From positions 62,001-126,000 of the forward strand of contig FSRV01000003.1 in assembly GCA_900142905.1 (NCBI GenBank): a stretch of DNA of 64,000 bases, given 5' to 3'. The notes under the pieces were generated by a model. That model made no database searches and was not told where the DNA came from. It saw only the letters and a program-made list of their open reading frames with translations. Shown piece after piece: positions 1 through 64,000 of this stretch. The DNA comes from Burkholderia sp. GAS332 (GTDB lineage Bacteria; Pseudomonadota; Gammaproteobacteria; Burkholderiales; Burkholderiaceae). The position numbers and the translations under genes were made by a program. Numbering within the stretch: the stretch's first letter is position 1; each line of letters begins with the position of its first letter.

Positions 1-399
1 GCCGCTGGCCGACACCCAGCGGTTTTCGGGCTGCGGGTTGACGAGAAACACCCTGAACAGCAGCAGATCCTCGTGCGTGAGCGACGACAGCGGCTTGCCG
101 AGTTGCACGACGGTCCACAGCAGCAGCCGCTCGGCCTCCTTGCGGTAGTTATCGAAGGTGGTCTTCGTGTCGGCGTAGTTGGCCAGCCACGCGCGCACCG
201 CATCGAGGTCATTGCGGGCCGACAGTTGCGAATGCCCGGCGTCGCCCCGGTTGGTGCCGTCGCGACCGTCCAAGACGTTCCGGAATGACGAGGGTCTCGA
301 CAGGCTGCACGGACGCGATCTGGGTGGCTGACACGGTTCGGGCGGCTCCGGCGGGTGTGACACGGTGACGGCCGGCACTCCCGGCCACATACACGACAT
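1..399 (-). CDS. Site-specific tyrosine recombinase, N-terminal part
   Basis: This is the 5' end of a leftward phage-type integrase; the catalytic domain lies beyond the left window edge. The readable part contains a SAM-like core-binding segment (KTTFDNYRKEAERLLLW and SLTHEDLLLFRVFL), typical of large integrases found beside KfrA-like genes in Burkholderiaceae. One frame is open from an ATG at 399, but its first ~45 residues are proline/serine-rich and look unnatural. The overlapping frame from a GTG at 394 gives a better N-terminus (..QPVETLVIPERL) that would join the integrase frame at DGRDGTNRG if one G near 270-275 were removed. So the gene is either frameshifted or carries a sequencing error. 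It would catalyse site-specific strand exchange for an integrative element. It diverges from the KfrA-like gene. Family call is sure; intactness is not. Confidence 0.75.
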   Translation of the reverse strand, partial: MSCMWPGVPAVTVSHPPEPPEPCQPPRSRPCSLSRPSSFRNVLDGRDGTNRGDAGHSQLSARNDLDAVRAWLANYADTKTTFDNYRKEAERLLLWTVVQLGKPLSSLTHEDLLLFRVFLVNPQPENRWVSASG

Positions 400-419
400 T
401 ATGGGCCTAATGTCGTGTA
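390..419. promoter_or_regulatory. Perfect 12-bp inverted repeat between integrase and KfrA-like gene
   Basis: TACACGACATTA (390-401) and its exact reverse complement TAATGTCGTGTA (408-419) are separated by 6 bp. The repeat covers the possible integrase start codon, so a protein bound here could control the integrase. KfrA-type proteins are known to bind repeats in their own promoter, so autoregulation by the next gene is the likeliest use; this is inference. Confidence 0.6.
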
Positions 420-431
420 ATGCTCCATGTG

Positions 432-460
432 CGTTGTATATTTAGCGTTTTACGTTGTAT
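432..460. promoter_or_regulatory. Direct repeat CGTTGTAT x2, 21 bp apart
   Basis: The octamer CGTTGTAT occurs at 432-439 and 453-460, exactly two helical turns apart, in the AT-rich leader just upstream of the KfrA-like gene. The spacing suggests a second protein-binding site or part of the promoter of that gene. Confidence 0.4.
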
Positions 461-491
461 TATTCACTTCTCCTAGTTCGGTCTTCTGTCC

Positions 492-1526
492 ATGTCTGAC
501 GCCCAGCCCGCTGTCCCGCCTGACGAGGCCCGCCTCGCCGCCGAAATCGACCGGCTGAAAGTGGAATTCCCCAGAACGCGCGAGCTGTACCGCGAAGTCT
601 GTGCGCTGCTGTTTTTCCGCTTCGGCCAGACGCCGACCGCCAACCGGCTGTACCAGCTGGTCCGCCGTGGCAGCATGGGCACGCCCGCGGCCGTGCTTGG
701 CGAGTTCTGGACGGAGTTGCGCGAGAAAAGCCGGGTGCGCATCGAGCATCCCGACCTGCCCGCCGATCTTGGTGCTGCCGCTGGCGAGCTGGTGTCGACC
801 CTCTGGGCCCGCGCCACCGCGTCAGCGCAGGCCGCGCTCGACGCGCTGCGCGACGAGGTCGAGGCGCAGCGCGTCGAGGCGCAGCAGGCGGTCGTCGCCG
901 CGCGGGACGAGCTGGGACGCGTGGAGACCGCGCTCGAGCAGCGCACCGCGGCGCTGCTGGCCGCGCAGGTCGAGATACGGGATCTGGACAGGGCACACGC
1001 CGAAGGCCACGCGCAGCGACAGGCGCTGGCGGCAGAACTTGAGCGGATCCGCGCGGCGCTGGCGGCGCGCGATCGCGAGCTGGTGGAAGTGAGGGAAGGG
1101 TTTTCGGGTGAACTTGAAAAGCTGCGTGCCAGTGCCGATCTGGCAGAAGATCGACTGCGGGCAGCCGAGAAACGTGCGCTGCTCGAGATCGAGCGTGAAC
1201 GGGTTGCCAGCGCGCGCCTCCAGAAAGAACTGGTGGCCACCACGCGAAAGGGCGAGCAGGGCGAGACGCGGCATCGCAGCGAACTGCAGACCCTGCAGGC
1301 ACAGCTCACGAATGCACGGCACCAGGCCGGCGTCCTTGAGGGCAACCTGGCAGCCGTCCGTGACGCCAGCGCCGGCTACGCGCAAGAGCTCGGGATGCTG
1401 CGACAGCAGATGACGGGGGCGGTCGTCCCGCGCAGCTCAGGTCGCAAGGGTGGGGCTGTCACGGTACCCGCCCGCAAGCAGCCTCGTGCGACCCGCAAGG
1501 CGGCATCGGCGAAGAAGCCGGGATAA
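492..1526 (+). CDS. KfrA-like DNA-binding coiled-coil protein
   Basis: A 344-residue protein with an N-terminal KfrA-type DNA-binding domain (about residues 15-125; helix-turn-helix features around FRFGQTPTANRLYQLVRRGS) followed by a very long Ala/Glu/Arg-rich heptad region (about 105-310) and a basic Lys/Arg/Ala tail. KfrA proteins are plasmid-encoded autoregulators that bind operator repeats and can form filaments assisting partition. Here the gene is paired with a divergent integrase, and repeats lie just upstream (390-460). It heads a rightward gene set: the next gene begins 4 bp after its stop. Role in regulating or organising the element is inferred; the family call is strong. Confidence 0.85.
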   Translation: MSDAQPAVPPDEARLAAEIDRLKVEFPRTRELYREVCALLFFRFGQTPTANRLYQLVRRGSMGTPAAVLGEFWTELREKSRVRIEHPDLPADLGAAAGELVSTLWARATASAQAALDALRDEVEAQRVEAQQAVVAARDELGRVETALEQRTAALLAAQVEIRDLDRAHAEGHAQRQALAAELERIRAALAARDRELVEVREGFSGELEKLRASADLAEDRLRAAEKRALLEIERERVASARLQKELVATTRKGEQGETRHRSELQTLQAQLTNARHQAGVLEGNLAAVRDASAGYAQELGMLRQQMTGAVVPRSSGRKGGAVTVPARKQPRATRKAASAKKPG

Positions 1527-1530
1527 GCGC

Positions 1531-1734
1531 ATGAACCCGACCGCCCGGAAAAGGAAGAAGGCCGTCTGCCCACCGATCGGCGCGCTGATGCGGTATCGCG
1601 ATCGCATCGTGCGCGTGATCGCCGAAGCCAGCGGTCAACGCGCGGTGATCGAGTCGGTCGACGTCAATGGCCGGTCGTTCCGCAGCGTGGTGAAATGGGC
1701 TAATCTGGCCGGTCTGAACGATCAACTCTTCTGA
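1531..1734 (+). CDS. Small conserved-type protein of KfrA module
   Basis: A 67-residue basic protein starting 4 bp after the KfrA-like stop, so probably translated with it. The N-terminus is Arg/Lys-rich (TARKRKKAV); the rest is a compact beta-rich pattern (MRYRDRIVRVIAE.. AVIESVDVNG..) that could form a small SH3- or OB-like fold. I recognise no family. Position between the KfrA-like gene and the 290-residue protein suggests it belongs to the same module. Confidence 0.6.
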   Translation: MNPTARKRKKAVCPPIGALMRYRDRIVRVIAEASGQRAVIESVDVNGRSFRSVVKWANLAGLNDQLF

Positions 1735-1745
1735 CGCTGACCATC

Positions 1746-2618
1746 ATGCAGCTCGACATCTTCGCCGACAGCCGCGACGTCATGCTCCGCAACGATGTGC
1801 TGGATGCCCTCCACCGGCGCGATGCAGTCTCTGCCCGGCAGGCCTGGCAGAGACTGGCAGGCGAATTTCCCGAGGACGACACCCTGGCCGGGCTGGCGAC
1901 ATTGATCGATGTGCTCGAGGGCGATTTCGCCACGCCGTTCGCCGATCATCCGGCGCTGGCTGCCGCCTGTGGCCGCCTCAATGATGAGGTTGAACCGGCG
2001 GCGCGGCGGTTACTGGGCGACGCGCCCGGACGGGCGTGGGTGGCGTCATGCTGGCGGATGATCGCGCAGCAGGCCGCGGCCCTGCCGTTTCGCGCTGACG
2101 TCAGTGACCTTCACGCGGCGCCGCTCTGGCTGCGCGCGGGCGACTGGGACGAGGCCAGACGGGCCGTCGAGCGGATCGAGTCGTGGCGCCGGATCCCGGC
2201 TCCACTGACGTGGATGGCAGAGGTGCGACATCGCGCGGATGGGCTGGAGTCTGCGTTGCCGTTGCTCACCGAACTCGCCTGGCTGTCACCTGGCCGCCTG
2301 GCTGGTCTGTTGCACCGGCTCGCCGACGCGTCAATCGACACGTTGCGCAGAAAGTTCGACGCGAATTTCGAGGGGGCTGGCCAGACCGCCGACCTCGCGT
2401 GGTTTCCCGCCTGGGTGTTGATCGAAAAGCCAGGACTGGCACCGCTCCTGCGTGACGCGCAGCCGTCGCGCCAGACGGCCCCGGAGCGGGCGACGCGGCT
2501 GCTGCTGCAGATCCTCAGCCTCGAGCGTCAGGGCAGCCAGCATGAACTCGTGGAGCGCCGCAAGGCGCTGCGCGACCTGCATGCCGGCCTGTACGCCGCT
2601 TATATGAAGACGCGCTGA
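1746..2618 (+). CDS. Conserved hypothetical helical-repeat protein
   Basis: A 290-residue, Ala/Arg/Leu-rich, almost wholly helical protein. Repeated helix pairs (for example AVSARQAWQRLAGEFPEDD, WDEARRAVERIESW, ALPLLTELAWLSPGRLA) resemble tetratricopeptide-like repeats, suggesting a protein-interaction scaffold. No signal peptide, membrane segment or catalytic motif is visible. It follows the small protein by 11 bp and is probably co-transcribed with it. No function can be assigned. Confidence 0.65.
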   Translation: MQLDIFADSRDVMLRNDVLDALHRRDAVSARQAWQRLAGEFPEDDTLAGLATLIDVLEGDFATPFADHPALAAACGRLNDEVEPAARRLLGDAPGRAWVASCWRMIAQQAAALPFRADVSDLHAAPLWLRAGDWDEARRAVERIESWRRIPAPLTWMAEVRHRADGLESALPLLTELAWLSPGRLAGLLHRLADASIDTLRRKFDANFEGAGQTADLAWFPAWVLIEKPGLAPLLRDAQPSRQTAPERATRLLLQILSLERQGSQHELVERRKALRDLHAGLYAAYMKTR

Positions 2619-2625
2619 CACGGGC

Positions 2626-3069
2626 ATGCCTGAAGTTGATGACCCGTCCAACCGCTCACAGGTGGACATTCCCGGCCCGGTTCCGACGCGGTGCGTCTGG
2701 CCGGAAATCTGCGCTGCCGATCCAGCGTCTCAAGGCAGTCGTCGCGGAAATTCGCAGGCTGCCCGAAGGGAGCCTGTTGTCGCGGCCGATGGCGCCGTGT
2801 CTTTGCTCGGGAAGCTTTCGCCCGCACTCGAGCGGGTTGATAGTTCGTTCCGTGCACCCGGCACAGCCGTGAACCGTGTAGTCGACGCACTGGTACCAGT
2901 CATGGCCGGAGTCGATGCGCCAGCCGTCATGCGGGAACGCTGGCTCGAGCGTCTGCGCGATGCGCTGCAGAATGATCAGATGCCGTACATCGAGCGTCCC
3001 GGTGAGCGTTGGGGCGAACTGCGTGTAACGCCCGCGATGCCTCCGCATGGGCTCAATCGGTACGATTAA
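2626..3069 (+). pseudogene. Probable degraded gene fragment (DUF6880-like?)
   Basis: The second half of this frame (from about ALERVDSSFRAPGTAVNR to RERWLERLRDALQ) reads like a natural helical protein, whereas the first 60 residues are composition noise. A neighbouring frame (2636-2872) contains another natural-looking stretch (LPIQRLKAVVAEIRRL). The pattern fits one ancestral gene broken by frameshifts. The RVD-S-containing helix pair faintly recalls the DUF6880 family, but I cannot confirm this. Only 7 bp separate it from the preceding gene. Confidence 0.35.
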
Positions 3070-3100
3070 GCGCAACGCGATGGCAGGCGGCATTTTTACG

Positions 3101-3514
3101 ATGAGCAGAAGTCAGTACAGGATTGACATCATGGAAGCGTACAACCCGGAGCGCGGGCCGGAGCCTGGATCATGGCTTGAACTTGACGAACAGGAGCGGA
3201 TTCTTCTGATTGAAACCTGGCATCGCGTCGCCCGGATCAAGCTCCCCAACCTCACGGCACATGCCGCGCTACATGTGATCGTCGAAAACCAGATTGCCCT
3301 GGGCCTTGAGCCCGTGCTCCGGGCGATGGATCGCCTCAGGAAACAGGGACTCACGCGACACGATGCTATCCACGCGATCGGCTCAGTTGTCGCAGAGAAT
3401 CTGTTTGGCCTTTTGAAGGCGGATCAGAACGACGATGCTGCTGCTTCGCAGGCGCGTTACTACGCGGCGGTGGAGCGATTGACGGCAGTGAGTTGGCGCA
3501 GAGGTGAGCAGTAA
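3101..3514 (+). CDS. DUF1841-like small protein
   Basis: A 137-residue protein if the ATG at 3101 is used; the frame is open further upstream but those residues (..NAMAGGIFT) look non-native. The centre has the pattern of DUF1841-type proteins: a helix with ALHVIVENQIALG, then a loop and RHDAIHAIGSVVAENL, where His and Ala-Ile-Gly-Ser are characteristic. The function of that family is unknown. The stop overlaps the start of the next gene by one base (TAATG), indicating translational coupling. Confidence 0.6.
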   Translation: MSRSQYRIDIMEAYNPERGPEPGSWLELDEQERILLIETWHRVARIKLPNLTAHAALHVIVENQIALGLEPVLRAMDRLRKQGLTRHDAIHAIGSVVAENLFGLLKADQNDDAAASQARYYAAVERLTAVSWRRGEQ

Positions 3515-3885
3515 TGCGGACACCACCGAAACTTCAACCCTGGTTTGATGCTCGTCACCGTTTCAGGTTGAGCCATATTCATATCCAGATGGCCCGCGAA
3601 CTGGGATTGAATCCCCGAAAATTCGGATCACTGGCTCACGACCAGCAGGAGCCGTGGAAGCGCCCCCTCGCCGAATTTATCGAGCGCTGTTATAGCAAGC
3701 GCTTTGGTCGTTCGACCCCCGAACACGTGCAATCGCTGGAAGAAGTCGTGAAGCGTGCGGAACAGCGACGCAGCGAGCGGCGGGAGAGAAAAGCCAGCAA
3801 AGCGGTTCCGCTAGCAGGGCCTCAACGTACCAATAGCGGATCAGGCGGAAAGCTGCCTGACCTGCACGAACATGGCAGTGAATAG
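3514..3885 (+). CDS. Conserved hypothetical protein, coupled to DUF1841-like gene
   Basis: A 123-residue basic protein. The N-terminal 70 residues (WFDARHRFRLSHIHIQMARELG, LNPRKFGSL, PLAEFIERCYSKRFG) form a conserved-looking helical domain with several His/Arg; the C-terminal third is charged and disordered (KRAEQRRSERRERKASK). The pattern suggests nucleic-acid binding, but no named family is recognised. Its start overlaps the stop of the preceding gene by one base, so the two are probably made together as partners. Confidence 0.6.
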   Translation: MRTPPKLQPWFDARHRFRLSHIHIQMARELGLNPRKFGSLAHDQQEPWKRPLAEFIERCYSKRFGRSTPEHVQSLEEVVKRAEQRRSERRERKASKAVPLAGPQRTNSGSGGKLPDLHEHGSE

Positions 3886-3924
3886 ACTCGAAGGGGACGG
3901 ACGCGACGGCCGTCTGGGTGGGTG

Positions 3925-4242
3925 ATGCAGACCATTTGCGCCAAGGCTGCTTTCACTTTGAAGCGGCTGGTGGCCGAATGCTGGCCGGGGATGAGCCGCG
4001 CGCAGCTGGTCGCGCGCGCCCGCCGGCAGGCCCTGCAACCGTCCCTCAGAGCCGCAGTGGGCAACCCCGGCGCGACCGCGCCGGGGGAGACCGGCCTGTT
4101 CAGCCTGACACTGCTGGCCGGTGGCGGGCCGGTCCGGCTCATTGCGCATCTGCGGCGCGTGAAACCGCGGCGCCAGTCGGCGCGTCCCGTGAAGGCATCG
4201 AAACCCCCTGCGCGCGATCCGCGCCAGGGCGATCTTTTCTGA
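3925..4242 (+). CDS. Small hypothetical protein of KfrA module
   Basis: A 105-residue basic protein from the ATG at 3925 (a GTG lies one codon upstream). It has a helical N-terminus (FTLKRLVAECW), a central Gly/Ala segment (ETGLFSLTLLAGGGPVRLI) and a basic C-terminus ending DPRQGDLF. Codon use is strongly GC-biased, as in its neighbours. It ends 20 bp before the coiled-coil gene. No family recognised. Confidence 0.5.
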   Translation: MQTICAKAAFTLKRLVAECWPGMSRAQLVARARRQALQPSLRAAVGNPGATAPGETGLFSLTLLAGGGPVRLIAHLRRVKPRRQSARPVKASKPPARDPRQGDLF

Positions 4243-4262
4243 CGGACCCCGAGGAGCTGACG

Positions 4263-5096
4263 ATGGGCCGACCCCGGATTGAGTGGAGCGATGCACAGCT
4301 GCTCGCGATCATGAATGGCATCGCGGCGATCGACCGGGATTTCCCGCGCGACAACGCGCGCTTCCTGGATGGGCTGATCGCGGAGGTGCGGGCGATTACC
4401 GGCCGCATGTTTGGCGCGACCACCTACAGCCGGCTGCTGCGCGATGTCGCGCCGCAGGTCGGCGTCCAGCGCCATCCGAGTGCCCCGACGGTCCAGCAGG
4501 CGATCCTGCGCGCGCAGGCGCTCACCCCGATCTCGCAGCCGGGCAGTGCGGAGAACCGCCCGGTCGATCTCGAGCTGATGCGACAGGCGCTGGCGCCCGT
4601 GGTGCGCGAGGCGCTCGCGCCGCTGTACGCGTCCCAGCGCGAGCGGGGGAACGGGCATGCGGGCGGCGCCGCACCGGATCGTGGCGATATGAACGCGATG
4701 GCGCAGAAGCCGCTGCTGCAGGCGGCGCTGGAAGATGCCCATGCGCGGATCCGGCGGCTTGAGCAGGACAATGCGCAGCTGCACCGCGAACTCGGCGAAG
4801 CGCAGGCGGCACGGGATCTGGCCGGTGAACACGTGAACCGGCTGCTCGGCGAGCTGCACGCGTCGATCGAACGCGCCGGCGTGGGCGCGACGGGCCTCGC
4901 GCAGACAGCCACGCAGCTGGCCGGCACCGAGCGGTTTCTCAAGATGCAGAACGATGCGGTGCGGCTGCAGGCGAGCGGGGAGGCGGACGCACTGCGCGCG
5001 CAGAATGGCCAGCTGCGTGAGCGCATCGACCACCTGCTACTGGAAGTGGACCAGTACCGGCGCACCCTGTCGAGCCGACCGTCCGGAGGGCGCTGA
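4263..5096 (+). CDS. Conserved hypothetical protein with C-terminal coiled coil
   Basis: A 277-residue protein starting at the ATG at 4263, preceded by a good ribosome-binding site (GAGGAGCTGACG). The first ~130 residues form a helical globular domain (RIEWSDAQLLAIMNGIAAID, ATTYSRLLRDVAPQVG) that could bind DNA; residues ~150-265 are a heptad-rich coiled coil (LEDAHARIRRLEQDNAQLHRELGE is its core). The architecture mirrors the KfrA-like protein at the other end of the module. The frame is open far upstream, but that part is out-of-frame shadow of the preceding gene. Function unknown. Confidence 0.65.
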   Translation: MGRPRIEWSDAQLLAIMNGIAAIDRDFPRDNARFLDGLIAEVRAITGRMFGATTYSRLLRDVAPQVGVQRHPSAPTVQQAILRAQALTPISQPGSAENRPVDLELMRQALAPVVREALAPLYASQRERGNGHAGGAAPDRGDMNAMAQKPLLQAALEDAHARIRRLEQDNAQLHRELGEAQAARDLAGEHVNRLLGELHASIERAGVGATGLAQTATQLAGTERFLKMQNDAVRLQASGEADALRAQNGQLRERIDHLLLEVDQYRRTLSSRPSGGR

Positions 5097-5100
5097 GCGC

Positions 5101-5193
5101 GTGGCACGCCGGCGCGGTTCGCCGCCCATCGGGCCGGTGCGCGGGTTCCAGCCGGAGGTGCCGGTTCGTGATTACTCCAGTTATCAGATGTGA
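5101..5193 (+). CDS. Possible 30-residue protein
   Basis: A short GTG-started frame 4 bp after the coiled-coil gene, preceded by GGAGGG inside the end of that gene. The peptide is basic at the start (ARRRGSPP) and ends aromatic (VRDYSSYQM). It may be a true tiny last gene of the module or the stub of a truncated one. Confidence 0.3.
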   Translation: MARRRGSPPIGPVRGFQPEVPVRDYSSYQM

Positions 5194-5203
5194 CGATTTT
5201 GCT

Positions 5204-5275
5204 GCATGGCGCTTTCCGGGCGTCGGCGGCGACGCGCCGACGTCGGCCAGTGTCAGGTTTGCCTGTGCGCCATGC
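5204..5275. other. Nested inverted repeats (structured intergenic region)
   Basis: GCATGGCGC (5204-5212) pairs perfectly with GCGCCATGC (5267-5275), and inside it CGTCGGC (5221-5227) pairs with GCCGACG (5236-5242). The structure sits just after the KfrA module, in a 340-bp stretch with no other gene before the AAA ATPase. No U-tract follows, so it is not a classical terminator. It could be a recombination site, a Rho-type structured end, or an RNA element. Confidence 0.4.
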
Positions 5276-5533
5276 GATACGGCACCCGATTCAACCGGTT
5301 GAAGCTCACAAGGGGTGCAAAATTGCGTCGCCTGCAAGGACGCCGCGCTTCAATAATCTGAAACGAGGGACAAGCGACGCCACATCTTCATGTCCCTTCG
5401 TTTGCTCGCCTCGCGAGCGCGGTGTCGCGTTCCTGATACCGAGTCTGGAATCCCTGATTGGAACGTCCGTTTCTCTGCCCCTTGCTGTGGCAAAATCGTC
5501 ATAAGAAAAAAGGCACAGATTCCCGGGGGAACA

Positions 5534-8281
5534 ATGTCGATAATCGGCGAAATTACAAGCTGGGCCAACGAGCAGCCGGACTGGATAGCCGATGCGATAA
5601 ATCGGCTCTTCACTCAAGGAACGCTCGGCGATGGCGACATCGCTGACCTTGCCGCGTTACTTAAAACCAAGCACGGTTTCAAAGACCCTGAGGGGCGTGT
5701 CGCGCATCCACTCGATCCCAGTTCGTTACCGGTTGAAGCAAAGGACGTTTCAACCGTCAGTCTGACCGCGATCCGTTCCCCAGTGAATTTGAACGCGATT
5801 GGATCCCCCGACGGAATAAGTTTCGAGCCGCTAGGTTTAACCATCGTCTACGGCTACAACGGCGCCGGAAAGTCCGGGTACGCTCGCGCTCTGAAGAAGG
5901 CGTGCCGCGCTCGCAATACGGAGGGCATCCACCCTAATGTTTTCGCCGCCGCGGGTCAGACGGGCCCGGCCCAGGCACAATTTGAGTGGCAGATTAACGG
6001 GAAGGCGGAGTTCGGTGACTGGGTAGACGACGGACGGTCGGCGCCGGCCGCTCTTTCAAGAGTTGCGGTGTTCGATAGTCACTGCGCACGAGTTTTCGTG
6101 GATGACCAAGCGGCGGTTTCATACATTCCCTATGGCCTCGACGTTCTACGTGACCTAGCCCTCGGACTTCAGCGCGTCCAAAAAGTTCTGGAGACTGAGG
6201 CTCAGAACGAGAAATTCGATATGCGAAGGCTCGTTCCCCTTCAAGGCGACACGGTAGTTGGCAAGCTAATCGCATCGCTCAAGCACTCGACCGCGGTGAA
6301 AACGATCGAGGACCAAGCTGGCATCAATGTCGAAGAAGAACAGGAGCGGCAGTTGCTCGTCAAGCTCCTGCGCGAGGAAGACCCGGCAAAGCAAGCAGTC
6401 GCGTTGCGCCGCTTTGCTCTCCGGCTGCAAACTCTGGAGAACGAGCTCGCAGCTCTTGAGGGGCCCCTTTCGGACGAACACGTAGCCAAGCTCGCCCTCG
6501 CTTTCGAGCAGCTTCTAGCTGCGGAGACAGCCTCGAAACTCGCATCGGCAGCGCTCAACGAGGGAGGTGCCGCACTTGCGGGGACCGGCACCGATCCGTG
6601 GGAAGTCTTGGTCCGGAGCGCGATGACATTTGCAGCCGATTCCGTGTATCCCGAACATGAATTTCCTGGCCCTCACGACGATGCAAAGTGTGTGCTCTGC
6701 CAGCAGTCACTTTCTGCAGAAGCAAGTGAACGTCTGAAAGGATTTGTGAAGTTCCTCGAGACAGATGCGCAAAAGCAGTACAGCGATAAACGGCAAGTGG
6801 CAGCCGCGCTATACAAATCTATCACTGCCACTAACTTGGACGGCTTCCCATCCGACGGGGCGCTACTCGATGAGTTGACGGAGCAGGTCCCGGCGTTGGC
6901 ATTTGCGATACGCACATGGGTTGCCGACCTCGTTGTAAGGAAGCAGGCTCTCATCGACATGGCGCCCAAACGCGCGCTCGGTCCGCTCGGCGAACTCGCC
7001 CCTTCGCCGGTCGCCGCGCTGAAAGTCCTCCGGGAAACTAAAATCGAGCAGGTGGTGAAACTTGAGAAGGCTCTTACCCCAGACGAGCGTAAGCTGAAAT
7101 CGATTCGCCTTGCCGACCTGGAGGCTCGCCTGAAACTACAGGAGCTTCTCGATGAGGTTCTCGATTGCATTGCTGCCATGAAACGAGATCATGCCTATGG
7201 CGAAGCCATCAGAGCATGCGGAACGGCCGCCGTCACCAAAAAGATGAATGAACTTTACGAGAAGACGGTGACGGCCGGGTTGCAGGCTGCCCTTGCAGAG
7301 GAGTTTAAGGCGCTTGGGCTAGCCGGCGCGATGGTTGGCCTTGAAATGTCAGGGCAACGCGGCGCACGAATGCAAAAGCTTAAGCTTTCTGCGGCAGCGG
7401 TTTTTGCAAAGCTCAAACCCTCGATGGTTCTGAGTGAGGGTGAGCAACGAACAATTGCCCTGGCTTCGTTCTTGGCGGAGATAGGCATTGAGGGAGAGAG
7501 TTCAGGAATCGTTTTTGACGACCCGGTCTCTTCGCTTGACCACATACGCAGAGACCGTATTGCAGTACGTCTTGCGAAAGAGGCCAAAGCGCGACAGGTT
7601 ATTGTCTTCACCCACGACTTGGCGTTCGCTTGGTCATTGCGGGACTTCGCCAAGAAGCATGGGGCGAAGTATTCTGAGCGGCACGTATTTGCAGCGGGCG
7701 AAAGCAAAGGGCTTAGTAGCAACAGCCTTCCGTTTGAAGCCAAGAAGCTTGATGCGAGGGTTAACGACCTTCGAACTCTAGGCGCAAAAGCCCGAAGGGC
7801 TCTTGAGAAAGATCACGATCACGACGCTTACAACGGTTTGGTCCGACAGGGTTACCGGCGGATGCGAGACACATGGGAACTCGTAGTCGAGGACCTTCTA
7901 TTTAACGAGGCGGTCAAGCGCTTCCGCCGTTCAGTCGAGACCCAACGCTTGAATTCCGTCCTTGTCGCCGATGAAGACGTTCAGGCCGTCTCTCAGGGGA
8001 TGTCGCGCTGTTCATACTTCACCCATGAGGGCGGCGCAGAGGCTCCGCCGCCGCTGCCGGAGCCTGATGACTTCATTGCTGACATCGAAGTACTTGGAGA
8101 AACGGTTGATCGACTGGCAGCTAGGCTTAAAGAAGTAGGTGATCGCCGCAAAAAAAGGGGGGCTGAGTGCATGCCCACGAAGGCACGCACGCCACTCAGC
8201 CAAAGCTTCATCGTTGCGAGCACAGACAAAAGGGCTAGTAGTTTACCTGGTCCGCTTCCTGATCGAGCGGAACGAGGTTGA
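5534..8281 (+). CDS. Large AAA (ABC/SMC-like) ATPase, RloC/AAA_13 type
   Basis: A ~915-residue ATPase starting at the ATG at 5534 (GGGGGAAC just upstream). Visible motifs: Walker A GYNGAGKSG (~107-115); a central coiled-coil part with CVLC (~387-390), resembling the zinc-hook CxxC of Rad50/RloC proteins; ABC signature-like MVLSEGEQRTIALASF (~635); Walker B GIVFDDPVSSLD (~658); switch histidine VIVFTHD (~693). The C-terminal ~180 residues (YRRMRDTWELVVEDLL.. ..CSYFTHEGG) carry an Arg...Glu...His pattern that could be an effector domain. RloC and PrrC are tRNA anticodon nucleases associated with restriction systems; a remnant of a type III restriction gene lies immediately downstream, which supports a phage-defence role. 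The last ~50 residues may be foreign, because the restriction-gene frame overlaps them. Confidence 0.75.
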   Translation: MSIIGEITSWANEQPDWIADAINRLFTQGTLGDGDIADLAALLKTKHGFKDPEGRVAHPLDPSSLPVEAKDVSTVSLTAIRSPVNLNAIGSPDGISFEPLGLTIVYGYNGAGKSGYARALKKACRARNTEGIHPNVFAAAGQTGPAQAQFEWQINGKAEFGDWVDDGRSAPAALSRVAVFDSHCARVFVDDQAAVSYIPYGLDVLRDLALGLQRVQKVLETEAQNEKFDMRRLVPLQGDTVVGKLIASLKHSTAVKTIEDQAGINVEEEQERQLLVKLLREEDPAKQAVALRRFALRLQTLENELAALEGPLSDEHVAKLALAFEQLLAAETASKLASAALNEGGAALAGTGTDPWEVLVRSAMTFAADSVYPEHEFPGPHDDAKCVLCQQSLSAEASERLKGFVKFLETDAQKQYSDKRQVAAALYKSITATNLDGFPSDGALLDELTEQVPALAFAIRTWVADLVVRKQALIDMAPKRALGPLGELAPSPVAALKVLRETKIEQVVKLEKALTPDERKLKSIRLADLEARLKLQELLDEVLDCIAAMKRDHAYGEAIRACGTAAVTKKMNELYEKTVTAGLQAALAEEFKALGLAGAMVGLEMSGQRGARMQKLKLSAAAVFAKLKPSMVLSEGEQRTIALASFLAEIGIEGESSGIVFDDPVSSLDHIRRDRIAVRLAKEAKARQVIVFTHDLAFAWSLRDFAKKHGAKYSERHVFAAGESKGLSSNSLPFEAKKLDARVNDLRTLGAKARRALEKDHDHDAYNGLVRQGYRRMRDTWELVVEDLLFNEAVKRFRRSVETQRLNSVLVADEDVQAVSQGMSRCSYFTHEGGAEAPPPLPEPDDFIADIEVLGETVDRLAARLKEVGDRRKKRGAECMPTKARTPLSQSFIVASTDKRASSLPGPLPDRAERG

Positions 8282-8993
8282 TTACGATGCCCATGCCGAT
8301 CTGCTCTACAAGCTCGCGGGCCAAATGGTCGCTCGCATCAATTCGTACCTGACGACTGCAGCAGAGACGGAAAACGTACCTCTGAGAAATGGTCGCCAGC
8401 TTGCAGAGTTCATCTTCGCGCAGATGATGCAGAATTATGTCGAAACGCCCTTGGGCGAAGACGACTATGAGGTTCGTGTGGCGCGCGGATTCACCTTGCT
8501 TCAGGCTCAGCCGTTCAATGTGGTTCCGGGGCAAAGAGTGCGCGACTTCCGCCAATCTGTATCGCCGGCATCTGACACGAAACGGCAGGTGTTTGGCGGA
8601 TTCAAGAACTGCTGTTATTCCCTCCAGAAATTCGATTAGGATCCTGAACGCCGGTTCGCCGCTTTGATCGATGCCGACCCGTCGGTCGAGAAGTGGTTGA
8701 AACCAGGTAGGACTCAGTTTCAGACTGAATATCGTGCCGGCGACAACTACGAACCGGATTTCGTTGTCGAAACTCGAGATCGCATGCTGATCTGCGAGGT
8801 GAAGAGCAGGGACGAACTCAACGATCTCGTGGTGCGAGCCAAGTCGCAAGCCGCCACGAAATTGTGCCGGGCCGCAAGCCAGCATGCCGCCGAGCGTGGT
8901 GGCAAGCCTTGGGCTTATGCGCTCATCGGCGACGACCAGATCATCGGTAGCGCGACGCTGACCGGGTTGATGGCACGTTTTACCCAAGGTTAG
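8238..8993 (+). pseudogene. C-terminal remnant of type III restriction/DEAD helicase (Res) with in-frame stop
   Basis: The frame carries the C-terminal part of a Res-type subunit: DYDAHADLLYKLAGQMVARI, VFGGFKNCCYSLQKFD, then a TAG at 8637-8639, then in the same frame DPERRFAALIDADPSVEKW, the EPDFVVETRDRMLICEVKS nuclease-like stretch, and a normal end at 8993. The PDF...CEVKS pattern is the PD-(D/E)xK-type core. The N-terminal helicase domains are absent: the gene is cut where it meets the AAA gene. The stop probably replaced a Ser codon (TCG to TAG). It is a dead fragment unless the stop is suppressed. The ~280 bp after it hold no gene I can name. Confidence 0.7.
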
Positions 8994-9277
8994 CGCGTCG
9001 GGCGAAGGATGGGAAAGCGCGACCGCCCGGCACATTGAGAGACTGCTTATCGGGCGACCTCCCCATCCTTATCTCGGTCCGCAGTTCAGCTGCGCCCCGG
9101 ACCTCACATGGCGCGGTCAAGGAAAATTGGATAACAGATCATAAACTGCGGGACACTTGCGGCTCTGTTGCGCCCGCATCCGCAAATCAAAGGCCGATTC
9201 TTCGACAAGCGTAGCGAGTTTCAGTGGCATTCGGGCTTGATGCTCCCGCAGGCGGCGCTCCAAGTGCCCTATCCGAA

Positions 9278-9382
9278 GGTCCACTGCGCCAGCGCATGAC
9301 CGACGACATGCGAATGCACCAGCTTTCATCGAAGACGCAGGGCGCCTATCTGCGCATCGTGCGCGCCGAGTATCTTCCGTGA
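9278..9382 (+). pseudogene. Tyrosine recombinase N-terminal stub
   Basis: GPLRQRM followed by TDDMRMHQLSSKTQGAYLRI is the N-terminal core-binding motif of XerC/XerD-like integrases of mobile elements. The frame then runs into a stop at 9380-9382 after only 29 codons from the ATG at 9296, so everything downstream is lost. It marks an old integration event at this boundary. Confidence 0.6.
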
Positions 9383-9539
9383 TCCCGCCCTATTCGTCAG
9401 TGGCGTGTCGTCGCGAGCGGAAACACAAGTTCGAGAATAAACGGGTAAAGCCGTAGGCGAAGAGCAACGCTAGCGGCAATGCTGCGCCGGAGCCACGGTG
9501 CGCTTACAATCGACTTGCTTAGAGGCATCAGGTTGATGC

Positions 9540-9678
9540 CCACCACGTACGACAAACCGAAGACCGGACCGCTTTGCACCTGCGTATCGCCACGTATCGT
9601 GTCGGGCTTGACGTAGGCGCCGCTCAGAATCAGTCCATCGAGAATGTAGACGGCTTCGTGGGCGCCACACGGGATGAA
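9540..9678 (-). mobile_element. Tn3-family transposase remnant
   Basis: A short leftward frame reads HEAVYILDGLI, KPDTIRGDTQVQSGPVFGLS and VVGINLMP, the conserved C-terminal segment of Tn3-family transposases (EAVYILDG..., DTxxxDTxGQSxxVFGL..., LGIxLMPRI). The sequence degrades on both sides. It lies against the 3' end of the Lrp gene, at the left border of the catabolic island. Confidence 0.65.
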
Positions 9679-9685
9679 GCATGTT

Positions 9686-10171
9686 CTAGCCAAGCGGGAA
9701 GGGCATAGCAAACTTCACTTGGTTCATTACGACAAGCGTGCTGAAGCGTCGAACGTTCTTGTTCCCAAAGAAAAAGCTGCGAGTGAACGCGTCATAGTCC
9801 TCCATGCTTGCCGTCGAGATCATCATCACAAAGTCGACGTCACCTGTGACGTAGTGGCACTGGATAATTTCGCGGGTTTGCTGAACCGCACGCTTGAACT
9901 CATCGATCATATCCGCACGTTCTCGTTCAAGGGACACGAGCGCAAGCGTAGTCATGGCCTGTCCAACGCGCGCAGGATCGATGACCGAGATGTCTTTGAC
10001 GATCACCTTCTCTTCTCGCAGCCGCGTTAGACGCCGCAAGCACGACATACCGGACAAGTTCACCTTCTCCGACAGTTGCTTCGCAGTAAGCCGATTGTTC
10101 TGCTGAACCGCCTCTAGAAGTTTGATGTCGAAGGCGTCGAGCTGAAATTGCTGATTGTTCGAAAATCTCAT
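9686..10171 (-). CDS. Lrp/AsnC-family transcriptional regulator
   Basis: A 161-residue regulator with the standard layout: N-terminal winged helix (LDAFDIKLLEAVQQNNRLTAKQLSEKV.. SGMSCLRRLTRL) and C-terminal RAM effector domain (TLALVSLERERADMIDEF, CHYVTGDVDFVMMI, YDAFTRSFFF). Such proteins sense amino acids and usually control adjacent transport or catabolic genes. It is divergent from the MFS/cyclase/GGT genes, with palindromes between them, and so probably controls the catabolic island. Length is normal. Family call is firm; the ligand is unknown. Confidence 0.9.
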   Translation of the reverse strand: MRFSNNQQFQLDAFDIKLLEAVQQNNRLTAKQLSEKVNLSGMSCLRRLTRLREEKVIVKDISVIDPARVGQAMTTLALVSLERERADMIDEFKRAVQQTREIIQCHYVTGDVDFVMMISTASMEDYDAFTRSFFFGNKNVRRFSTLVVMNQVKFAMPFPLG

Positions 10172-10181
10172 CAGAAGTCTC

Positions 10182-10228
10182 CGTAAAGTTATTAAATAAC
10201 ATCTAAGTGCATTTTAAGATACTTTACG
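10182..10228. promoter_or_regulatory. Candidate Lrp operator in divergent promoter
   Basis: CGTAAAGT (10182-10189) and ACTTTACG (10221-10228) are perfect inverted repeats 31 bp apart; between them lie the palindrome TTATTAAATAA (10189-10199) and ATCTAAGTGCATTTTAAGAT (10201-10220). The AT-rich, repeated dyads suit an Lrp-type octamer. They sit directly upstream of the lrp-like gene and ~50 bp before the MFS fragment. Confidence 0.5.
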
Positions 10229-10278
10229 ACAAATAGCCTCTTTACAATAAACATAGTTCACTCAGCGATGAGAATCAT

Positions 10279-10860
10279 ATGGTCACCTCGACAATAGCCA
10301 ACACGACCGCGTCAAGACTTGACCGACTGACCACGCGTTCATTCCACCAAAGGCGGCTCGGGATGGCCGGCGGTGGATTGTTGACCGACAATTTCGACAC
10401 TTACATTGACGGGCCGGTGCTTTTCGTCCTTCTCCACAGCGGATCGCCCAATCCTTCCTACAATGCAACCTTCGTGTTCGCCACCTTCGCCGGCATGATG
10501 GGAACATTCTGCATAGGCATCGCTGGTAACCGGTATGGAAGGAAGCTGACCTTTCGCATCAAACTAGGCATCTTCAGGACGCCATCGTTGGCTGCCGTCA
10601 CCGTGACCAATATGAACATATTGATTGCGATGCGCTTCATTTGCGGCATCGGCCGTGACGCCGCGATGGTAACTGGGTATAGCACGCTCTCAGAGTGTGT
10701 TCCGCCGAAAAGCCGCGGAAATTGGCTTGCGCTGCTTTTTATGATGTCGTCGTGCGGCCTTTCCACTGCCACTATCCTCCCCATTTTGGTACCGATCTCT
10801 GGTGGGAGAGTCAGGTTCGCTATCACAAAAAGTAGCTGTTCCATATTGAGCCGCTCATGA
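10279..10860 (+). pseudogene. Truncated MFS transporter
   Basis: Only ~190 residues of a major facilitator transporter remain, about five membrane helices of twelve. The helix 2-3 loop motif is recognisable (IAGNRYGRKLTF for GxLaDRxGRR), followed by MRFICGIGRDAAMVTGYSTLSECVP. The last residues (RVRFAITKSSCSILSRS) are not MFS-like, so a deletion has removed the C-terminal half. The stop overlaps the next ATG by 4 bp, preserving the original operon spacing. Its intact ancestor probably imported the substrate of the following enzymes. Confidence 0.65.
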
Positions 10861-11654
10861 ATACAAATCCGAAATGCTTTGTAACACCTAAAGACCTAAG
10901 GACTGCTATTAGAAGCGGAGACTTCAGCGGTTACACGGCAGGGCTCGCGCCTGGCTACGTCCAAGCGAACATTTGTATTCTCCCGCGAGATTTTGCCGAC
11001 GAGTTTTTGCTCTACTGTCAGTGCAACCCCCAACCGTGTCCGCTCATTGCGAGGTCAAATGTTGGCGAACCATATCTCCCGGCTCTCGGTAAAGACATTG
11101 ATATTCGATTCGATGTCCCGCGCTATCACCTCTTTAAGTGCGGAGAGCTGACAGCTGAGGTGACCGACATCAGCTCCTACTGGAGTGACGATCTCGTAAC
11201 GTTCGCACTCGGGTGCTCGTTTTCGTTCGAGGAGGCGCTGCTTGATGCCGGCCTATCGCTGCGATACCTTGAGCGCGGCGATGTGGCCGGGGTATATCAA
11301 ACCAATTTGCCAACTAAGGCAGCAGGCCGATTTAGCGCGCCAATTATGGTGACGATGCGTCCATTCACACCTGCCGACGCAATCCGCGCGATCCAGATCA
11401 CTTCAGGGTTTCCGCGTGTTCACGGCGCACCCATTCACCTAGGCGATCCCGCTGCAATCGGTGTCGATCTCGACCGACGATACAGGGATATTGGCTCCAA
11501 AGAAGTTGGGGATCAAGAAATTCCCCTATTTTGGGCTTGCGGGCTCACTCCGCAGCTAGCGGTGATGCATGCGAAACCTCCGCTTTGCATTACTCATGCG
11601 CCATCTTCGATGTTGGTGACAGACTTGCGAAATTCTTCTTTGGCCGTTCTGTAA
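10857..11654 (+). CDS. D-glutamate cyclase-like / DUF1445 hydro-lyase
   Basis: A 265-residue protein of the DUF1445 (putative hydro-lyase, D-glutamate cyclase) family. Typical signatures: the N-terminal YTAGLAPGYVQANICILPRDFA, FALGCSFSFEEALLDAG, VTMRPFTPADAIRAIQITS, and HGAPIHLGDPAAIG with IPLFWACGLTPQ near the end. The mammalian relative converts D-glutamate to 5-oxo-D-proline; bacterial members are mostly uncharacterised and often lie by allophanate hydrolases or amino-acid permeases. Here it precedes a gamma-glutamyltransferase, so a role in handling glutamate or pyroglutamate released in the pathway is plausible. Reading begins inside the stop of the MFS fragment. Confidence 0.8.
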   Translation: MNTNPKCFVTPKDLRTAIRSGDFSGYTAGLAPGYVQANICILPRDFADEFLLYCQCNPQPCPLIARSNVGEPYLPALGKDIDIRFDVPRYHLFKCGELTAEVTDISSYWSDDLVTFALGCSFSFEEALLDAGLSLRYLERGDVAGVYQTNLPTKAAGRFSAPIMVTMRPFTPADAIRAIQITSGFPRVHGAPIHLGDPAAIGVDLDRRYRDIGSKEVGDQEIPLFWACGLTPQLAVMHAKPPLCITHAPSSMLVTDLRNSSLAVL

Positions 11655-11673
11655 TCCCTTATCGAAGGTCTAA

Positions 11674-13263
11674 ATGCGCAACTTTGAACTTCCCGGCCGA
11701 TCGGAAGCTTTCGGCTCACGCGGCATGGCTGCTGCGTCGCACCCTGCCGCAACATTGGCTGCTCTGGATGTGCTCAAAGCAGGCGGCAACGCTGTCGACG
11801 CTGCTGTTACGGCAGCAGCGGTTCTTGCTGTCGTGGAACCCACGCAGACCGGTATCGGAGGCGACTGCTTCGTTCTTCTCAAGCGGCGCGGGGAACCAGT
11901 CGTCGCCCTCGAGGGCGCAGGCTGGGCGTGCGCCCGCGCGGACGCTGCAAGTTACGTTGCCCAAGGCGTCAAGGCAATTGACCCGCTTACAGCGCATGCA
12001 GTTACGGTTCCTGGCTCGATCCGCACATGGCATTGTTTGTCGACCGACTATGGCACGCGTCCTTGGGAAAGGCTGTTGCGTCCGGCGATTGTAGCCGCTA
12101 CGCATGGCACCCCAGTCACAGAGCGACTCGCGCGAGATTGGGGACGCCAGGTGGAAAAACTTCAGCGCGACGATGACACGGCCCGCGTGTTTCTTCATCC
12201 TGAGGGTCGCGCCTTTCGCGCCGGTGAAATACATTGCCAGCCGGCGCTCGGTGAGGCCTTGAGCAGTATTGCGTCGGACGGTCCGGACGTTTTCTATGAA
12301 GGCTGGATTGCGCAGGATATCGTTACCAAACTGGAGAGTGTCGGGGGACTCCAAACGCTCGATGACTTTGCGGATTGGCGTCCGCGCTACGTCAAACCTA
12401 TCTCAACCGGATATCGTGGCTACGAGCTATGGGAGTGCCCCCCGAGCGGGCAAGGGATCATCGCCCTTGGAATGGCCGCAATGCTAGAGCGCTATCGACT
12501 TGCCGATTTCGATCCTGTTTCGGCCGAACGTTTTCATCTGCAGGCGGAAATTGCGCGGCTCGCTTATGCCGAACGTGACCATTATTTGAGCGATCGCGAG
12601 GACAAAAACGCTTTAGTGCAGCATATGCTCGCGCCGCACAAGCTAGACGAGCGCCTGGCCCGTTTGCGAATGGACGCGCGGATGCAAGATGTGACTCCTG
12701 TAAGCGGACCTTCACATCGGGACACTATCTATTTAACCGTCGTTGATAGCGATGGCCTCGCTGTGTCCTTCATCAACTCGATCTACGATGATTTTGGCAG
12801 CGGCATACTTGCGCCGCGATCCGGCGTGCTTCTACATAATCGCGCTTGCGGCTTTGTGACGGACCCATCGCATCCCAATGCGATCGCTGGGCGCAAACGA
12901 CCTATGCACACGATCATCCCGGCCATGCTGACTAAAGACGGCGAAGCCGTGCTTTCCTTCGGTGTCACCGGCGCCCACTTTCAGCCTCTCGGCCAGATTC
13001 AGGTTCTGACCAACATAATCGACTACGGCATGAACGTACAGGAAGCGCTGGATCAGCCGCGTATGTATGCGCACGGCGATGTTCTGCACTTGGAGCACGC
13101 GGTACCGCAGCGGGTTTGGGACGGCCTCCGTGCGCTTTCGCATAAGCCGGAACCATCACCAAACCCTCTCGGAACCGGCCAGGCTATCTGGATCGAACCC
13201 GATCTTGGCCTTCTTCGTGGCGGTGCAGACCCTCGCCGTGATGGCTTAGCTCTCGGCTTCTAA
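11674..13263 (+). CDS. Gamma-glutamyltransferase family protein (cytoplasmic type)
   Basis: A 529-residue Ntn-hydrolase of the gamma-glutamyltransferase/acylase family. The large-subunit start is clear (AAASHPAATLAALDVLKAGG, AVVEPTQTGIGGDCF) and the autocleavage site is HRDTIYLTVVD, with Thr at about residue 351 as catalytic nucleophile, followed by SFINSIYDDFGSGI. No signal peptide is present, unlike periplasmic GGTs, so it should act on substrate after import. Known reactions are hydrolysis or transfer of gamma-glutamyl groups, or amide acylase activity. It sits between the cyclase-like gene and diaminopropionate ammonia-lyase, suggesting it frees an amino acid from a gamma-glutamyl or acyl conjugate. 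The family is firm; the substrate is inferred. Confidence 0.85.
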   Translation: MRNFELPGRSEAFGSRGMAAASHPAATLAALDVLKAGGNAVDAAVTAAAVLAVVEPTQTGIGGDCFVLLKRRGEPVVALEGAGWACARADAASYVAQGVKAIDPLTAHAVTVPGSIRTWHCLSTDYGTRPWERLLRPAIVAATHGTPVTERLARDWGRQVEKLQRDDDTARVFLHPEGRAFRAGEIHCQPALGEALSSIASDGPDVFYEGWIAQDIVTKLESVGGLQTLDDFADWRPRYVKPISTGYRGYELWECPPSGQGIIALGMAAMLERYRLADFDPVSAERFHLQAEIARLAYAERDHYLSDREDKNALVQHMLAPHKLDERLARLRMDARMQDVTPVSGPSHRDTIYLTVVDSDGLAVSFINSIYDDFGSGILAPRSGVLLHNRACGFVTDPSHPNAIAGRKRPMHTIIPAMLTKDGEAVLSFGVTGAHFQPLGQIQVLTNIIDYGMNVQEALDQPRMYAHGDVLHLEHAVPQRVWDGLRALSHKPEPSPNPLGTGQAIWIEPDLGLLRGGADPRRDGLALGF

Positions 13264-13289
13264 TCACAACACTCAATCAAGATATTCAA

Positions 13290-14543
13290 ATGCCGCTATC
13301 TATTCCTGGCCCGCTGGGCTTTCTGCAGAACCCGCGATCCGTCCGCCAAGATGTCTACCATGCCGATGGGCGTACCGAGATCCTAAGCCTTAAGTCGCTT
13401 GCGAACGCAGAGCGAGAGATCACCGCATGGCCCGGATATACTCCGACTCGTCTCGTGCAAATGTCCGGAATCGCGAGCGCGCTCAAACTCTCGCAGATCT
13501 ACTATAAGGACGAAGGCAGCCGTTTCGGACTGGGTAGCTTCAAGGCGCTCGGGGGTGCCTATGCCGTGCTGCGCTATCTCAAAAAGCAGATCAAATCGCA
13601 GCTTGGAAGTGAACCAGAGACCTCCGAGCTGACTCATGGTGTGCACAAGAAGATTACCTCCGCGCTGACGGTCGCCTGTGCGACGGATGGCAATCATGGA
13701 AAGTCTGTGGCATGGGGCGCGCAGATGTTCGCGTGTAACTGCGTGATCTATGTGCATGCAGGCGTCAGTCAGGCGCGCCGCGACGCCATTGCTGCGTATG
13801 GCGCGAGAGTTCTGGAAGTTCAGGGTACATATGATGATGCCGTCCGCAAGGCCGCCAAGGATGCGCAACTGAACGGCTGGCAAGTTATCTCAGACACTTC
13901 CTACAAAGGATATATGGACGTGCCTCGCGACGTTATGCAAGGCTACGGCATCATTGCCCAAGAGGCATCGCGTCAGTATCCCGAAAAAGCACGTCCCACG
14001 CATGTATTTGTACAGGGCGGTGTGGGCGGCGTTGCCGCAAGCCTCTGTTCCTGGTTCTGGGAAAGTTGGGGCTCGCAAGCGCCTCGATTCATTGTTGTTG
14101 AACCGGATCGCGCCGACTGCCTGCTCCGAAGCGCGAATGCTGGTAAGCCAACTGCGGCCGAAGGTGACTTAAACACCATTATGGCCGGCCTTGCCTGTGG
14201 AGAGGTGTCGTTGAGTGCCTGGTCGATTTTGCGCGACGGGGCGGACGCATTCCTCACGATCACGGATAAAGCTGCGATGGAGACGATGCGCCTTCTGGCG
14301 AACGTGCCGTTTGACGACCCCGTTGTTGTCGCCGGAGAATCCGCCGTAGCGGGGCTTGCAGGCGCAATCCTGTCAGCAGGCGATCCCAAAATTCGCGCTG
14401 CGCTTGGCCTCAGCAAGGACAGCGTTGTCCTTGTTGTCGGTACCGAAACTGCGACCGACCCTGAGATGTACGAAAAGATCGTTGGTCGCAGGCTTGAATC
14501 GATGCAGGACGGGACATCGCAACCCGCGGGGACTACGTCATGA
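13290..14543 (+). CDS. dpaL: Diaminopropionate ammonia-lyase
   Basis: A 417-residue fold-type II PLP enzyme. The PLP lysine lies in RFGLGSFKALGGAYA (Lys at about 85), and the family marks are CATDGNHGKSVAWGAQ, WQVISDTSYKGYMDVPRDVMQGYG and FVQGGVGGVAASLC. DpaL enzymes convert D/L-2,3-diaminopropionate (and D-serine) to pyruvate and ammonia by alpha,beta-elimination. Length matches the family. It is 26 bp after the GGT gene and overlaps the M20 gene by 4 bp, a tight unit in which the deacylase may expose the amine that this enzyme acts on. Confidence 0.88.
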   Translation: MPLSIPGPLGFLQNPRSVRQDVYHADGRTEILSLKSLANAEREITAWPGYTPTRLVQMSGIASALKLSQIYYKDEGSRFGLGSFKALGGAYAVLRYLKKQIKSQLGSEPETSELTHGVHKKITSALTVACATDGNHGKSVAWGAQMFACNCVIYVHAGVSQARRDAIAAYGARVLEVQGTYDDAVRKAAKDAQLNGWQVISDTSYKGYMDVPRDVMQGYGIIAQEASRQYPEKARPTHVFVQGGVGGVAASLCSWFWESWGSQAPRFIVVEPDRADCLLRSANAGKPTAAEGDLNTIMAGLACGEVSLSAWSILRDGADAFLTITDKAAMETMRLLANVPFDDPVVVAGESAVAGLAGAILSAGDPKIRAALGLSKDSVVLVVGTETATDPEMYEKIVGRRLESMQDGTSQPAGTTS

Positions 14544-15808
14544 GCTTACGTAACACAGACTTGAAAGAAGCACCGTTTTACGCGGACAAGATCGATTTAG
14601 ATCTGGTTGCAGAAGTGGTCACCGAGGTCGAAGCATCCCGCGAACTGCTCTTCGACCTTTGTGGTCGCCTCGTCTCGGCGGAAAGCTCGAATCCCCCTGG
14701 CAATACGGTAGCGATGGCCCGCACGCTCGAAGGGTTCCTTCTCGGTCAAGATCTTCCTGCCAAGATAGTCGCTGCAGACAGCGAAGCACCTAATGTCGTT
14801 TGCACTCTTTCTGGCGCTAGACCTGGGGCCCACATAGTTTTGAACGCACACATGGATACGATGCTTGCGGGCGACGAATCTGCGTGGACGGTGCCCATTC
14901 TCGAGCTGACCCGTAAAGACGGCAGGCTCTATGGGCATGGAATGGGCAACATGAAGGGCGCACTTGCGGCAATGGCTTTAGCGTTGAAGATTGTACAGCG
15001 CCGCCTGCCCAGTCTTCCTGGAAAGCTCAGCCTGACTGCCGTATCGGACGAGGTAATGTTCGGGGCGCGCGGGTCTTCATTTCTGCTCCAAGAGCAGCCT
15101 GATCTGTACGGCGACTACATGATCAGTGGTGAAGGTCCAGGTTGGATGAACTTCGCAATCGCGGAGAAAGGTCTTCTCTGGCTCGACATTACCGCTACTG
15201 GAACGGCGGGGCATTCATCACGGGCCTTGCGCGGAGAAACGGCATTAGCGCGTATGTCGGCATTTATCAACAAGCTGGATGAACTCAACGATTTTTATGC
15301 GGAACTTCCAGCCGACATAGCGGGTATCGACGGCGGGGAAGGCAACGTCGGTCTGCGGGTATCAGTGAACGTTGGTTGGATCGAGGCCGGGAACGTTCGC
15401 AGTCTAATTGCACCCGTGGTGCGGGCAAAAGCAGATCTCCGCTTGCCCCCGGGCCTGCCAATCGACGAGCTCAAAGCCCGCATCAATCGTCTGGCTGCTC
15501 AAACCCCGGGAATCGAGGTCGAGTATATGAAGGGTTGGCCTGCTAACTGGGCGCCGCTTGATAGCGTGCCCGTTAGAGCACTAGGTGCCTCAGCCGCAGC
15601 GGTGAGGGGACTTCCAACGCGCCATGTCGTCCGGTTGCCAGGCTCAGATGCACGTTATTGGCGGGACAAGGGGATTACGGCAGTTTGCTATGGCCCCCAG
15701 CCCACCTTGTCATCAGGACTCGATGACTATGCGGAAGAACAGGACGTGCTGGACTGTGCCGCCATCTACGCGCTATCGGCTATGCAACTTATGGCATCGA
15801 GGGTGTAA
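14540..15808 (+). CDS. M20 (ArgE/DapE-like) deacylase with altered metal site
   Basis: A 422-residue M20 metallopeptidase-fold protein: HMDT (His ~104), YGHGMGNMKGALAAM, TAVSDEVMFGARG, the dimerisation-domain GHSSRALRG and GSDARYWRDKGI. Family members remove N-acyl groups or cleave dipeptides with two zinc ions. Here several expected ligands differ: the Asp of GRGxxDMKGG is Asn (~137), the EE pair reads DE, and the C-terminal HxPxE His is replaced (SSGLDDYAE). It may bind one metal or belong to a divergent clade. It overlaps dpaL by 4 bp, so an N-acyl or N-carbamoyl derivative of a diaminopropionate-like amino acid is a likely substrate. Confidence 0.75.
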   Translation: MSLRNTDLKEAPFYADKIDLDLVAEVVTEVEASRELLFDLCGRLVSAESSNPPGNTVAMARTLEGFLLGQDLPAKIVAADSEAPNVVCTLSGARPGAHIVLNAHMDTMLAGDESAWTVPILELTRKDGRLYGHGMGNMKGALAAMALALKIVQRRLPSLPGKLSLTAVSDEVMFGARGSSFLLQEQPDLYGDYMISGEGPGWMNFAIAEKGLLWLDITATGTAGHSSRALRGETALARMSAFINKLDELNDFYAELPADIAGIDGGEGNVGLRVSVNVGWIEAGNVRSLIAPVVRAKADLRLPPGLPIDELKARINRLAAQTPGIEVEYMKGWPANWAPLDSVPVRALGASAAAVRGLPTRHVVRLPGSDARYWRDKGITAVCYGPQPTLSSGLDDYAEEQDVLDCAAIYALSAMQLMASRV

Positions 15809-15878
15809 GCCGCTGCTAAACGGACATTTTTCTTAACTGACGGTCTGAGCTGTCGACTAGGACACAGGAGATTTGACG

Positions 15879-16754
15879 ATGAAATCATTCTTGAAAATGC
15901 TTTTAAAGAAGCTGACCCCGGCGGCGGGAATGGCGGCTCTGCTGGTAATCTGCGGCCCGGTTTTTGCCCAACAGGTTTGCGAGCCTCAAAATCTCGCATC
16001 GAAGTATCCCACGCTGGTGGGCAAAGTAGTCAAGATCGGAGCCGATCCTGAAAACCCGCCCTATGTAATGCGCGACAAGGTTCACTTCGACAAGATTGTT
16101 GGGGTCGATGCTGAGTTAGCTCAGGCCGTACTCGATTGTGTTGGGGTAAAGCATGAGTTTTTCCTCGGATCTTGGTCTGGCCTCTTGCCTGCGGTTATGA
16201 GCGGGCAGATAGAAGTGATGTGGGATGACTTGGCTTACCGCCCGGACCGTGCAAAGTCTGTCGACTACATCATTTATATGACTGCGGGCAATGCCGCTCT
16301 TGTCCCAGCTGGCAACCCAAAGCACATTGCATCGATTGGTGACATCTGTGGATTGTCCGTGGCATATGCCGTCGGCAGCGTCGAAGAAGGCTTTGTTCGT
16401 AAGCAAGCCGATGAATGCAAAGGCGCTGGCAAACCACCTGTCGCTTCAATGCCATTCCAAGATCTAGCGGCTGGCTTACGGCTGCTCGACAGCGGAAGAG
16501 CAGACGCGGTGATGTGGGACCTAGCCTTTATCGACTCGATGGTAAAGGACAATCCGAAGAAATATGCTCGCGCGTTTGCGTTCAATACCGGCGTTCCTGT
16601 AGGCGCTGCCGTGCCGAAAAATTCGGAGGAGCTTCGCAAAGCGATATACGAAGGTTTGAAAATCATCCAGGCCAATGGCGTTCAAAACGATATCTTCAAA
16701 AAATACGGCGTCGATCCCGGTATTTCTACGTCGGCAGAGATTAAAACGCAGTAG
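15879..16754 (+). CDS. Periplasmic amino-acid-binding protein of ABC importer
   Basis: A ~291-residue solute-binding protein of the polar amino-acid family. Start at the ATG at 15879 fits AGGAG at 15866-15870. A Sec signal peptide is obvious (KK..AAGMAALLVICGPVFA|QQVC). The mature part shows VVKIGADPENPPYVM, KIVGVDAELAQAVLDCVG, and VMWDDLAYRPDRAKSVDY, where DxxxxRxxR binds the substrate carboxylate. It is followed by a fused permease-ATPase, its presumed membrane partner. Substrate unknown; its place next to dpaL suggests a diaminopropionate-type or gamma-glutamyl amino acid. Confidence 0.85.
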   Translation: MKSFLKMLLKKLTPAAGMAALLVICGPVFAQQVCEPQNLASKYPTLVGKVVKIGADPENPPYVMRDKVHFDKIVGVDAELAQAVLDCVGVKHEFFLGSWSGLLPAVMSGQIEVMWDDLAYRPDRAKSVDYIIYMTAGNAALVPAGNPKHIASIGDICGLSVAYAVGSVEEGFVRKQADECKGAGKPPVASMPFQDLAAGLRLLDSGRADAVMWDLAFIDSMVKDNPKKYARAFAFNTGVPVGAAVPKNSEELRKAIYEGLKIIQANGVQNDIFKKYGVDPGISTSAEIKTQ

Positions 16755-16790
16755 GCGCTATAACTGGTAGACCTGTTCGGGATTATTAAA

Positions 16791-18575
16791 ATGAACGGAA
16801 TTATTAAGAGATCGCTCTTCGCTGGTGTCGTAGTTGCTAGCGCTGTAGCCTTGGGTACATCGGTTTTGGCCGCTGAAACGTTTGGAACTTCTGGTAACGT
16901 CCCAGGCGCGCCAGAGCATTGGATTTGGGATTTCTTCTCATACTCTACTTCCAGCTTTCTTTGGGATGGAGCAGTTATAGCGGTAGAAATCACTGCGATT
17001 TCCATGACGATTGGACTGGCCGCAGGTTTAGTTTTGGCGCTAATGCGACTGTCGGATATATTCCTGGTTCGAACTTTCGCGCGATTCTATACATGGTTCG
17101 TCAGGGGCACTCCGCTGTTGTTGCAACTTGTCTTTATATTCGACGCGCTGCCATTTGCCGGACTCAGATTTAGCAGTTTCATAACAGCTGTGATTGGGTT
17201 TTCGCTAAATCAGGCGGCGTTCAGTGCGGAAATAATCCGCGGTGGCATCTTGTCTGTGAACAAAGAGCAGTCCACAGCCGCCGGCGCACTTGGAATGGGA
17301 CCTTTATTGACATTACGCAGAATAATTCTTCCGCAAGCCATGAGGGCGATTCTCCCGGGTGTTGGGAATGATGCGATTAGTATGGTGAAACTAACGTCGA
17401 TAGCATCGATCATTTTTTTGAACGAGTTGACGTTTAGAGCGCAGCAACTGGTTGGGCAAAACTTCAAGTTTTTCACTGTTTTTGCGGGAGCCGCTGTCAT
17501 ATATTTGTTTCTGACGAGCGTTATATCGGTAATTCAAAGCTTGTTAGAACGGAAATTTGATTTAGAACGTGAACGACGGCCTGTAGGTGAAACTTGGCAA
17601 CGCCTAACCGGGGTTCAGTTGCGGCTGGTTCGGGGCAAATCGAAGGGACTTCCACAGAATGGCGGCCTCGTATCTGTCTCAGAGGACCATGCCTACGCGA
17701 CCGATGTATTTCAAACCTTGGTTTCGGGAATAAACAGCATTGCCGAACAAGGTGATCCTTTCGTCGTTTGCCAGAACGTGCAGAAGGCGTACGGTAGCCG
17801 GACGGTGCTGCGGGGTATTGACCTGACAATTTTTCGGGGAGAAGTCGTTGTGCTTTTGGGCCCAAGCGGTTCTGGGAAAAGTACATTTTTGCGTACTGTG
17901 AACCACCTCGAGCCACTCTCATCAGGCTCGATCACCGTGGACGGCCGATATGTCGGCTACGAAAAAGACCAAAACGGTGACATAAGGCCAACTGGCCATC
18001 TTGCCCGTGCTCGTGCTGATGCACGAATCGGTATGGTTTTCCAGCATTTCAATTTGTTCAGTCACTTAACGGCGGTTGAGAATGTCATGGAGGCGCCGAT
18101 CCGAGTGTTCGGGATGCCCGTTAGCAAAGCGCGGACGCTTGCAATGCAGCTTCTTTCAGAGGTCGGTCTTATGCAACATGCCGATCATTTGCCGCACCGA
18201 CTGTCTGGTGGACAACAGCAAAGAGTAGCGATAGCACGGGCGCTGGCTATCTCACCAACTCTCATGCTTTTCGACGAGCCGACCTCCGCTCTTGACCCAG
18301 AGCTCGTAGGTGAGGTGTTAGGGGTGATGCGCAAGCTCGCTGACGCCGGGATGACAATGATCGTGGTTACACATGAAGTGCGTTTTGCACGCGAGGTGGC
18401 AGATAGGGTTGTTTTTATGGACGAGGGCCAAATTATCGAACAAGGCCCGCCTAGCCAAGTAATCGATGCCCCTACGCATGAGAGGACTCGTCGTTTTCTA
18501 AATATGGTGGAAAGAAGCGAAGAAACTCAGCTTGAGGACGAGTCTACTCTTAGCGGAAAATACGCCAAGGTATAA
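16791..18575 (+). CDS. Fused amino-acid ABC permease and ATP-binding protein
   Basis: A 594-residue fusion. Residues ~1-30 look like a signal sequence or extra helix; ~60-265 are a HisM/GlnP-type permease with the EAA-like loop (STAAGALGMGPLLTLRRIILPQA); ~320-580 are a GlnQ-type ATPase with Walker [10 protein letters not shown] (~358), Q-loop MVFQHFNLF, signature LSGGQQQR (~470), Walker [13 protein letters not shown] (~492) and H-loop VVTHE. A ~60-residue linker joins them. As a homodimer it would supply both permeases and both ATPases, so with the preceding binding protein it makes a two-gene importer. Most polar amino-acid systems keep these as separate proteins, as in the second importer at 27.1-29.3 kb. 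Confidence 0.9.
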   Translation: MNGIIKRSLFAGVVVASAVALGTSVLAAETFGTSGNVPGAPEHWIWDFFSYSTSSFLWDGAVIAVEITAISMTIGLAAGLVLALMRLSDIFLVRTFARFYTWFVRGTPLLLQLVFIFDALPFAGLRFSSFITAVIGFSLNQAAFSAEIIRGGILSVNKEQSTAAGALGMGPLLTLRRIILPQAMRAILPGVGNDAISMVKLTSIASIIFLNELTFRAQQLVGQNFKFFTVFAGAAVIYLFLTSVISVIQSLLERKFDLERERRPVGETWQRLTGVQLRLVRGKSKGLPQNGGLVSVSEDHAYATDVFQTLVSGINSIAEQGDPFVVCQNVQKAYGSRTVLRGIDLTIFRGEVVVLLGPSGSGKSTFLRTVNHLEPLSSGSITVDGRYVGYEKDQNGDIRPTGHLARARADARIGMVFQHFNLFSHLTAVENVMEAPIRVFGMPVSKARTLAMQLLSEVGLMQHADHLPHRLSGGQQQRVAIARALAISPTLMLFDEPTSALDPELVGEVLGVMRKLADAGMTMIVVTHEVRFAREVADRVVFMDEGQIIEQGPPSQVIDAPTHERTRRFLNMVERSEETQLEDESTLSGKYAKV

Positions 18576-18705
18576 CGTTTTAGTGAACTCAATATTTCAA
18601 TTGGAAAAATCCGTAATGACGCTTTTCGAAAGGCGGCAGGTATACGTGGATTTTAAGTCAAAGCACACAGCGGTTGTGCAAATCTAGGCTACTGAAGGGA
18701 ATTAT

Positions 18706-19407
18706 ATGGCTATGGGAAATCGGAATGCACTGATTGTTCTCACGTCAAACGACAGACTAGGGGAGACAGGAATAAAAACCGGCTTCTGGTACAACGAATT
18801 GTCGCGACCGTACTGGGCATTAATCGACGCTGGTTTCTCTGTTGACATTGCCTCGGTCAAAGGTGGAACGGCGCCTCATTCGCCTGACGGAGTCGGGCCA
18901 GGGGTAGAAACGCCGGAAACGGCTCGCTTTCTTGCAGACAAGGCATCTGTCTTGAAGGTCAAAGCTTCTCTGCCGGTCGATGCTTTGAATCCGCTCACGT
19001 ATTCCGCGATCCACCTACCAGGGGGCTATGGAACGATGTGGGATCTCGAACAGAGTGACGAATTAGCGGAGATAGTCGGAACGGCCTATGGCAACGGCGC
19101 GGTAATCGGAGCTATATGCCATGGTCAAGCAGGGCTTCTGAGAGCGTTAAATTCGAACGGTCGGCCAGTCGTCGAGCGCCTGCGCGTATCAAGCTGTACC
19201 AACGCAGAAGAGGAGACTCGCGGGTTGACGTCGATTTTGCCGTTTTTGCTCGAGTCAAGGCTCCGTGCACTGGGTGCTAAGTTCGAATCGGCACCTAACT
19301 TTCATTCAATTGCCGTGCACGATGGACGTCTAGTAACCGCGCAGAATGAGGAATCGGTTGGAATGTACACTGAGCAGCTGTTGCGCGCAATTTCAAGCTC
19401 ACGATAG
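18706..19407 (+). CDS. DJ-1/PfpI-family protein, copy 1
   Basis: A 233-residue class I glutamine-amidotransferase-like protein. The nucleophile elbow is AVIGAICHGQAGLL (Cys ~138), with an earlier LPGGYGTMWDLEQS and a Tyr/Trp-rich start KTGFWYNELSRPYWALIDAG typical of the Hsp31/YDR533C-like branch. Such proteins can be deglycases, glyoxalases or chaperones. A paralog follows the amidase at 21095. It lies 130 bp after the ABC fusion gene. Linkage to the catabolic operon suggests it handles a reactive carbonyl or amide intermediate; that is inference. Confidence 0.8.
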   Translation: MAMGNRNALIVLTSNDRLGETGIKTGFWYNELSRPYWALIDAGFSVDIASVKGGTAPHSPDGVGPGVETPETARFLADKASVLKVKASLPVDALNPLTYSAIHLPGGYGTMWDLEQSDELAEIVGTAYGNGAVIGAICHGQAGLLRALNSNGRPVVERLRVSSCTNAEEETRGLTSILPFLLESRLRALGAKFESAPNFHSIAVHDGRLVTAQNEESVGMYTEQLLRAISSSR

Positions 19408-19494
19408 ATCTGAGCTTTTGTCGACCGCGGTGGCGACGAAAGTCGAGAGAGCCGAAGCCGCGACCACATATCGTTAGGATTTGGGAGGCCAATG

Positions 19495-20910
19495 ATGGAT
19501 GACGGACTAATTGCCCGGTTGGGAGCAGTCGAGCTCGGCCGGCTCATACACGCAGGTGAGATCACTGCCTTGCGCGCCGTGAGAGTTTATCTTGATCGCA
19601 TTTCCCGATTTAACCCGCTGTTGGAAACCTATGTCACGGTGGCCGAGAGTCGCGCATTGCGCGAAGCAGCAAAAGCGGATGCGGAGATTGCTGCAGGTTT
19701 GTGGCGGGGTCCGCTACATGGCGTTCCATATTGCCTGAAGGATGTCATTCAAACTGCTGGAATCCGTACGACGGCAGGCTCTTTGATGTTGTCGGACTGG
19801 GTGCCCGATCAGGACGCGACTGTCGTCTCGCGGCTGTCAGACGCCGGCGCAGTGTTGCTTGGCAAGGTCAATGCGCATGAGTTCTCGTTCGGATGGACAA
19901 CACAAGGTGCGCAAGGAAAAACGAAAAATCCGTGGAACACAGCTAGATCGCCCGGCGGTTCGTCGGGGGGGAGCAGCGTAGCTGTAGCTGCCGGCTTGGC
20001 GGCTTTCTCGATCGGGAGCGACTCCGCAGGTTCAATCAGGGTGCCTGCTGCCTTCTGTGGCATCGCCGGGCTAAAGCCGACTTGGGGATTGGTGACCAAT
20101 GCCGGGGTCATTCCTCAAACTTTCACCTGTGACCACATCGGCCCGATGGCGCGACGTGTTGAAGACCTGACGCAAGTCATGCGTGCAATCGCTGGCCCCG
20201 ACCCGGCAGACCCAACTTGCCTACGTACTCCGCCCCCCGATTTCTTAGTATTTGGTGGTTCAAATCTGGAAGGTATTCGGGTTGGGATTGTGCAGGAGTT
20301 CACCGATATTCACGTTCAAGCGAGTGTATCCAATGCGTTTCGGACTATCATTAAACTGGTTGAAAGTCTCGGGGCAAGAATCACTTCAATATCTCTACCA
20401 TTGCTAGCTCACGCGCCATCAATTAGCAATGCCATTGTTCCTCCCGAAACTGCGGCTCAGCATAGACAATTGCAGCATACTTTGTTGAAAGGAAGAAGGC
20501 CATTCTATAACGACGATACGATACTGGCTACCGGAGCTTCCGTGTCTTCTCCGGACACAATACTTGCGCAGCGTGAGCGTATTGAACTTCGAGATCAGTT
20601 ATCCTCTATATTTTTGACTGAAGTGGACATTATACTAGCGCCCGTTGTCCCTATGACCGCCCCTCCCCCCGACGAGAATACAATCGATGTGGACGGACGG
20701 ACATTCTCTGTCGACGATTCTCTTAAAAAGTTCATGTGCGGGTTCAGCCTGGCTGGGGTGCCAGCACTTGCACTGCCTGTTGGGTTAGCGGACGACGGCC
20801 TACCGATCGGCGTTCAAATCATCGGTCCTCACCTTCTCGACGCCCGGGTCCTTGCGTTTGGAACGGCTTTGGAACAACAGCTTAGCCCTCTAACGCCTCC
20901 GAATTTTTGA
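19495..20910 (+). CDS. Amidase-signature hydrolase
   Basis: A ~471-residue amidase-signature enzyme. The Ser-cisSer-Lys triad is complete: Lys ~82 in YCLKDVIQTAGI, the Gly/Ser-rich SPGGSSGGSSVAVAAG, and the nucleophile region GSDSAGSIRVPAAFCG. The C-terminal lobe ends normally (AGVPALALPVGLADDGLPIG). The ATG at 19495 is better spaced from GGGAGG (19483-19488) than the ATG at 19492. It would hydrolyse a C-N amide bond in the cytoplasm, releasing ammonia or an amine. It is flanked on both sides by PfpI-like paralogs. Substrate unknown. Confidence 0.85.
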   Translation: MDDGLIARLGAVELGRLIHAGEITALRAVRVYLDRISRFNPLLETYVTVAESRALREAAKADAEIAAGLWRGPLHGVPYCLKDVIQTAGIRTTAGSLMLSDWVPDQDATVVSRLSDAGAVLLGKVNAHEFSFGWTTQGAQGKTKNPWNTARSPGGSSGGSSVAVAAGLAAFSIGSDSAGSIRVPAAFCGIAGLKPTWGLVTNAGVIPQTFTCDHIGPMARRVEDLTQVMRAIAGPDPADPTCLRTPPPDFLVFGGSNLEGIRVGIVQEFTDIHVQASVSNAFRTIIKLVESLGARITSISLPLLAHAPSISNAIVPPETAAQHRQLQHTLLKGRRPFYNDDTILATGASVSSPDTILAQRERIELRDQLSSIFLTEVDIILAPVVPMTAPPPDENTIDVDGRTFSVDDSLKKFMCGFSLAGVPALALPVGLADDGLPIGVQIIGPHLLDARVLAFGTALEQQLSPLTPPNF

Positions 20911-21094
20911 TAAATTCACTGCGGCTCTGTCGCGGCGAGGAAGGTGAGTCATGCGGGATCGATTAATGAAGAGAATCAACGAATACAACTGTTGTGCGAC
21001 CGGGGCGCAGTCTTGCCATCTTGGATAGCTCAGCAGCAAGGGAATACCAGGACTTTTGCAGACCTTCCTTAACATCTTTTTTGGAGCAACTAAA

Positions 21095-21823
21095 TTGACC
21101 GCCAAAGACTTAAAAGCGCTGATCGTGCTTACCTCCCACGAGCGTATGGGGGAGACTAACCGCAAGACCGGCTTCTGGTACAACGAAATGGCGGGTCCGT
21201 ATTGGGCCCTCGTCGATGCCGGCTTTTCGGTGGACATTGCTTCGATTAAAGGCGGAGCGGCCCCGTATGATCCCGAGGGCATTAGCGATGGAGTCAGGTC
21301 GCCTGCGAGCAGTCGGTTTCTCCTAGATACCGCGTCGGTCGCCAAAATTCAACATTCCCTCCCAGTGGATGCCGCGGACCCGCTCGCTTACGCAGTCGTA
21401 GTTCTCCCCGGCGGGTATGGAACCATGTGGGATCTCGCCCAGAGCGATGCTTTAAGCGAACTCGTTGGGAGTGCATACGATAATCAAGCGATCATTGGAG
21501 CCATTTGCCATGGTCATGCGGGCCTAGTAGGCGCGCGACGAGCGGACGGGAAACCGCTTGTTGAGGGTCTGCGAATCTGCTCCTTCACAAACGCGGAAGA
21601 AGAAGCCGTTGGACTGACCCAGGTCGTCCCATACCTTCTTGAAACCAGGCTTCGCGAACTCGGCGGAAAGTTTGAATCCGCACCGAACTTTCAGCCCAAG
21701 GCCGTGCGCGACGGGCGCCTCGTCACCGGCCAGAACGCGCAATCAATCGCGGTCTTCGTAGAGGCGTTGTTGCGGGCAATTTCGGCGGCACAGCCCCTAG
21801 GTACTGCAACAGCCCAGCAGTAG
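21095..21823 (+). CDS. DJ-1/PfpI-family protein, copy 2
   Basis: A paralog of the 18706 gene, clearly similar along its length: ALIVLTSHERMGETNRKTGF, LPGGYGTMWDLAQSDALSEL, AIIGAICHGHAGLVGA (nucleophile Cys), and ESAPNFQPKAVRDGRLVTGQ. The reported frame opens at 21056, but comparison with copy 1 and the GGAG at 21082 point to a TTG start at 21095. The active-site neighbour is His (CHGH) where copy 1 has Gln (CHGQ), so the two may differ in substrate or pair as a heterodimer. Confidence 0.78.
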   Translation: MTAKDLKALIVLTSHERMGETNRKTGFWYNEMAGPYWALVDAGFSVDIASIKGGAAPYDPEGISDGVRSPASSRFLLDTASVAKIQHSLPVDAADPLAYAVVVLPGGYGTMWDLAQSDALSELVGSAYDNQAIIGAICHGHAGLVGARRADGKPLVEGLRICSFTNAEEEAVGLTQVVPYLLETRLRELGGKFESAPNFQPKAVRDGRLVTGQNAQSIAVFVEALLRAISAAQPLGTATAQQ

Positions 21824-21847
21824 TTAGGCTGCTAGGTTCTAATCACC

Positions 21848-21870
21848 GGCCACGAAAGTGGCCAATTTTA
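21848..21870 (+). terminator. Probable Rho-independent terminator
   Basis: GGCCAC (21848-21853), a GAAA tetraloop, and GTGGCC (21858-21863) form a perfect hairpin followed by AATTTTA. It lies 25 bp after the second PfpI-like gene and separates the dpaL-side operon from the NCS1 permease gene. Confidence 0.65.
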
Positions 21871-22041
21871 AAAGTATATCGTCCATGCCCCAACGTGCCT
21901 TCAAATTGCACGTTGGTGCCTTTCCGTTTCCAGCGTTATCGATCAAACAACGCAGTGGTCCGCGATGGGCGAACTCGTCTTTTGAACACTCTACCCCGGT
22001 CTGCCGGCTGCACGAATCTTATCAATGATGAGGAGGCTTCG

Positions 22042-23484
22042 ATGCCAATGCAAGATGTATCACCCGGTCTTTACAATGAAGACTTGGCCCCCGTAAAGAT
22101 TCGAAACTGGGGAGCTTTCAGCATCTTTAACGTTTGGACATCGGATGTACACAGCTTGTGGGGATATTATTTGGTGTCAAGCTTGTTCCTCATGTGCGGA
22201 GGCTTCGCGAATTTTTTAATCGCTATCGGCGCCGGTTCATGCGTTATATACCTTTTGATGAACTTAATCGGTTATGCCGGCGTCAAGACCGGTGTTCCAT
22301 ACCCGGTGCTCGCTAGAGCCTCCTTTGGCGTTTGGGGAGCTAACCTACCCGCCCTGATCCGTGCCATTGTCGCGTGCTTCTGGTACGGTGCACAGACTGC
22401 AGCCGCTTCCGGTGCAATCGTCGCGCTACTTATTCGCACGAAATGGATCGCTGATTTCCATCAGAATGTGCATCTTCTCGGCCATTCAGGGCTAGATATC
22501 ATCTGCTTCCTCGTCGTGTGGGCACTGCAGTTACTGATAATCCAAAGGGGTATGGAAACGGTGCGGCGTTTTCAGGACTGGGCTGGGCCGGCGGTATGGG
22601 TCATGATGTTGGTCCTAGCGGTGTACCTATCTATGAAGGCGAAGAGTTTTTCAACGACCATCCAGATGCCTGTGGATCTTCTACTTGAAAAAACCAAGAA
22701 CGCTGGAGTGCCGGGCGCGCCTGGATCTTGGACAGCCCTGTTCGCAGTCGCGGCGATCTGGGTAACCTACTTTTCACCGCTTTTCTTAAATTTCTGCGAT
22801 TTCACGCGCTATGCAAGAGACCGCGCCGCGGTGCGTAGAGGCAATTTGTGGGGCTTACCGGTAAATCTCTTGCTGTTTTCTTTGGTTGCGGGCATCACCA
22901 CGACCGCCGCCTTCAACGTCTATGGTGTGTTGTTGTTACACCCCGAAGAGATATCTGCAAAATTCGAAAGTTGGTGGTTGGCAGCACTAGCCGCGCTAAC
23001 ATTTGCAGTCGCCACGCTCGGCATCAACGTCGTCGCAAATTTTGTTTCGCCAGCTTTCGATTTCGCGAGCATCTTCCCACGTCAGGTTAGTTTCAAGAGC
23101 GGTGGCTATGCCGCAGCGCTGATCGCGCTGACGCTTTATCCTTTCGCCCCTTGGGCGGGAAGCGCGGCGTCGTTTGTTGCTGGTGTCGGCGCTACCATGG
23201 GGCCTATCCTCGGTGTCATATTGATCGACTACTATTTGATTCGCAAGGGAGACATTGACGTAGAAGATCTCTACCGCGAATATGGTGAATTCCGGTTCCA
23301 GCGTGGCTGGCATGTCAACGCCTTCGTTGCCGCCGGCATCGGTACGATGTTCTCCTCGATCCTGCCCAGCTTTACGGATTGGCTGCCCTCTTGGTGGGGC
23401 GTCTATGGCTGGTTCTTCGGCGTGGGAATATCTGGGTCGATCTATTACGTATTGCGCATGCTTGTATTGCGCTCTCAAAAATAG
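22042..23484 (+). CDS. NCS1-family nucleobase/hydantoin-type permease
   Basis: A 480-residue inner-membrane symporter with about 12 hydrophobic segments. The N-terminal signature is that of nucleobase:cation symporter-1 proteins (NEDLAPVKIRNWGAFSIFNVW), with GVPYPVLARASFGVWGANLPALIRAIVACFWYG in TM3-4 split by a short loop, and a Trp-rich C-terminus. Known substrates are purines, cytosine, allantoin, hydantoins and thiamine. The start at 22042 follows AGGAGG at 22031; the open frame upstream is not protein-like. In this island it may import a ring-containing or ureido-type precursor. Substrate not predictable. Confidence 0.85.
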   Translation: MPMQDVSPGLYNEDLAPVKIRNWGAFSIFNVWTSDVHSLWGYYLVSSLFLMCGGFANFLIAIGAGSCVIYLLMNLIGYAGVKTGVPYPVLARASFGVWGANLPALIRAIVACFWYGAQTAAASGAIVALLIRTKWIADFHQNVHLLGHSGLDIICFLVVWALQLLIIQRGMETVRRFQDWAGPAVWVMMLVLAVYLSMKAKSFSTTIQMPVDLLLEKTKNAGVPGAPGSWTALFAVAAIWVTYFSPLFLNFCDFTRYARDRAAVRRGNLWGLPVNLLLFSLVAGITTTAAFNVYGVLLLHPEEISAKFESWWLAALAALTFAVATLGINVVANFVSPAFDFASIFPRQVSFKSGGYAAALIALTLYPFAPWAGSAASFVAGVGATMGPILGVILIDYYLIRKGDIDVEDLYREYGEFRFQRGWHVNAFVAAGIGTMFSSILPSFTDWLPSWWGVYGWFFGVGISGSIYYVLRMLVLRSQK

Positions 23485-23514
23485 CGACAGCAACATAAAA
23501 CCCGAGGAGATCGC

Positions 23515-23583
23515 ATGCTCCGATTTTCGCCGACGGCCAGTCTTACCGAGGCAGTGAAAATGGATGGGTTCCCGACGAAGTAG
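23515..23583 (+). CDS. 22-residue ORF with strong ribosome-binding site
   Basis: ATG at 23515 is preceded by CCGAGGAG, and the frame closes at 23583. The peptide has no homolog I recognise. It is most likely the preserved start of a gene that was otherwise deleted downstream of the permease, or a chance frame. Confidence 0.25.
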   Translation: MLRFSPTASLTEAVKMDGFPTK

Positions 23584-23742
23584 CATTGAAATGGGGCCGA
23601 AGTCCTCCATATCCTTCACTCCCGCACCGGAATAGCGCAGCGATGAACCTTGCCTATCAGTGCTTCCACGCGCTGAGAAAGTACTCGTCGCACGCGCGCT
23701 TAGTGCTGATATATTGCGCGGGTAACTTCACATCATGAGTAG

Positions 23743-24657
23743 TTAAGCATCTAAGGCTGCTTCGATCGTCGCCCCCTCTTTTGCTATCTGAGTTCGCATG
23801 GTGGTGAGGAATTGCCGTGCGGCGCCATGCAACGCAGCGCCAGACCGGAAGATAAGTACATCGTCGAATGGCACGCTTACGCAAAGCCGTCTAATCACCA
23901 AGCCCCTCGTGAGAAATTCAATTGCTGGAAGAGGATGAACAAATGCGATACCCGCCCCACTGCGAGCCAATTCGCAAGCTGATATACAAAATGGCGTCTC
24001 AACGACTGTCCTTAGGCCGATTCCTTGCCTTTTAAGATGCTGTTCCAGCGTTTGACGCGTGACATCTTCCGAATTCAACGAAATAAAATTGTCGGTAGTC
24101 AAATCTCCCAGTTGCACGACTTTTCTTTGTGCCAATGGATGCCCGGTCCGCATGGCTATCACGCCCTCGAAAGAGCTAAACGCAGAATGCTCCAATCCGA
24201 CGCATGGCATTTCGGGAGCCATGAGTCCGAAGTCAACGGCCCCTGACATGACCTGTTGATGCACGTCACGTGATCCCACGACTTGAAGCGATATCTGAAC
24301 GGATGTGTGGGCTTCCATGAAGGCGGCTATAGCTCTCGGAATGAAACAGTTGCCAAGGGCAGGATACGACGCAATGGTTAATCGTCCCTCAGCGAACGAC
24401 CCTAAGCTTCGAATGACGTGCTCAACAGACTCATACCCGACGAAATAGCGGTCTATCGCCGTCATCAAGACACGCGCCGCGTGGGTTGGGACCATCCGGC
24501 CTCGAACACGATCGAAGAGCGCCGCACCGCAGTCCCGCTCCAGCCTAAGGACAGCCTGGCTTACTGCGGGCTGCGACAACCCGAGCAGTTCGCTCGCTCG
24601 CGCCGTCGAGCCTGAAGTGATAACCGCACGAAATGCCTCAATTTCACGATGGGACAT
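23743..24657 (-). CDS. LysR-family regulator
   Basis: A 304-residue LysR protein: winged helix in residues ~1-60 (HREIEAFRAVITSGSTARAS, LSQPAVSQAVLRLE), then the two-lobed effector domain (LTIASYPALGNCFIPRAIAAF, AVDFGLMAPEM, ACELARSGAGIAFVHPLPAI). It is divergent from the cystathionine beta-lyase-like gene with a LysR-type box between them, so it most likely activates that lyase, the M24 peptidase and the second ABC importer in response to a pathway metabolite. Confidence 0.9.
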   Translation of the reverse strand: MSHREIEAFRAVITSGSTARASELLGLSQPAVSQAVLRLERDCGAALFDRVRGRMVPTHAARVLMTAIDRYFVGYESVEHVIRSLGSFAEGRLTIASYPALGNCFIPRAIAAFMEAHTSVQISLQVVGSRDVHQQVMSGAVDFGLMAPEMPCVGLEHSAFSSFEGVIAMRTGHPLAQRKVVQLGDLTTDNFISLNSEDVTRQTLEQHLKRQGIGLRTVVETPFCISACELARSGAGIAFVHPLPAIEFLTRGLVIRRLCVSVPFDDVLIFRSGAALHGAARQFLTTMRTQIAKEGATIEAALDA

Positions 24658-24681
24658 GACAAAACTTTATACGCCAAGAAG

Positions 24682-24699
24682 GTTTAACTATAGCTTAAC
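24682..24699. promoter_or_regulatory. LysR-type binding box
   Basis: GTTTAACTATAGCTTAAC is an imperfect dyad (GTT(T)AA...TTAAC) midway between the divergent LysR and lyase genes, about 25 bp from the LysR start and 55 bp from the lyase start. Position and shape fit a LysR recognition site. Confidence 0.5.
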
Positions 24700-24752
24700 A
24701 ATTTTGACTTTGGAAAACTGCGACCAAGAATTCAAACCCAGTAGGAAGAGAC

Positions 24753-25880
24753 ATGCGCCAGTCACTACCCGAATCACCGTTCCAGAGCTTGACAGTGCCA
24801 ATTACCAGAGCCTCGACGATCGTTTTCGACTCGTTGGACGACTTCGTCAATCGTTGGGCCCGGCAGCCTGATGGATTCAGCTACGGGGTGACTGGGACGG
24901 TCACCACTCGTGCTTTAGAACGTGAGATTGCTAAGTTGGAAAACGCAGCTCATTGCGTTGTCCTTCCATCCGGCCAAGCTGCTCTGACAGCAGCCGCGAT
25001 GGCATTGCTCCGTAGCGGCGACCACATCCTTGTTACCGACGGGTCGTATGGTCCGTTCAAAGATTTCTGCGTTCGCTGGCTCGCGCAAATGGCGATTGGA
25101 GTTGATTTTTATCCAGCCGGGTTCCGCGGAGCGATCTCCGATTACGTCAAACCGAACACTCGCCTGATTCACATCGAGGCGCCGGCGTCGTTGACGATGG
25201 AAATTCCTGACATTGCTGCGATAGTTAAAACCGCGCGTGACCGTGGCATTCGCACGATGATGGACAACACATGGGCCAGCGCTGTCGCCTACCGGCCCCT
25301 CGAACATGGTATTGATCTAAGCATCGAGGCGGCCTCGAAGCTCTTTGGAGGCCATTCAGACCTCTTGATGGGTTCCGTTTCAACTAATGATATTGAACTC
25401 CACAAGAAGCTGCGTGACGTCCAGAACGCTGTAGGTCTCGCCGTCAGTCCCGACGACGCCGCGCTCGTTTTGCGAGGGCTCCACACGCTGGAGCTGCGCT
25501 ACAAAGCTCAAGCGAAAAGCACTCTCAAAATTGCTGAATGGCTCGATGCACAACCACGAGTCGAGCGAGTGCACTATCCAGCCTTACGTAGCGATCAAAG
25601 CTTCGAACTTTGGCAACGCGACTTCACTTCGGGTGGTTGTGTACTGTCATTCTCTGCGGACGGTTCCGACGTGTCGGACTACCGAAGCTTCTTCTCGAAG
25701 CTAAAGCACTTTGCAATCGGTGCAAGCTGGGGAGGGGTTCACAGCCTTGCGGCATTTTATCCCAGCGAGATCCACGCGTCGCGCACCTTCAGGACGACCG
25801 ACTCACCCTTGGTTCGACTTTCGATTGGTCTGGAAGATGTAGACACGCTTCTCGCCGAACTGGAAGCTGCATTAGGTTAA
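24753..25880 (+). CDS. Cystathionine beta-lyase-like PLP C-S/C-N lyase
   Basis: A 375-residue Cys/Met-metabolism PLP enzyme. Key marks: FSYGVTGTVTTRALEREIAKLE, the cofactor-stacking LPSGQAALTAAAMALL, DNTWASAVAYRPLEHGIDL, and the PLP lysine in SIEAASKLFGGHSDLLMGSV. The family catalyses alpha,beta-elimination of cystathionine and cysteine conjugates; rhizobial mimosine-degrading C-N lyase also belongs to it. Here it sits with a LysR regulator and an amino-acid ABC importer rather than with methionine biosynthesis genes, so a catabolic substrate is more likely than cystathionine. ATG follows GGAAGAG. Confidence 0.85.
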   Translation: MRQSLPESPFQSLTVPITRASTIVFDSLDDFVNRWARQPDGFSYGVTGTVTTRALEREIAKLENAAHCVVLPSGQAALTAAAMALLRSGDHILVTDGSYGPFKDFCVRWLAQMAIGVDFYPAGFRGAISDYVKPNTRLIHIEAPASLTMEIPDIAAIVKTARDRGIRTMMDNTWASAVAYRPLEHGIDLSIEAASKLFGGHSDLLMGSVSTNDIELHKKLRDVQNAVGLAVSPDDAALVLRGLHTLELRYKAQAKSTLKIAEWLDAQPRVERVHYPALRSDQSFELWQRDFTSGGCVLSFSADGSDVSDYRSFFSKLKHFAIGASWGGVHSLAAFYPSEIHASRTFRTTDSPLVRLSIGLEDVDTLLAELEAALG

Positions 25881-25915
25881 TTTCAAACGTTGAATCACCT
25901 TGAAGAGGTTAGGAC

Positions 25916-27088
25916 ATGAAAGAATTGATCAAATTGAGACTTGAACGGCAGGTTGCTTTGATGGAACAGAATGGAATCGACCTGCTCATCGCGACAACTG
26001 CTGAAAACGTACACTATCTGACGGGGTTTTTTAGTATTGCGAAGCAAGTTATTCCATCGATGCACCTCTTTGCGGTTCTGGACAAGAGCGGCAGCGTCTT
26101 CCTCGTTTGCAGTAAGGCAGAAATACCGTCCGCTATGGAAGAGGGCCTTCGTTCTGAACAACTACATTGTTTCGGGCCTTTTCAATTTGCACCGCCTCCT
26201 GAAGGTGACCCGCATGCTGGCGTCCTCGCGTTAAATCAGACCGACTCCTTTACCGCTCTGGCTAGCGTTCTTAAAAAATGCAACGCTACCAGAGTCGTTG
26301 GCATCGACGGCGACGGTGTGACCCACGCGGCTTACGAGAAACTGCGTGAGACAGTCGGGAGCGGTGCCCGGATTGTCGACGGCGGAAAATGCATCAGGGC
26401 GTCCCGTCTCCTTAAGTTCGATGCAGAGATAAGGTCTCTCCGCAAATCTGGGCAAATCGTGGAAGCCGCGATTCAAGAAGTCTGTGAACAGTACGTCTCT
26501 GGCCAAACGGAGAAGGAAGCGCAACAGATCTTTGAGCGATACGTAGTCTCTCAAGGTGCCCGACCGAACTTTACTGTGATTTCGAGCGGCCCCCGATCTG
26601 CTTTCGTTGATACTCGCACGACGGATCGCCCGATGGTCGAAGGCGACCTCATTCGATTCGACGTTGGCTGCGTGTTCGAAGGCATGCATTCGGATATCGC
26701 TCGCACCGTGTCAATCGGGGAGCCGGCTGCAAAGATGAAGACGTTCTACACGGCTATTCGCAACGGGATGCAGGCAATGCTTGATGCATGTCGACCCGGT
26801 GCACGCGCCGGAGATATCTTCGATGTGGGCGTCAGTACTACCCGCCGCTCTGGGATTCCGCACTATGCACGCAACCATTGCGGGCACGGTATCGGAATGC
26901 AGGTATACGAGGCGCCAGGCATCGTCTCAACATCCGATGAAATCCTTGCAGAGCGGATGACTATGTGTCTGGAGACACCGTACTACGAGTTTCAATGGGG
27001 TGGTGTCCAGGTCGAAGATTCTGTTGTGGTCACAAGCGAAGGTTGTGAACCTTTCACCATTTCGCCAGTTAAACTAATCGTAATTTAA
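25916..27088 (+). CDS. M24 Xaa-Pro-type aminopeptidase
   Basis: A 390-residue pita-bread metallopeptidase. An N-terminal creatinase-like domain (DLLIATTAENVHYLTGF) precedes the catalytic domain, whose five metal ligands are all present: Asp in IRFDVGC, Asp in MHSDIART, His in HCGHGIGMQVY, Glu in CLETPYYEF and Glu in GVQVEDSVVV. It would remove an N-terminal residue or cleave a dipeptide-like amide. It is 35 bp downstream of the lyase gene and 14 bp upstream of the binding protein, one transcription unit. A dipeptide conjugate of the amino acid is a reasonable substrate. Confidence 0.85.
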   Translation: MKELIKLRLERQVALMEQNGIDLLIATTAENVHYLTGFFSIAKQVIPSMHLFAVLDKSGSVFLVCSKAEIPSAMEEGLRSEQLHCFGPFQFAPPPEGDPHAGVLALNQTDSFTALASVLKKCNATRVVGIDGDGVTHAAYEKLRETVGSGARIVDGGKCIRASRLLKFDAEIRSLRKSGQIVEAAIQEVCEQYVSGQTEKEAQQIFERYVVSQGARPNFTVISSGPRSAFVDTRTTDRPMVEGDLIRFDVGCVFEGMHSDIARTVSIGEPAAKMKTFYTAIRNGMQAMLDACRPGARAGDIFDVGVSTTRRSGIPHYARNHCGHGIGMQVYEAPGIVSTSDEILAERMTMCLETPYYEFQWGGVQVEDSVVVTSEGCEPFTISPVKLIVI

Positions 27089-27102
27089 CGAAGGGATTCA
27101 AC

Positions 27103-27858
27103 ATGTTCAGACGTCCGTTTATGAAAACTCTTCCGATCGCGGCATCACTTGCTGCAACCTTAGGTGTCCCGTTTCCGGCGTTTGCGGCAATGCCGGTTAC
27201 TGTCGCTATTTTGACCACCGCCCCGCCCTTTGAATATAAGGACGGGGCGGAGTTGAAAGGGTTTGAAGTCGATCTCCTCCAAGCTATCGCAGCGAAAGAA
27301 GATTTGAAGCTGCAGTATGTCGAAATGAAGTTCGAGGGGATGATTCCGGCTCTACAGTCGCACCAGGTCGATGTCGCCGCAGCAGGTTTCTTCACTACGA
27401 ACGCGCGTAAGGCTGTCCTCGATTTCTCTTCGCCCCACTATCGCCAGGGTAACGTTCTCGCAACCTCAATCAGCAGCCCGATCAGGTCGTTCACGGACCT
27501 TAAAGGTGCAACCATTCTTGCCAAAAAAGGCGCTGCGAGCGTCCCGGTAGCGGACAAGCTAGCGGTGCAGTACGGCGCTCACGTCAAGGTTCTGAACGAT
27601 GAGCCTTCGATGTACATGGACGTTGCCACGGGTCAAAGCCAAGCGCTCGTGAACGATTCGGCGGTGATTGCTTACAAGATCAAGATCGACGGCGCACATG
27701 CATCTTTGCGCCAAGTAGGCGCTGTGCTAGAAGAGCAGGACGTCGCGTTTGCTTTTCCAAAAGGAAGCGCCCTGACGAAAAAATTTAACGAAGGGCTGCA
27801 GAAAATAAAACAGAACGGTGAATACAAAACCATCTATAGCAGATACTTCGCTCAATAA
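27103..27858 (+). CDS. Amino-acid ABC transporter binding protein (second importer)
   Basis: A 251-residue periplasmic binding protein with a Sec signal peptide (RRPFMKTLPIAASLAATLG..AFA). The mature protein shows VTVAILTTAPPFEYKDGAELKG compressed into the usual start, KGFEVDLLQAIAAKEDL, MIPALQSHQVDVAAAGFF with the ARKAVLDFSSPHY binding loop. It heads a standard three-gene importer (binding protein, permease, ATPase) in the same unit as the lyase and M24 peptidase. Unlike the first system, its domains are on separate proteins. Confidence 0.88.
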   Translation: MFRRPFMKTLPIAASLAATLGVPFPAFAAMPVTVAILTTAPPFEYKDGAELKGFEVDLLQAIAAKEDLKLQYVEMKFEGMIPALQSHQVDVAAAGFFTTNARKAVLDFSSPHYRQGNVLATSISSPIRSFTDLKGATILAKKGAASVPVADKLAVQYGAHVKVLNDEPSMYMDVATGQSQALVNDSAVIAYKIKIDGAHASLRQVGAVLEEQDVAFAFPKGSALTKKFNEGLQKIKQNGEYKTIYSRYFAQ

Positions 27859-27875
27859 TTTTCCCCGGCCGCGCC

Positions 27876-28541
27876 ATGGAACGACTGTTAGCAAACTTTT
27901 ATATAACTCCATCCGACCTTGGATTGTTACTGCTAGGTGCCGAGTTGACAATCGAGGTCACGATTATTTCGCTGCTGATTGCAAGTGTAATCGGACTTGC
28001 GGTCGGCCTTGCAAAAATTTCTCGCAATTCCGCAATCCGCGGCGCGGCAAGTGCGTACATCAGTATCATCCGTGGGTTGCCCTTGCTCGTTCAGATTCTT
28101 TATGTCTATTTCGGTATAGCGTTAACGACGGGCATTCGAATCCCGCCGTTCACGGCAGGTGTGGTTACGATGAGCATCTACGCCGGAGCCTACTCCGCGG
28201 AAATTTTTCGTTCAGGCATTGAATCAATCGACAAAGGTCAAATGGAAGGCGCACTGTCTATTGGATTATCGAGATGGCAAGCCATGTTTCACGTTGTGCT
28301 GCCTCAGGCAACTAGAAGGATGGCGCCCACTTTCGCAAATCTTTTTAGTACAACTCTCAAGGATACATCCTTACTCTCAGTAATAGGTGTCACTGAACTA
28401 ACGATGGCAGGCCAAAACATATACGCCGTAAACTTCCAGACCCTAAAGGTTCTGACAATAGTGGGTGGAATCTATTTTGCAATGGTCTATGCGCTGTCGA
28501 AGCTGACGTCGCTGCTCCAAAAGAAGGCTCGCAATGCTTGA
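27876..28541 (+). CDS. Amino-acid ABC transporter permease
   Basis: A 221-residue HisM/GlnP-family inner-membrane permease with about five helices ([24 protein letters not shown] start, [20 protein letters not shown]) and the EAA-like loop [21 protein letters not shown], which docks to the ATPase. It begins 18 bp after the binding protein and overlaps the ATPase gene by 8 bp. A single permease gene implies a homodimeric channel. Confidence 0.9.
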
Positions 28542-29256
28542 AATACGGAAATTGACGAAATCTTTCGGCGAGCACCGGGTGCTATGTGGCATCGATCTGG
28601 CCGTCAAAAAAGGGGAAGTGGTCTGTCTGATCGGCCCGTCTGGTTCAGGCAAGTCGACTCTGATTCGATGCATGAATCTTCTTGAGACGCCAACTTCTGG
28701 CGAAGTGTACTTTGAACACGTCTGCTTGACCGATCATCGCACCGACATTGCCAAAGTACGTCAAAAGTTGGGCATGGTGTTCCAGAATTTCAACCTTTTT
28801 GAGAACAAAACTGTTCTGGAGAATCTGACACTTGGCCCTCGAATGCTGCTTCGCTTGGGACGCGAAGAGGCTGAACAACAAGCACTTGCACTTCTTAACC
28901 GCGTTGGCCTGGAGTCGAAGTCGGATTTCTATCCCGGCGCATTATCTGGCGGACAGAAGCAGCGTGTGGCGATCGCTCGTTCGCTAGCAATGAACCCGCA
29001 TGCATTGCTGTTCGACGAGCCGACGTCAGCACTCGATCCTGAAATGGTGGGTGAGGTACTCGCTGTGATGAAAGATTTGGTGAGAGACGGTATGACGATG
29101 ATCGTGGTAACCCACGAAATGGGGTTTGCGAAAGAAGTCTCGGATCGAGTAGTATTCATGGACTCTGGCCGGATCGCAGCCGATTGTGCAACCGCGGATT
29201 TCTTTGGGCGCCAGCAAACGGATCGTGTTACTTCTTTTCTCTCACGAGTCAAGTGA
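28534..29256 (+). CDS. Amino-acid ABC transporter ATP-binding protein
   Basis: A 240-residue GlnQ-type ATPase: Walker [11 protein letters not shown]-loop [11 protein letters not shown], signature ALSGGQKQR, Walker [17 protein letters not shown] and H-loop IVVTHEMGF. It completes the second importer and is the last gene of the catabolic unit: an insertion sequence begins 18 bp after its stop. Confidence 0.93.
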
Positions 29257-29273
29257 GCACGCTTTTTAGATCG

Positions 29274-30448
29274 CAACTGGTTGCGGGTTTTCGATATGGT
29301 CGAATTTGTCTGCCGGCCTCGCCCGGGCTGGGTTTCTGAGCGTCAGGGCAAAATCGGCTAGAGTCCAGATTTCTGGACGCATCGAATGACGGGCAACCCC
29401 TGCTGGCAAGCGATTCCGACGAAATTGAGCGAAGCGCAGTTCGAGGAATTTGTCTTGCCGCACCTGAGTCGTGGTCGACGCGGACCGCCGCCGACGCTGT
29501 CGTTGCACAAGATCTTCAATTACATCCTGAAGGCGCTCTATATGGGGTGTCAGTGGATGATGCTGCCAATCGAAAACAATGACAAAGGCCGCCCCGAAAT
29601 CCACCACACGCGTATCTACCGGATGATGCGGCGCTGGCAGGCCGATGGCAGCATCGGGCGGATCTTTGCGCGCACGGTACATCAACTTCATCAGGACCAG
29701 CTGCTCAAGCTTTCCGTCATCCACGGCGACGGCACGACGACCGCTGCGAAGAAAGGAGGCGACAACCTCGGATATAGCGGACATAAGCATCTCAAAGGCT
29801 GCAAGGTTGTCGCCTTCTGCGATCGGGACTGCAACATCATCGCGCCGTTCGTGACGGCCCCGGACAACCACAACGAATCGCCTCTGTTGTGCCACGCGCT
29901 GCCCGGACTCACCGAAATGGCGCGGGCCATTGGCGCGGACCTGCAGGGTTCAACCGTCAGTCTGGATGGCGTCCACGATTGCCGGGCTAACCGCAAGGCG
30001 ATCTTCAATCGCGGCATGACCCCAAACATCCCCGAGAACCCGCGTGGGCGAAAAACACCGAAGCGGGGCCGCAAGCAGCACTTTGGTCCGGCGATCTTCG
30101 AGGAGCGCTTCAGGACCATCGAACGCGTCTTTGCCTGGGAAGATAAGTTCCGTCGTCTGCTGCTGCGCTTAGAACGCATCGGTGACGTGCACTACGCGTT
30201 AAAGACACTCGCCTATACGATGATCAATCTGCGGCACTACTGCCAAAACTGATCTCAATTTCTGACTTAGCGTAGCACCGTCGGCGCCCGGCTAAGCGTC
30301 GCGATCGTGCTCGACCTGTCGATACCTTCATCGTCGCATAACGAAACATATCTTCGCATCTTCAGCGTGCCGTACCCGACATCGATTTGCGCCTCAGGCT
30401 TGTTCGAGTGCCCTCTACGAAATCAGCGTCAAAACTCGCAACCAGTTG
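29274..30448 (+). mobile_element. IS5-family insertion sequence
   Basis: An 18-bp terminal inverted repeat with one mismatch bounds the element: CAACTGGTTGCGGGTTTT (29274-29291) and the complement of AAAACTCGCAACCAGTTG (30431-30448). It encloses an intact transposase. No clear target duplication flanks it, and ~180 bp lie between the transposase stop and the right repeat, more than usual, so the right side may hold extra DNA. It lies at the right end of the catabolic island. Confidence 0.7.
29386..30252 (+). CDS. IS5-family transposase
   Basis: A 288-residue DDE transposase. The N-terminal DUF4096-like part (SEAQFEEFVLPHLSRGRRGP, KIFNYILKALYMGCQWMMLP) is followed by the catalytic core: VIHGDGTTTAAKKGG (first Asp), TVSLDGVHDCRANRKAIF (second Asp) and the late FEERFRTIERVFAWEDKFRRL (Glu with the YREK-like helix). 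It appears full length and uninterrupted, so it may be active. Confidence 0.85.
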   Translation: MTGNPCWQAIPTKLSEAQFEEFVLPHLSRGRRGPPPTLSLHKIFNYILKALYMGCQWMMLPIENNDKGRPEIHHTRIYRMMRRWQADGSIGRIFARTVHQLHQDQLLKLSVIHGDGTTTAAKKGGDNLGYSGHKHLKGCKVVAFCDRDCNIIAPFVTAPDNHNESPLLCHALPGLTEMARAIGADLQGSTVSLDGVHDCRANRKAIFNRGMTPNIPENPRGRKTPKRGRKQHFGPAIFEERFRTIERVFAWEDKFRRLLLRLERIGDVHYALKTLAYTMINLRHYCQN

Positions 30449-30732
30449 ATTGTCAATGCGGCAAGGCGGAGCGGCTTAACTCGTGTGTATTGAATGGCTG
30501 GGTATTGACTCAGAGAACTACCCAGAAGGACATTCGAGCGTCTCGATCGCGAGCCCGGTGCCGCGAATAACGCGAGTCATCGGTTGTTCCGCATCGCTAC
30601 GTGTAGTCCCGTTTCCCTGCCTGGGCGTTGTTTCGAATGATGCGGAAATCTTGCGTTGACGTCCCAGTTATCGGCCACGATTCACAATTCTTTAAAGTGG
30701 GCTGTAGTGCCGATAGCGAGCCGTAGCCCAAT
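30449..30732. other. Gene-free spacer after IS
   Basis: Between the right end of the insertion sequence and the LysR gene I see no convincing coding frame, repeat or terminator. Confidence 0.5.
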
Positions 30733-31641
30733 TCAATCCGGGAGCGCGTTGCTTTTCAGGCAGTCGATGAAATACTCAGCCGCGTCGCCCGGCACGCGAT
30801 CCTTGCGCTGAATCAGGCTGAGCGCGATGCGAGGTAACGCGATATCAAGTGCAACGCGCTCCAGCGTGCCGCGCTCGATTTCCTCGTTGAGCTGAAAGTC
30901 CGGCCAGACGCTCACCACCCCCGCCTCGCTGGCGAGCTCCGTGTAGAGCCGCCGCGCGGTGCAGATCGTTATGCGCGACGGCAGTGCAATCGTGCCTCCC
31001 GTGGTGCCCGCGCGTGTGACCAACGCCGCCCAGAATGCGGGCACGCTCTTGCGTGTGTAATTGTAGAGCCAGTGCGCATTCCGCAAGCGTGCAAGCTGTT
31101 TCTCACCCGCAAGCGGATCGCCCAGCTTGACCGCGAGCGACTGTGACATGCTGCCGAGCGGTGTCACGCGAAATTCGTTGCTCGGATCACCTTCGCCAGT
31201 AAAGCCGATACACATGTCGAACGAGCCGTCGCGCAGGCCGTCGATGAGCCGCGTCGTCTGGCACTCGTGCACGTCGAGTTGCGTATCGGGAAGCCGCGTA
31301 CGGAACGCGTGGATCGCGTCCGGCACGACGATCGATGCGGCAAGTAGCGACACGCCGATCTCGAGTGCCCGGCCAGCCGACGACTTCATCTCCTCCAGTT
31401 CCTGCTCGGCCCGCTCGATCTCGCTAACGACGGTGCGTGCACGCCTGAGCAGCGCTTCGCCATACGGCGTCAAGCGGATGCCCGAGCCGCTGCGTACCAG
31501 CAACTGGACGCCGAGGCGTGCCTCCAACTCCTTGACGCTTTTGGTCACGGCAGGTTGCGATAGGCATAGGGCTTCGGCGGCGGCCATCAGGGTGCCGTAC
31601 TCGGCAATGGCCACAAGGGTACGCAATTGGGTGATTTTCAT
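30733..31641 (-). CDS. LysR-family regulator
   Basis: A 302-residue LysR protein starting at the ATG at 31641 (MKITQLRTLVAIAEYGTLMAA); the frame is open upstream but the extra residues are not protein-like. Helix-turn-helix SQPAVTKSVKELEARLG; effector domain RALEIGVSLLAASIVVPDAI. It is divergent from an M20 amidohydrolase stub, with ACTGGAAATTGACCAGT (31682-31698) between them as a possible operator. The stub suggests its original target operon has been deleted, leaving it an orphan. Confidence 0.88.
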   Translation of the reverse strand: MKITQLRTLVAIAEYGTLMAAAEALCLSQPAVTKSVKELEARLGVQLLVRSGSGIRLTPYGEALLRRARTVVSEIERAEQELEEMKSSAGRALEIGVSLLAASIVVPDAIHAFRTRLPDTQLDVHECQTTRLIDGLRDGSFDMCIGFTGEGDPSNEFRVTPLGSMSQSLAVKLGDPLAGEKQLARLRNAHWLYNYTRKSVPAFWAALVTRAGTTGGTIALPSRITICTARRLYTELASEAGVVSVWPDFQLNEEIERGTLERVALDIALPRIALSLIQRKDRVPGDAAEYFIDCLKSNALPD

Positions 31642-31776
31642 GGTTTCCGCGGCCCATAAGCTTTGGCTATGTACATAAAAAACTGGAAATTGACCAGTCG
31701 CGGCGTTGGCTAGTATAGCTACTCCGTCGCCGTCTGTGAGTCGCGCGGCCGGAAGCACTCAAGACATGGAGGAAAG

Positions 31777-31944
31777 GTGGGACTGAACGTCATCGATGCG
31801 GACATCGACGAACTCGTTGCATTGCGGCGAGACATTCACGGCAATCCGGAGACGACATTCGACGAGACGCGCACGAGCGAACTCGTCGCCGCGAAACTGT
31901 GCGCCTGGGATATCGAAACCCACACGGGTGTGGGCAAAACTGGC
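31777..31944 (+). pseudogene. 5' stub of M20 amidohydrolase
   Basis: About 55 codons remain of a hippurate-hydrolase-like amidohydrolase: DELVALRRDIHGNPETTFDE, then ETRTSELVAAKLCAWDIETH and GVGKTG. After GKTG the frame becomes unrelated and stops at 32025. Homologs run about 390 residues. The break coincides with the end of an antisense PAP2-phosphatase stub, so a deletion fused the 5' ends of two genes tail to tail. Confidence 0.75.
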
Positions 31945-32082
31945 CGCGATTTGCGACAACGTCACGAGATAAATGACGTAAACAGCGATCGCGCGCACCG
32001 CGTCAATTTGCCAGGCTGGCGTTGATGGCGTTGCGTTGATCATCAGAAAGAGCGTTTGATTGAACGCTTCAAATGTACACAT
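31945..32082 (-). pseudogene. 5' stub of PAP2-family phosphatase
   Basis: The minus strand from 32082 reads FEAFNQTLFLMINATPSTPA, then DAVRAIAVYVIYLVTLSQIAA, the N-terminal helix pattern of PAP2/undecaprenyl-diphosphatase (BcrC-like) membrane phosphatases. It ends after ~45 codons at the junction with the M20 stub. The catalytic PAP2 motifs are absent. Confidence 0.6.
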
Positions 32083-32210
32083 GCGGTGAAGTTTTTTGGT
32101 GGACGTGTGATGAATCGCGGCCAGCGATCATAGCAGGCCATGCTTAGGGACGGCTTAGGCGTAAGCGGAAGAAATTGGCAGAATTGTCCGGCGCTAGGCC
32201 GTTTAATCTG

Positions 32211-32277
32211 TCGATGCATGTCGGCAAACATGCCGGCCAACATATTGGCAAGCATGCAGGTGATACAGGCAAACATA
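32211..32277 (+). repeat. Four imperfect 12-bp repeats upstream of Zn hydrolase
   Basis: The segment is built of imperfect copies of GCAAACATGCCG: GCAAACATGCCG, GCCAACATATTG, GCAAGCATGCAG and a final GCAAACAT, the first three directly abutting. They end just before the AAAGGAGA ribosome-binding site of the gene at 32293. They could be a regulator-binding array or a slippage-expanded leader. Confidence 0.5.
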
Positions 32278-32292
32278 AAAGGAGAACAAAAC

Positions 32293-33537
32293 GTGGTGAA
32301 GATCAATCCGGACCGGTTGCTGACCGATCTTAAACAATTGCGCAGCTTTGGCGCCAGAAACCCTGGCGTAGTGCGACTGGCGCTCTCGCCGGTGGATCTT
32401 GCGTCGCGCCGCTGGCTGGTCGGGCGGATGACCGAAGCTGGGCTCGATGCCGCTATCGACGGCGTGGGGACGGTGTTCGGCCGCTCGCGCAAAAGCGGGC
32501 CCGCGCTCGTGATCGGCTCGCATACCGATACGCAGCCCACGGGTGGCTGGCTCGACGGCGCGATGGGCGTCATCTATGGGTTGGAGATCGCTCGCGCGCT
32601 GGCTGAATGCGACCAGACGAGCCACCTCGCCGTGGACGTGGCGTCATGGATCGACGAAGAAGGGACCTTTTCCGGTTTGCTCGGCAGCCGCAGCTTTGTC
32701 GGCGATCCGGTCGAGGCGTCGATTCGTGGTGCGACGAATCGCGAAGGGCAGCGTCTCGAAGACGTGCTTGAGGCTGCAGGTCTTGCCGGGTTGCCGCGCG
32801 CCCGCTTCGAGCAAGGCCGGCAGGTCGCGTATCTCGAGCCGCATATCGAGCAGGGTGGCCGGCTGGAAGCGAGCGGGAAATCCATCGGCGTCGTCACCAC
32901 GATCGTCGGGCTTCGTGATTTACGGTTGCGCTTCACGGGGCAGCGCAACCACGCCGGCACGACGCCCATGTTGATCCGGCGTGACGCAGGCGCGGCGCTA
33001 GTTGCCTTCGTCGCGCGGATGAACGACGCGTTCGCGCAACTCGCGGATGCCGACACCGTGTGGACCGTGGGCCGCATCGATCTCGATCCCGGCTCGCTCA
33101 GCGTCGTGCCGGGGCGGGCCGATATGTATCTGCAATTCCGCGACGCGAACGCCGCGCGTCTGCAGGCGATGGAAGAGAAACTCGCGCAGCTCGTGTGGGA
33201 TTTCAATGCGCAAGGTCCTGTGGGCGTAGAGCTGACAACCGTCGATGAACCGATGGAGCCGGTGATGATGGACTCGGCGCTCGCCGCGCATCTTGCGAGC
33301 GCCGCTGACGCCGTGGCGCCCGGACAATGGTTGCGGATGCCGAGTGGGGCCGCCCACGACGCGCAGGTCATCGCCCGTTGCATGCCTGCCTGCATGATGT
33401 TCGTGCCGAGTATCGGCGGCGTGAGCCACGACTTTATCGAGGATACGGCTGAGGCGCATATTGTTCTCGGCTGCCAGGTCGCGGCCACCGCAGCGGCCGC
33501 CATGCTTCAGGAGCAGTGGACGAGGCGATTGAGATGA
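32293..33537 (+). CDS. M20C Zn-dependent hydrolase (allantoate/N-carbamoyl amino acid type)
   Basis: A 414-residue amidohydrolase of the allantoate amidohydrolase/N-carbamoyl-L-amino-acid hydrolase group. Metal and catalytic residues are in place: GSHTDTQPTGGWLDGAMGV (His, Asp), SWIDEEGTFSG (Glu-Glu), AYLEPHIEQGGRLE (His), and near the end VGGVSHDF-like SIGGVSHDFIEDT (His). The GTG at 32293 fits the AAAGGAGA site; the longer frame upstream runs through a repeat. It would hydrolyse a ureido or carbamoyl group to ammonia and CO2. It stands alone; its neighbours are fragments. Confidence 0.85.
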   Translation: MVKINPDRLLTDLKQLRSFGARNPGVVRLALSPVDLASRRWLVGRMTEAGLDAAIDGVGTVFGRSRKSGPALVIGSHTDTQPTGGWLDGAMGVIYGLEIARALAECDQTSHLAVDVASWIDEEGTFSGLLGSRSFVGDPVEASIRGATNREGQRLEDVLEAAGLAGLPRARFEQGRQVAYLEPHIEQGGRLEASGKSIGVVTTIVGLRDLRLRFTGQRNHAGTTPMLIRRDAGAALVAFVARMNDAFAQLADADTVWTVGRIDLDPGSLSVVPGRADMYLQFRDANAARLQAMEEKLAQLVWDFNAQGPVGVELTTVDEPMEPVMMDSALAAHLASAADAVAPGQWLRMPSGAAHDAQVIARCMPACMMFVPSIGGVSHDFIEDTAEAHIVLGCQVAATAAAAMLQEQWTRRLR

Positions 33538-33563
33538 ACCCGGGCTAGCAGGGTGATTTTGTC

Positions 33564-33770
33564 GTGCGCAACATGTCGGCCGACGACGTAGCATTGTCGG
33601 CCGAATGGGCGCCGGAAGGATGGAACCCCGGTCTGCGCGATGCCGAATGCTTTCGTGCCGGGGACCCTAACGGGTTCTTTATCGGCACGTGCCTGCCTGT
33701 CCGCGGTCGCGTACGGCGAACACTTCGGCTTTATCCGGCACTGTTGCCGATGATCGGTGACAGGTACAAC
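33564..33770 (+). pseudogene. GNAT acetyltransferase remnant
   Basis: MSADDVALSAEWAPEGWNPG, then LRDAECFRAGDPNGFFIG is the start of a GNAT-family N-acetyltransferase. After FFIG the sequence continues in another frame as LSAVAYGEHFGFI, so a deletion/frameshift has hit the fold, and the acetyl-CoA-binding loop is gone. Homologs are ~280 residues. Confidence 0.6.
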
Positions 33771-34126
33771 GAGAAGCATAGCAGCGTCAGACTTTCGGAA
33801 TAGCGCGAGGTCCTGACAGGCATTCCTTTTTGTGAGCATGATGCGATTCGCACATTACCCTGTTCGCATATTTCGTTTGCTGTTCAGTTTCTGGATTGCC
33901 AGAATCGCGACAGGTCTTCGAGTTTCGCTTTCGTTGGGCGGTCGTTGCCGTGCTTACGCTCTTTTGGGGGGCGGAGAGTGTCTGGTTCCAGCCACCGAAC
34001 CGAAGATGATTCGAAGTGCATGTTTTCAGCGCGTGCTTAGACAATTACTGATCCAAGGCGGTGAGATGAGAGGTCTTCTTACCCCCGGCCGGCGTTCACG
34101 AGCGACCTATGAGCCGATCTGGCAGG
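33771..34126. other. No recognisable gene
   Basis: Open frames here are short and not protein-like. No repeat or RNA gene is evident. Confidence 0.4.
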
Positions 34127-34322
34127 TCAATTTTTTCGAGCGAATTGCAAAAGCCATGCAGTGATTTCATCAACAGTATCGGCCAGTTGCAGCCATTGGG
34201 ATTGCCGCTACCCCGACAATCCGATGTCGTCCGCGCTCCCACAACGGAAATTTCCTGTCTCGTCGTACTCCACGATGTCGAATCCTTTGCTTGGCGCGTG
34301 CGGGACGAAATAGTGGGCGAAT
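34127..34322 (-). pseudogene. C-terminal remnant of unknown protein with in-frame stop
   Basis: The minus strand reads FAHYFVPHAPSKGFDIVEYD, then ETGNFRCGSADDIGLSG, a TAG at about 34208-34210, and in the same frame QWLQLADTVDEITAWLLQFA to a TGA at 34127-34129. Both halves look like natural protein, so this is the nonsense-mutated end of a gene whose 5' part is missing. I do not recognise the family. Confidence 0.35.
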
Positions 34323-34420
34323 AGCTCATACCGCACTTCGGATGTCTAGAACGGATGCTCGCTTGACGCGTTCCTCGCCCTTAAATTCGTTTCTCATATG
34401 ATGACGGATCGAAATACATA

Positions 34421-34578
34421 ATGATTCCCGTAGACGTCGCAAATTGCGCAAACGTCACGACAGCGACGGTATGCAAGGTACTGCGCAACCGCGGCAATGT
34501 AGGTCCGTACACAGTTGAACGTGTTTTTGGGTGGATAAAGGACCGCAGTTATAACCTAGACTTCAACGCGCGTGACCG
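34421..34578 (+). pseudogene. LacI-family regulator N-terminal stub
   Basis: The frame begins like a LacI DNA-binding domain: DVANCANVTTATVCKVLRNR, GNVGPYTVERVFGWIKDRSY and NLDFNAR match the helix-turn-helix and hinge helix. Cys replaces the usual Ser in the recognition helix (ATVSKVL). After about residue 52 the sequence is unrelated, so the ligand-binding domain is lost. Confidence 0.6.
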
Positions 34579-34751
34579 TACATTCAGTTCGGTGAGATGG
34601 CGGCCAAACAGCGGTTTTTCGTTTGCTCGCTCTATTAGCACCGCAGCCGGATCAGCAGACAGACCGCCAGCTAGATATTGACGATGAACTGCTTCATGTA
34701 CTTCCCCTCTTATTGAAATGAACGGAACGGTATCGGTAGGACAGCAGCCTT

Positions 34752-36245
34752 CTAGACGTTGCCCAGCACCAGGTAATCGTCCGCGTCGAAGCGGTGAGCT
34801 CTTGCCCAGTACTGGGTACTGAAGCCGGGCCAGAGCGTCGTGACCTTCCCGCTCCGCTTGTCTTGGTACCAGCTCTTGCAACCGGTCGCCCAGACCGATT
34901 TCTGTAGCCGCTGCTGCAGTCTCCGGTTGTAGTGGGCTTGGACTTCGCGCTTGACCTCGACCACCTGGGCGTCATTGTGCCGAGCTGCCTGCAGCGCGCC
35001 CACGATGTGGGCCACGTTCGCCTCGATGATGAAGACCATCGAGTTGTGACCCAACCCGGTGTTCGGTCCGGTGATCAGGAACAGATTAGGGAAGCCACTG
35101 ACGCTGGCGCCCACATAGGCTTCGGCACCGTGGGCCCAGACCTCATTCAGATCTTGCCCCAGTCGGCCGCGCAGGCTTAGCTTGCCCAACGCCTCGGTCG
35201 CCTGGAAACCCGTACCGAAGATGATCGCATCTACCGTGTGTTGCCGGCCATCAGCTGTCAGCACACCGTTCGGTGTGACGCGTTTGATGGCCTCGCTCAC
35301 AAGCTCGGTATTGGAGCGCTGCAACGCCGGGTACCAATCGTCCGAGATGAGGATTCGCTTGCATCCCATCACATAACTAGGCGTGAGTCGGGCGCGCAAC
35401 GCGGGATCTGCAACTTGTTTATGCAGATGCCGGAGTGCGATTTTTTCGCCGATCGCCATGTATTTTGGATCTACCACGGTGCCCAGCGCCTGCAATTCGT
35501 TCAACCAATGGATGCCCCACCGTTGCAGGCGCATCACACCCGGTAGATGGCGATAGAGCGCTTTGCGAAGCGGCGTGAACGGCCGGTCCTCGCGCGGTAC
35601 GATCCAAGGCGGGGTACGCTGAAAAACGCTGAGCCGGCCAACCCGCGCACCGATACGGGGCACGAACTGGATGGCGCTGGCGCCGGTGCCTATCACCGCA
35701 ACGCGCTTGCCTTCGAGCTCATAGCCGTGGTCCCAGCGCGCCGAGTGGAACGTATGACCCTGAAAGGATTCCAGGCCCGGCAGCGTCGGCACCGCTGGTT
35801 CGCTCAGGCCGCCGGTGCCCAAGATCAGGAAGCGGCAGCGCAGGCTGCCGCGGTCCGTGTCTACGCGCCACGTCAAGGCGGCGGCGTCGAAGGCGGCTCC
35901 TTTCACGACCGTGTTGAAACGAATGCGCTCGATCAGCCCATACTGCTCGGCGCTTGATCGCAGATAGGCGAGGATCTCGGCCTGACCTGGATAGCTGCGT
36001 GACCAGTCGGGGTTGAGCTTGAACGAAAAAGAGTACAGATGCGAAGGGATGTCACAGGCCGCGCCGGGGTAGTGGTTGTCCCGCCATGTTCCCCCCACCG
36101 TGGCTCCGCGCTCCAGCATCAGCACCGATTCGAAACCGGCCTCGCGAAGCTTGATGGCCATGCACTGGCCGGCGAACCCGGTACCGACAATGATTATTTC
36201 GGCATCTAGCGCTGTCAAGGGATTGTGTCTCTGCTGCTTGATCAT
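34752..36245 (-). CDS. Flavin-containing (Baeyer-Villiger type) monooxygenase
   Basis: A 497-residue FAD/NADPH monooxygenase. N-terminal FAD Rossmann fold IIIVGTGFAGQCMAIKL, then ATVGGTWRDNHYPGAACDIP, the Baeyer-Villiger/FMO fingerprint FQGHTFHSARWD, the NADPH fold VAVIGTGASAIQFVP, and the late IIFGTGF. It would insert oxygen next to a ketone or oxidise a hydrophobic substrate; AlmA-type relatives act on long alkanes. It lies downstream, in the same direction, of the hydrolase/saccharopine-dehydrogenase-like operon and is likely in the same lipid- or ketone-processing pathway: the hydrolase could open the ester or lactone it makes. Confidence 0.88.
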   Translation of the reverse strand: MIKQQRHNPLTALDAEIIIVGTGFAGQCMAIKLREAGFESVLMLERGATVGGTWRDNHYPGAACDIPSHLYSFSFKLNPDWSRSYPGQAEILAYLRSSAEQYGLIERIRFNTVVKGAAFDAAALTWRVDTDRGSLRCRFLILGTGGLSEPAVPTLPGLESFQGHTFHSARWDHGYELEGKRVAVIGTGASAIQFVPRIGARVGRLSVFQRTPPWIVPREDRPFTPLRKALYRHLPGVMRLQRWGIHWLNELQALGTVVDPKYMAIGEKIALRHLHKQVADPALRARLTPSYVMGCKRILISDDWYPALQRSNTELVSEAIKRVTPNGVLTADGRQHTVDAIIFGTGFQATEALGKLSLRGRLGQDLNEVWAHGAEAYVGASVSGFPNLFLITGPNTGLGHNSMVFIIEANVAHIVGALQAARHNDAQVVEVKREVQAHYNRRLQQRLQKSVWATGCKSWYQDKRSGKVTTLWPGFSTQYWARAHRFDADDYLVLGNV

Positions 36246-36564
36246 ACCCGTACTCCTTCTGCTCTTATTGTGCGGTTGCTCATGCCCGTCCGAAGACGTG
36301 TCCGTCTGTGTTTCTTAGATTGACTCAACTAGTTGCCAGTTGCGTCATGCAAGCTGTCGCCCGCACTTCCGCAGTCGCACACTCTCACACGTAGATCGCA
36401 AACTTGAAACGACCTGCCCCAGTCATTGAAATTTCCGCGACCGCAAGCGGACGCGACAGCATGGGTCAGTTCGAGTCCGGAACTACCAACGCTCACTACG
36501 ATTGCGTGGGCATTAAGAGCCTGAGACGTAAATTTCCCTGTTCATCAAAATTTCAAACTGGTCA
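36246..36564. other. Upstream region of monooxygenase gene
   Basis: No coding frame is convincing. The region separates the leftward monooxygenase from the rightward broken TetR gene, so it should hold divergent promoters; I cannot point to definite -35/-10 elements. Confidence 0.4.
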
Positions 36565-36581
36565 ATCATCGTCGTTATGAT
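36565..36581. promoter_or_regulatory. TetR-type operator, copy A
   Basis: ATCATCGTCGTTATGAT has the same 17-bp layout as the palindromes at 41013 and 47860 (outer arms ATCAT/TTATGAT). It overlaps the possible start of the broken TetR gene. It is the weakest of the three copies, as expected beside a decayed regulator. Confidence 0.5.
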
Positions 36582-37350
36582 GCACCTTGGAGCAAGGCAG
36601 TCACTCTGCCTGCAGCGTGGGCAAACACGGCATCAACAGAAGGCTCGCAAGACCCAGATTCGGCTCCAAACAGTGAGATCAATGCTCACGGAGACATCCC
36701 GGCAAACCCACGCCCAGCAACCCGGCGCAAAGCGATCGCATCGAGGTCCGTCGGCGCGGCGCGTCCAAGAAAGAGGAAGGCGCCACGAGGCGCTTGAAGC
36801 TGCATGGCGCGCGATTCTTTGCGTCAGGATCGAGAACGTGACGATTCGGGGAATTGCGGCCGAGCTTCAGGCCACGACCCGCACAGTGGTCCACCACTTG
36901 AGGAGCGCGGGTATCGTGCTGCGGGATGAGCTGCACCAGTTGATCAAAGGCATGGTCGACGAAGTGATGCGCCACCTCGAGGGCGTGGCCGGTATCACCA
37001 GCGTCGATCGCATCCACCACGCCTTCCTGCTTCACGAGGAGGGGGGTAAAACGGCGTGACACATCAGGCGTGCATTCCTCCCCATATCTATTTGCAATGC
37101 TAATCGTCGTGTCAAAGACAAACGACGCTGCGCATCCGTGAGAAGTGATTTTGCCAACGAGCTGACGGCGTTGCATGCGCAAAAGACGATTCACGTCGGG
37201 CCAGGCACGATTCTGTATGTCGATGAGTGGGTTACCGTTGCTGATGGGTTGGGTGTCTGGCGAGTCATCGACCGGAGGCGAGTTCTCGCGGAGCCCCAAC
37301 ACACGTTCGTGAATCACCGCATTACGGCGTGTTGCGCGTCTAAGGACTGA
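36577..37350 (+). pseudogene. Broken TetR regulator, paralog of the 47-kb TetR
   Basis: The first part encodes a TetR DNA-binding domain (EAAWRAILCVRIENVTIRGI, AAELQATTRTVVHHLRS) similar to that at 47060-47758, then stops at 37059. After a gap with the middle missing or shifted, 37138-37350 resumes the C-terminal part (NELTALHAQKTIHVG, VTVADGLGVWRVID), matching the paralog's EELSALQKQKVIRGG and VALADGLGVGRIID. The gene is dead, but its history shows a duplication of the local regulator. The 245 bp after it hold no gene. Confidence 0.7.
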
Positions 37351-37595
37351 GACTGTCGATTCCATAGATATCAAAGGATGGCTCCGTTGAGACCACTACG
37401 CCGTCATGGAGCAGCGGACGGGATTGCGACCAGCAGCGGCCGGTGTAGTCCTCCGTCGGCGAACGGGGGGTTTTGCGTTGATCCGACTTGGCATTGAATG
37501 TTTGGGGCGAGCAGGGGTTGCATAGGTACTCACTCACACGTGGGAGATCGGAAGTGCCGAAAGTCTCTACCAGCGGTACTGACATCGGTGCGGTG

Positions 37596-38231
37596 CTACG
37601 GGTCTTGGTGAGGCGCTGCGAGTCCCACTAAGACCCGGATATCGCGCCAACGGGCCCACACGTAGAAACGCCCGATGTCGGTGTCCAGTCGATCTATCGC
37701 GTAGCCCATCAAGTCCACTGTCATTGCCAGCGATCCACGGATGCGGCAATCCAAGCGCTCGGGCTTGGCGCTGAAGAGCCGGCGGTGGAACACAAGCAGT
37801 TCGTCGCTCACGGTGGTCTGCACTAGGAGGCGATGCCCGCGGCCGACGACCGCCAGCGCGAACTGGATGACTGTGTCGACTAGGAGCCACAGCGTCAAAG
37901 GCGAAAGGATTTCGAACAGGGTGCGCGTGATACCACGCGTGCCGTAGGCCTCGAACAGCACATAGATGAGGATCTCGTTCAGTGTCTGCGAGATCGCAAA
38001 GCTGATCACCAGCAGCCAGACCGGATGAATTTTTCGGAAGGCCCAGACATAGGCGAGTACTGGGCGCCCGAGCAATTGTTCAAGCTCGGCGAACATGGTC
38101 CGGCGCTCGGTCGTCATCGGCAGGTTGAGGAGCCGGGCATCGTCAACGGCTGTCTCGTTTGATGGAGGCATCGAATGGGAAGTGGCCAAGCCGGAGACGG
38201 CAAGCGCAAGATTCAGGGTTCGACGAATCAC
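37596..38231 (-). CDS. Putative membrane protein
   Basis: A 211-residue protein starting at GTG 38231, well placed behind GAGGAG. It has two clear hydrophobic segments, one around VWLLVISFAISQTLNEILIY and one around TLFEILSPLTLWLLVDTVIQF, a Cys/Arg-rich cytoplasmic-looking loop, and a C-terminal helical part (DLMGYAIDRLDTDIGRFYVW). No family recognised. It follows the DUF2147 gene by 9 bp and belongs to that operon. Confidence 0.6.
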   Translation of the reverse strand: MIRRTLNLALAVSGLATSHSMPPSNETAVDDARLLNLPMTTERRTMFAELEQLLGRPVLAYVWAFRKIHPVWLLVISFAISQTLNEILIYVLFEAYGTRGITRTLFEILSPLTLWLLVDTVIQFALAVVGRGHRLLVQTTVSDELLVFHRRLFSAKPERLDCRIRGSLAMTVDLMGYAIDRLDTDIGRFYVWARWRDIRVLVGLAAPHQDP

Positions 38232-38240
38232 AACGGCTCC

Positions 38241-38741
38241 TCAAGGCTTGCAAGTCTGCACAGTGTCTGTGACCGGACTCCAAGTCTCGGTCTCGCCGAA
38301 CATTTCGGTACCGATGAAGCCGCGCAGGAACAGCTTGTCATCGCGTTTGCGCAACACAGCCCTGTTGGTCTGGCCGTCTCCAGGGTCGTACACCCAGCCG
38401 TCCTTCCACATTGTTCCGTCGAAGTGGCGCAACTCAAGAATCTGCAAGCCGCAGATCGGGCGCTTACGCTGCTCTGCGGTCGGGTTGGCTTCGTCGGTTC
38501 CCCCTACTCTGGCCCAGGCGATGTAGCCGCACAGCTCCGCGGCTGCGGGGCATGGCTTCAGCTCAACGATGGACTTGTCTGCGGTATACCAGCGGCCCTC
38601 GAAACCGGTCCCGGAGGGCGTTGGTTGGCTCAGCGCCTCATGCGACCAGAGGCATGCGGTTAGCACCAGAAAGGCAAGCCGGCCGGAAAGGCCTTGCATT
38701 CGTGATCGTGTCGAGAATCGGCGTGAGCGGAACGAAAGCAT
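38241..38741 (-). CDS. DUF2147 exported protein
   Basis: A ~166-residue secreted protein starting at about 38741; a signal peptide (GRLAFLVLTACLWSHEALS) precedes a DUF2147 domain. Its marks are FEGRWYTADKSIVELKPC, LCGYIAW, NPTAEQRKRPICGLQIL, WKDGWVYDPGDGQTNRA and LFLRGFIGTEMFGETETW. DUF2147 proteins are small beta-barrel-like periplasmic proteins of unknown function, often near lipid or fatty-acid genes. The gene lies in the monooxygenase/hydrolase operon, 38 bp after the saccharopine-dehydrogenase-like gene. Confidence 0.85.
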   Translation of the reverse strand: MLSFRSRRFSTRSRMQGLSGRLAFLVLTACLWSHEALSQPTPSGTGFEGRWYTADKSIVELKPCPAAAELCGYIAWARVGGTDEANPTAEQRKRPICGLQILELRHFDGTMWKDGWVYDPGDGQTNRAVLRKRDDKLFLRGFIGTEMFGETETWSPVTDTVQTCKP

Positions 38742-38779
38742 TTTTTCTCCTTGGCTCGGAAAACTTGGCGATAGACTCA

Positions 38780-39988
38780 TCAGAGGAAGGACTCGCGGAG
38801 CGTGATGACCGGCTGGCTCGCATCGCCGGACTTGATGAAGGGTTTGAGCAATGTGAAGAACTGGTCGGCATCAATCGCTGCTTCAGGGGCGAATGTGCCT
38901 CTGCGGCTGATCTGTCCCTGGGTCAGCATGAGTAAGGCTACAGCCGTAGGAATACAGGTGTTGGGCCCCATGCCGCCGGGAATTTCTCCGTTCAGCCAAG
39001 CGCTACAAACATGACGGCGTCCATTGGACACACCTTCAGCAATGGCGGATATTTCCGCCGGGATGTAGCGGCGACCGAACAAGGTTTCCTTTACCGAGCT
39101 CATGAGTAGCGACATTGATTCGCCAAATCTCAATCCCGTCAGGTCCCTCTTCAGCACGATATTGCGCAGTAGTGACGCAGCTTGCGTCACACTCTGGCCG
39201 CGCTTGTCGACGCGTGCTTGTAGCAGTTTCAGCAAACCGATTAGTCCATGGGAGAACACCATTGCGTTTGCGCTGTCACGTATGGACGGAAATGAAGTTG
39301 GCAACGTGATCGGTTCGGGGTGGCCAACGGTGTGTGCGCGGATCGCACCAACACCAGGAACATGCAGATCGATTTTGGTCAGTGGTACGCCCGCGGCGAT
39401 GCGACCGGCCTTGAATACCGGGATGCTGCCGGTTAGTTGCTCCATCCAGTGATCGACTGCCGCTCCAGCTCCCATGTCGGCGTTCTCCTCTTCCTTGGCG
39501 CGCGAAGAACTGCCCCACGTGGTAACAACGCGATGTGGCGCACCGACCTGCCGGATGGCTTTGCTGGCTAGCAGGTTGGCAATACCCGGACTAGCGCCCA
39601 TGCCGACAATTGCGGTGACGTTGGCGGCCTGCGCTCTGTCGTTTAGCCCCAGCATCGCCAAGGTGGGCTCCGGATCATCGCAGATGTCGATATAGTGGCA
39701 GCCGGCTGCGATGGCACATTCCAGCACCGTCGTGCCGAACAGGTAGTAGGGCCCGATCGTGGAGACCACAACGTCATAGCCTTTTAAGATTTCGGTGAGG
39801 GCCACGGAATTGCGGGCGTCGACCGCTACAGCGTCAATGTTCGGTTTGGCAAGGCGGGCCACATAGCGCTGCGCCTCTTCGACGTTCATGTCAGCCACGG
39901 TGAGCCTGGAAAAGGCTTTTAGCTGGATCGCAGTCTCGACAAAATGCCTGCCCATCAGGCCGCACCCTCCTAAAGCGATAACCTTCAT
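38780..39988 (-). CDS. Saccharopine dehydrogenase-like oxidoreductase
   Basis: A 402-residue NAD(P)-binding protein: N-terminal Rossmann motif VIALGGCGLMGRHFVETAI, then GYDVVVSTIGPYYLFGTTVLE, YIDICDDPEPT and VGMGASPGIANLLA as in the saccharopine dehydrogenase/carboxynorspermidine dehydrogenase group. Substrate unknown; members near monooxygenases and hydrolases act on lipids or ketones rather than lysine. Start ATG overlaps the stop of the alpha/beta hydrolase (ATGA), indicating coupling. Confidence 0.8.
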   Translation of the reverse strand: MKVIALGGCGLMGRHFVETAIQLKAFSRLTVADMNVEEAQRYVARLAKPNIDAVAVDARNSVALTEILKGYDVVVSTIGPYYLFGTTVLECAIAAGCHYIDICDDPEPTLAMLGLNDRAQAANVTAIVGMGASPGIANLLASKAIRQVGAPHRVVTTWGSSSRAKEEENADMGAGAAVDHWMEQLTGSIPVFKAGRIAAGVPLTKIDLHVPGVGAIRAHTVGHPEPITLPTSFPSIRDSANAMVFSHGLIGLLKLLQARVDKRGQSVTQAASLLRNIVLKRDLTGLRFGESMSLLMSSVKETLFGRRYIPAEISAIAEGVSNGRRHVCSAWLNGEIPGGMGPNTCIPTAVALLMLTQGQISRRGTFAPEAAIDADQFFTLLKPFIKSGDASQPVITLRESFL

Positions 39989-40968
39989 GGCAGTGCTCCT
40001 GTCAGCGTGCGTGATTGGTGTGCGGCAAGCTTTGTCGGCAGAATTGGCGCTGACGGGGCGGAAGTCTCTGTCCAGTCAGCTTGGCGGAAATGCTCGACTA
40101 GGCGCTGAGTCAGCGACGGCAACAGCGCTGCGGGGAAGTCATGCCCCATGCCAGCGATGCTTTCAAACACCGCGCCGGGAATGTGCTCTGCTGTACTGCG
40201 TCCAGCTTCGACCGGTACAAGAGGATCGTCCCGGCCATGCAGCACGAGACTCGGCTTGTCGATCAAGGGCAGTAGCGGTATGCGCGAACCCGAAGCCAGG
40301 ATCGCGGCAAACTGTCTTTCAGTGCCACCAGCTGCCGGTGCATTACGCTCGAGGTCATTGCGCACTTGCTCGCGCAGCAGTTCGTGCGTCGTCGGGTAGC
40401 GCGGGCTGGAAATTAGCTCCCAGATGCGTACACCGTGCTCGATCTCGTCCCGCAGTGAGGGGTTCCGTGGCGGATTTAGAAGTAGCTTGAGTACATCAGC
40501 GCGCGCCTTGGGCAGGCGGTGATCGCCTGAGCTCGACATAATCGATGTCAGCGAACGGACCGCAAACGGAAAACGCGCAGCAACGATCTGGGAAATCATG
40601 CCGCCCATCGAGGCGCCCACCAAGTGAACCGGTCCGGAATCGAGACTGTCAATCAATCCCACTGTGTCATGCGCCATCTCGTCCAGCGAATAGGGCGCGT
40701 GGCTGCGCAGGCCGAACTGTGCGTTCAGATAGTGCCAGGCCATGCGTGGTACGCCCCTCATGCGGCTGGACTTGCCAATGTCGCGGTTGTCGAAACGGAT
40801 CACGCGGTAGCCTGCCTGCACGATGGTCCGGACCAATGCGTCGGGCCAGCCAGTCAGTTGCTGGCCAAGACCATGCACCAGCAGTACTGGCGTCGCGTGG
40901 ACGGGGCCGTGACTCTCATAAGCCAGCGTTACGCGGCCGATGCTGGCAAATCTCAGAGGGGGCTTCAA
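39985..40968 (-). CDS. Alpha/beta hydrolase
   Basis: A ~327-residue alpha/beta hydrolase: oxyanion motif LLVHGLGQQLTGWP, nucleophile elbow LVGASMGGMISQIVA (Ser), acid in VLHGRDDPLVP and His in IAGMGHDFPAAL. TTG 40968 follows GCGGAGA; a longer frame starts at TTG 41004. A 17-bp palindrome lies ~45 bp upstream. It is the first gene of a leftward operon (hydrolase, saccharopine-dehydrogenase-like, DUF2147, membrane protein, possibly monooxygenase). It may hydrolyse the ester or lactone product of the monooxygenase. Confidence 0.82.
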   Translation of the reverse strand: MKPPLRFASIGRVTLAYESHGPVHATPVLLVHGLGQQLTGWPDALVRTIVQAGYRVIRFDNRDIGKSSRMRGVPRMAWHYLNAQFGLRSHAPYSLDEMAHDTVGLIDSLDSGPVHLVGASMGGMISQIVAARFPFAVRSLTSIMSSSGDHRLPKARADVLKLLLNPPRNPSLRDEIEHGVRIWELISSPRYPTTHELLREQVRNDLERNAPAAGGTERQFAAILASGSRIPLLPLIDKPSLVLHGRDDPLVPVEAGRSTAEHIPGAVFESIAGMGHDFPAALLPSLTQRLVEHFRQADWTETSAPSAPILPTKLAAHQSRTLTGALP

Positions 40969-41012
40969 TAGAGTTCTCCGCGATAGGTGAGGAAAATTTC
41001 TCAAGTGAGTAG

Positions 41013-41029
41013 ATCATAACGGTTATTAT
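41013..41029. promoter_or_regulatory. TetR-type operator, copy B
   Basis: ATCATAACGGTTATTAT matches 14 of 17 positions of the palindrome in front of the TetR gene at 47060. It is immediately upstream of the hydrolase-led operon, where a repressor would block transcription. Confidence 0.65.
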
Positions 41030-41040
41030 GTTGGTGTGCA

Positions 41041-41486
41041 TAGGTAATTACGAGAAGACGCGGTCCGTCTTGCCGATGTTGGGATTCAAGGCGCAGTGGA
41101 ACAGAAAGCTGGCTTAGCGCCGCTTGTCAGATCGTTTGCGCAGCGCTGACGCCACAGATCGCGTCGAGTTGGAAGCGTGCCAGGGGGGCTGCTCGATAAG
41201 CCCGCAAGTAAGCGAGTAACGCTGGTGTGCTCCTCGCGCGTATGGCTCGCGGTGAATCGCTCGCCGTTCGAGTCAGGTTGAGGGCCGCCGCTTCGCTCCA
41301 GCTAGTGATACGCCGTGAGCAAGGCAGCAAGGCGGTGCCCGTCGTCCTAAAAAAAATACCGCAATACCGCCGCCATGCTTATATTCATGTAGCTATGGCG
41401 GCATCGCGTCCATTGCACTCATCGCCGTCATCAATCTCGCCATGTCCGCGAAGCAGGCGACGTGACGCGAGTCGCGGCGGCAAAGA
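41041..41486. other. No recognisable gene
   Basis: Short frames on both strands are not protein-like. The region separates the hydrolase operon from the amine oxidase remnant. Confidence 0.4.
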
Positions 41487-42305
41487 TCAGAGCTTGCAGC
41501 AGCCATGATCGATGGACTTGCTGTCTTCGACGCTGCTCTGATCACGCCCGGACGGTAAGTCCATCGTCGGGTTGGCCGAGAAGACGTTGTTCGGTTTCAG
41601 CATGAAACCGGCGTACTCGACCGGCATAATCGGGAAGTCCTCTGGTTTGCATACGTGGGTGTGGTCGAAGCTGTGCCACGACGCCAGATCTTTATTCTCG
41701 ACGTTGCGTTTCGCCTCGATATAGCGCGGCAAGCCGGCGCCGCCCGAGTGCTGGTTCGGATAGTCGCCGCTCGCGTAACGCTCGGCCGGATCGAATGGAG
41801 TGACCCACACGTGGCGCGTCGCGAAGCCGCCGCGTTGGCGTACCTTCGAACGCTCGTCGGCAAGCATCAACCGGGAGTCGTTCACGATCAGCTTGTAGTC
41901 CAGGTTTGCACCAACTGCGTTCTTTACGTTCGGGTTGGTGACCTTCCAGTAACGGTCGGTGGTACCGGTGGTTCGTGCTCGGATCGGAATAGGCACGCAC
42001 ATCTCCGTCACGTTGGCGCGGTAGACGATCGACCGCACGTTCTTGCCGTCGTCCCATGAAAGTTGATGCAGCACCAACCCATCACCTAGCGTAAAGCCGA
42101 CGCGGAAGATCCAGTTTTGCCAGCTCACATACCAGCCGTCAATGTTGAAGCTCGGACCCTCCGGCTGTTTGATCGACAAGGGCTTGAGCGTGGTGCGCGG
42201 CTCGCCGAGGCCCGGCGTGTCGTAGTTGTGCTTCTGGCGTGGAATCGGAATGATGCGTCCGTCGTCGACCAGTTCGATCACTTTCTTCTCCGGCAGATCG
42301 ACCAC
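41487..42305 (-). pseudogene. tynA: Copper amine oxidase gene with catalytic core deleted
   Basis: A 272-residue frame joins two parts of a ~640-residue copper amine oxidase: an internal N-terminal part (LPEKKVIELVDDGRIIPIPR, FNIDGWYVSWQNWIFRVGF, VRSIVYRANVTEMCVP) and a C-terminal part (YWKVTNPNVKNAVGANLDYK, WHSFDHTHVCKPEDFPIMP). The stretch that should hold the topaquinone Tyr (NYD/E) and two copper His is missing, and the N-terminus is cut just after a stop. The reading frame survived the deletion, but the product cannot be an oxidase. The intact ancestor oxidised aryl-alkyl amines such as tyramine or phenylethylamine. Confidence 0.85.
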
Positions 42306-42505
42306 CGCGACCCGCCTTCAATCGGATGAGCGTAATCAATGTCAATCGCGGTCTCTCGGTAGTAACTCACGCACCGCACGAGGCGGCGGCCATTCTCGTT
42401 CGTAGGAACCCAATAACATTTTCGCCCTTGCTCACGGCGCTAAATGAACGATAAAGTGCGCCGGGAGGGAAGACACGCAGCAAGACAAAAGAGGAGACAG
42501 ACAGA

Positions 42506-43504
42506 ATGAAAAAAGTTACGCTCAACGGCAGTTTCCCGATGCTTCGCGCTGCCGTGATGGGACCGGTCGTGCGCGCGCTCGATGCCTCGGGAACGGATTG
42601 CGATGTGCTGCTCGCCGAGTTCGGTATGAGCCGGCGGTTGCTGTCCAATCCGTATGAAATCCTGCCGCTGACGCGCTGCGTCGCTGCTTTCGAACGCGCG
42701 GCCGAGGTGCTTGATGAATCGGCGCTCGGCTTGCGATTGGGCAGCGAATTGCAATTGACGGAGCTCGGGCCTGCGGGTCTCGTGTTTCTATCGTCGCCGA
42801 CCTTGCAGGCGGCGCTGCGCAAGTTCAGGCGGGCGTTTGCGTCGTGGCAGAACGCCACGATCAGTGAACTGCTGTGCGACGGAAAATGGCCGACATGGAC
42901 CTACCAGATCGCCGATCCTAACATCTGGCCGCGCCGGCAGGACGCGGAATACAGTCTCTCGATGATGTGCAATATGCTCCGGTGCGTGTGCGGCGCCGCA
43001 TGGAATCCAGTCGAAGTGCAATTCGAACACGCAGCGCCCGCCGATCTCAAACCTTATGCCCGTCATTTCCGCGCACCGGTTCGCTTCCAACAGTCTTTTA
43101 ACAGTGTGGTTCTGCGTCCACAAGATCTCGACGCATCGCTCAAGAGTGCCGATACACAAATGGTGCGCATGATGGAACGCCATGCCACAGATCTGATCTC
43201 GCGTGATGCGATGCCGCACAGCCTTGTCGAGCAGGTACGCGATCTGGTGACCCGGCGGCTTGCACATGAAAAGTTGGTCGTCGGCGACATTGCGAAAGAT
43301 CTCGGACTGTCGGATCGCTCGTTGCAACGGCATCTCGCGTTCGAGGGGACATCGGTACGGCGGATCGTGCGCGAAGAGCGGCAGCGCAGTGTCGAAGGAC
43401 TGCGGAAGCGCGAGGGGCTTACCAATGCGGCGATTGCACGAGCGGTCGGCTACGCCGATGCGACGGTACTCTGGCGTGCCAAGCGCAACTGGAAAAAGCA
43501 ATAA
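42506..43504 (+). CDS. AraC-family regulator
   Basis: A 332-residue regulator: an N-terminal arabinose-binding-like (PF12625 type) domain (LLAEFGMSRRLLSNPYEILP, FERAAEVLDESALGLRLGSE) and a C-terminal AraC helix-turn-helix pair (VVGDIAKDLGLSDRSLQRHL, TNAAIARAVGYADATVLWRA). The end (KRNWKKQ) is about ten residues shorter than usual. It probably controlled the adjacent amine oxidase and still may control the APC permease and porin. Confidence 0.85.
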   Translation: MKKVTLNGSFPMLRAAVMGPVVRALDASGTDCDVLLAEFGMSRRLLSNPYEILPLTRCVAAFERAAEVLDESALGLRLGSELQLTELGPAGLVFLSSPTLQAALRKFRRAFASWQNATISELLCDGKWPTWTYQIADPNIWPRRQDAEYSLSMMCNMLRCVCGAAWNPVEVQFEHAAPADLKPYARHFRAPVRFQQSFNSVVLRPQDLDASLKSADTQMVRMMERHATDLISRDAMPHSLVEQVRDLVTRRLAHEKLVVGDIAKDLGLSDRSLQRHLAFEGTSVRRIVREERQRSVEGLRKREGLTNAAIARAVGYADATVLWRAKRNWKKQ

Positions 43505-43795
43505 ATCGCTGCGGCGCGGCAATCACTTTCAATCCGAGAGATGACTCGGCGATTCCGCTTCGCACCCTAAAAACTTCCGTTTCCAAAGCATTCCCTGCAA
43601 ACACGGCGCTTCCGCGTTGTCGTCCGCACTGGCGCGAGTTATCGAAGAATTGGCGCGGTTCGCGGAATCCTTTTATTTTTTTAGCTGCCTACCATGCGCT
43701 CACACCGAAGTATCGAACGTCGGTCAACCACGCGCCGGACCAGCATTTCCGCGGGTTAGGCGAATTCCAGGCTAGCCAACAAAATAGAGGCAGTG

Positions 43796-45247
43796 ATGAA
43801 TGAACCTTACTCTCCGACCCATCTGGTGGACGCGGAGAACCCTGCGGAACTGAAGGGCAATACGCTGGGCTTATGGCAGATCGTGTTCCTTGTGATTTCC
43901 GCTGCGGCGCCTCTGAGCGGCATGCTCGGCGCGGTGCCACCGGCAATCAGTCGGGGCAACGGCGCGGGCATTCCGGGCGCGTTTGTGATTGCGGGGGTGG
44001 TGCTGCTGATTTTCAGCGTGGGGTTCGCGTCGATGAGCCGGCACGTGATGCGTGCCGGCGCGTTCTACGCCTACATCACCGCCGGGCTCGGACGACCGTT
44101 GGGCATGGCCGGTGCGCTCGTGGCGCTGATGTCATACACCTTCATCCAGATCGCGCTGTACGGGCTGTTTGGATTTTTCTGCACGGCAATTCTTTCTCCA
44201 CTACTGCATACCACGATGCCCTGGTACGGCTATTCGATGATCTGCGTGGCGGTGGTGCAATTCACTGGCATTCGCGGTATCGATCTGAATAGCCGACTGC
44301 TCGGCGTGCTGATGTGTCTCGAACTGGGCATTCTGCTGCTGCTCGCGATGGCGATCGTCGTGCATGGCGGTGGTCCGAACGGCCTCACACTCGCGCCGTT
44401 CGCGCCGGAGCATGTGTTCAGCGGCCATCTTGGCATTGCGATGATGTTCGCCTTCGCGTCGTTCATCGGCTTCGAAGCGACCGCAATCTATGGCAAGGAA
44501 TGCCGGAACCCGAAGGTGACCGTACCACGCGCGACGTATGTCTCGGTGATGCTGATCCTCATGTTCTTCACTTTCGTCACATGGACGATTGTCAGCGCGT
44601 ACGGGCTGAACGGCGTCGTTGCGATGGCGGCCAAACAGCCGGGCGATTTCTGGTTCATCCAGTCCCGCAAGCACCTCGGTGGGGTGGTGACGACCATGAT
44701 GAACTTCCTGTTGCTCAGCAGTATCTTAGCGAGCCTGTTGTCGTTCCATAACACGCTGGTGCGCTATATCCACGCGCTGAGCCTTGAAGGCATCCTGCCG
44801 CAGGCGCTCAACTGCGTGCATGCGAAGTACCGCTCGCCATATGTCGCGAGTTATCTGCAGACATTCTCCGTGTGCGTCCTGCTCGGGCTCTTTATCGCAG
44901 CGGGCAGCGACGCGTTCAATATCGTAGCCGGTTGGAGTGCGGCGCTCGGCACGATTGGTATCGTGATGCTACAGGCGGCGACGAGTTTTTCAGTTATCGC
45001 GTTCTTCCGCAAGAACCGCAAGGACACGCGCATATGGCACTCGTTCGTTGCACCGCTCGTAGGCGGAATCGGCCTCCTGTATATCGGCGTGATTCTGGTA
45101 CGCAATCTCGATGCGCTCAGCGGCTCTGATAGCCCGATCGTCAAGTCTTTTCCGTGGATTGTACTAGCGGTGGCGTTGGCCGGCGTTGTGATCGGTTTGA
45201 TTCTGCGCGCGCAGCGACCGGACATCTACGCGCGCTTCGGCCAATGA
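43796..45247 (+). CDS. APC-family amino acid/amine permease
   Basis: A 483-residue inner-membrane permease with about 12-13 helices. APC marks: LGLWQIVFLVISAAAPLSGM in helix 1, MSRHVMRAGAFYAYITAGLG in helix 3 and SFIGFEATAIYGKECRNP in helix 6. Substrate unknown; the amine oxidase remnant nearby suggests an aromatic amine or amino acid. ATG 43796 follows a GTG one codon earlier. The porin gene follows by 140 bp. Confidence 0.85.
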   Translation: MNEPYSPTHLVDAENPAELKGNTLGLWQIVFLVISAAAPLSGMLGAVPPAISRGNGAGIPGAFVIAGVVLLIFSVGFASMSRHVMRAGAFYAYITAGLGRPLGMAGALVALMSYTFIQIALYGLFGFFCTAILSPLLHTTMPWYGYSMICVAVVQFTGIRGIDLNSRLLGVLMCLELGILLLLAMAIVVHGGGPNGLTLAPFAPEHVFSGHLGIAMMFAFASFIGFEATAIYGKECRNPKVTVPRATYVSVMLILMFFTFVTWTIVSAYGLNGVVAMAAKQPGDFWFIQSRKHLGGVVTTMMNFLLLSSILASLLSFHNTLVRYIHALSLEGILPQALNCVHAKYRSPYVASYLQTFSVCVLLGLFIAAGSDAFNIVAGWSAALGTIGIVMLQAATSFSVIAFFRKNRKDTRIWHSFVAPLVGGIGLLYIGVILVRNLDALSGSDSPIVKSFPWIVLAVALAGVVIGLILRAQRPDIYARFGQ

Positions 45248-45387
45248 TCGAGCGCAGCACGCTGCTGTAGAGGGACGCGGTCCAGCGGCATTCTAGCGAT
45301 TGGCTGCTGCGGTTTGTTCGCGAACCACAGCGGACTGGTGCAGTTCGTCCTCGATAAACAACCTCACTTTCATTTCCCGATAAAAAA

Positions 45388-46602
45388 ATGGCATATACAT
45401 TCGTCAAGCGCTCGGCGCTTGCGCTGGCCGCGTGCGGCCTCGCGATGGGCGCGCATGCGCAATCTTCGGTGACGCTCTATGGCACTGTCGACGCCGGCGT
45501 CGTCTACACGACCAACCAGCAGACAACGCTCGCCGACGGCAGCACCAACGGTCACGCGAATTATCAACTGGCGGGTGGCAATCTCGTGCCGTCGCGCTGG
45601 GGCTTGATGGGCACTGAGGATATCGGTGGCGACACCACGGTCAACTTCACGTTGGAGAACAGCTTTCAGATTGGCAACGGCGCGATGTTGCAATCGAACA
45701 CACTGTTCAACCGCAACGCATGGGTCGGGTTGAACAACGGCACGTACGGCGCGCTGACGTTCGGCCGTCAATTCGATCCATTCACGGACTACATGGCAGT
45801 GTATGCATCGAGTAACGACTGGGCGACGCTATACGGTGCGCATTTCGGTGATGTTGACAACCTTGATGAGGCATTCAACTTTAACAACTCGATCAAGTAC
45901 ATCAGTCCGAGCTTCGGTGGTTTGACTGTTGGCGGGTTGTTCAGCCTAGGGGGCGTGGCGGGGAATTTTTCGCAGGACAAGGGCTGGGCATTGGCAGCGA
46001 ATTACGCACAGGGACCGTTGTCGCTGAGCGCGGGTTATCTGGAGTTGAATCAGCCGTTGCAGGCGGCCTTAGGCGGTACTGCCGGGTATATCGGCGATTT
46101 CAGTTGCGCGAATGCCGATGCGTCGTATTGTCTGCTGCAGCAAGCGAGCAAGGTGAGGATTTTCGGAGCAGGGGGCTCGTATGCGTTTGGCAAGGCGAGC
46201 GTGGCGCTCACCTATACGCATACGCGCCTGTCGCAGAGCCAGTATTTCGCGAGTGCGGTGACGCCTGCTGGGTCTGATATTTCGTTCGACATTGCCGAGT
46301 TGAATACGACCTATATGCTCGCGCCCGAATTTCAGCTTGGCCTCGCGTATATTTTCAACGATGCCAAACCGAGTGGCAGTGCTTCAACACGCGTGCATCA
46401 GATCAACCTCGGCGCGGTGTACAGCTTGTCGAAGCGGACGGCGGTCTATGCGGTGGCGATTGGGCAGAAATCTTCCGGCGCCGGACTGGGGATCAATCCG
46501 TCGACCGGGCAGACGGAGAATCTGGCGCAGATTCCGAATATCGTCAATTCGGATACGGATAAGCAACTCTCTGTGATCGTCGGCGTGCGGCACAATTTTT
46601 GA
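45388..46602 (+). CDS. Gram-negative general porin (OmpC-like)
   Basis: A 404-residue trimeric porin with signal peptide KRSALALAACGLAMGAHA and beta-strand start QSSVTLYGTVDAGVVY, the RWGLMGTEDIGGDTTVNFTL and FNRNAWVGLNN strands typical of betaproteobacterial porins, loop 3 around AVYASSNDW, and a final Phe (VGVRHNF) needed for BAM assembly. It provides outer-membrane entry, perhaps for the permease substrate. No strong Shine-Dalgarno is seen before the ATG (A-rich CCCGATAAAAAA). Confidence 0.92.
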   Translation: MAYTFVKRSALALAACGLAMGAHAQSSVTLYGTVDAGVVYTTNQQTTLADGSTNGHANYQLAGGNLVPSRWGLMGTEDIGGDTTVNFTLENSFQIGNGAMLQSNTLFNRNAWVGLNNGTYGALTFGRQFDPFTDYMAVYASSNDWATLYGAHFGDVDNLDEAFNFNNSIKYISPSFGGLTVGGLFSLGGVAGNFSQDKGWALAANYAQGPLSLSAGYLELNQPLQAALGGTAGYIGDFSCANADASYCLLQQASKVRIFGAGGSYAFGKASVALTYTHTRLSQSQYFASAVTPAGSDISFDIAELNTTYMLAPEFQLGLAYIFNDAKPSGSASTRVHQINLGAVYSLSKRTAVYAVAIGQKSSGAGLGINPSTGQTENLAQIPNIVNSDTDKQLSVIVGVRHNF

Positions 46603-47059
46603 TTTTTTTGCGCAGCGGCGCTGTGGTGGTTTCCCGTGATGTTTGCGGGCATCGCCAAGCAGATGTTCTGCGCGGCAGCGCCTCCCGCGGTTGTACCTCA
46701 CGGCGCAAGTACTGCGGAACAGGCGAAGCGAATCCGATCGAAGTGTTCGGAACGCGGTGTCAAGTAAAACTGGTACGTCCTTAAAATCCACCCACTACTT
46801 CTTCCCTGAGCCCGTCGGTGCCAAGTCGTTTTCGCAAACTCGAGATATTTTTCTCTGAAATGGACGAAATGACGGTCTTTCGATAACGAAACAAGAGCTA
46901 TTGATCTTCTGTTTGCTCCGTGTGTTTGACAACGCGCTGATACACCTGTTTGATTGCCAGATCGCATAGCAGTCGACTATTACAACTGCACGTGCGCTAC
47001 CGCACCCTGTATCCACCCGGGACAATATTCACATTCGTAGCCAGCGGGGCGACACGTCG
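46603..47059. other. No recognisable gene
   Basis: The 457 bp between porin and TetR gene have no convincing frame, terminator or repeat. Confidence 0.4.
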
Positions 47060-47758
47060 CTATTTCCGGCCACTTGGCTGTTGGTGCTGGGGCATAGGGG
47101 TGAGAAATGCTGCGATATGACGCTTCACCAGCATGCGCTGTTGAGCGGGTGGAAAGCGGCTGGGATCAATGATACGGCCCACACCCAAGCCATCCGCGAG
47201 CGCCACCATTGCGTCGGCCTCCAAGGTCAGGTCGAGGCCGCCGCGAATGACTTTCTGCTTTTGCAGTGCGCTCAACTCCTCGATCAACGAATTTCTCATG
47301 AAGAGATAGCGGCGCTGATGTTCGGCAGACAGCTTGGCGTTGCCGATGGACCCATTCAGAAAGGCCAACCAGATTCTCCAAGCCATGTCGCTTTCTTCGT
47401 CTAGCGGCAGCGACGCATAAAGGATGCACTCGAGGCGAGCGATACCGCTCACCCCAGCAAGCTGGCGCTGGGTCTCCTCGACCAGTCCTACAATGAGATG
47501 ATCGAGTGCATAAAGCAACACTTCGTCCTTGGTGCGAAAATAATGGACGACCGTGCCCGTTGTTGCGTTCATCTCCGCTGCGATTTCCCGAATCGTGACA
47601 TGCTCGAGCCCTACGCGAAGGATGGCTCGCCAAGTTGCTTCGAGTACGTCGGCGCGTTTTCGTTCGTACGCTTCATCTCGTGTACCGACACTGGGCGTCG
47701 TACTGGCGGATCTGTTTGCCGCCGGCTGGCGGTTGGCTGTCTTGGATCGTTGTGTCAT
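47060..47758 (-). CDS. TetR-family regulator
   Basis: A ~232-residue TetR repressor from the ATG at 47758; an upstream ATG at 47809 would add 17 residues. The DNA-binding domain is VLEATWRAILRVGLEHVTIR, then EIAAEMNATTGTVVHYFRTK; the C-terminal ligand domain contains LDHLIVGLVEETQRQ and DAMVALADGLGVGRIID, resembling the BetI-type group. A perfect palindrome (47860-47876) lies upstream, and close copies lie before the hydrolase operon (41013) and before a broken paralog (36565), so this protein probably represses its own gene and the monooxygenase/hydrolase cluster. Confidence 0.9.
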   Translation of the reverse strand: MTQRSKTANRQPAANRSASTTPSVGTRDEAYERKRADVLEATWRAILRVGLEHVTIREIAAEMNATTGTVVHYFRTKDEVLLYALDHLIVGLVEETQRQLAGVSGIARLECILYASLPLDEESDMAWRIWLAFLNGSIGNAKLSAEHQRRYLFMRNSLIEELSALQKQKVIRGGLDLTLEADAMVALADGLGVGRIIDPSRFPPAQQRMLVKRHIAAFLTPMPQHQQPSGRK

Positions 47759-47859
47759 CGCAGTGAATCCAGGTATGGGGGCGAACATTGTCTGCTGGCG
47801 CAGCTCCATTGGCGATGGAGAGCGGGCGATTGTATCGGTTCACCGTGAGGTTCATTGGC

Positions 47860-47876
47860 ATCATAACAATTATGAT
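47860..47876. promoter_or_regulatory. TetR operator, copy C (perfect palindrome)
   Basis: ATCATAA, CAA, TTATGAT: two perfect 7-bp arms around a 3-bp centre, ~50-100 bp upstream of the TetR start. It is the best copy of a motif found three times in the window. Confidence 0.65.
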
Positions 47877-47879
47877 TCT

Positions 47880-48373
47880 CAGTCTGACAACACGGGTTTC
47901 TCGAGGATATTCGCTCTCTCGGTGCTGAATCCGCCGCCCAGCGTCCGTGGCGAGGGCGAAGTGTTGAATGGTGCATAGCCCGGGCCCTCCACGTTAGATC
48001 CATCCGGCGGTGGAAGGGAATGCCTGCCATGTCTTTACACTGCAGTAGTTCGGGACTTTGGAATGGAATTGATGAGCATCGTGAACGAAACACATAGCTG
48101 TCGACTAGCTTATGTTGATTAGCTACATTGTCGATCAGCATGACTATGACTTCGAGAAGAGAAAGTCGTAGGTACCGGCCACCCCTGCCGTCATTGCTCC
48201 GGAGTACTTGGCGGATATCGGAGCGTTCCCGAACAGACAATCCGTAACTATCGGTCCGCCGGGGAGAGTCGGTGTGCAGGCTGGACGGTGAGCTGCGCAG
48301 GACACTGACTTGTACAGACCCGAGGCAAGTCGCGGACGCCGTGCTTGATGTGGCAAAACAGTCTCTGTTCCAG
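47880..48373. other. No recognisable gene
   Basis: A long minus-strand frame crosses this region (to 48675), but it is antisense to the sensor kinase and its residues do not resemble any protein. Nothing else is evident. Confidence 0.45.
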
Positions 48374-49426
48374 TCATGCAGACCAACTAAGTTCGAAGAG
48401 GGTCCCACCTTTTGCGGCCCTACGACAAACTGCTCGGCCGCCGTGCGCTTGTGCGATTGCGCGTACCACGGCCAATCCCAGGCCGCTGCCGCCTTTTTGC
48501 GCTGAGCCTGAGTGCTCACCGCGCATGAAGGCTTCGAATACGCGAGCAGCCATTGTTTCGTCGATGCCTGGCCCCTCATCTTCGACTCGCAGGTGGCATA
48601 TGCCATGCTCCACACGCGTTTGTATGCGCACCAAGCCTGGTGTGGCATGGCACCGGACGTTTTCCAACAGTGCAAGCAGGGCCTGCCGGATCCTGACCGG
48701 GTCGCAGCACACCCTTTGGTCCTGCAGATCGAGCACGAGTTCGAAGCCTGCCGAGTGTAGGCCGGATTCGAGCAACCGCGTGACGGCGCCGATCTCCGTA
48801 GCTAGATCGATATCCTGCCAATACAACTCTAGATGACCGCTGTCAGCTAGGCCCACGACGCGCAGATCCTCGATCAGGTGTGTCAATCCTTCGACGTGCG
48901 CCAGCAGACTGCGGAACAGTGATGGATCGGGTGCGAAGATGCCTTCTGCCAGTCCCTGAAGCCGTCCGCGAAGAATGGTCACGGGCGTGCGCAATTCGTG
49001 AGCGATCGCGGCATTCCAGAATTCCTGCTCCCGCGTCATGCGTTGCAGCCGTTCGGCCATCGTGTTGAAGTCGTCAACCAGCAAGGCGGCTTCGTGCAGT
49101 GAGTGATCATTCGCCACCGCGCGTGCTTCGGGATCGCCGCGCGCGACCTTGCGCAGGCTTTCCGCCACGGAGTTCAACGGTGCGAGGATGCGCCGCGATA
49201 GCTTTACCGCAGCCGCCACACCGACGCCTAGACCTGCGCACGTGGTCAGGCTGATCCAGATCCACTCCGGTCCGCTCGGCATCCATCGGTCCGTGGGGCA
49301 ACCGGGAGAAGGCCAGAAGAAGGCGTAGAACACCAAGGATCCGAGCACAACGAGCAGCATCACACCCAGCACCACTGCCGACATGGACAGGACAATTTGA
49401 CGACTCAGGCCTTTGGTCAATTTCAC
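48374..49426 (-). CDS. Sensor histidine kinase
   Basis: A 350-residue membrane kinase starting at GTG 49426, overlapping the response-regulator stop (GTGA). Two N-terminal helices (VVLGVMLLVVLGSLVFYAFF; WISLTTCAGLGVGVAAAV) flank a very short periplasmic loop, followed by HAMP, the phospho-acceptor H-box FWNAAIAHELRTPVTILRG, N-box LLALLENVRCHA, and G-boxes VEDEGPGID and GGSGLGLAVV. It resembles BaeS/AdeS sensors of efflux pumps. The short sensory loop suggests sensing in the membrane. Confidence 0.92.
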   Translation of the reverse strand: MKLTKGLSRQIVLSMSAVVLGVMLLVVLGSLVFYAFFWPSPGCPTDRWMPSGPEWIWISLTTCAGLGVGVAAAVKLSRRILAPLNSVAESLRKVARGDPEARAVANDHSLHEAALLVDDFNTMAERLQRMTREQEFWNAAIAHELRTPVTILRGRLQGLAEGIFAPDPSLFRSLLAHVEGLTHLIEDLRVVGLADSGHLELYWQDIDLATEIGAVTRLLESGLHSAGFELVLDLQDQRVCCDPVRIRQALLALLENVRCHATPGLVRIQTRVEHGICHLRVEDEGPGIDETMAARVFEAFMRGEHSGSAQKGGSGLGLAVVRAIAQAHGGRAVCRRAAKGGTLFELSWSA

Positions 49427-50160
49427 GTGGTACTTCCGAGCCGGTAGCCGGCGCCTCGCACGCTGCTCGGTACGCCCTTGAGACCGAAGTCTTCCAGCTT
49501 CTTGCGTAGTTTGCTGATGTGGCTGTCCACCGTGCGCTCAAGCGTGTCGCCCTCTGGCAGGCAGGTGACCAGCAGTTCGGCGCGGCTGAAGACGCGCTTC
49601 GGCGCTCGCGCCATGTGCTCCAGCAGCTTTAATTCGGTTAGCGTCAACGAGAGCACATGCTGCTTGCGGTCGACAAGGAGAGTCACCTCGTGAGTTTCCA
49701 TGTCGATCTGGAAGGCGCCTACCCGTAGGATGCCCGGGTGCCTGTTATAAGTCGTCGACCGGCGCAATACCGCTTGGACCCGCGCGACCACTTCAGCTGG
49801 GTTGAACGGCTTGGCGACATAGTCGTCGGCACCGAGCCGCAACCCCATTAATTTGTCGATGTCCTGATCCAGCGCCGTCAGCATGATCACCGGGGTGTGG
49901 CCGCGATGGCGTAATTCCGACAACACCTTCCAGCCGTCCACATGCGGCATTTGCACGTCCAGCAAGACGAGATCGGGTTTCAGGGCGAGATGAAGCTCCA
50001 GTGCCATGCGGCCGTCGGCGGCATGGACTGTGCGCAACCCGCTGCGCGCAAGGTAAGCCGCGAGGATATCAGCGATTTCCGGCTCATCTTCAGCGACGAG
50101 TACTAAAGCATGTGCGCCACTGTCGACTTCGGCGGGCAACACGTCGGTAGGGGAAGGCAT
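49423..50160 (-). CDS. OmpR-family response regulator
   Basis: A 245-residue regulator: receiver domain with acidic pocket VAEDEPEI, phospho-Asp in LVLLDVQMPHVDG, Thr in VIMLTALDQ and Lys in DDYVAKPF; C-terminal OmpR winged helix (LTLTELKLLEHMARAPKRVF, RTVDSHISKLRKKLED). It is divergent from the RND operon 140 bp away and is very likely its activator, as in AdeRS-AdeABC and BaeSR systems. Confidence 0.93.
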   Translation of the reverse strand: MPSPTDVLPAEVDSGAHALVLVAEDEPEIADILAAYLARSGLRTVHAADGRMALELHLALKPDLVLLDVQMPHVDGWKVLSELRHRGHTPVIMLTALDQDIDKLMGLRLGADDYVAKPFNPAEVVARVQAVLRRSTTYNRHPGILRVGAFQIDMETHEVTLLVDRKQHVLSLTLTELKLLEHMARAPKRVFSRAELLVTCLPEGDTLERTVDSHISKLRKKLEDFGLKGVPSSVRGAGYRLGSTT

Positions 50161-50299
50161 CGGGGTTACATCACTTTCAAGTTTGTATTTCCCTCCATCA
50201 TATCTCCACAGTTCGTCAATCGAAATTCCATCGTCATTGCCTACGCTCCTCCACTTTGCTGGCAGCAGAGGTTGCCAGTGCTAAACGAGGTTGCGGAAT

Positions 50300-51463
50300 A
50301 TGAACACTGAATGGCTCCGGCGCCGCTATGGCTTTTGCTTCGTGATGGTGTTGCTGGCGATGAGCGGATGCGGTGGCGACCTGCCGGAAAGTGCAACTGA
50401 CGAACGCGTCCACGTGTCCTTCATCACGGTCGCACCGGTCAAGCTCGGAGTGACCGAAGATTTGCCTGGACGGGTCATGGCAGTGCGGACCGCGGAGATC
50501 CGGCCTCAGGTGAGCGGCATCGTGCAACACCGTCTGTTCGAGCAGGGCGCCGAGATCAAGGTTGGGCAGCCACTGTTCCAGATCAACCCGGCCCCGTTCA
50601 AAGCCGATGTGCAGATGGCCGCAGCGGCGCTGCAGCGTGCCGAAGCGGCCCTGCTGCGGGCGCGGGTGCAGGCGACGCGGATGGAGAGTCTGGTGCAAGT
50701 CGACGCCGTCAGCCGGCAGGTTTACGACGACGCGGTTTCGCAGCGCGACCAGGCCGCCGCCGATGTGGCGCAGGCCCACGCCACCCTCGCGCGTCGGCAG
50801 CTCGATCTGAAGTTCGCCACGGTCGATGCACCGATTTCAGGCCGCATCGACCAGGCGCGCATCACTGAGGGTGCCCTGGTCGGCGCGACCGACAGCACGC
50901 CCATGGCGACGATCCAGCAGCTTGACCAGGTGTACGTCGACGTACGCCAGCCGGCCTCGATGCTGGAACCGTTGCGCGAAGTGCTGAAGACTGAAGAAGC
51001 CGATCACCATGATGGTTTGCCCGCGCGCATTCTACGCAGCAACGGGGAGGCGTATCCCATGACCGGCAGCATCCTTTTCTCAGGAGTCAATGTCGATGCC
51101 GGGACCGGCGATGTGCTGCTTCGCATCCTGGTGGACAACCCGCAGCGGGAACTGCTGCCGGGCATGTTCGTGCGCGCGCGGATACCGCGCAGCAGCTATG
51201 GCAACGCGCTCATGGCGCCGCAACAGGCGGTGGTGCACATCGGCAGCGCTGCGCGTGTCTGGATCGTCGACGCGAAAGACAAGGTGCATGCCGCGCCTGT
51301 TCAACTGGGCGAACTGGTGAACCGCCAGTACCACATCCGTGCGGGTCTGAGCGCCGGTCAGAAGGTGGTCGTCGAAGGGCTCGAACGCCTTGCAGAAGGT
51401 ACCGAAGTCGAGCCACATGCATGGCCGGCCGCTGAACCCACTGACGCCGCCGCAGCGCACTGA
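50300..51463 (+). CDS. RND efflux periplasmic adaptor (MFP) lipoprotein
   Basis: A 387-residue membrane fusion protein. The N-terminus is a lipoprotein signal with lipobox-like AMSGC. Then come the beta-barrel/lipoyl halves (VMAVRTAEIRPQVSGIVQHR, QRLF..GAEIKVGQPLFQI), the hairpin (AALQRAEAALLRARVQATRM.. ..VSRQVYDDAVSQRDQAAADV), and TVDAPISGRIDQARITEGAL. It links the inner-membrane pump to the outer-membrane channel. ATG 50300 is preferred over the TTG at 50291. First gene of a three-gene operon. Confidence 0.93.
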   Translation: MNTEWLRRRYGFCFVMVLLAMSGCGGDLPESATDERVHVSFITVAPVKLGVTEDLPGRVMAVRTAEIRPQVSGIVQHRLFEQGAEIKVGQPLFQINPAPFKADVQMAAAALQRAEAALLRARVQATRMESLVQVDAVSRQVYDDAVSQRDQAAADVAQAHATLARRQLDLKFATVDAPISGRIDQARITEGALVGATDSTPMATIQQLDQVYVDVRQPASMLEPLREVLKTEEADHHDGLPARILRSNGEAYPMTGSILFSGVNVDAGTGDVLLRILVDNPQRELLPGMFVRARIPRSSYGNALMAPQQAVVHIGSAARVWIVDAKDKVHAAPVQLGELVNRQYHIRAGLSAGQKVVVEGLERLAEGTEVEPHAWPAAEPTDAAAAH

Positions 51464-51484
51464 GTTACAAGGAACATCTAAAGC

Positions 51485-54400
51485 ATGCCTCAGTTCTTTA
51501 TCAAGCGACCGGTATTCGCCTGGGTCGTTGCCATCTTCATCGTGCTGCTGGGCGTGATAGCGATCCCGCAGTTGCCGATTGCGCGCTATCCTTCGGTCGC
51601 GCCGCCGACGGTCAGCATCTATGCGAATTACCCGGGCGCCACGCCCCAGACCATGAACGACTCGGTGATCGGACTGATCGAGCGCGAGTTGTCGAGCGTG
51701 AAGAACCTGCTGTACTTCGAGTCGTCGTCGGACACGTCCGGTTCGGCGGAGATCACCGTCACGTTCAAGCCGGGCACGAATCCCGAGTTGGCCCAGGTCG
51801 ACGTGCAGAACCGCCTCAAGGCGATCGAGCCGCGGCTGCCGCAAGTGGTGCGGCAGAATGGCCTGAATGTGGAATCGGCCGCCTCCAGCTTCCTGATGCT
51901 CGTGGGACTGACCTCCGACGACGGGCGCTACGACGAAATAGCGCTTTCCGACTACATGGCGCGCAACATCGTTGAGGATCTACGCCGCATTGAAGGCGTG
52001 GGACGCGTGCAACTGTTCGGCGCCGAGGCGGCAATGCGGATCTGGGTCGATCCGTCCAGGCTGATTGCCTACGGCCTGTCGATGAGCGACCTGACCGCGG
52101 CGATCAATCAGCAGAACGTGCAAATCGCACCGGGACGCGTAGGCGACGCGCCCGCGTTGCCCGGACAGCACGTGACGATTCCGCTGACCGTGGAAGGGCA
52201 ACTGAAGACGCCGGAGCAGTTCGCCGCGATCGTGCTGCGCGCCAATGCCGACGGCTCCAAGGTCGTGCTGGGCGATGTCGCGCGCATTGCGCTGGGCGCG
52301 CATTCCTATGGATTCTCCAGTCGTGAGAACGCCAAGACGTCGACTTCGGCCGCCGTGCAGCTTTCGCCAGGCGGCAACGCGGTCAGAACCGCCAAGGCCG
52401 TGCAGGCCCGGTTGTCGGAATTGAGCAAGACCATGCCTGCGGGAATGCACTATTCGATTCCCTTCAACACCGCGCCGTTCGTGGAAATCTCCATCGAAAA
52501 GGTCATCAAGACGCTGCTCGAAGCGATGGTGCTGGTGTTCCTCGTGATGTACCTGTTCCTGCAAAGCATCCGCTATGCGCTGATCCCCGCGATCGTGGCG
52601 CCGATCGCGCTGCTCGGCACCTTCACCGTGATGCTGATGACGGGCTTCTCGATCAACGTGCTGACCATGTTCGGCATGGTGCTGGCGATCGGCATTATCG
52701 TCGACGACGCGATTGTCGTGGTGGAGAACGTCGAGCGTTTGATGGCGACCGAAGGCCTGCCACCCAAGGAAGCGACCTCCCGCGCGATGAAGGAGATCAC
52801 CGGCGCGCTGATTGGCGTGACGCTAGTCCTGGCGGCGGTGTTCATTCCCATGGCGATGTCGAGTGGCTCGGTCGGCGTGATTTACAGGCAGTTCACACTG
52901 TCGATGGCGGTGGCGATTCTGTTCTCAGCCTTCCTTGCCTTGAGCCTGACCCCTGCCTTGTGCGCCACCTTGCTCAAGCCGGTCGATCCCGGCCACCACC
53001 AGAAGCGCGGCTTCTTCGGCTGGTTTAACCGCAAGTTCGAACGCTTGACGCAAGGTTATGAATCGCGCGTAGAGGCGCTGGTCAAACGGTCCGTGCGCGT
53101 GATGCTCGTGTTCGTTGCGATCACCGGGGTGCTCGTGCTGGGCGTCCGGCAATTGCCGTCGGCCTTCCTGCCCGAGGAAGACCAAGGTTACTTCATGACG
53201 ATGTTCCAGTTGCCCTCGGACGCCACCACCGAACGCACGCTGGATGTGGTCAAGCGCTACGAAAAGCATGTGGCCTCACGTCCTGGCATCGAGTCGAACC
53301 AGTCCATCATGGGCTTCAGCTATTCGGGAGCCGGGCCGAACGCGGCGCTCGCCTTCACCATGCTCAAGGACTGGGGTGAACGCAAGGGCGCGAGCGCCGC
53401 GCAAGAGGTCGAGCTGGCCCAACAGGCGATGTCGAACGGCACGGAAGGCACAGTGATGAGCCTGCTACCGCCCGCCATCGACGAACTGGGGACCTCGTCG
53501 GGATTCAGCATGAGATTGCAGGATCGCGCCAATCAGGGCTACGCCGCGCTGAAGGCGGCTGAAGCGAAGCTGTTAACGCTGGCGGCTCAGAGCAAGGTCG
53601 TGACCGGCGTCTATCCGGACGGCTTGCCGCCCGGCACGAGCGTTCGCCTCGATATCGACCGCCAGAAAGCCGAGGCATTGGGAGTGTCGTTCAGCAGCAT
53701 CAGTGACACGTTGTCCACGGCCATCGGCTCGCTCTATGTCAACGACTTCCCTAACGCCGGGCGCATGCAGCAGGTCATCATCCAGGCGGATGCACCGGCG
53801 CGCATGCAGATCGACGACGTGCTCAAGCTGTACGTGCGCAACGCTGCCGGCGGCATGGTGCCGCTCAGTGAAGTGGTCCAGCCGGTCTGGAGCGAGACGC
53901 CGCTGCAACTGGTGCGTTACCTAGGCTTTCCGTCGGCGCGTCTCTCAGGCAGTGCCGCGCCCGGTGCGACCAGCGGTGAAGCGATGGCCGAGATGGAGCG
54001 TCTGGCCGCCAAGCTTCCGCCTGGTTTTGCGGTGGCATGGACCGGCCAGTCGCTGCAGGAGCGTCAGTCCGCATCGCAAGCGCCGATGCTGATGGCGCTT
54101 TCCATGCTGGTGGTGTTCCTGGTGCTGGCGGCCTTGTATGAAAGCTGGTCGATCCCGCTGTCGGTCATGCTGGTGGTGCCGCTGGGATTGATCGGCGCGG
54201 TCGCGGCCGTGCTGCTGCGGGGCATGCCGAACGATGTGTTCTTCAAGGTCGGCATGATCACGGTGATTGGCTTGTCGGCCAAGAACGCGATCCTGATCGT
54301 CGAGTTCGCCAAGCAGCTGCGCGAGCAGGGCAAGGGCTTGATCGAGTCGGCGGTGACGGCGGCGCGCTTGCGCCTGCGGCCCATCGTGATGACCTCGCTG

Positions 54401-54661
54401 GCCTTCGCGTTGGGCGTGGTGCCGTTGATGATCGCCACGGGCGCCAGTGCCGAAACCCAGCACGCGATTGGCACGGGTGTGTTCGGCGGCATTGTCAGCG
54501 CGACTTTGCTGGCGGTGTTCTTCGTTCCCGTGTTCTTCGTATTCGTGATGGGCTTGCATGAGCGCTTCGACGGCTGGCGGAAGTCCGGCGGCAAGAAGCT
54601 GGGTAAGAATCTGGGCAGGAGCCGCCCCGCGCGAATCCAGGCACCGGAGAGCAAGGATTAA
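51485..54661 (+). CDS. RND multidrug efflux permease (HAE1 type)
   Basis: A 1058-residue AcrB/MexB/AdeB-like proton-driven drug exporter, full length. N-terminus MPQFFIKRPVFAWVVAIFIV; porter-domain marks YPSVAPPTVSIYANYPGA and TPQTMNDSVIGLIERELS; proton-relay Asp pair in GIIVDDAIVVVENVERLM (TM4) and the Lys in VIGLSAKNAILIVEFAKQL (TM10). It starts 21 bp after the adaptor. Probable substrates are drugs, dyes or plant aromatics; not determinable here. Confidence 0.95.
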   Translation: MPQFFIKRPVFAWVVAIFIVLLGVIAIPQLPIARYPSVAPPTVSIYANYPGATPQTMNDSVIGLIERELSSVKNLLYFESSSDTSGSAEITVTFKPGTNPELAQVDVQNRLKAIEPRLPQVVRQNGLNVESAASSFLMLVGLTSDDGRYDEIALSDYMARNIVEDLRRIEGVGRVQLFGAEAAMRIWVDPSRLIAYGLSMSDLTAAINQQNVQIAPGRVGDAPALPGQHVTIPLTVEGQLKTPEQFAAIVLRANADGSKVVLGDVARIALGAHSYGFSSRENAKTSTSAAVQLSPGGNAVRTAKAVQARLSELSKTMPAGMHYSIPFNTAPFVEISIEKVIKTLLEAMVLVFLVMYLFLQSIRYALIPAIVAPIALLGTFTVMLMTGFSINVLTMFGMVLAIGIIVDDAIVVVENVERLMATEGLPPKEATSRAMKEITGALIGVTLVLAAVFIPMAMSSGSVGVIYRQFTLSMAVAILFSAFLALSLTPALCATLLKPVDPGHHQKRGFFGWFNRKFERLTQGYESRVEALVKRSVRVMLVFVAITGVLVLGVRQLPSAFLPEEDQGYFMTMFQLPSDATTERTLDVVKRYEKHVASRPGIESNQSIMGFSYSGAGPNAALAFTMLKDWGERKGASAAQEVELAQQAMSNGTEGTVMSLLPPAIDELGTSSGFSMRLQDRANQGYAALKAAEAKLLTLAAQSKVVTGVYPDGLPPGTSVRLDIDRQKAEALGVSFSSISDTLSTAIGSLYVNDFPNAGRMQQVIIQADAPARMQIDDVLKLYVRNAAGGMVPLSEVVQPVWSETPLQLVRYLGFPSARLSGSAAPGATSGEAMAEMERLAAKLPPGFAVAWTGQSLQERQSASQAPMLMALSMLVVFLVLAALYESWSIPLSVMLVVPLGLIGAVAAVLLRGMPNDVFFKVGMITVIGLSAKNAILIVEFAKQLREQGKGLIESAVTAARLRLRPIVMTSLAFALGVVPLMIATGASAETQHAIGTGVFGGIVSATLLAVFFVPVFFVFVMGLHERFDGWRKSGGKKLGKNLGRSRPARIQAPESKD

Positions 54662-54663
54662 GC

Positions 54664-56115
54664 ATGCGATATTTTTTCATTCTTCCGTTGGTGCTTGCGC
54701 TGTCCGCGTGCTCACTGACTCCGCCACTCGTGAAGCCCGAACTTCCGGTGCCTTCACAGTTCCCGGACAACGTGCAACGCACACAAGGTCTCGCCTATGG
54801 CGCGGACCTCGACTGGCGCACGATGTTCGCCGATCCACGGTTGCAACGACTGATCCGGCTCGCGCTGGATAACAATCGCGACCTGCGGGTGGCCGCCTTG
54901 AACGTACAGGCCGTGCAAGCACAGTTTCACATCCAGCGTGCCGCGCAGCTGCCGGGCATCGATCTCAACGGCGCGATGTCGCGCGGGCGCATGGCGGCCG
55001 ATGCCATGGCCGACGGGGATACGGCCTCGGTTCGTGAGCAACACTCGGTGGCCTTTGGGCTGAGCGCATTCGAGATCGACCTGTTCGGGCGTCTGCAGGC
55101 ACAGTCCGACGCGGCGTTCGCCCGCTATCTCGCCACCGATCAGGGCCACCGCGCGGCCGAGATCGCGTTGGTTGGCGCGGTGGCCGATGCTTATTTCGCC
55201 GAGCGGCTGGCCCAGGGCCAATTACAATTGGCGCAGCAGACGTTGACGGACTGGCAGCAGTCGCTCGATCTGGCGCGACGTCTCAAACAGGCCGACCAGA
55301 ATAGCGGTCTCGACGTGGCCCAGGCCGAAGGCCAGGTGGCCACCGCCGAAGCCGATCTGCAGAGCCGCCAGCGAACGTTGGCGCAGGCGCGCAATGCGCT
55401 GGATTTGCTGGTGGGCGCGGAACTGCCTGCCGGCTTGCCCGAGCCGATGGCGTTGGACGACCGGCCGGTCGTCATGCGGCTTCCCGCCGGCTTGCCCTCG
55501 GATTTGCTGCTGCGCCGGCCGGATATTCTGCAGGCCGAGCAGAACCTCTTGGCCGCCAATGCCGATATCGGTGCGGCACGCGCGGCGTTTTTCCCGAGGC
55601 TGTCGCTGACCGCGTCGCTCGGATTCGCAAGTCCTGCGATGAGCGGCTTGTTCGATTCCGGGCGTCACGTCTGGGAATTCTCGCCGCAGATCAGCCAGCC
55701 GTTGTTCCAGGGCGGGCGCCTGCGCGCTGAGTTGCGTCTCGCGGAGTTGCGCAAGTCGGTGGCGGTTGCCGAGTACGAGCACGCCATCCAGGCGGCATTC
55801 CGGGAAGTTGCCGACGGCCTGGCCGGGCAGGCAACCTATGGCAGCCAGATCGACGCGCAAGCGCGGGTCGTCGCCAGTGCCGAACGGCGCGTGGCACTTT
55901 CCGGGCAGCGCTATCGGGCGGGGTTGGATGGCCGTCTGGAACTGCTGGATTCGCAGCGGCAGCTCTATGCCGCCCGGCAGACCCTGCTGGATCTTTACAG
56001 TCAGCAATTGAGCAATACGGTCGCGCTGTATAAAGCACTTGGGGGCGGCCTTGTTAGCGAGGCTGCGGACACACTGGCCGGTACCGCGGACCTTGACGGT
56101 AAGGTGGCTCGTTGA
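54664..56115 (+). CDS. RND outer-membrane channel lipoprotein (OprM/NodT family)
   Basis: A 483-residue outer-membrane factor with lipoprotein signal LPLVLALSAC. Repeated OEP halves are visible: RLIRLALDNNRDLRVAALNV, FEIDLFGRLQAQSDAAFARY, and DLLLRRPDILQAEQNLLAAN, DIGAARAAFFPRLSLTASLG. It starts 2 bp after the permease stop and completes a tripartite pump. Confidence 0.93.
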   Translation: MRYFFILPLVLALSACSLTPPLVKPELPVPSQFPDNVQRTQGLAYGADLDWRTMFADPRLQRLIRLALDNNRDLRVAALNVQAVQAQFHIQRAAQLPGIDLNGAMSRGRMAADAMADGDTASVREQHSVAFGLSAFEIDLFGRLQAQSDAAFARYLATDQGHRAAEIALVGAVADAYFAERLAQGQLQLAQQTLTDWQQSLDLARRLKQADQNSGLDVAQAEGQVATAEADLQSRQRTLAQARNALDLLVGAELPAGLPEPMALDDRPVVMRLPAGLPSDLLLRRPDILQAEQNLLAANADIGAARAAFFPRLSLTASLGFASPAMSGLFDSGRHVWEFSPQISQPLFQGGRLRAELRLAELRKSVAVAEYEHAIQAAFREVADGLAGQATYGSQIDAQARVVASAERRVALSGQRYRAGLDGRLELLDSQRQLYAARQTLLDLYSQQLSNTVALYKALGGGLVSEAADTLAGTADLDGKVAR

Positions 56116-56269
56116 TGGCGAGGTATGCTGGGCGCTGCCTATTGCGTTTTCGAAGGCGGGAATTCAAAGACGGAATCGAGGTTCGCGAATCCAGGGCGGA
56201 GCGCGCCCTTACGGTTTGTCCAGTTAGCATGATTTCTATTTCCAATCCGGCGAAAAGACTCGATATAAC

Positions 56270-56630
56270 GTGATTTACCGAAGCGAGAATCTTCTATCGA
56301 TGACGCTGACCACAGCGTGGAATGATCAGGATGTGGACAAGGTGTTGAGTTACTTCGATCCAGGAGCGGAGATTTCATATTCCCTATGGTCCCGAATCGC
56401 TTGGGACCAATTTTACCGGCTTGGGCGATATGCGTGCGGTCGTGAAGGCGCCTTCAACATCCCGATGGAAAGATTCATTCGGCGTCGCTGTACGTTGCGG
56501 ACAACGCCGTTGTTGCGAAATGGTGCTTCGAGAACTTCAATGGCAACGGCGGCGCAGACAAAATTCACTGCACTGACGTCCGTATCTTCAGCGGGTTGTG
56601 GGCATGTCCACGCGATATAAATCCGGTGAA
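56270..56630 (+). pseudogene. NTF2/SnoaL-like protein remnant
   Basis: Natural-looking pieces of a SnoaL-like fold lie in different frames: LTTAWNDQDVDKVLSYFD (56300s), TNFTGLGDMRAVVKA (56410s), and SLYVADNAVVAKWCFENFNG, then GADKIHCTDVRIFSG (56490-56600). In order they match a ~130-residue polyketide-cyclase-like protein broken by at least two frameshifts. Confidence 0.55.
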
Positions 56631-56741
56631 CCTTGCTGCGGCAACGTCTAGGTGCGGGTTGGTAGCGCGGGCGTTGCCGGCTGGCGGGTTTGCTCCTTCA
56701 ACGCTACGCCATCCGGTGCCGAAAACGGATAAAAGACCGTC

Positions 56742-57512
56742 ATGATCAACGATTGCCTCTATGAGGATCCAGACCTTGCTAGCTTCTACGATGTCGAAAA
56801 TGGTTGGAGCCCGGATCTAAGCTTTTGCTTCTCGCTGGCAGCAGGCTGCTCTTCGATGCTTGACCTTGGTTGCGGGACAGGCCGGCTTGCAGCGGCCATT
56901 GCAGCCGAGAGTTGCGATACTGTGTTCGGCGTCGATCCGGCGGGTGCCATGCTTGACATTGCCCGCGGCCGCCCGGGAGGTCAGTTTGTGACTTGGGTGC
57001 AGGCCGATGGTCGGAGCTTACGGTTAGGGCGCCGCTTCGACCTCATAGTGATGACTGGCCACGCCTTTCAGGTGTTTTCGACTGCGGAAGACCGGCTTGC
57101 AGTGTTGCGAACCATCGCTGCGCACTTGATGCCTGACGGCCGGTTCATTTTCGACAGCCGCAATCCCGAAGCAGCAGAGTGGCACGAGTGGACGCCAACG
57201 AAGTCAATTCGCCGCATCAACCACCCCAGCCTGGGGCCTGCACATTCCTGGAATGACGTGTCGCAGGATCCTGTGACAGGTATTGTCACTTACGGCACCT
57301 ACTATCGGATAGACGCGGACGGCCGCGAGTTGTCTTCGCGATCGCGCATCTCGTTTCCGTCGCATGCGGAACTCGATCAGTTGATGGAGTTCGCTGGGTT
57401 GTCGGTAGAAGCATGGCTGGGTGACTGGACGGGTACTTCTTGCCAGCAAGGCTCCCCCGAGTTAATTCCGCTCGGGCGACTAGGTGTGATGTATCAAGAG
57501 GCTGTTTCTTGA
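56742..57512 (+). CDS. Class I SAM-dependent methyltransferase
   Basis: A 256-residue methyltransferase: motif I SMLDLGCGTGRLAAAIAAE, acidic motif II FGVDPAGAMLDIARGR, motif post-I WVQADGRSLRLGRRFDLIVM, and GRFIFDSRNPEA. The acceptor is unknown. Isolated, between a remnant and GrpB. Confidence 0.85.
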   Translation: MINDCLYEDPDLASFYDVENGWSPDLSFCFSLAAGCSSMLDLGCGTGRLAAAIAAESCDTVFGVDPAGAMLDIARGRPGGQFVTWVQADGRSLRLGRRFDLIVMTGHAFQVFSTAEDRLAVLRTIAAHLMPDGRFIFDSRNPEAAEWHEWTPTKSIRRINHPSLGPAHSWNDVSQDPVTGIVTYGTYYRIDADGRELSSRSRISFPSHAELDQLMEFAGLSVEAWLGDWTGTSCQQGSPELIPLGRLGVMYQEAVS

Positions 57513-57853
57513 CGAACCGAACCTGAAGATCGGCGGCACGTCGCCAATCCCGCTATGTAGACAGTAGCGTTTGGTAGCAGTGCTGCCATTGCTTCCAAGG
57601 CCGGTATGCGCTGCGTATCGACTGTCCCACACGTCGCGTACTTCATGTGTACTGCGTCGAACTTTAAGAAGCGGGTTGTCAGGGTCGGATTGCCGATCGG
57701 TGGGGCGAGCAGCAGGCGTTACGAGAAACGCAAACAAAGCCCGAAGTCGGGTTGTAGTTCTCGTTCTTGACGTCATTAATTCATGAGAGGACGAAGGCAA
57801 GAAAGACGCTGCAACCGATGACGTGCTGCAACGTGTCAGGCAAAAGACGGGGA
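57513..57853. other. No recognisable gene
   Basis: One long minus-strand frame (57480-57869) crosses this stretch but has no motif or natural-looking region I can defend. No RNA or repeat seen. Confidence 0.35.
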
Positions 57854-58426
57854 CTACGTGAAACAGCAATGCTGATCAGAGTCGGGCAAATTCGGTCCGC
57901 TCTCAAACCAAGCGACTGCTTCTGCCTCAATCTTCTCGATCCATACTGCCTTGCAATCACCATAGGCATGGGAATCATCCGGATGTAGGCGCTGGCACTG
58001 CGCCTTCTCTTGGTCATAGACCGTGGCAATGTTCGGGTTCTGTCGCAGATAGTCACGAAACGCAAGGTGTCGTACGATTTCCGGCGAACCGTCCGCATAG
58101 CAATGAAGCTGAATCAGTCTGCGTCCGGTTTTCGGGTCAGACTTGGTACAGTAGCGTCGCCCAGGTAGTCCCAATTCGCCCCACCATTCGTAGCCGAGCG
58201 CTTCGATGTTTGCTCGGCTGCGATCCAGTGCCGCTAAGTCAACGACGACAGGCAGTAGGTCCAAAATCGGCTTTGCGCGGATAGCTGGAATCGCTGTTGA
58301 TCCGACATGGTGGACGACCAGCAAAGGCGGCCCTATGGCGGAAGCCAATGTTTGACTTTCAGCAAGGGCATTCTCGACCCATCGCTGATCATGTGGTCGC
58401 AGTTCAACCTTAATTGGCGGCGGCAC
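57854..58426 (-). CDS. GrpB-family protein (nucleotidyltransferase-like)
   Basis: A 190-residue GrpB/UPF0157 protein. It starts at GTG 58426, behind AAGGAGGGAGAAACAAA. Marks: LLVVHHVGSTAIPAIRAKPI (the GSTA..KPILD nucleotidyltransferase-like core), DLLPVV, LGYEWWGELGLPGRRYCTK and HLAFRDYLRQNP. GrpB proteins have the minimal nucleotidyltransferase fold; their substrate is mostly unknown. Not part of an evident operon. Confidence 0.88.
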   Translation of the reverse strand: MPPPIKVELRPHDQRWVENALAESQTLASAIGPPLLVVHHVGSTAIPAIRAKPILDLLPVVVDLAALDRSRANIEALGYEWWGELGLPGRRYCTKSDPKTGRRLIQLHCYADGSPEIVRHLAFRDYLRQNPNIATVYDQEKAQCQRLHPDDSHAYGDCKAVWIEKIEAEAVAWFESGPNLPDSDQHCCFT

Positions 58427-58479
58427 TTTGTTTCTCCCTCCTTAAACTTACCATTCACTTCTGAAAGCATAGCATCCAC

Positions 58480-58917
58480 CGTCGGCGCTGCGGTGCGACC
58501 GTGCCCCGCGTGCACTGGCCATGTGCGGCGAGACGCAATTGGGATTGCGATGTGCAGGGAACTCGAGATGAGTATCGATGCCGGTATTTCCAAGCCTCAA
58601 TCGAGGATTCCATGTCTCCTGCAGATGAGTTCGATGGTGGCTTCTTCAATGGCATTGCACTATATGGCAGACTTTACCGAAGCCATAAAACGGGTGCTTA
58701 AGGGTCTCAAGCCTACCGGAGGGCTGTTTATTCGGTCGGACATCACCTATGCACGGCGCATCCAGTCGGCTGGATAACGAGTGATGTGGACCAGACGCAG
58801 CATTGCCCGGTGGGCCATTACAGCGATGCATCGGATCGCTCCACCCACTGGTCCGTCGATGGTGTGATCAAGAACCATCAGACTGTTTCCACGTACGTGA
58901 ACACGCTACTTGATAGT
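58480..58917 (+). pseudogene. Methyltransferase remnant cut by IS66-type element
   Basis: Three consecutive pieces of a UbiE/Methyltransf_11-like enzyme appear in shifting frames: FQASIEDSMSPADEFD (58580s), SSMALHYMADFTEAIKRVLK, then GLKPTGGLFI (58640-58730), and MDQTQHCPVGHYSDASDRST, WSVDGVIKNHQTVSTYVNTL (58786-58910). The last piece ends exactly where the IS66 sequence starts. At least two frameshifts plus the insertion have killed it. Confidence 0.7.
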
Positions 58918-59244
58918 GGTTGCCGGCAGCGACATACGGCGGGGTTTGTTCGGGATCGGGTCGGCCTTCGACTGGGCGGCCAGTTGTTCGAGCTCGTGCT
59001 CAATGGCGACCAGATCGGCATCGATGGCTTCATCCAGCAGGCTCTGCTGCTCTGCGCCAAGCTTCTCGCTGCGTGCGGCGAATTTCCACCGCTTGAGCAC
59101 CGCCATCTCATGGGTGAGTTGAGCGATGCGGGCATCCTTGAAACGCAGCTCGCTGTCCCGGGCACGCACTTCCGACATCAACTCCATAGCCAGAGCCCGC
59201 AGCTGCGCGGCGTCCATGTCCTGGAGTTGGGTCGTATTGATCAT
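58918..59244 (-). pseudogene. tnpC: IS66 TnpC transposase, N-terminal fragment
   Basis: MINTTQLQDMDAAQLRALAM, then LRFKDARIAQLTHEMAVLKR and WKFAARSEKLGAEQQSLLDE give the leucine-zipper N-terminus of the IS66 transposase. It ends in a Pro/Arg stretch (KPRRMSLPATTIK) after ~110 of ~520 residues; the zinc-finger and DDE domains are gone. Confidence 0.8.
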
Positions 59245-59306
59245 GCCGGTTATTGTGCCAGCGGGCCGCCAGCGCCTGAATTGGCACGAGCACCGATTGT
59301 CCGTCG

Positions 59307-59642
59307 CTAGATCACACGGATCACGCCGTCCTCGCCGATACGTTGCCAGGGCAACCCCAGCACGAGGGCGGCGAGTTGTTCCTGCGTCATTGACTGCTGG
59401 GTGCCCAGTCCGGGCTGCGGCCACACAAAGCGGCCCCTGTTCAGGCGCCTCGCCGCGAGCCAGATACCGACGCCGTCATGGATCAACACCTTCATGCGGG
59501 TGGCGCGGCGATTGGCGAACAGGTAGGCGTGATGAGGGCGCGCGGCACCAAACACCTGCACGACCCGGGCGAGTGCAGTGTCGGTGCCTGCACGCATGTC
59601 TAGCGGATCGATCGCCAGCCACACCGCATCGATACGGATCAC
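59307..59642 (-). CDS. tnpB: IS66 TnpB accessory protein
   Basis: A 111-residue TnpB starting at about GTG 59642: IDAVWLAIDPLDMRAGTDT (for V..A..P.DMR.G.D.L), HHAYLFANRRATRMKVLIHD and GIWLAARRLNRGRFVWP. Full length and uninterrupted, although its partners are broken. Confidence 0.85.
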   Translation of the reverse strand: MIRIDAVWLAIDPLDMRAGTDTALARVVQVFGAARPHHAYLFANRRATRMKVLIHDGVGIWLAARRLNRGRFVWPQPGLGTQQSMTQEQLAALVLGLPWQRIGEDGVIRVI

Positions 59643-59986
59643 TTGAGCCAGGTGCGCAACCACGTCGCGCACTCGCTGGCCGCCTGCACCGGCCAGCTCA
59701 CCGTGATGACACTGCCGCCACGCCGTACTTCAACGCGGATATCGCCCGGCATCGACTGGGGCAACGACAGCGGCATGAAGCCGCCGGCAAGTTCCGTATG
59801 TGCGGGAACGACCTCTGCCTCGTTCACAGCGCACTCGGCCTAGCGCAGCCAGCGGTGAACGAGGTTTGCGTTGATGCCGTGTTCCAATGCCACGGCTGCG
59901 ATTGATGCACCTGGTTGGCGGCAGGCGTCGACTACCGCCGCCTTCAGTTCTGCCCCATGTGTACGACGAATTCTCTTTGCTTCCAT
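59639..59986 (-). pseudogene. tnpA: IS66 TnpA with in-frame amber stop
   Basis: The N-terminal helix-turn-helix is intact (EAKRIRRTHGAELKAAVVDA, SIAAVALEHGINANLVHRWL), then Arg is followed by TAG at 59840-59842, and the same frame continues as AECAVNEAEVVPAH to the normal end at 59639. A single nonsense change splits the gene. Confidence 0.75.
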
Positions 59987-60018
59987 AGTGTCCACCTGGC
60001 TATCCTGGTGGACACTAT
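59985..60018. repeat. 12-bp perfect inverted repeat at junction of IS66 and IS3 remnants
   Basis: ATAGTGTCCACC (59985-59996) and GGTGGACACTAT (60007-60018) surround a 10-bp centre and overlap the tnpA start codon. It may be a transposon end abutting a related end, or an operator for tnpA. Confidence 0.55.
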
Positions 60019-60041
60019 CCTCACGTGCTATACCGCTTCGT

Positions 60042-60683
60042 TCAAGATGGGTTCGCCGTGCGCTTACAATTGGTCGTCGCCTTGAACTTGCGTTTCTGCC
60101 TGCAGCGTAGTCCAAGCTTTTTGCGTAGCCTCTTTATGCTGTGAACACCGAGCCGCACGCCGTGCTCGTCAAGGTGCTTCTGCAAGCGTTCGGGCCCGAA
60201 GCTCTCACGCGCGCGCTGATGCGCCGCGAGCACTTCGGCCTCCAGTCTCGGCTCCTGCTGTGCCCGCAACGACGGCGAGCGCTTGCGCCACGCGTAATAG
60301 CCGCTCACGGAAACGCCCAGCAGCCGACACATCGGCGGCACCGGATAGTCCTGTCGCATCTGTTCAATTACGCCGTACTTCACCGCGACTCCCTCGCAAA
60401 GTACGTCGCGAATTTTTTCAATAAATCGCGCTCCATTTTAACTTCGGCCAGCTCCCCGCTTGACTCGCCCGAGTTCAGCTTCGATTTCCGTCAGCGGTTT
60501 TCGGTGCTGACCTACGCGCTCCAGCTTGCCGGCCTTCGCAGCACGCACCCAGTTTCCAACCGTCTTCATTGATATCGGCAGCCAACGCGCAGCCTTCGAT
60601 ACACCAACGCCCTCGGTCATTGCAAGCTTCATCGCCTCTTCACGGAATTCCTTGGTATAGACGGCTTTGGGGATTCGATTCAT
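60042..60683 (-). mobile_element. IS3-family element remnant (orfA frameshifted, orfB truncated)
   Basis: OrfA starts at 60683: NRIPKAVYTKEFREEAMKLA, VGVSKAARWLPISMKTVGNW, ending ELGRVKR before a frameshift near 60460. One extra G (CGGGGAG) breaks it; removing it restores ELAEVKMERDLLKKFATYFA. OrfB starts near 60383 (KYGVIEQMRQDYPVPPMCRL, SGYYAWRKRSPSLRAQ) and is cut after KRKFKATTNCK, ahead of the catalytic DDE core, where the IS66 side begins. The element is dead; it was probably interrupted or trimmed by the IS66 event. Confidence 0.8.
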
Positions 60684-60740
60684 GTATGCCTCCATTCCTC
60701 AATTTTACGGAATGTTGGCGTCCACTTTTTCCGGCCGGCC

Positions 60741-61923
60741 TCAAATGTCGCAACGATTGTTCACGAGGAAAGTCAACAACCGAGCGGCTGCGCTACACGC
60801 AGTACCTGCGCGAAGATCGTAGAACTTCGGCAAAGACTCAATCTCGAGATTCAGCGAAGCGATGAGCTTACGCACGATCTCGATCGCCGCGTCGCCCCGG
60901 CCACGCCATAGCTTGTCGCGCACGCGACTTAATAGCCGCTCGCATCGTTGCATGACCACGGGTCGTTGTAGCAGAGAAAGTGTGTACGCGCAGAGCGCCG
61001 ATCTCACAGAATGAAGTTTCATGCCGATGTGAAACCAATCGAGAATTCTCGGCGCGACGCAAGGCGCAACTGATGTTACTAACGATCGCATACCCCGAGC
61101 GCCGTCTGTGACCACGTCAACCGTAGTACTCAGAACCCAGCCACACTGATCGAGCGCGGCCGCGACCAGCACGCGTGTCAGGCTCGGGCTCTGGAGTGCA
61201 CGCGAATCGTCGAGCCGCTATCCGATAACATTCGACACGGCCGGCGATAACTTCAAACCTGCGCACATCTTCCTGCGGAACCGCGGTGATCACGGTGCCG
61301 TCTATTGCGAGGGGCAAGTGCTCGGCACCGTTGAGAGGTCGCGTTCCCGCGAACTGCCCAACGCGGAACTGGTCATTTTCAATGTGTTCACCGCAGTTGA
61401 GAGTTTCCCTGCGAACAGTGGCGTGAGACAGGGTGTGCCCGGCGAGGTCAGCGACATTGCGCGCAGCAGATCTGTACGAAACAGAGGCGCCTTGCTTCGC
61501 GTACGGGTACGCAAGTTCTGGCGTGCGCCGTCCCGGTAGCAGGCTTTCTATTGGACACTCGGAGAATCGCAAATCCGACGAGTCATCGTTTTCGTCCAAC
61601 GGTTCGGGGGTGCACAAGCAGGATATGACGCGGGGCGCCCGAACCCTGACACTACCCAGGGCGGTCGCAAAGACGCGAGGGCGCCAGTCTTTTATGCGGC
61701 GATATCATCCGCAATGTCTGCAGCATCGGCGCTGCGCGTCGTAGGCGCGGATCTGGTCCTGAACCATTGCATGTTGAAGGCTAGAAAGCAGACTTTTTCC
61801 TTCGGACATCGACAATCCAAAATCGGCGAGGGTGGCTCCTTCGAGCGGGCGCTGAAACGTAGCTAACGGCACTTTCTCATCGGTACCGTCCCGCTGGAGG
61901 TAAATCGTCCAATGAATATCCAT
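60741..61923 (-). pseudogene. ISKra4-type transposase, broken by stop and frameshift
   Basis: Starts at ATG 61923 behind GAGGTGAC: WTIYLQRDGTDEKVPLATFQ and DAQRRCCRHCG, then TGA at 61705-61707 in frame. It resumes with KDWRPR and PRVISC, YAKQGASVSYRSAARNVADL, up to a frameshift near 61170, and the last frame holds VVTDGARGMRSLVTSVAPCV and RILDWFHIGMKLHSVRSAL, the ISKra4 core. It ends against the IS3 remnant near 60741. Confidence 0.72.
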
Positions 61924-62651
61924 TTGTCACCTCGGTTCACGGGTGTCAAAAATAGCTTAACGCAAAGTGTCGCGCTCCCCCGGTTTTGTCCACACCCGTT
62001 AGTTATGCTAGCCATGTTTACAGGTCGCGCTGGCGAAAGAAAACTCGCTGCCTGCTCCCAATTAGGCTGGAAGGACGGATGTCTGGTTTTGCCGACGTGT
62101 CGTTTTAGCAACCGGCGAACGGCCGTGCGGCCGCCAATTTTGCTAGCGCGTTCAACGTGTTCTTCAATTCCGCAAATGCGGCCGTTGAGCGACGCAACAG
62201 GGTAAACTGGGGTGCACCGGCTCGAATTATCTGTACCGGACCTGCAACTCAGGCGGCCTCTTTGAGGGTAGCTGTGCTCTTACCGAATATCCCGGCGAAT
62301 TGTCCCGCTACAGGATGCAGCGAGCGCGTATGCGCTTCTCGAGTCCGGAGAGATGTCTAGAGGGCGAGTGATACTCCCTATCGACCAGGCATCATCTAGT
62401 TAAACCTCCTCGCAAGCTCTTTCCAGCTCCCGCTCTTTTTAATCGACCTGCCAGAATGATAGAGGCGAATGCGGACCAACTGCCGTCCGCATCGGTGCGT
62501 TAGCGTCCAGGGTCCGTGCCTTCCACAACTGGCGAATCGACGGACAATATGCGTGTAAAAACACGTGTTTTGGTTGACGAATTCTTTTTTGTCGGTCAAC
62601 ATTAACATCCACGTGCCGAGCCGATGTCGGCGTACTCTCGTTAGGGTAGAT
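61924..62651. other. No recognisable gene
   Basis: About 730 bp between the ISKra4 remnant and the SDR gene. The part nearest 61924 is the leader of the transposase; the remainder shows no convincing frame, repeat or RNA gene. Confidence 0.45.
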
Positions 62652-63398
62652 ATGACAAAGAAAATTCTGGTGGTGGGTGGTTGCGGTGCAGTGGGGTCTG
62701 CTGTTGTCGCAGGCATCAGAGCGCGGGGTGACGATGCTGCTGTTTTCGATCTTCCGAAATCGCTTGAGCGGTTGCGCGACGCCGACGTGCTGAACTTCCC
62801 TGTTGATGTGCGGGATCGCGCGTCTGTTCGTTCTGCATATGAGAACCTGGGAAACGCGTGGGGCCGCCTCGATGGCCTGGTCTACACGTCGGGGTTCGCG
62901 AATTCACCACCAACACCCGCAGAAAATTTGACAGATAGCGAATGGCGAGACGTGCTCGATGTGAACCTTTTCGGAGCATTTCTTGTAGCCACATGCGGCC
63001 GAGCCCTGCTCCTCGAAGGTCAGCAGTCCAGCATTGTCTTCGTTTCTTCGTCCATGGCCTTTGGGCCTGTACCCGGCTTTGCGCCGTACATCGCGTCCAA
63101 AGCCGGACTGATCGGACTGACGCGCGCACTTGCCTTGGAGTTTTCACCCAAGGTTCGTGTGAATGTGATTGCGCCGTCGGCGATGGAAACACCCTTTCTC
63201 GCCGGAGGCACCGGGAGGGTGGAGGACGAGGCAATCCCCGGCTGGTTCGACGCCACGATGATGAGTTCTCAGATTCCTCTGGGGCGGCTTGCGACGCCCC
63301 AGGATTGTGCCGGCGCAATAGATTTTCTTCTAGATGAGCGTTCATCTTTCATAACTGGCCAAGTGATTACGTTGAACGGCGGCAAGCAGATGAGGTGA
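62652..63398 (+). CDS. Short-chain dehydrogenase/reductase
   Basis: A 248-residue SDR starting at ATG 62652: Rossmann start KILVVGGCGAVGSAVVAGI (GxxGxxG-like), AVFDLPKS, cofactor-side FPVDVRDRASVRSA, active site SIVFVSSSMAFGPVPGFAPY and Tyr/Lys in YIASKAGL, C-terminal LDERSSFITGQVITLNGG. It would reduce or oxidise a carbonyl/alcohol with NAD(P). The hydrolase start follows by 2 bp, so the two are co-expressed. Confidence 0.9.
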   Translation: MTKKILVVGGCGAVGSAVVAGIRARGDDAAVFDLPKSLERLRDADVLNFPVDVRDRASVRSAYENLGNAWGRLDGLVYTSGFANSPPTPAENLTDSEWRDVLDVNLFGAFLVATCGRALLLEGQQSSIVFVSSSMAFGPVPGFAPYIASKAGLIGLTRALALEFSPKVRVNVIAPSAMETPFLAGGTGRVEDEAIPGWFDATMMSSQIPLGRLATPQDCAGAIDFLLDERSSFITGQVITLNGGKQMR

Positions 63399-63400
63399 CA

Positions 63401-64000
63401 ATGAATACCGAAAAAATACGGCGTTCGGTTGAAGAAAACGATCGGTTGCTTGATCTGAGAAAGACTATTCCGGCTCTTCAGAGCTACATCGAAGATTTCA
63501 AAAATCGGAGCGCATCGACGCTAGCATCTTTCCCATTTGAAATAGGCAGATACGGCGACCACTCGGATGAAACTTTCCTTCAAACAGATTTCGGTCGCAC
63601 GCCTGCGAAGCGGCTGACCGTATTCATTCACGGCGGCTACTGGAGAGCCTATTCAGCGGAGGACTTCGCGTTCGTGGCTGACCACCTTCAGGAAGCAGCC
63701 ACGCGTTTCATTTCCTTGAACTACTCCTTATGTCCGACGGTAGGCATTCGGCGGATTGTCCATCAGATTAGCAAAGCGCTTCAGAAGGTCGTTCGGGATA
63801 ATCCAGGATATTGCATCCATCTTGTCGGGCACTCGGCCGGCGCGCATCTAGCCGCTATGTCCGATAAAACGAAGTGGTGGGAGGATGTCGATCTCGTCGA
63901 ATCACCGGTGGAAAAAATCACGCTGGTCAGCGGCATCTTTGATCTGTCTCCCGTACAGCGATCCTTCCTGCAAGAAACGGTGAGACTGTCCGACGACGAC
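63401..64000 (+). CDS. Alpha/beta hydrolase, kynurenine formamidase-like (partial)
   Basis: The ATG at 63401 is 2 bp after the SDR stop, and the frame is open to the window edge (at least 200 codons). It shows the oxyanion motif VFIHGGYWRAYSAEDFAFVA and the nucleophile elbow HLVGHSAGAHLAAM, as in kynurenine formamidase/arylformamidase-like and esterase-lipase proteins. It would hydrolyse an amide or ester. The distal Asp/His acid-base pair is beyond the edge. Operon mate of the SDR. Confidence 0.8.
   Translation, partial: MNTEKIRRSVEENDRLLDLRKTIPALQSYIEDFKNRSASTLASFPFEIGRYGDHSDETFLQTDFGRTPAKRLTVFIHGGYWRAYSAEDFAFVADHLQEAATRFISLNYSLCPTVGIRRIVHQISKALQKVVRDNPGYCIHLVGHSAGAHLAAMSDKTKWWEDVDLVESPVEKITLVSGIFDLSPVQRSFLQETVRLSDDD

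Follow-up and report, generated by a model that had tools for sequence, protein, structure and literature searches.

The left part of the gene block at 9,686–29,256 of the window (the whole 64,000-nucleotide stretch of DNA analysed here) holds a conserved, apparently undescribed cassette comprising a divergent Lrp regulator, a DUF1445 protein, a GGT-like protein, DpaL and an M20-family protein, together with a variable importer. The block as a whole is best explained as this catabolic cassette (9,686 to about 18,575) with two other modules alongside it. GC content was 50–58% across the block, 56–59% in the 4.5 kb upstream and 55–63% in the 6 kb downstream. The block sits on plasmid-like DNA of a soil bacterium. 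It is followed by an IS5-like transposase (29,386–30,252), which scored 92 bits, below the 110-bit cut-off of the best NCBIfam model and above two of three Pfam cut-offs. NodA had no match in the host, and none in the control genomes either.

ORF calling and family scans recovered every gene that a preliminary description had named in the block, and added one that it had missed, the N-terminal half (193 aa) of an MFS transporter at 10,279–10,860 on the plus strand. This half, probably a remnant, aligns at 61% identity with a stretch of a 507-aa ORF in the same place in Burkholderia catarinensis (L018). To its left lies the Lrp/AsnC regulator (9,686–10,171, minus strand), with relatives beside the cassette in B. 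catarinensis (79%) and Azospirillum brasilense (50%, L012); none was found in loci L023 and L029. The remaining cassette genes lie on the plus strand. The DUF1445/D-glutamate cyclase family protein, a 'putative hydro-lyase' (10,857–11,654; PF07286), reached 348 bits against the cut-off of 324 for NCBIfam PRK05463, and it was 68–70% identical in other type-A loci and 79% over a remnant in L011. Downstream of the GGT-like, DpaL and M20 genes, family scans identified an SBP_bac_3 periplasmic solute-binding protein (15,873–16,754), a probable component of the cassette importer in the host genome for which the 22 cassette loci described below contained no relative of at least 35%, and a fused ABC permease-ATPase of the polar amino acid type (16,791–18,575).

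The genes DUF1445-GGT-DpaL-M20 stand in the same order in Burkholderia, Azospirillum, Afipia and Bradyrhizobium, with a decayed version in Bosea, and because this order recurs in other genera it is more than chance. The divergent Lrp gene accompanied the collinear cassette in B. catarinensis and A. brasilense and was not found beside it in Afipia and Bradyrhizobium. Across 22 loci with a cassette-type GGT or M20, which are not independent of the searches (five came via M20, L011 and L012 also via DpaL, and L020 and L021 are from one genome), DpaL was present in 14, DUF1445 in 10, M20 in the same 10 and Lrp in nine. None of these four occurred in 76 other GGT-like loci. Searching first for M20 in 296 genomes of another family gave seven carriers, two of them already known; DUF1445 was adjacent in seven, GGT in six and DpaL in five (five, four and three, respectively, in the five new loci). 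Within about 10 kb on either side, DpaL was absent from 2/7 of these loci (L208 and L211) and from 6/17 of the others (L019–L022, L159 and L161), and it was present but non-adjacent in L014, L160 and L164. In a second cassette type, DpaL was only 43–45% identical. When 398 genomes of the phylum were searched for the cassette M20, it was found in the host only. RidA lay next to the cassette in A. brasilense and in Bosea, where pyruvate carboxylase and TauE were neighbours too, and CoA transferase or acyl-CoA ligase genes occurred in cassette loci of the Bradyrhizobium family. In neighbour lists made with a crude ORF caller, two ORFs of about 1,150 aa were considered as pyruvate carboxylase, but neither matched an NCBIfam model at 1e-60. 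L017, with a 56% DpaL match, was discarded as a cassette locus (its neighbourhood was unrelated), and the unannotated L015 and L016 were compared by search with the window proteins only.

DpaL (13,290–14,543, plus strand), a PLP enzyme of the diaminopropionate ammonia-lyase family, scored 502 bits against a cut-off of 276 for NCBIfam PRK08206, and 345.7 against 532.25 for the E. coli-type equivalog TIGR03528. In alignment with E. coli DpaL (4d9g), it matches Lys77, Asp120, Tyr168, Asp189, Cys265 and Cys291, whose roles in the E. coli enzyme we presume to apply. The preliminary interpretation is supported in part: the DpaL, which keeps the catalytic residues compared, is the centre of a catabolic gene set that is apparently undescribed, and a 3-amino-substituted alanine or a conjugate of one is a likely substrate.

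We give a little less than an even chance to the reading that the cassette acts on an acyl, ureido or cyclic conjugate, releasing 2,3-diaminopropionate that DpaL converts to pyruvate and ammonia. The basis of this reading is the gene order, conservation and residue patterns reported here. We infer the substrate class, the order of steps, the roles of the DUF1445, GGT-like and M20 proteins and the regulation as follows. The cell would import 2,3-diaminopropionate conjugated as an acyl amide, as a ureido compound or in a lactam/cyclic form, and two amide hydrolases, the altered M20 and the HpxW-like member of the GGT family, would strip it in the cytoplasm. DUF1445 would open or close a cyclic form, or act on the released acid. 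DpaL would then break the liberated 2,3-diaminopropionate down to pyruvate and two ammonia, and in hosts with RidA this protein would remove 2-aminoacrylate. According to the host, the acid split off would either leave the cell through TauE/SafE or undergo activation with CoA, and Lrp would control the cassette genes. Several points count against this reading: no gene of the cassette fixes the substrate, DpaL is missing from some of the loci or lies apart from the other genes, and the M20 may not be an ordinary hydrolase. A known parallel in gene content is the end of the reductive urate pathway, which likewise groups DpaL with an M20 protein and shares with the cassette the predicted last step from diaminopropionate to pyruvate and ammonia; E. 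coli YgeY (M20) and YgeX (DpaL) convert albizziin to pyruvate (PMC12507026). The cassette differs in its additional DUF1445, GGT-like and Lrp genes, and model scores separate its M20 from YgeY (81 and 58 bits, where the cut-offs are 321 and 321.5). XdhD, YgfK, SsnA, HyuA and YgeW were all missing among the 20 proteins scanned in 9,686–31,758.

The M20 gene (14,540–15,808, plus strand) starts four bases before the end of dpaL, and its product belongs to the family by both Pfam M20 and the M20 fold. Di-metal enzymes of this family have five metal ligands, namely His, a bridging Asp, Glu, Asp/Glu and His. The subfamily comprised 834 proteins at an E-value of 1e-60 or better among 7,999 scored, with 120 inspected among the matches listed. 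His104 and Glu198 were kept in 121/121 proteins. In the same 121, the bridging Asp was replaced by Asn137 throughout, Glu by Val172 (120 proteins) or Ile (one), and the final His by Ala392 (108) or Ser392 (13). Because three canonical metal ligands are replaced, the earlier assignment as an ordinary deacylase is unsupported. The subfamily is often named desuccinylase in a source, although it lacks metal ligands that the desuccinylase has. An M20 protein of about 23% identity, 5-nitroanthranilate aminohydrolase (PDB 5k8m–5k8p), acts on an unrelated substrate. It is unlikely, in our estimate, that the cassette is an undescribed alpha-/betaproteobacterial pathway acting on an oxalyl, acetyl or ureido derivative of diaminopropionate that is neuroactive and made by plants, with a mononuclear M20 that, as this aminohydrolase does, carries out chemistry other than ordinary di-metal peptide hydrolysis.

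The GGT-like protein (11,674–13,263, plus strand) is an Ntn amidohydrolase of the GGT family with predicted nucleophile Thr351; it scored 442 bits with PF01019 and 357.1 with TIGR00066, just under the cut-off of 357.85. Its closest PDB entry was 2nlz, and 5hft, which we take to be the oxamate amidohydrolase HpxW although its chains are listed as gamma-glutamyltranspeptidase, stood lower in the list. The sequence resembles HpxW, with the small-subunit letters SFI.SIY..FGSG, Asn-Arg, His-Thr and Gln-Pro in common. It is set apart by a small-subunit match of about 99 bits and by Thr432 and Arg522, found in 18/18 proteins of the cassette clade, where other relatives have Met (95/95) and Lys (93/95). 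HpxW presumably acts on oxamate, and the HpxW-type pocket letters, combined with a DpaL with intact residues, are consistent with beta-ODAP (N3-oxalyl-2,3-diaminopropionate), also named in the preliminary description, or a related oxalyl amide as the substrate. The HpxW-like enzyme would then free oxalate, or cleave oxamate after elimination by DpaL, and DpaL would yield pyruvate. We regard this as quite unlikely. The enrichment of oxalyl-CoA decarboxylase that it predicts was not found: the enzyme exceeded the cut-off in 11/18 cassette genomes (type A 4/9, second type 4/6, Bradyrhizobium G872–G874 3/3) against 64/90 in the background sample, and in 3/7 type-A genomes within the Bradyrhizobium-type family, the one family from which that sample was drawn, the numbers being small and some assemblies in many pieces. 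Moreover, the neighbouring CoA transferase and ADP-forming ligase suggest a different acid, M20 and DUF1445 are left without a clear job, and the Arg of the 2nlz GSGR motif is Trp (13) or Ala (5) in the 18 cassette-type proteins.

The same pocket bears on the earlier suggestion that the enzyme splits gamma-glutamyl conjugates of 3-substituted alanines and that DpaL eliminates the freed amino acid. Family membership and the predicted Ntn threonine are shared with bacterial gamma-glutamyltransferases, but no signal peptide was seen and the gamma-glutamyl-binding residues, which we take to be Arg114, Gln430, Asp433, Ser462 and Ser463 in E. coli GGT, are absent. With E. coli GGT aligned over the large subunit only and the small subunit compared with Bacillus GGTs, Ala82 stands in place of Arg, Arg390 in place of Glu/Gln and His412-Thr413 in place of Ser-Ser; Arg390, His412 and Thr413 were identical in 113/113 distinct relatives, window included. 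Because these pocket residues are changed, a gamma-glutamyl substrate has little chance of being correct. The clade is annotated as gamma-glutamyltransferase although it lacks the gamma-glutamyl pocket.

TauE/SafE, which adjoins the cassette GGT or M20 in L011, L013 and L162, could point to a sulfur amino acid from which beta-elimination frees sulfite or a thiol for export. TauE proteins export several anions. In the neighbour lists from the crude ORF caller, the gene was found in only 3/17 loci not obtained via M20; it is not in the window, and DpaL keeps diaminopropionate-lyase residues, which makes this route rather improbable.

The genes to the right of the cassette, assigned by family scans, form neighbouring modules outside it. 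The middle module carries, on the plus strand, two DJ-1/PfpI proteins (18,706–19,407 and 21,056–21,823), both without relatives at the set thresholds in the 22 cassette loci and with scattered relatives in 502 plasmid records, as well as an AtzE-like amidase-signature amidase (19,492–20,910) and an NCS1 permease (21,895–23,484). The amidase did not reach the cut-off of any NCBIfam model listed, matched at 1e-110 in 1/249 family genomes (its own) and had no relative at 1e-70 among the plasmid records. NCS1 relatives of 65–70% occurred in 15 other of 299 genomes, and a second copy lies on C2 of the host; plasmid matches in Rhizobium and Roseateles were set aside as their neighbourhoods were unrelated. 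The right-hand module consists of a LysR regulator (23,743–24,657, minus strand) and, on the plus strand, a MetC-type PLP lyase (24,753–25,880), an M24 metallopeptidase-fold protein (25,916–27,088) and a second ABC importer (27,103–29,256; SBP 27,103–27,858, permease 27,876–28,541, ATPase 28,534–29,256). On pSYM of P. phenoliruptrix, a 79% LysR relative is divergent from an 82% MetC, and the host's other MetC-type lyase (38% identity) is on C1. The M24 protein has its best plasmid relatives at about 35% and is not an ectoine hydrolase by model score (TIGR02993, 77 against 613 bits). By description, the module is like the Rhizobium mimosine (mid) operon, which we take to have a LysR regulator, an ABC importer and a PLP lyase as well; the M24 protein is extra.

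The neighbourhood comparison that the preliminary description had proposed gave the outcome it had named as refuting a single island, since the two halves did not co-occur in the 22 cassette loci; relatives of PfpI, amidase, NCS1, LysR, MetC and M24 at the set thresholds were found in 0/22, the nearest miss being a 31% LysR in L022, and the one-island reading is therefore rejected. It is thus very improbable that the whole 9.7–29.3 kb block is one pathway with a substrate shared by the MetC-type lyase, M24, amidase and NCS1, even though the genes adjoin at similarly low GC and a P. sabiae plasmid joins DUF1445, M24, a PLP lyase and an ABC importer. In P. phenoliruptrix no cassette lies within 14 kb of the MetC-LysR pair, and the pair also stands without it in the 13 genus loci examined, whose neighbour lists came from the crude ORF caller.

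Literature searches found no paper pairing DpaL with gamma-glutamyltransferase or combining DpaL, gamma-glutamyl, gene cluster and M20; by title, none on DUF1445 concerned the present subject, and the entries listed on mimosine, ODAP and 5-nitroanthranilate held nothing on the cassette genes. If the diaminopropionate reading is true, the cassette would be a further route by which diaminopropionate-type non-protein amino acids are broken down, the target probably being a non-protein amino acid such as plants make, and would provide a defined gene set for testing in Azospirillum brasilense Sp7.

The left part of the block (9686 to about 18575) is a conserved catabolic cassette that lies beside other modules in the window; it comprises a reverse-strand Lrp regulator gene, the genes for DUF1445, GGT-like, DpaL and M20 proteins, and a variable importer. 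The host genome comprises 10.4 Mb in three contigs, and the window occupies positions 62001-126000 of one of them, C3, with an apparent size of about 805 kb. ORF and family scans confirmed the genes listed in the preliminary description and added a half-length MFS gene at 10279-10860. This gene is the counterpart of the beginning of a 507-aa ORF at the equivalent position in Burkholderia catarinensis; an importer may have been lost in the window, with ABC genes taking its place. According to the ORF scan, intergenic gaps are at most 64 bases throughout 10857-18575, and the start of the M20 gene overlaps dpaL by four bases. An IS5-like transposase gene lies at 29386-30252, past which a second M20-family protein of a different kind is encoded (465 aa, 32140-33537). 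A KfrA-like plasmid protein (492-1526) and an AcrB-type RND pump (51485-54661) flank the region, one on each side.

Genome contigs contained at least 569 relatives of the GGT-like protein, of which the best 80 were used, and further loci were added from plasmid searches and other genome searches. The order DUF1445, GGT, DpaL, M20 (hereafter type A) was common to loci of B. catarinensis (L018), Azospirillum brasilense Sp7 (L012), Afipia (L023) and Bradyrhizobium (L029). The B. catarinensis and A. brasilense loci also have a divergent Lrp gene, whereas no Lrp gene was found in those of Afipia and Bradyrhizobium. In B. catarinensis, identities to the window were 79% for Lrp, 78% for GGT, 71% for DpaL and 75% for M20. 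Its DUF1445 matched at 68% over the first part and then resumed in another frame (L018, 9248-9885), so that the gene may be broken or the draft sequence may contain an error. The Bosea vaviloviae plasmid copy (L011, 10365-15427) is decayed: DpaL is interrupted by an in-frame stop, M20 is split, and DUF1445 survives as a remnant.

Altogether, 22 cassette loci were compared: 17 with a cassette-type GGT (53-78% identity, with Thr432 and Arg522 in common) and 5 fetched via M20. They are not all independent, as both the DpaL and the GGT searches led to L011 and L012, and L020 and L021 belong to one genome. DpaL (≥40% identity) occurred in 14, DUF1445 and M20 together in 10, and Lrp (≥35%) in 9. Each was absent from the 76 GGT-like loci outside this set (55 of which are ≥15 kb), four of which are also 53% identical but lack Thr432 and Arg522. 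DpaL was present in 11 of the 17 loci with cassette-type GGT, though it was not adjacent in every one of them. When the family of the Bradyrhizobium locus was searched starting from M20, this gene was found in 7 of 296 genomes (two already known), with DUF1445 beside it in seven, GGT in six and DpaL in five; for the five new genomes alone, the counts were 5/5, 4/5 and 3/5, respectively. Across 398 genomes sampled widely from the phylum, M20 was detected in the host only. Within the host's family, 8 of 398 genomes, including the host, had GGT at ≥54% identity. Of 15 entries for cassette genomes or records, the six with the type-A cassette had M20 (E 1e-40) and the other nine did not; these six represent five organisms, G263 and G869 being the same genome.

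The preliminary description treated 9686-29256 as a single island, which the comparison did not support. At thresholds of 35-40% identity and 30% coverage, relatives of PfpI, amidase, NCS1, LysR, MetC and M24 were found in none of the 22 cassette loci, and these genes to the right are outside the conserved cassette. MetC relatives (51-55%) occurred in 16 other genomes among 144 of the genus; the 13 loci inspected contained LysR and ABC genes, and neither a recognisable M24 nor the cassette. Among named relatives, the closest MetC (82%) lies with its LysR (79%) on the P. phenoliruptrix symbiotic plasmid, in the vicinity of ectoine-type genes; no cassette gene occurs within 14 kb. The host has another MetC-type gene on contig C1 (38% identity). 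On a plasmid of Paraburkholderia sabiae, from Mimosa nodules, one run (L214, 2104-10526) encodes a PLP lyase, ABC importer, DUF1445, M24 and 'tyramine oxidase subunit B', a different combination of the same families.

A second cassette type, on a Klebsiella plasmid (L013) and in its relatives L160 and L162-L164, pairs GGT with an enzyme resembling DpaL, which is 43-45% identical and keeps the TDGNHG motif. A transporter of the serine/threonine-permease type (cluster c4, whose single scanned representative scored 315 bits, below the cut-off of 526) adjoins GGT in L013, L159 and L161-L164, as does TauE/SafE in L013 and L162. Bradyrhizobium loci L019-L021 are a further variant, having cassette-type GGT, Lrp and a different M20 (cluster c6; PRK07079 in L019), without DpaL.

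The GGT-like sequence shows no signal peptide, and the protein is therefore probably cytoplasmic. In its small subunit, Asn-Arg and His-Thr replace the Asn-Glu and Ser-Ser of Bacillus GGTs, and the large-subunit Arg of GGTs is replaced by Ala82; in E. coli GGT, the residues at these positions hold the gamma-glutamyl group. SFI.SIY..FGSG and Gln-Pro are common to the small subunit and HpxW (5hft), an oxamate amidohydrolase. Arg390, His412 and Thr413 were identical in all 113 distinct sequences, including that of the window. Thr432 and Arg522 were each present in 18 of 18 cassette-type proteins, as against Met in 95/95 and Lys in 93/95 of the others, respectively.

All six DpaL positions checked match E. 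coli YgeX, which makes a diaminopropionate-type substrate the simplest inference from the sequence, although DpaL falls below the cut-off of the E. coli-type equivalog model. E. coli YgeY (M20) and YgeX, described in PMC12507026 as converting albizziin to pyruvate, provide a precedent for an M20-DpaL pair; the cassette M20 is not a YgeY by model score. Beyond the host, neighbours in type-A loci include RidA in A. brasilense and Bosea, TauE and pyruvate carboxylase in Bosea, CoA transferase genes in L023 and L210, and, in L209, a zinc dehydrogenase alongside a pair of acyl-CoA ligase genes. These neighbours are consistent with aminoacrylate, pyruvate and a released acid as products. The oxalate prediction failed, as oxalyl-CoA decarboxylase showed no enrichment, with 4 of 9 type-A genomes (A. 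brasilense and Bosea lying outside these nine) against 64 of 90 in a background drawn from one family.

A literature search, which reached few subscription journals, found no description of the cassette, and it is apparently not previously described.
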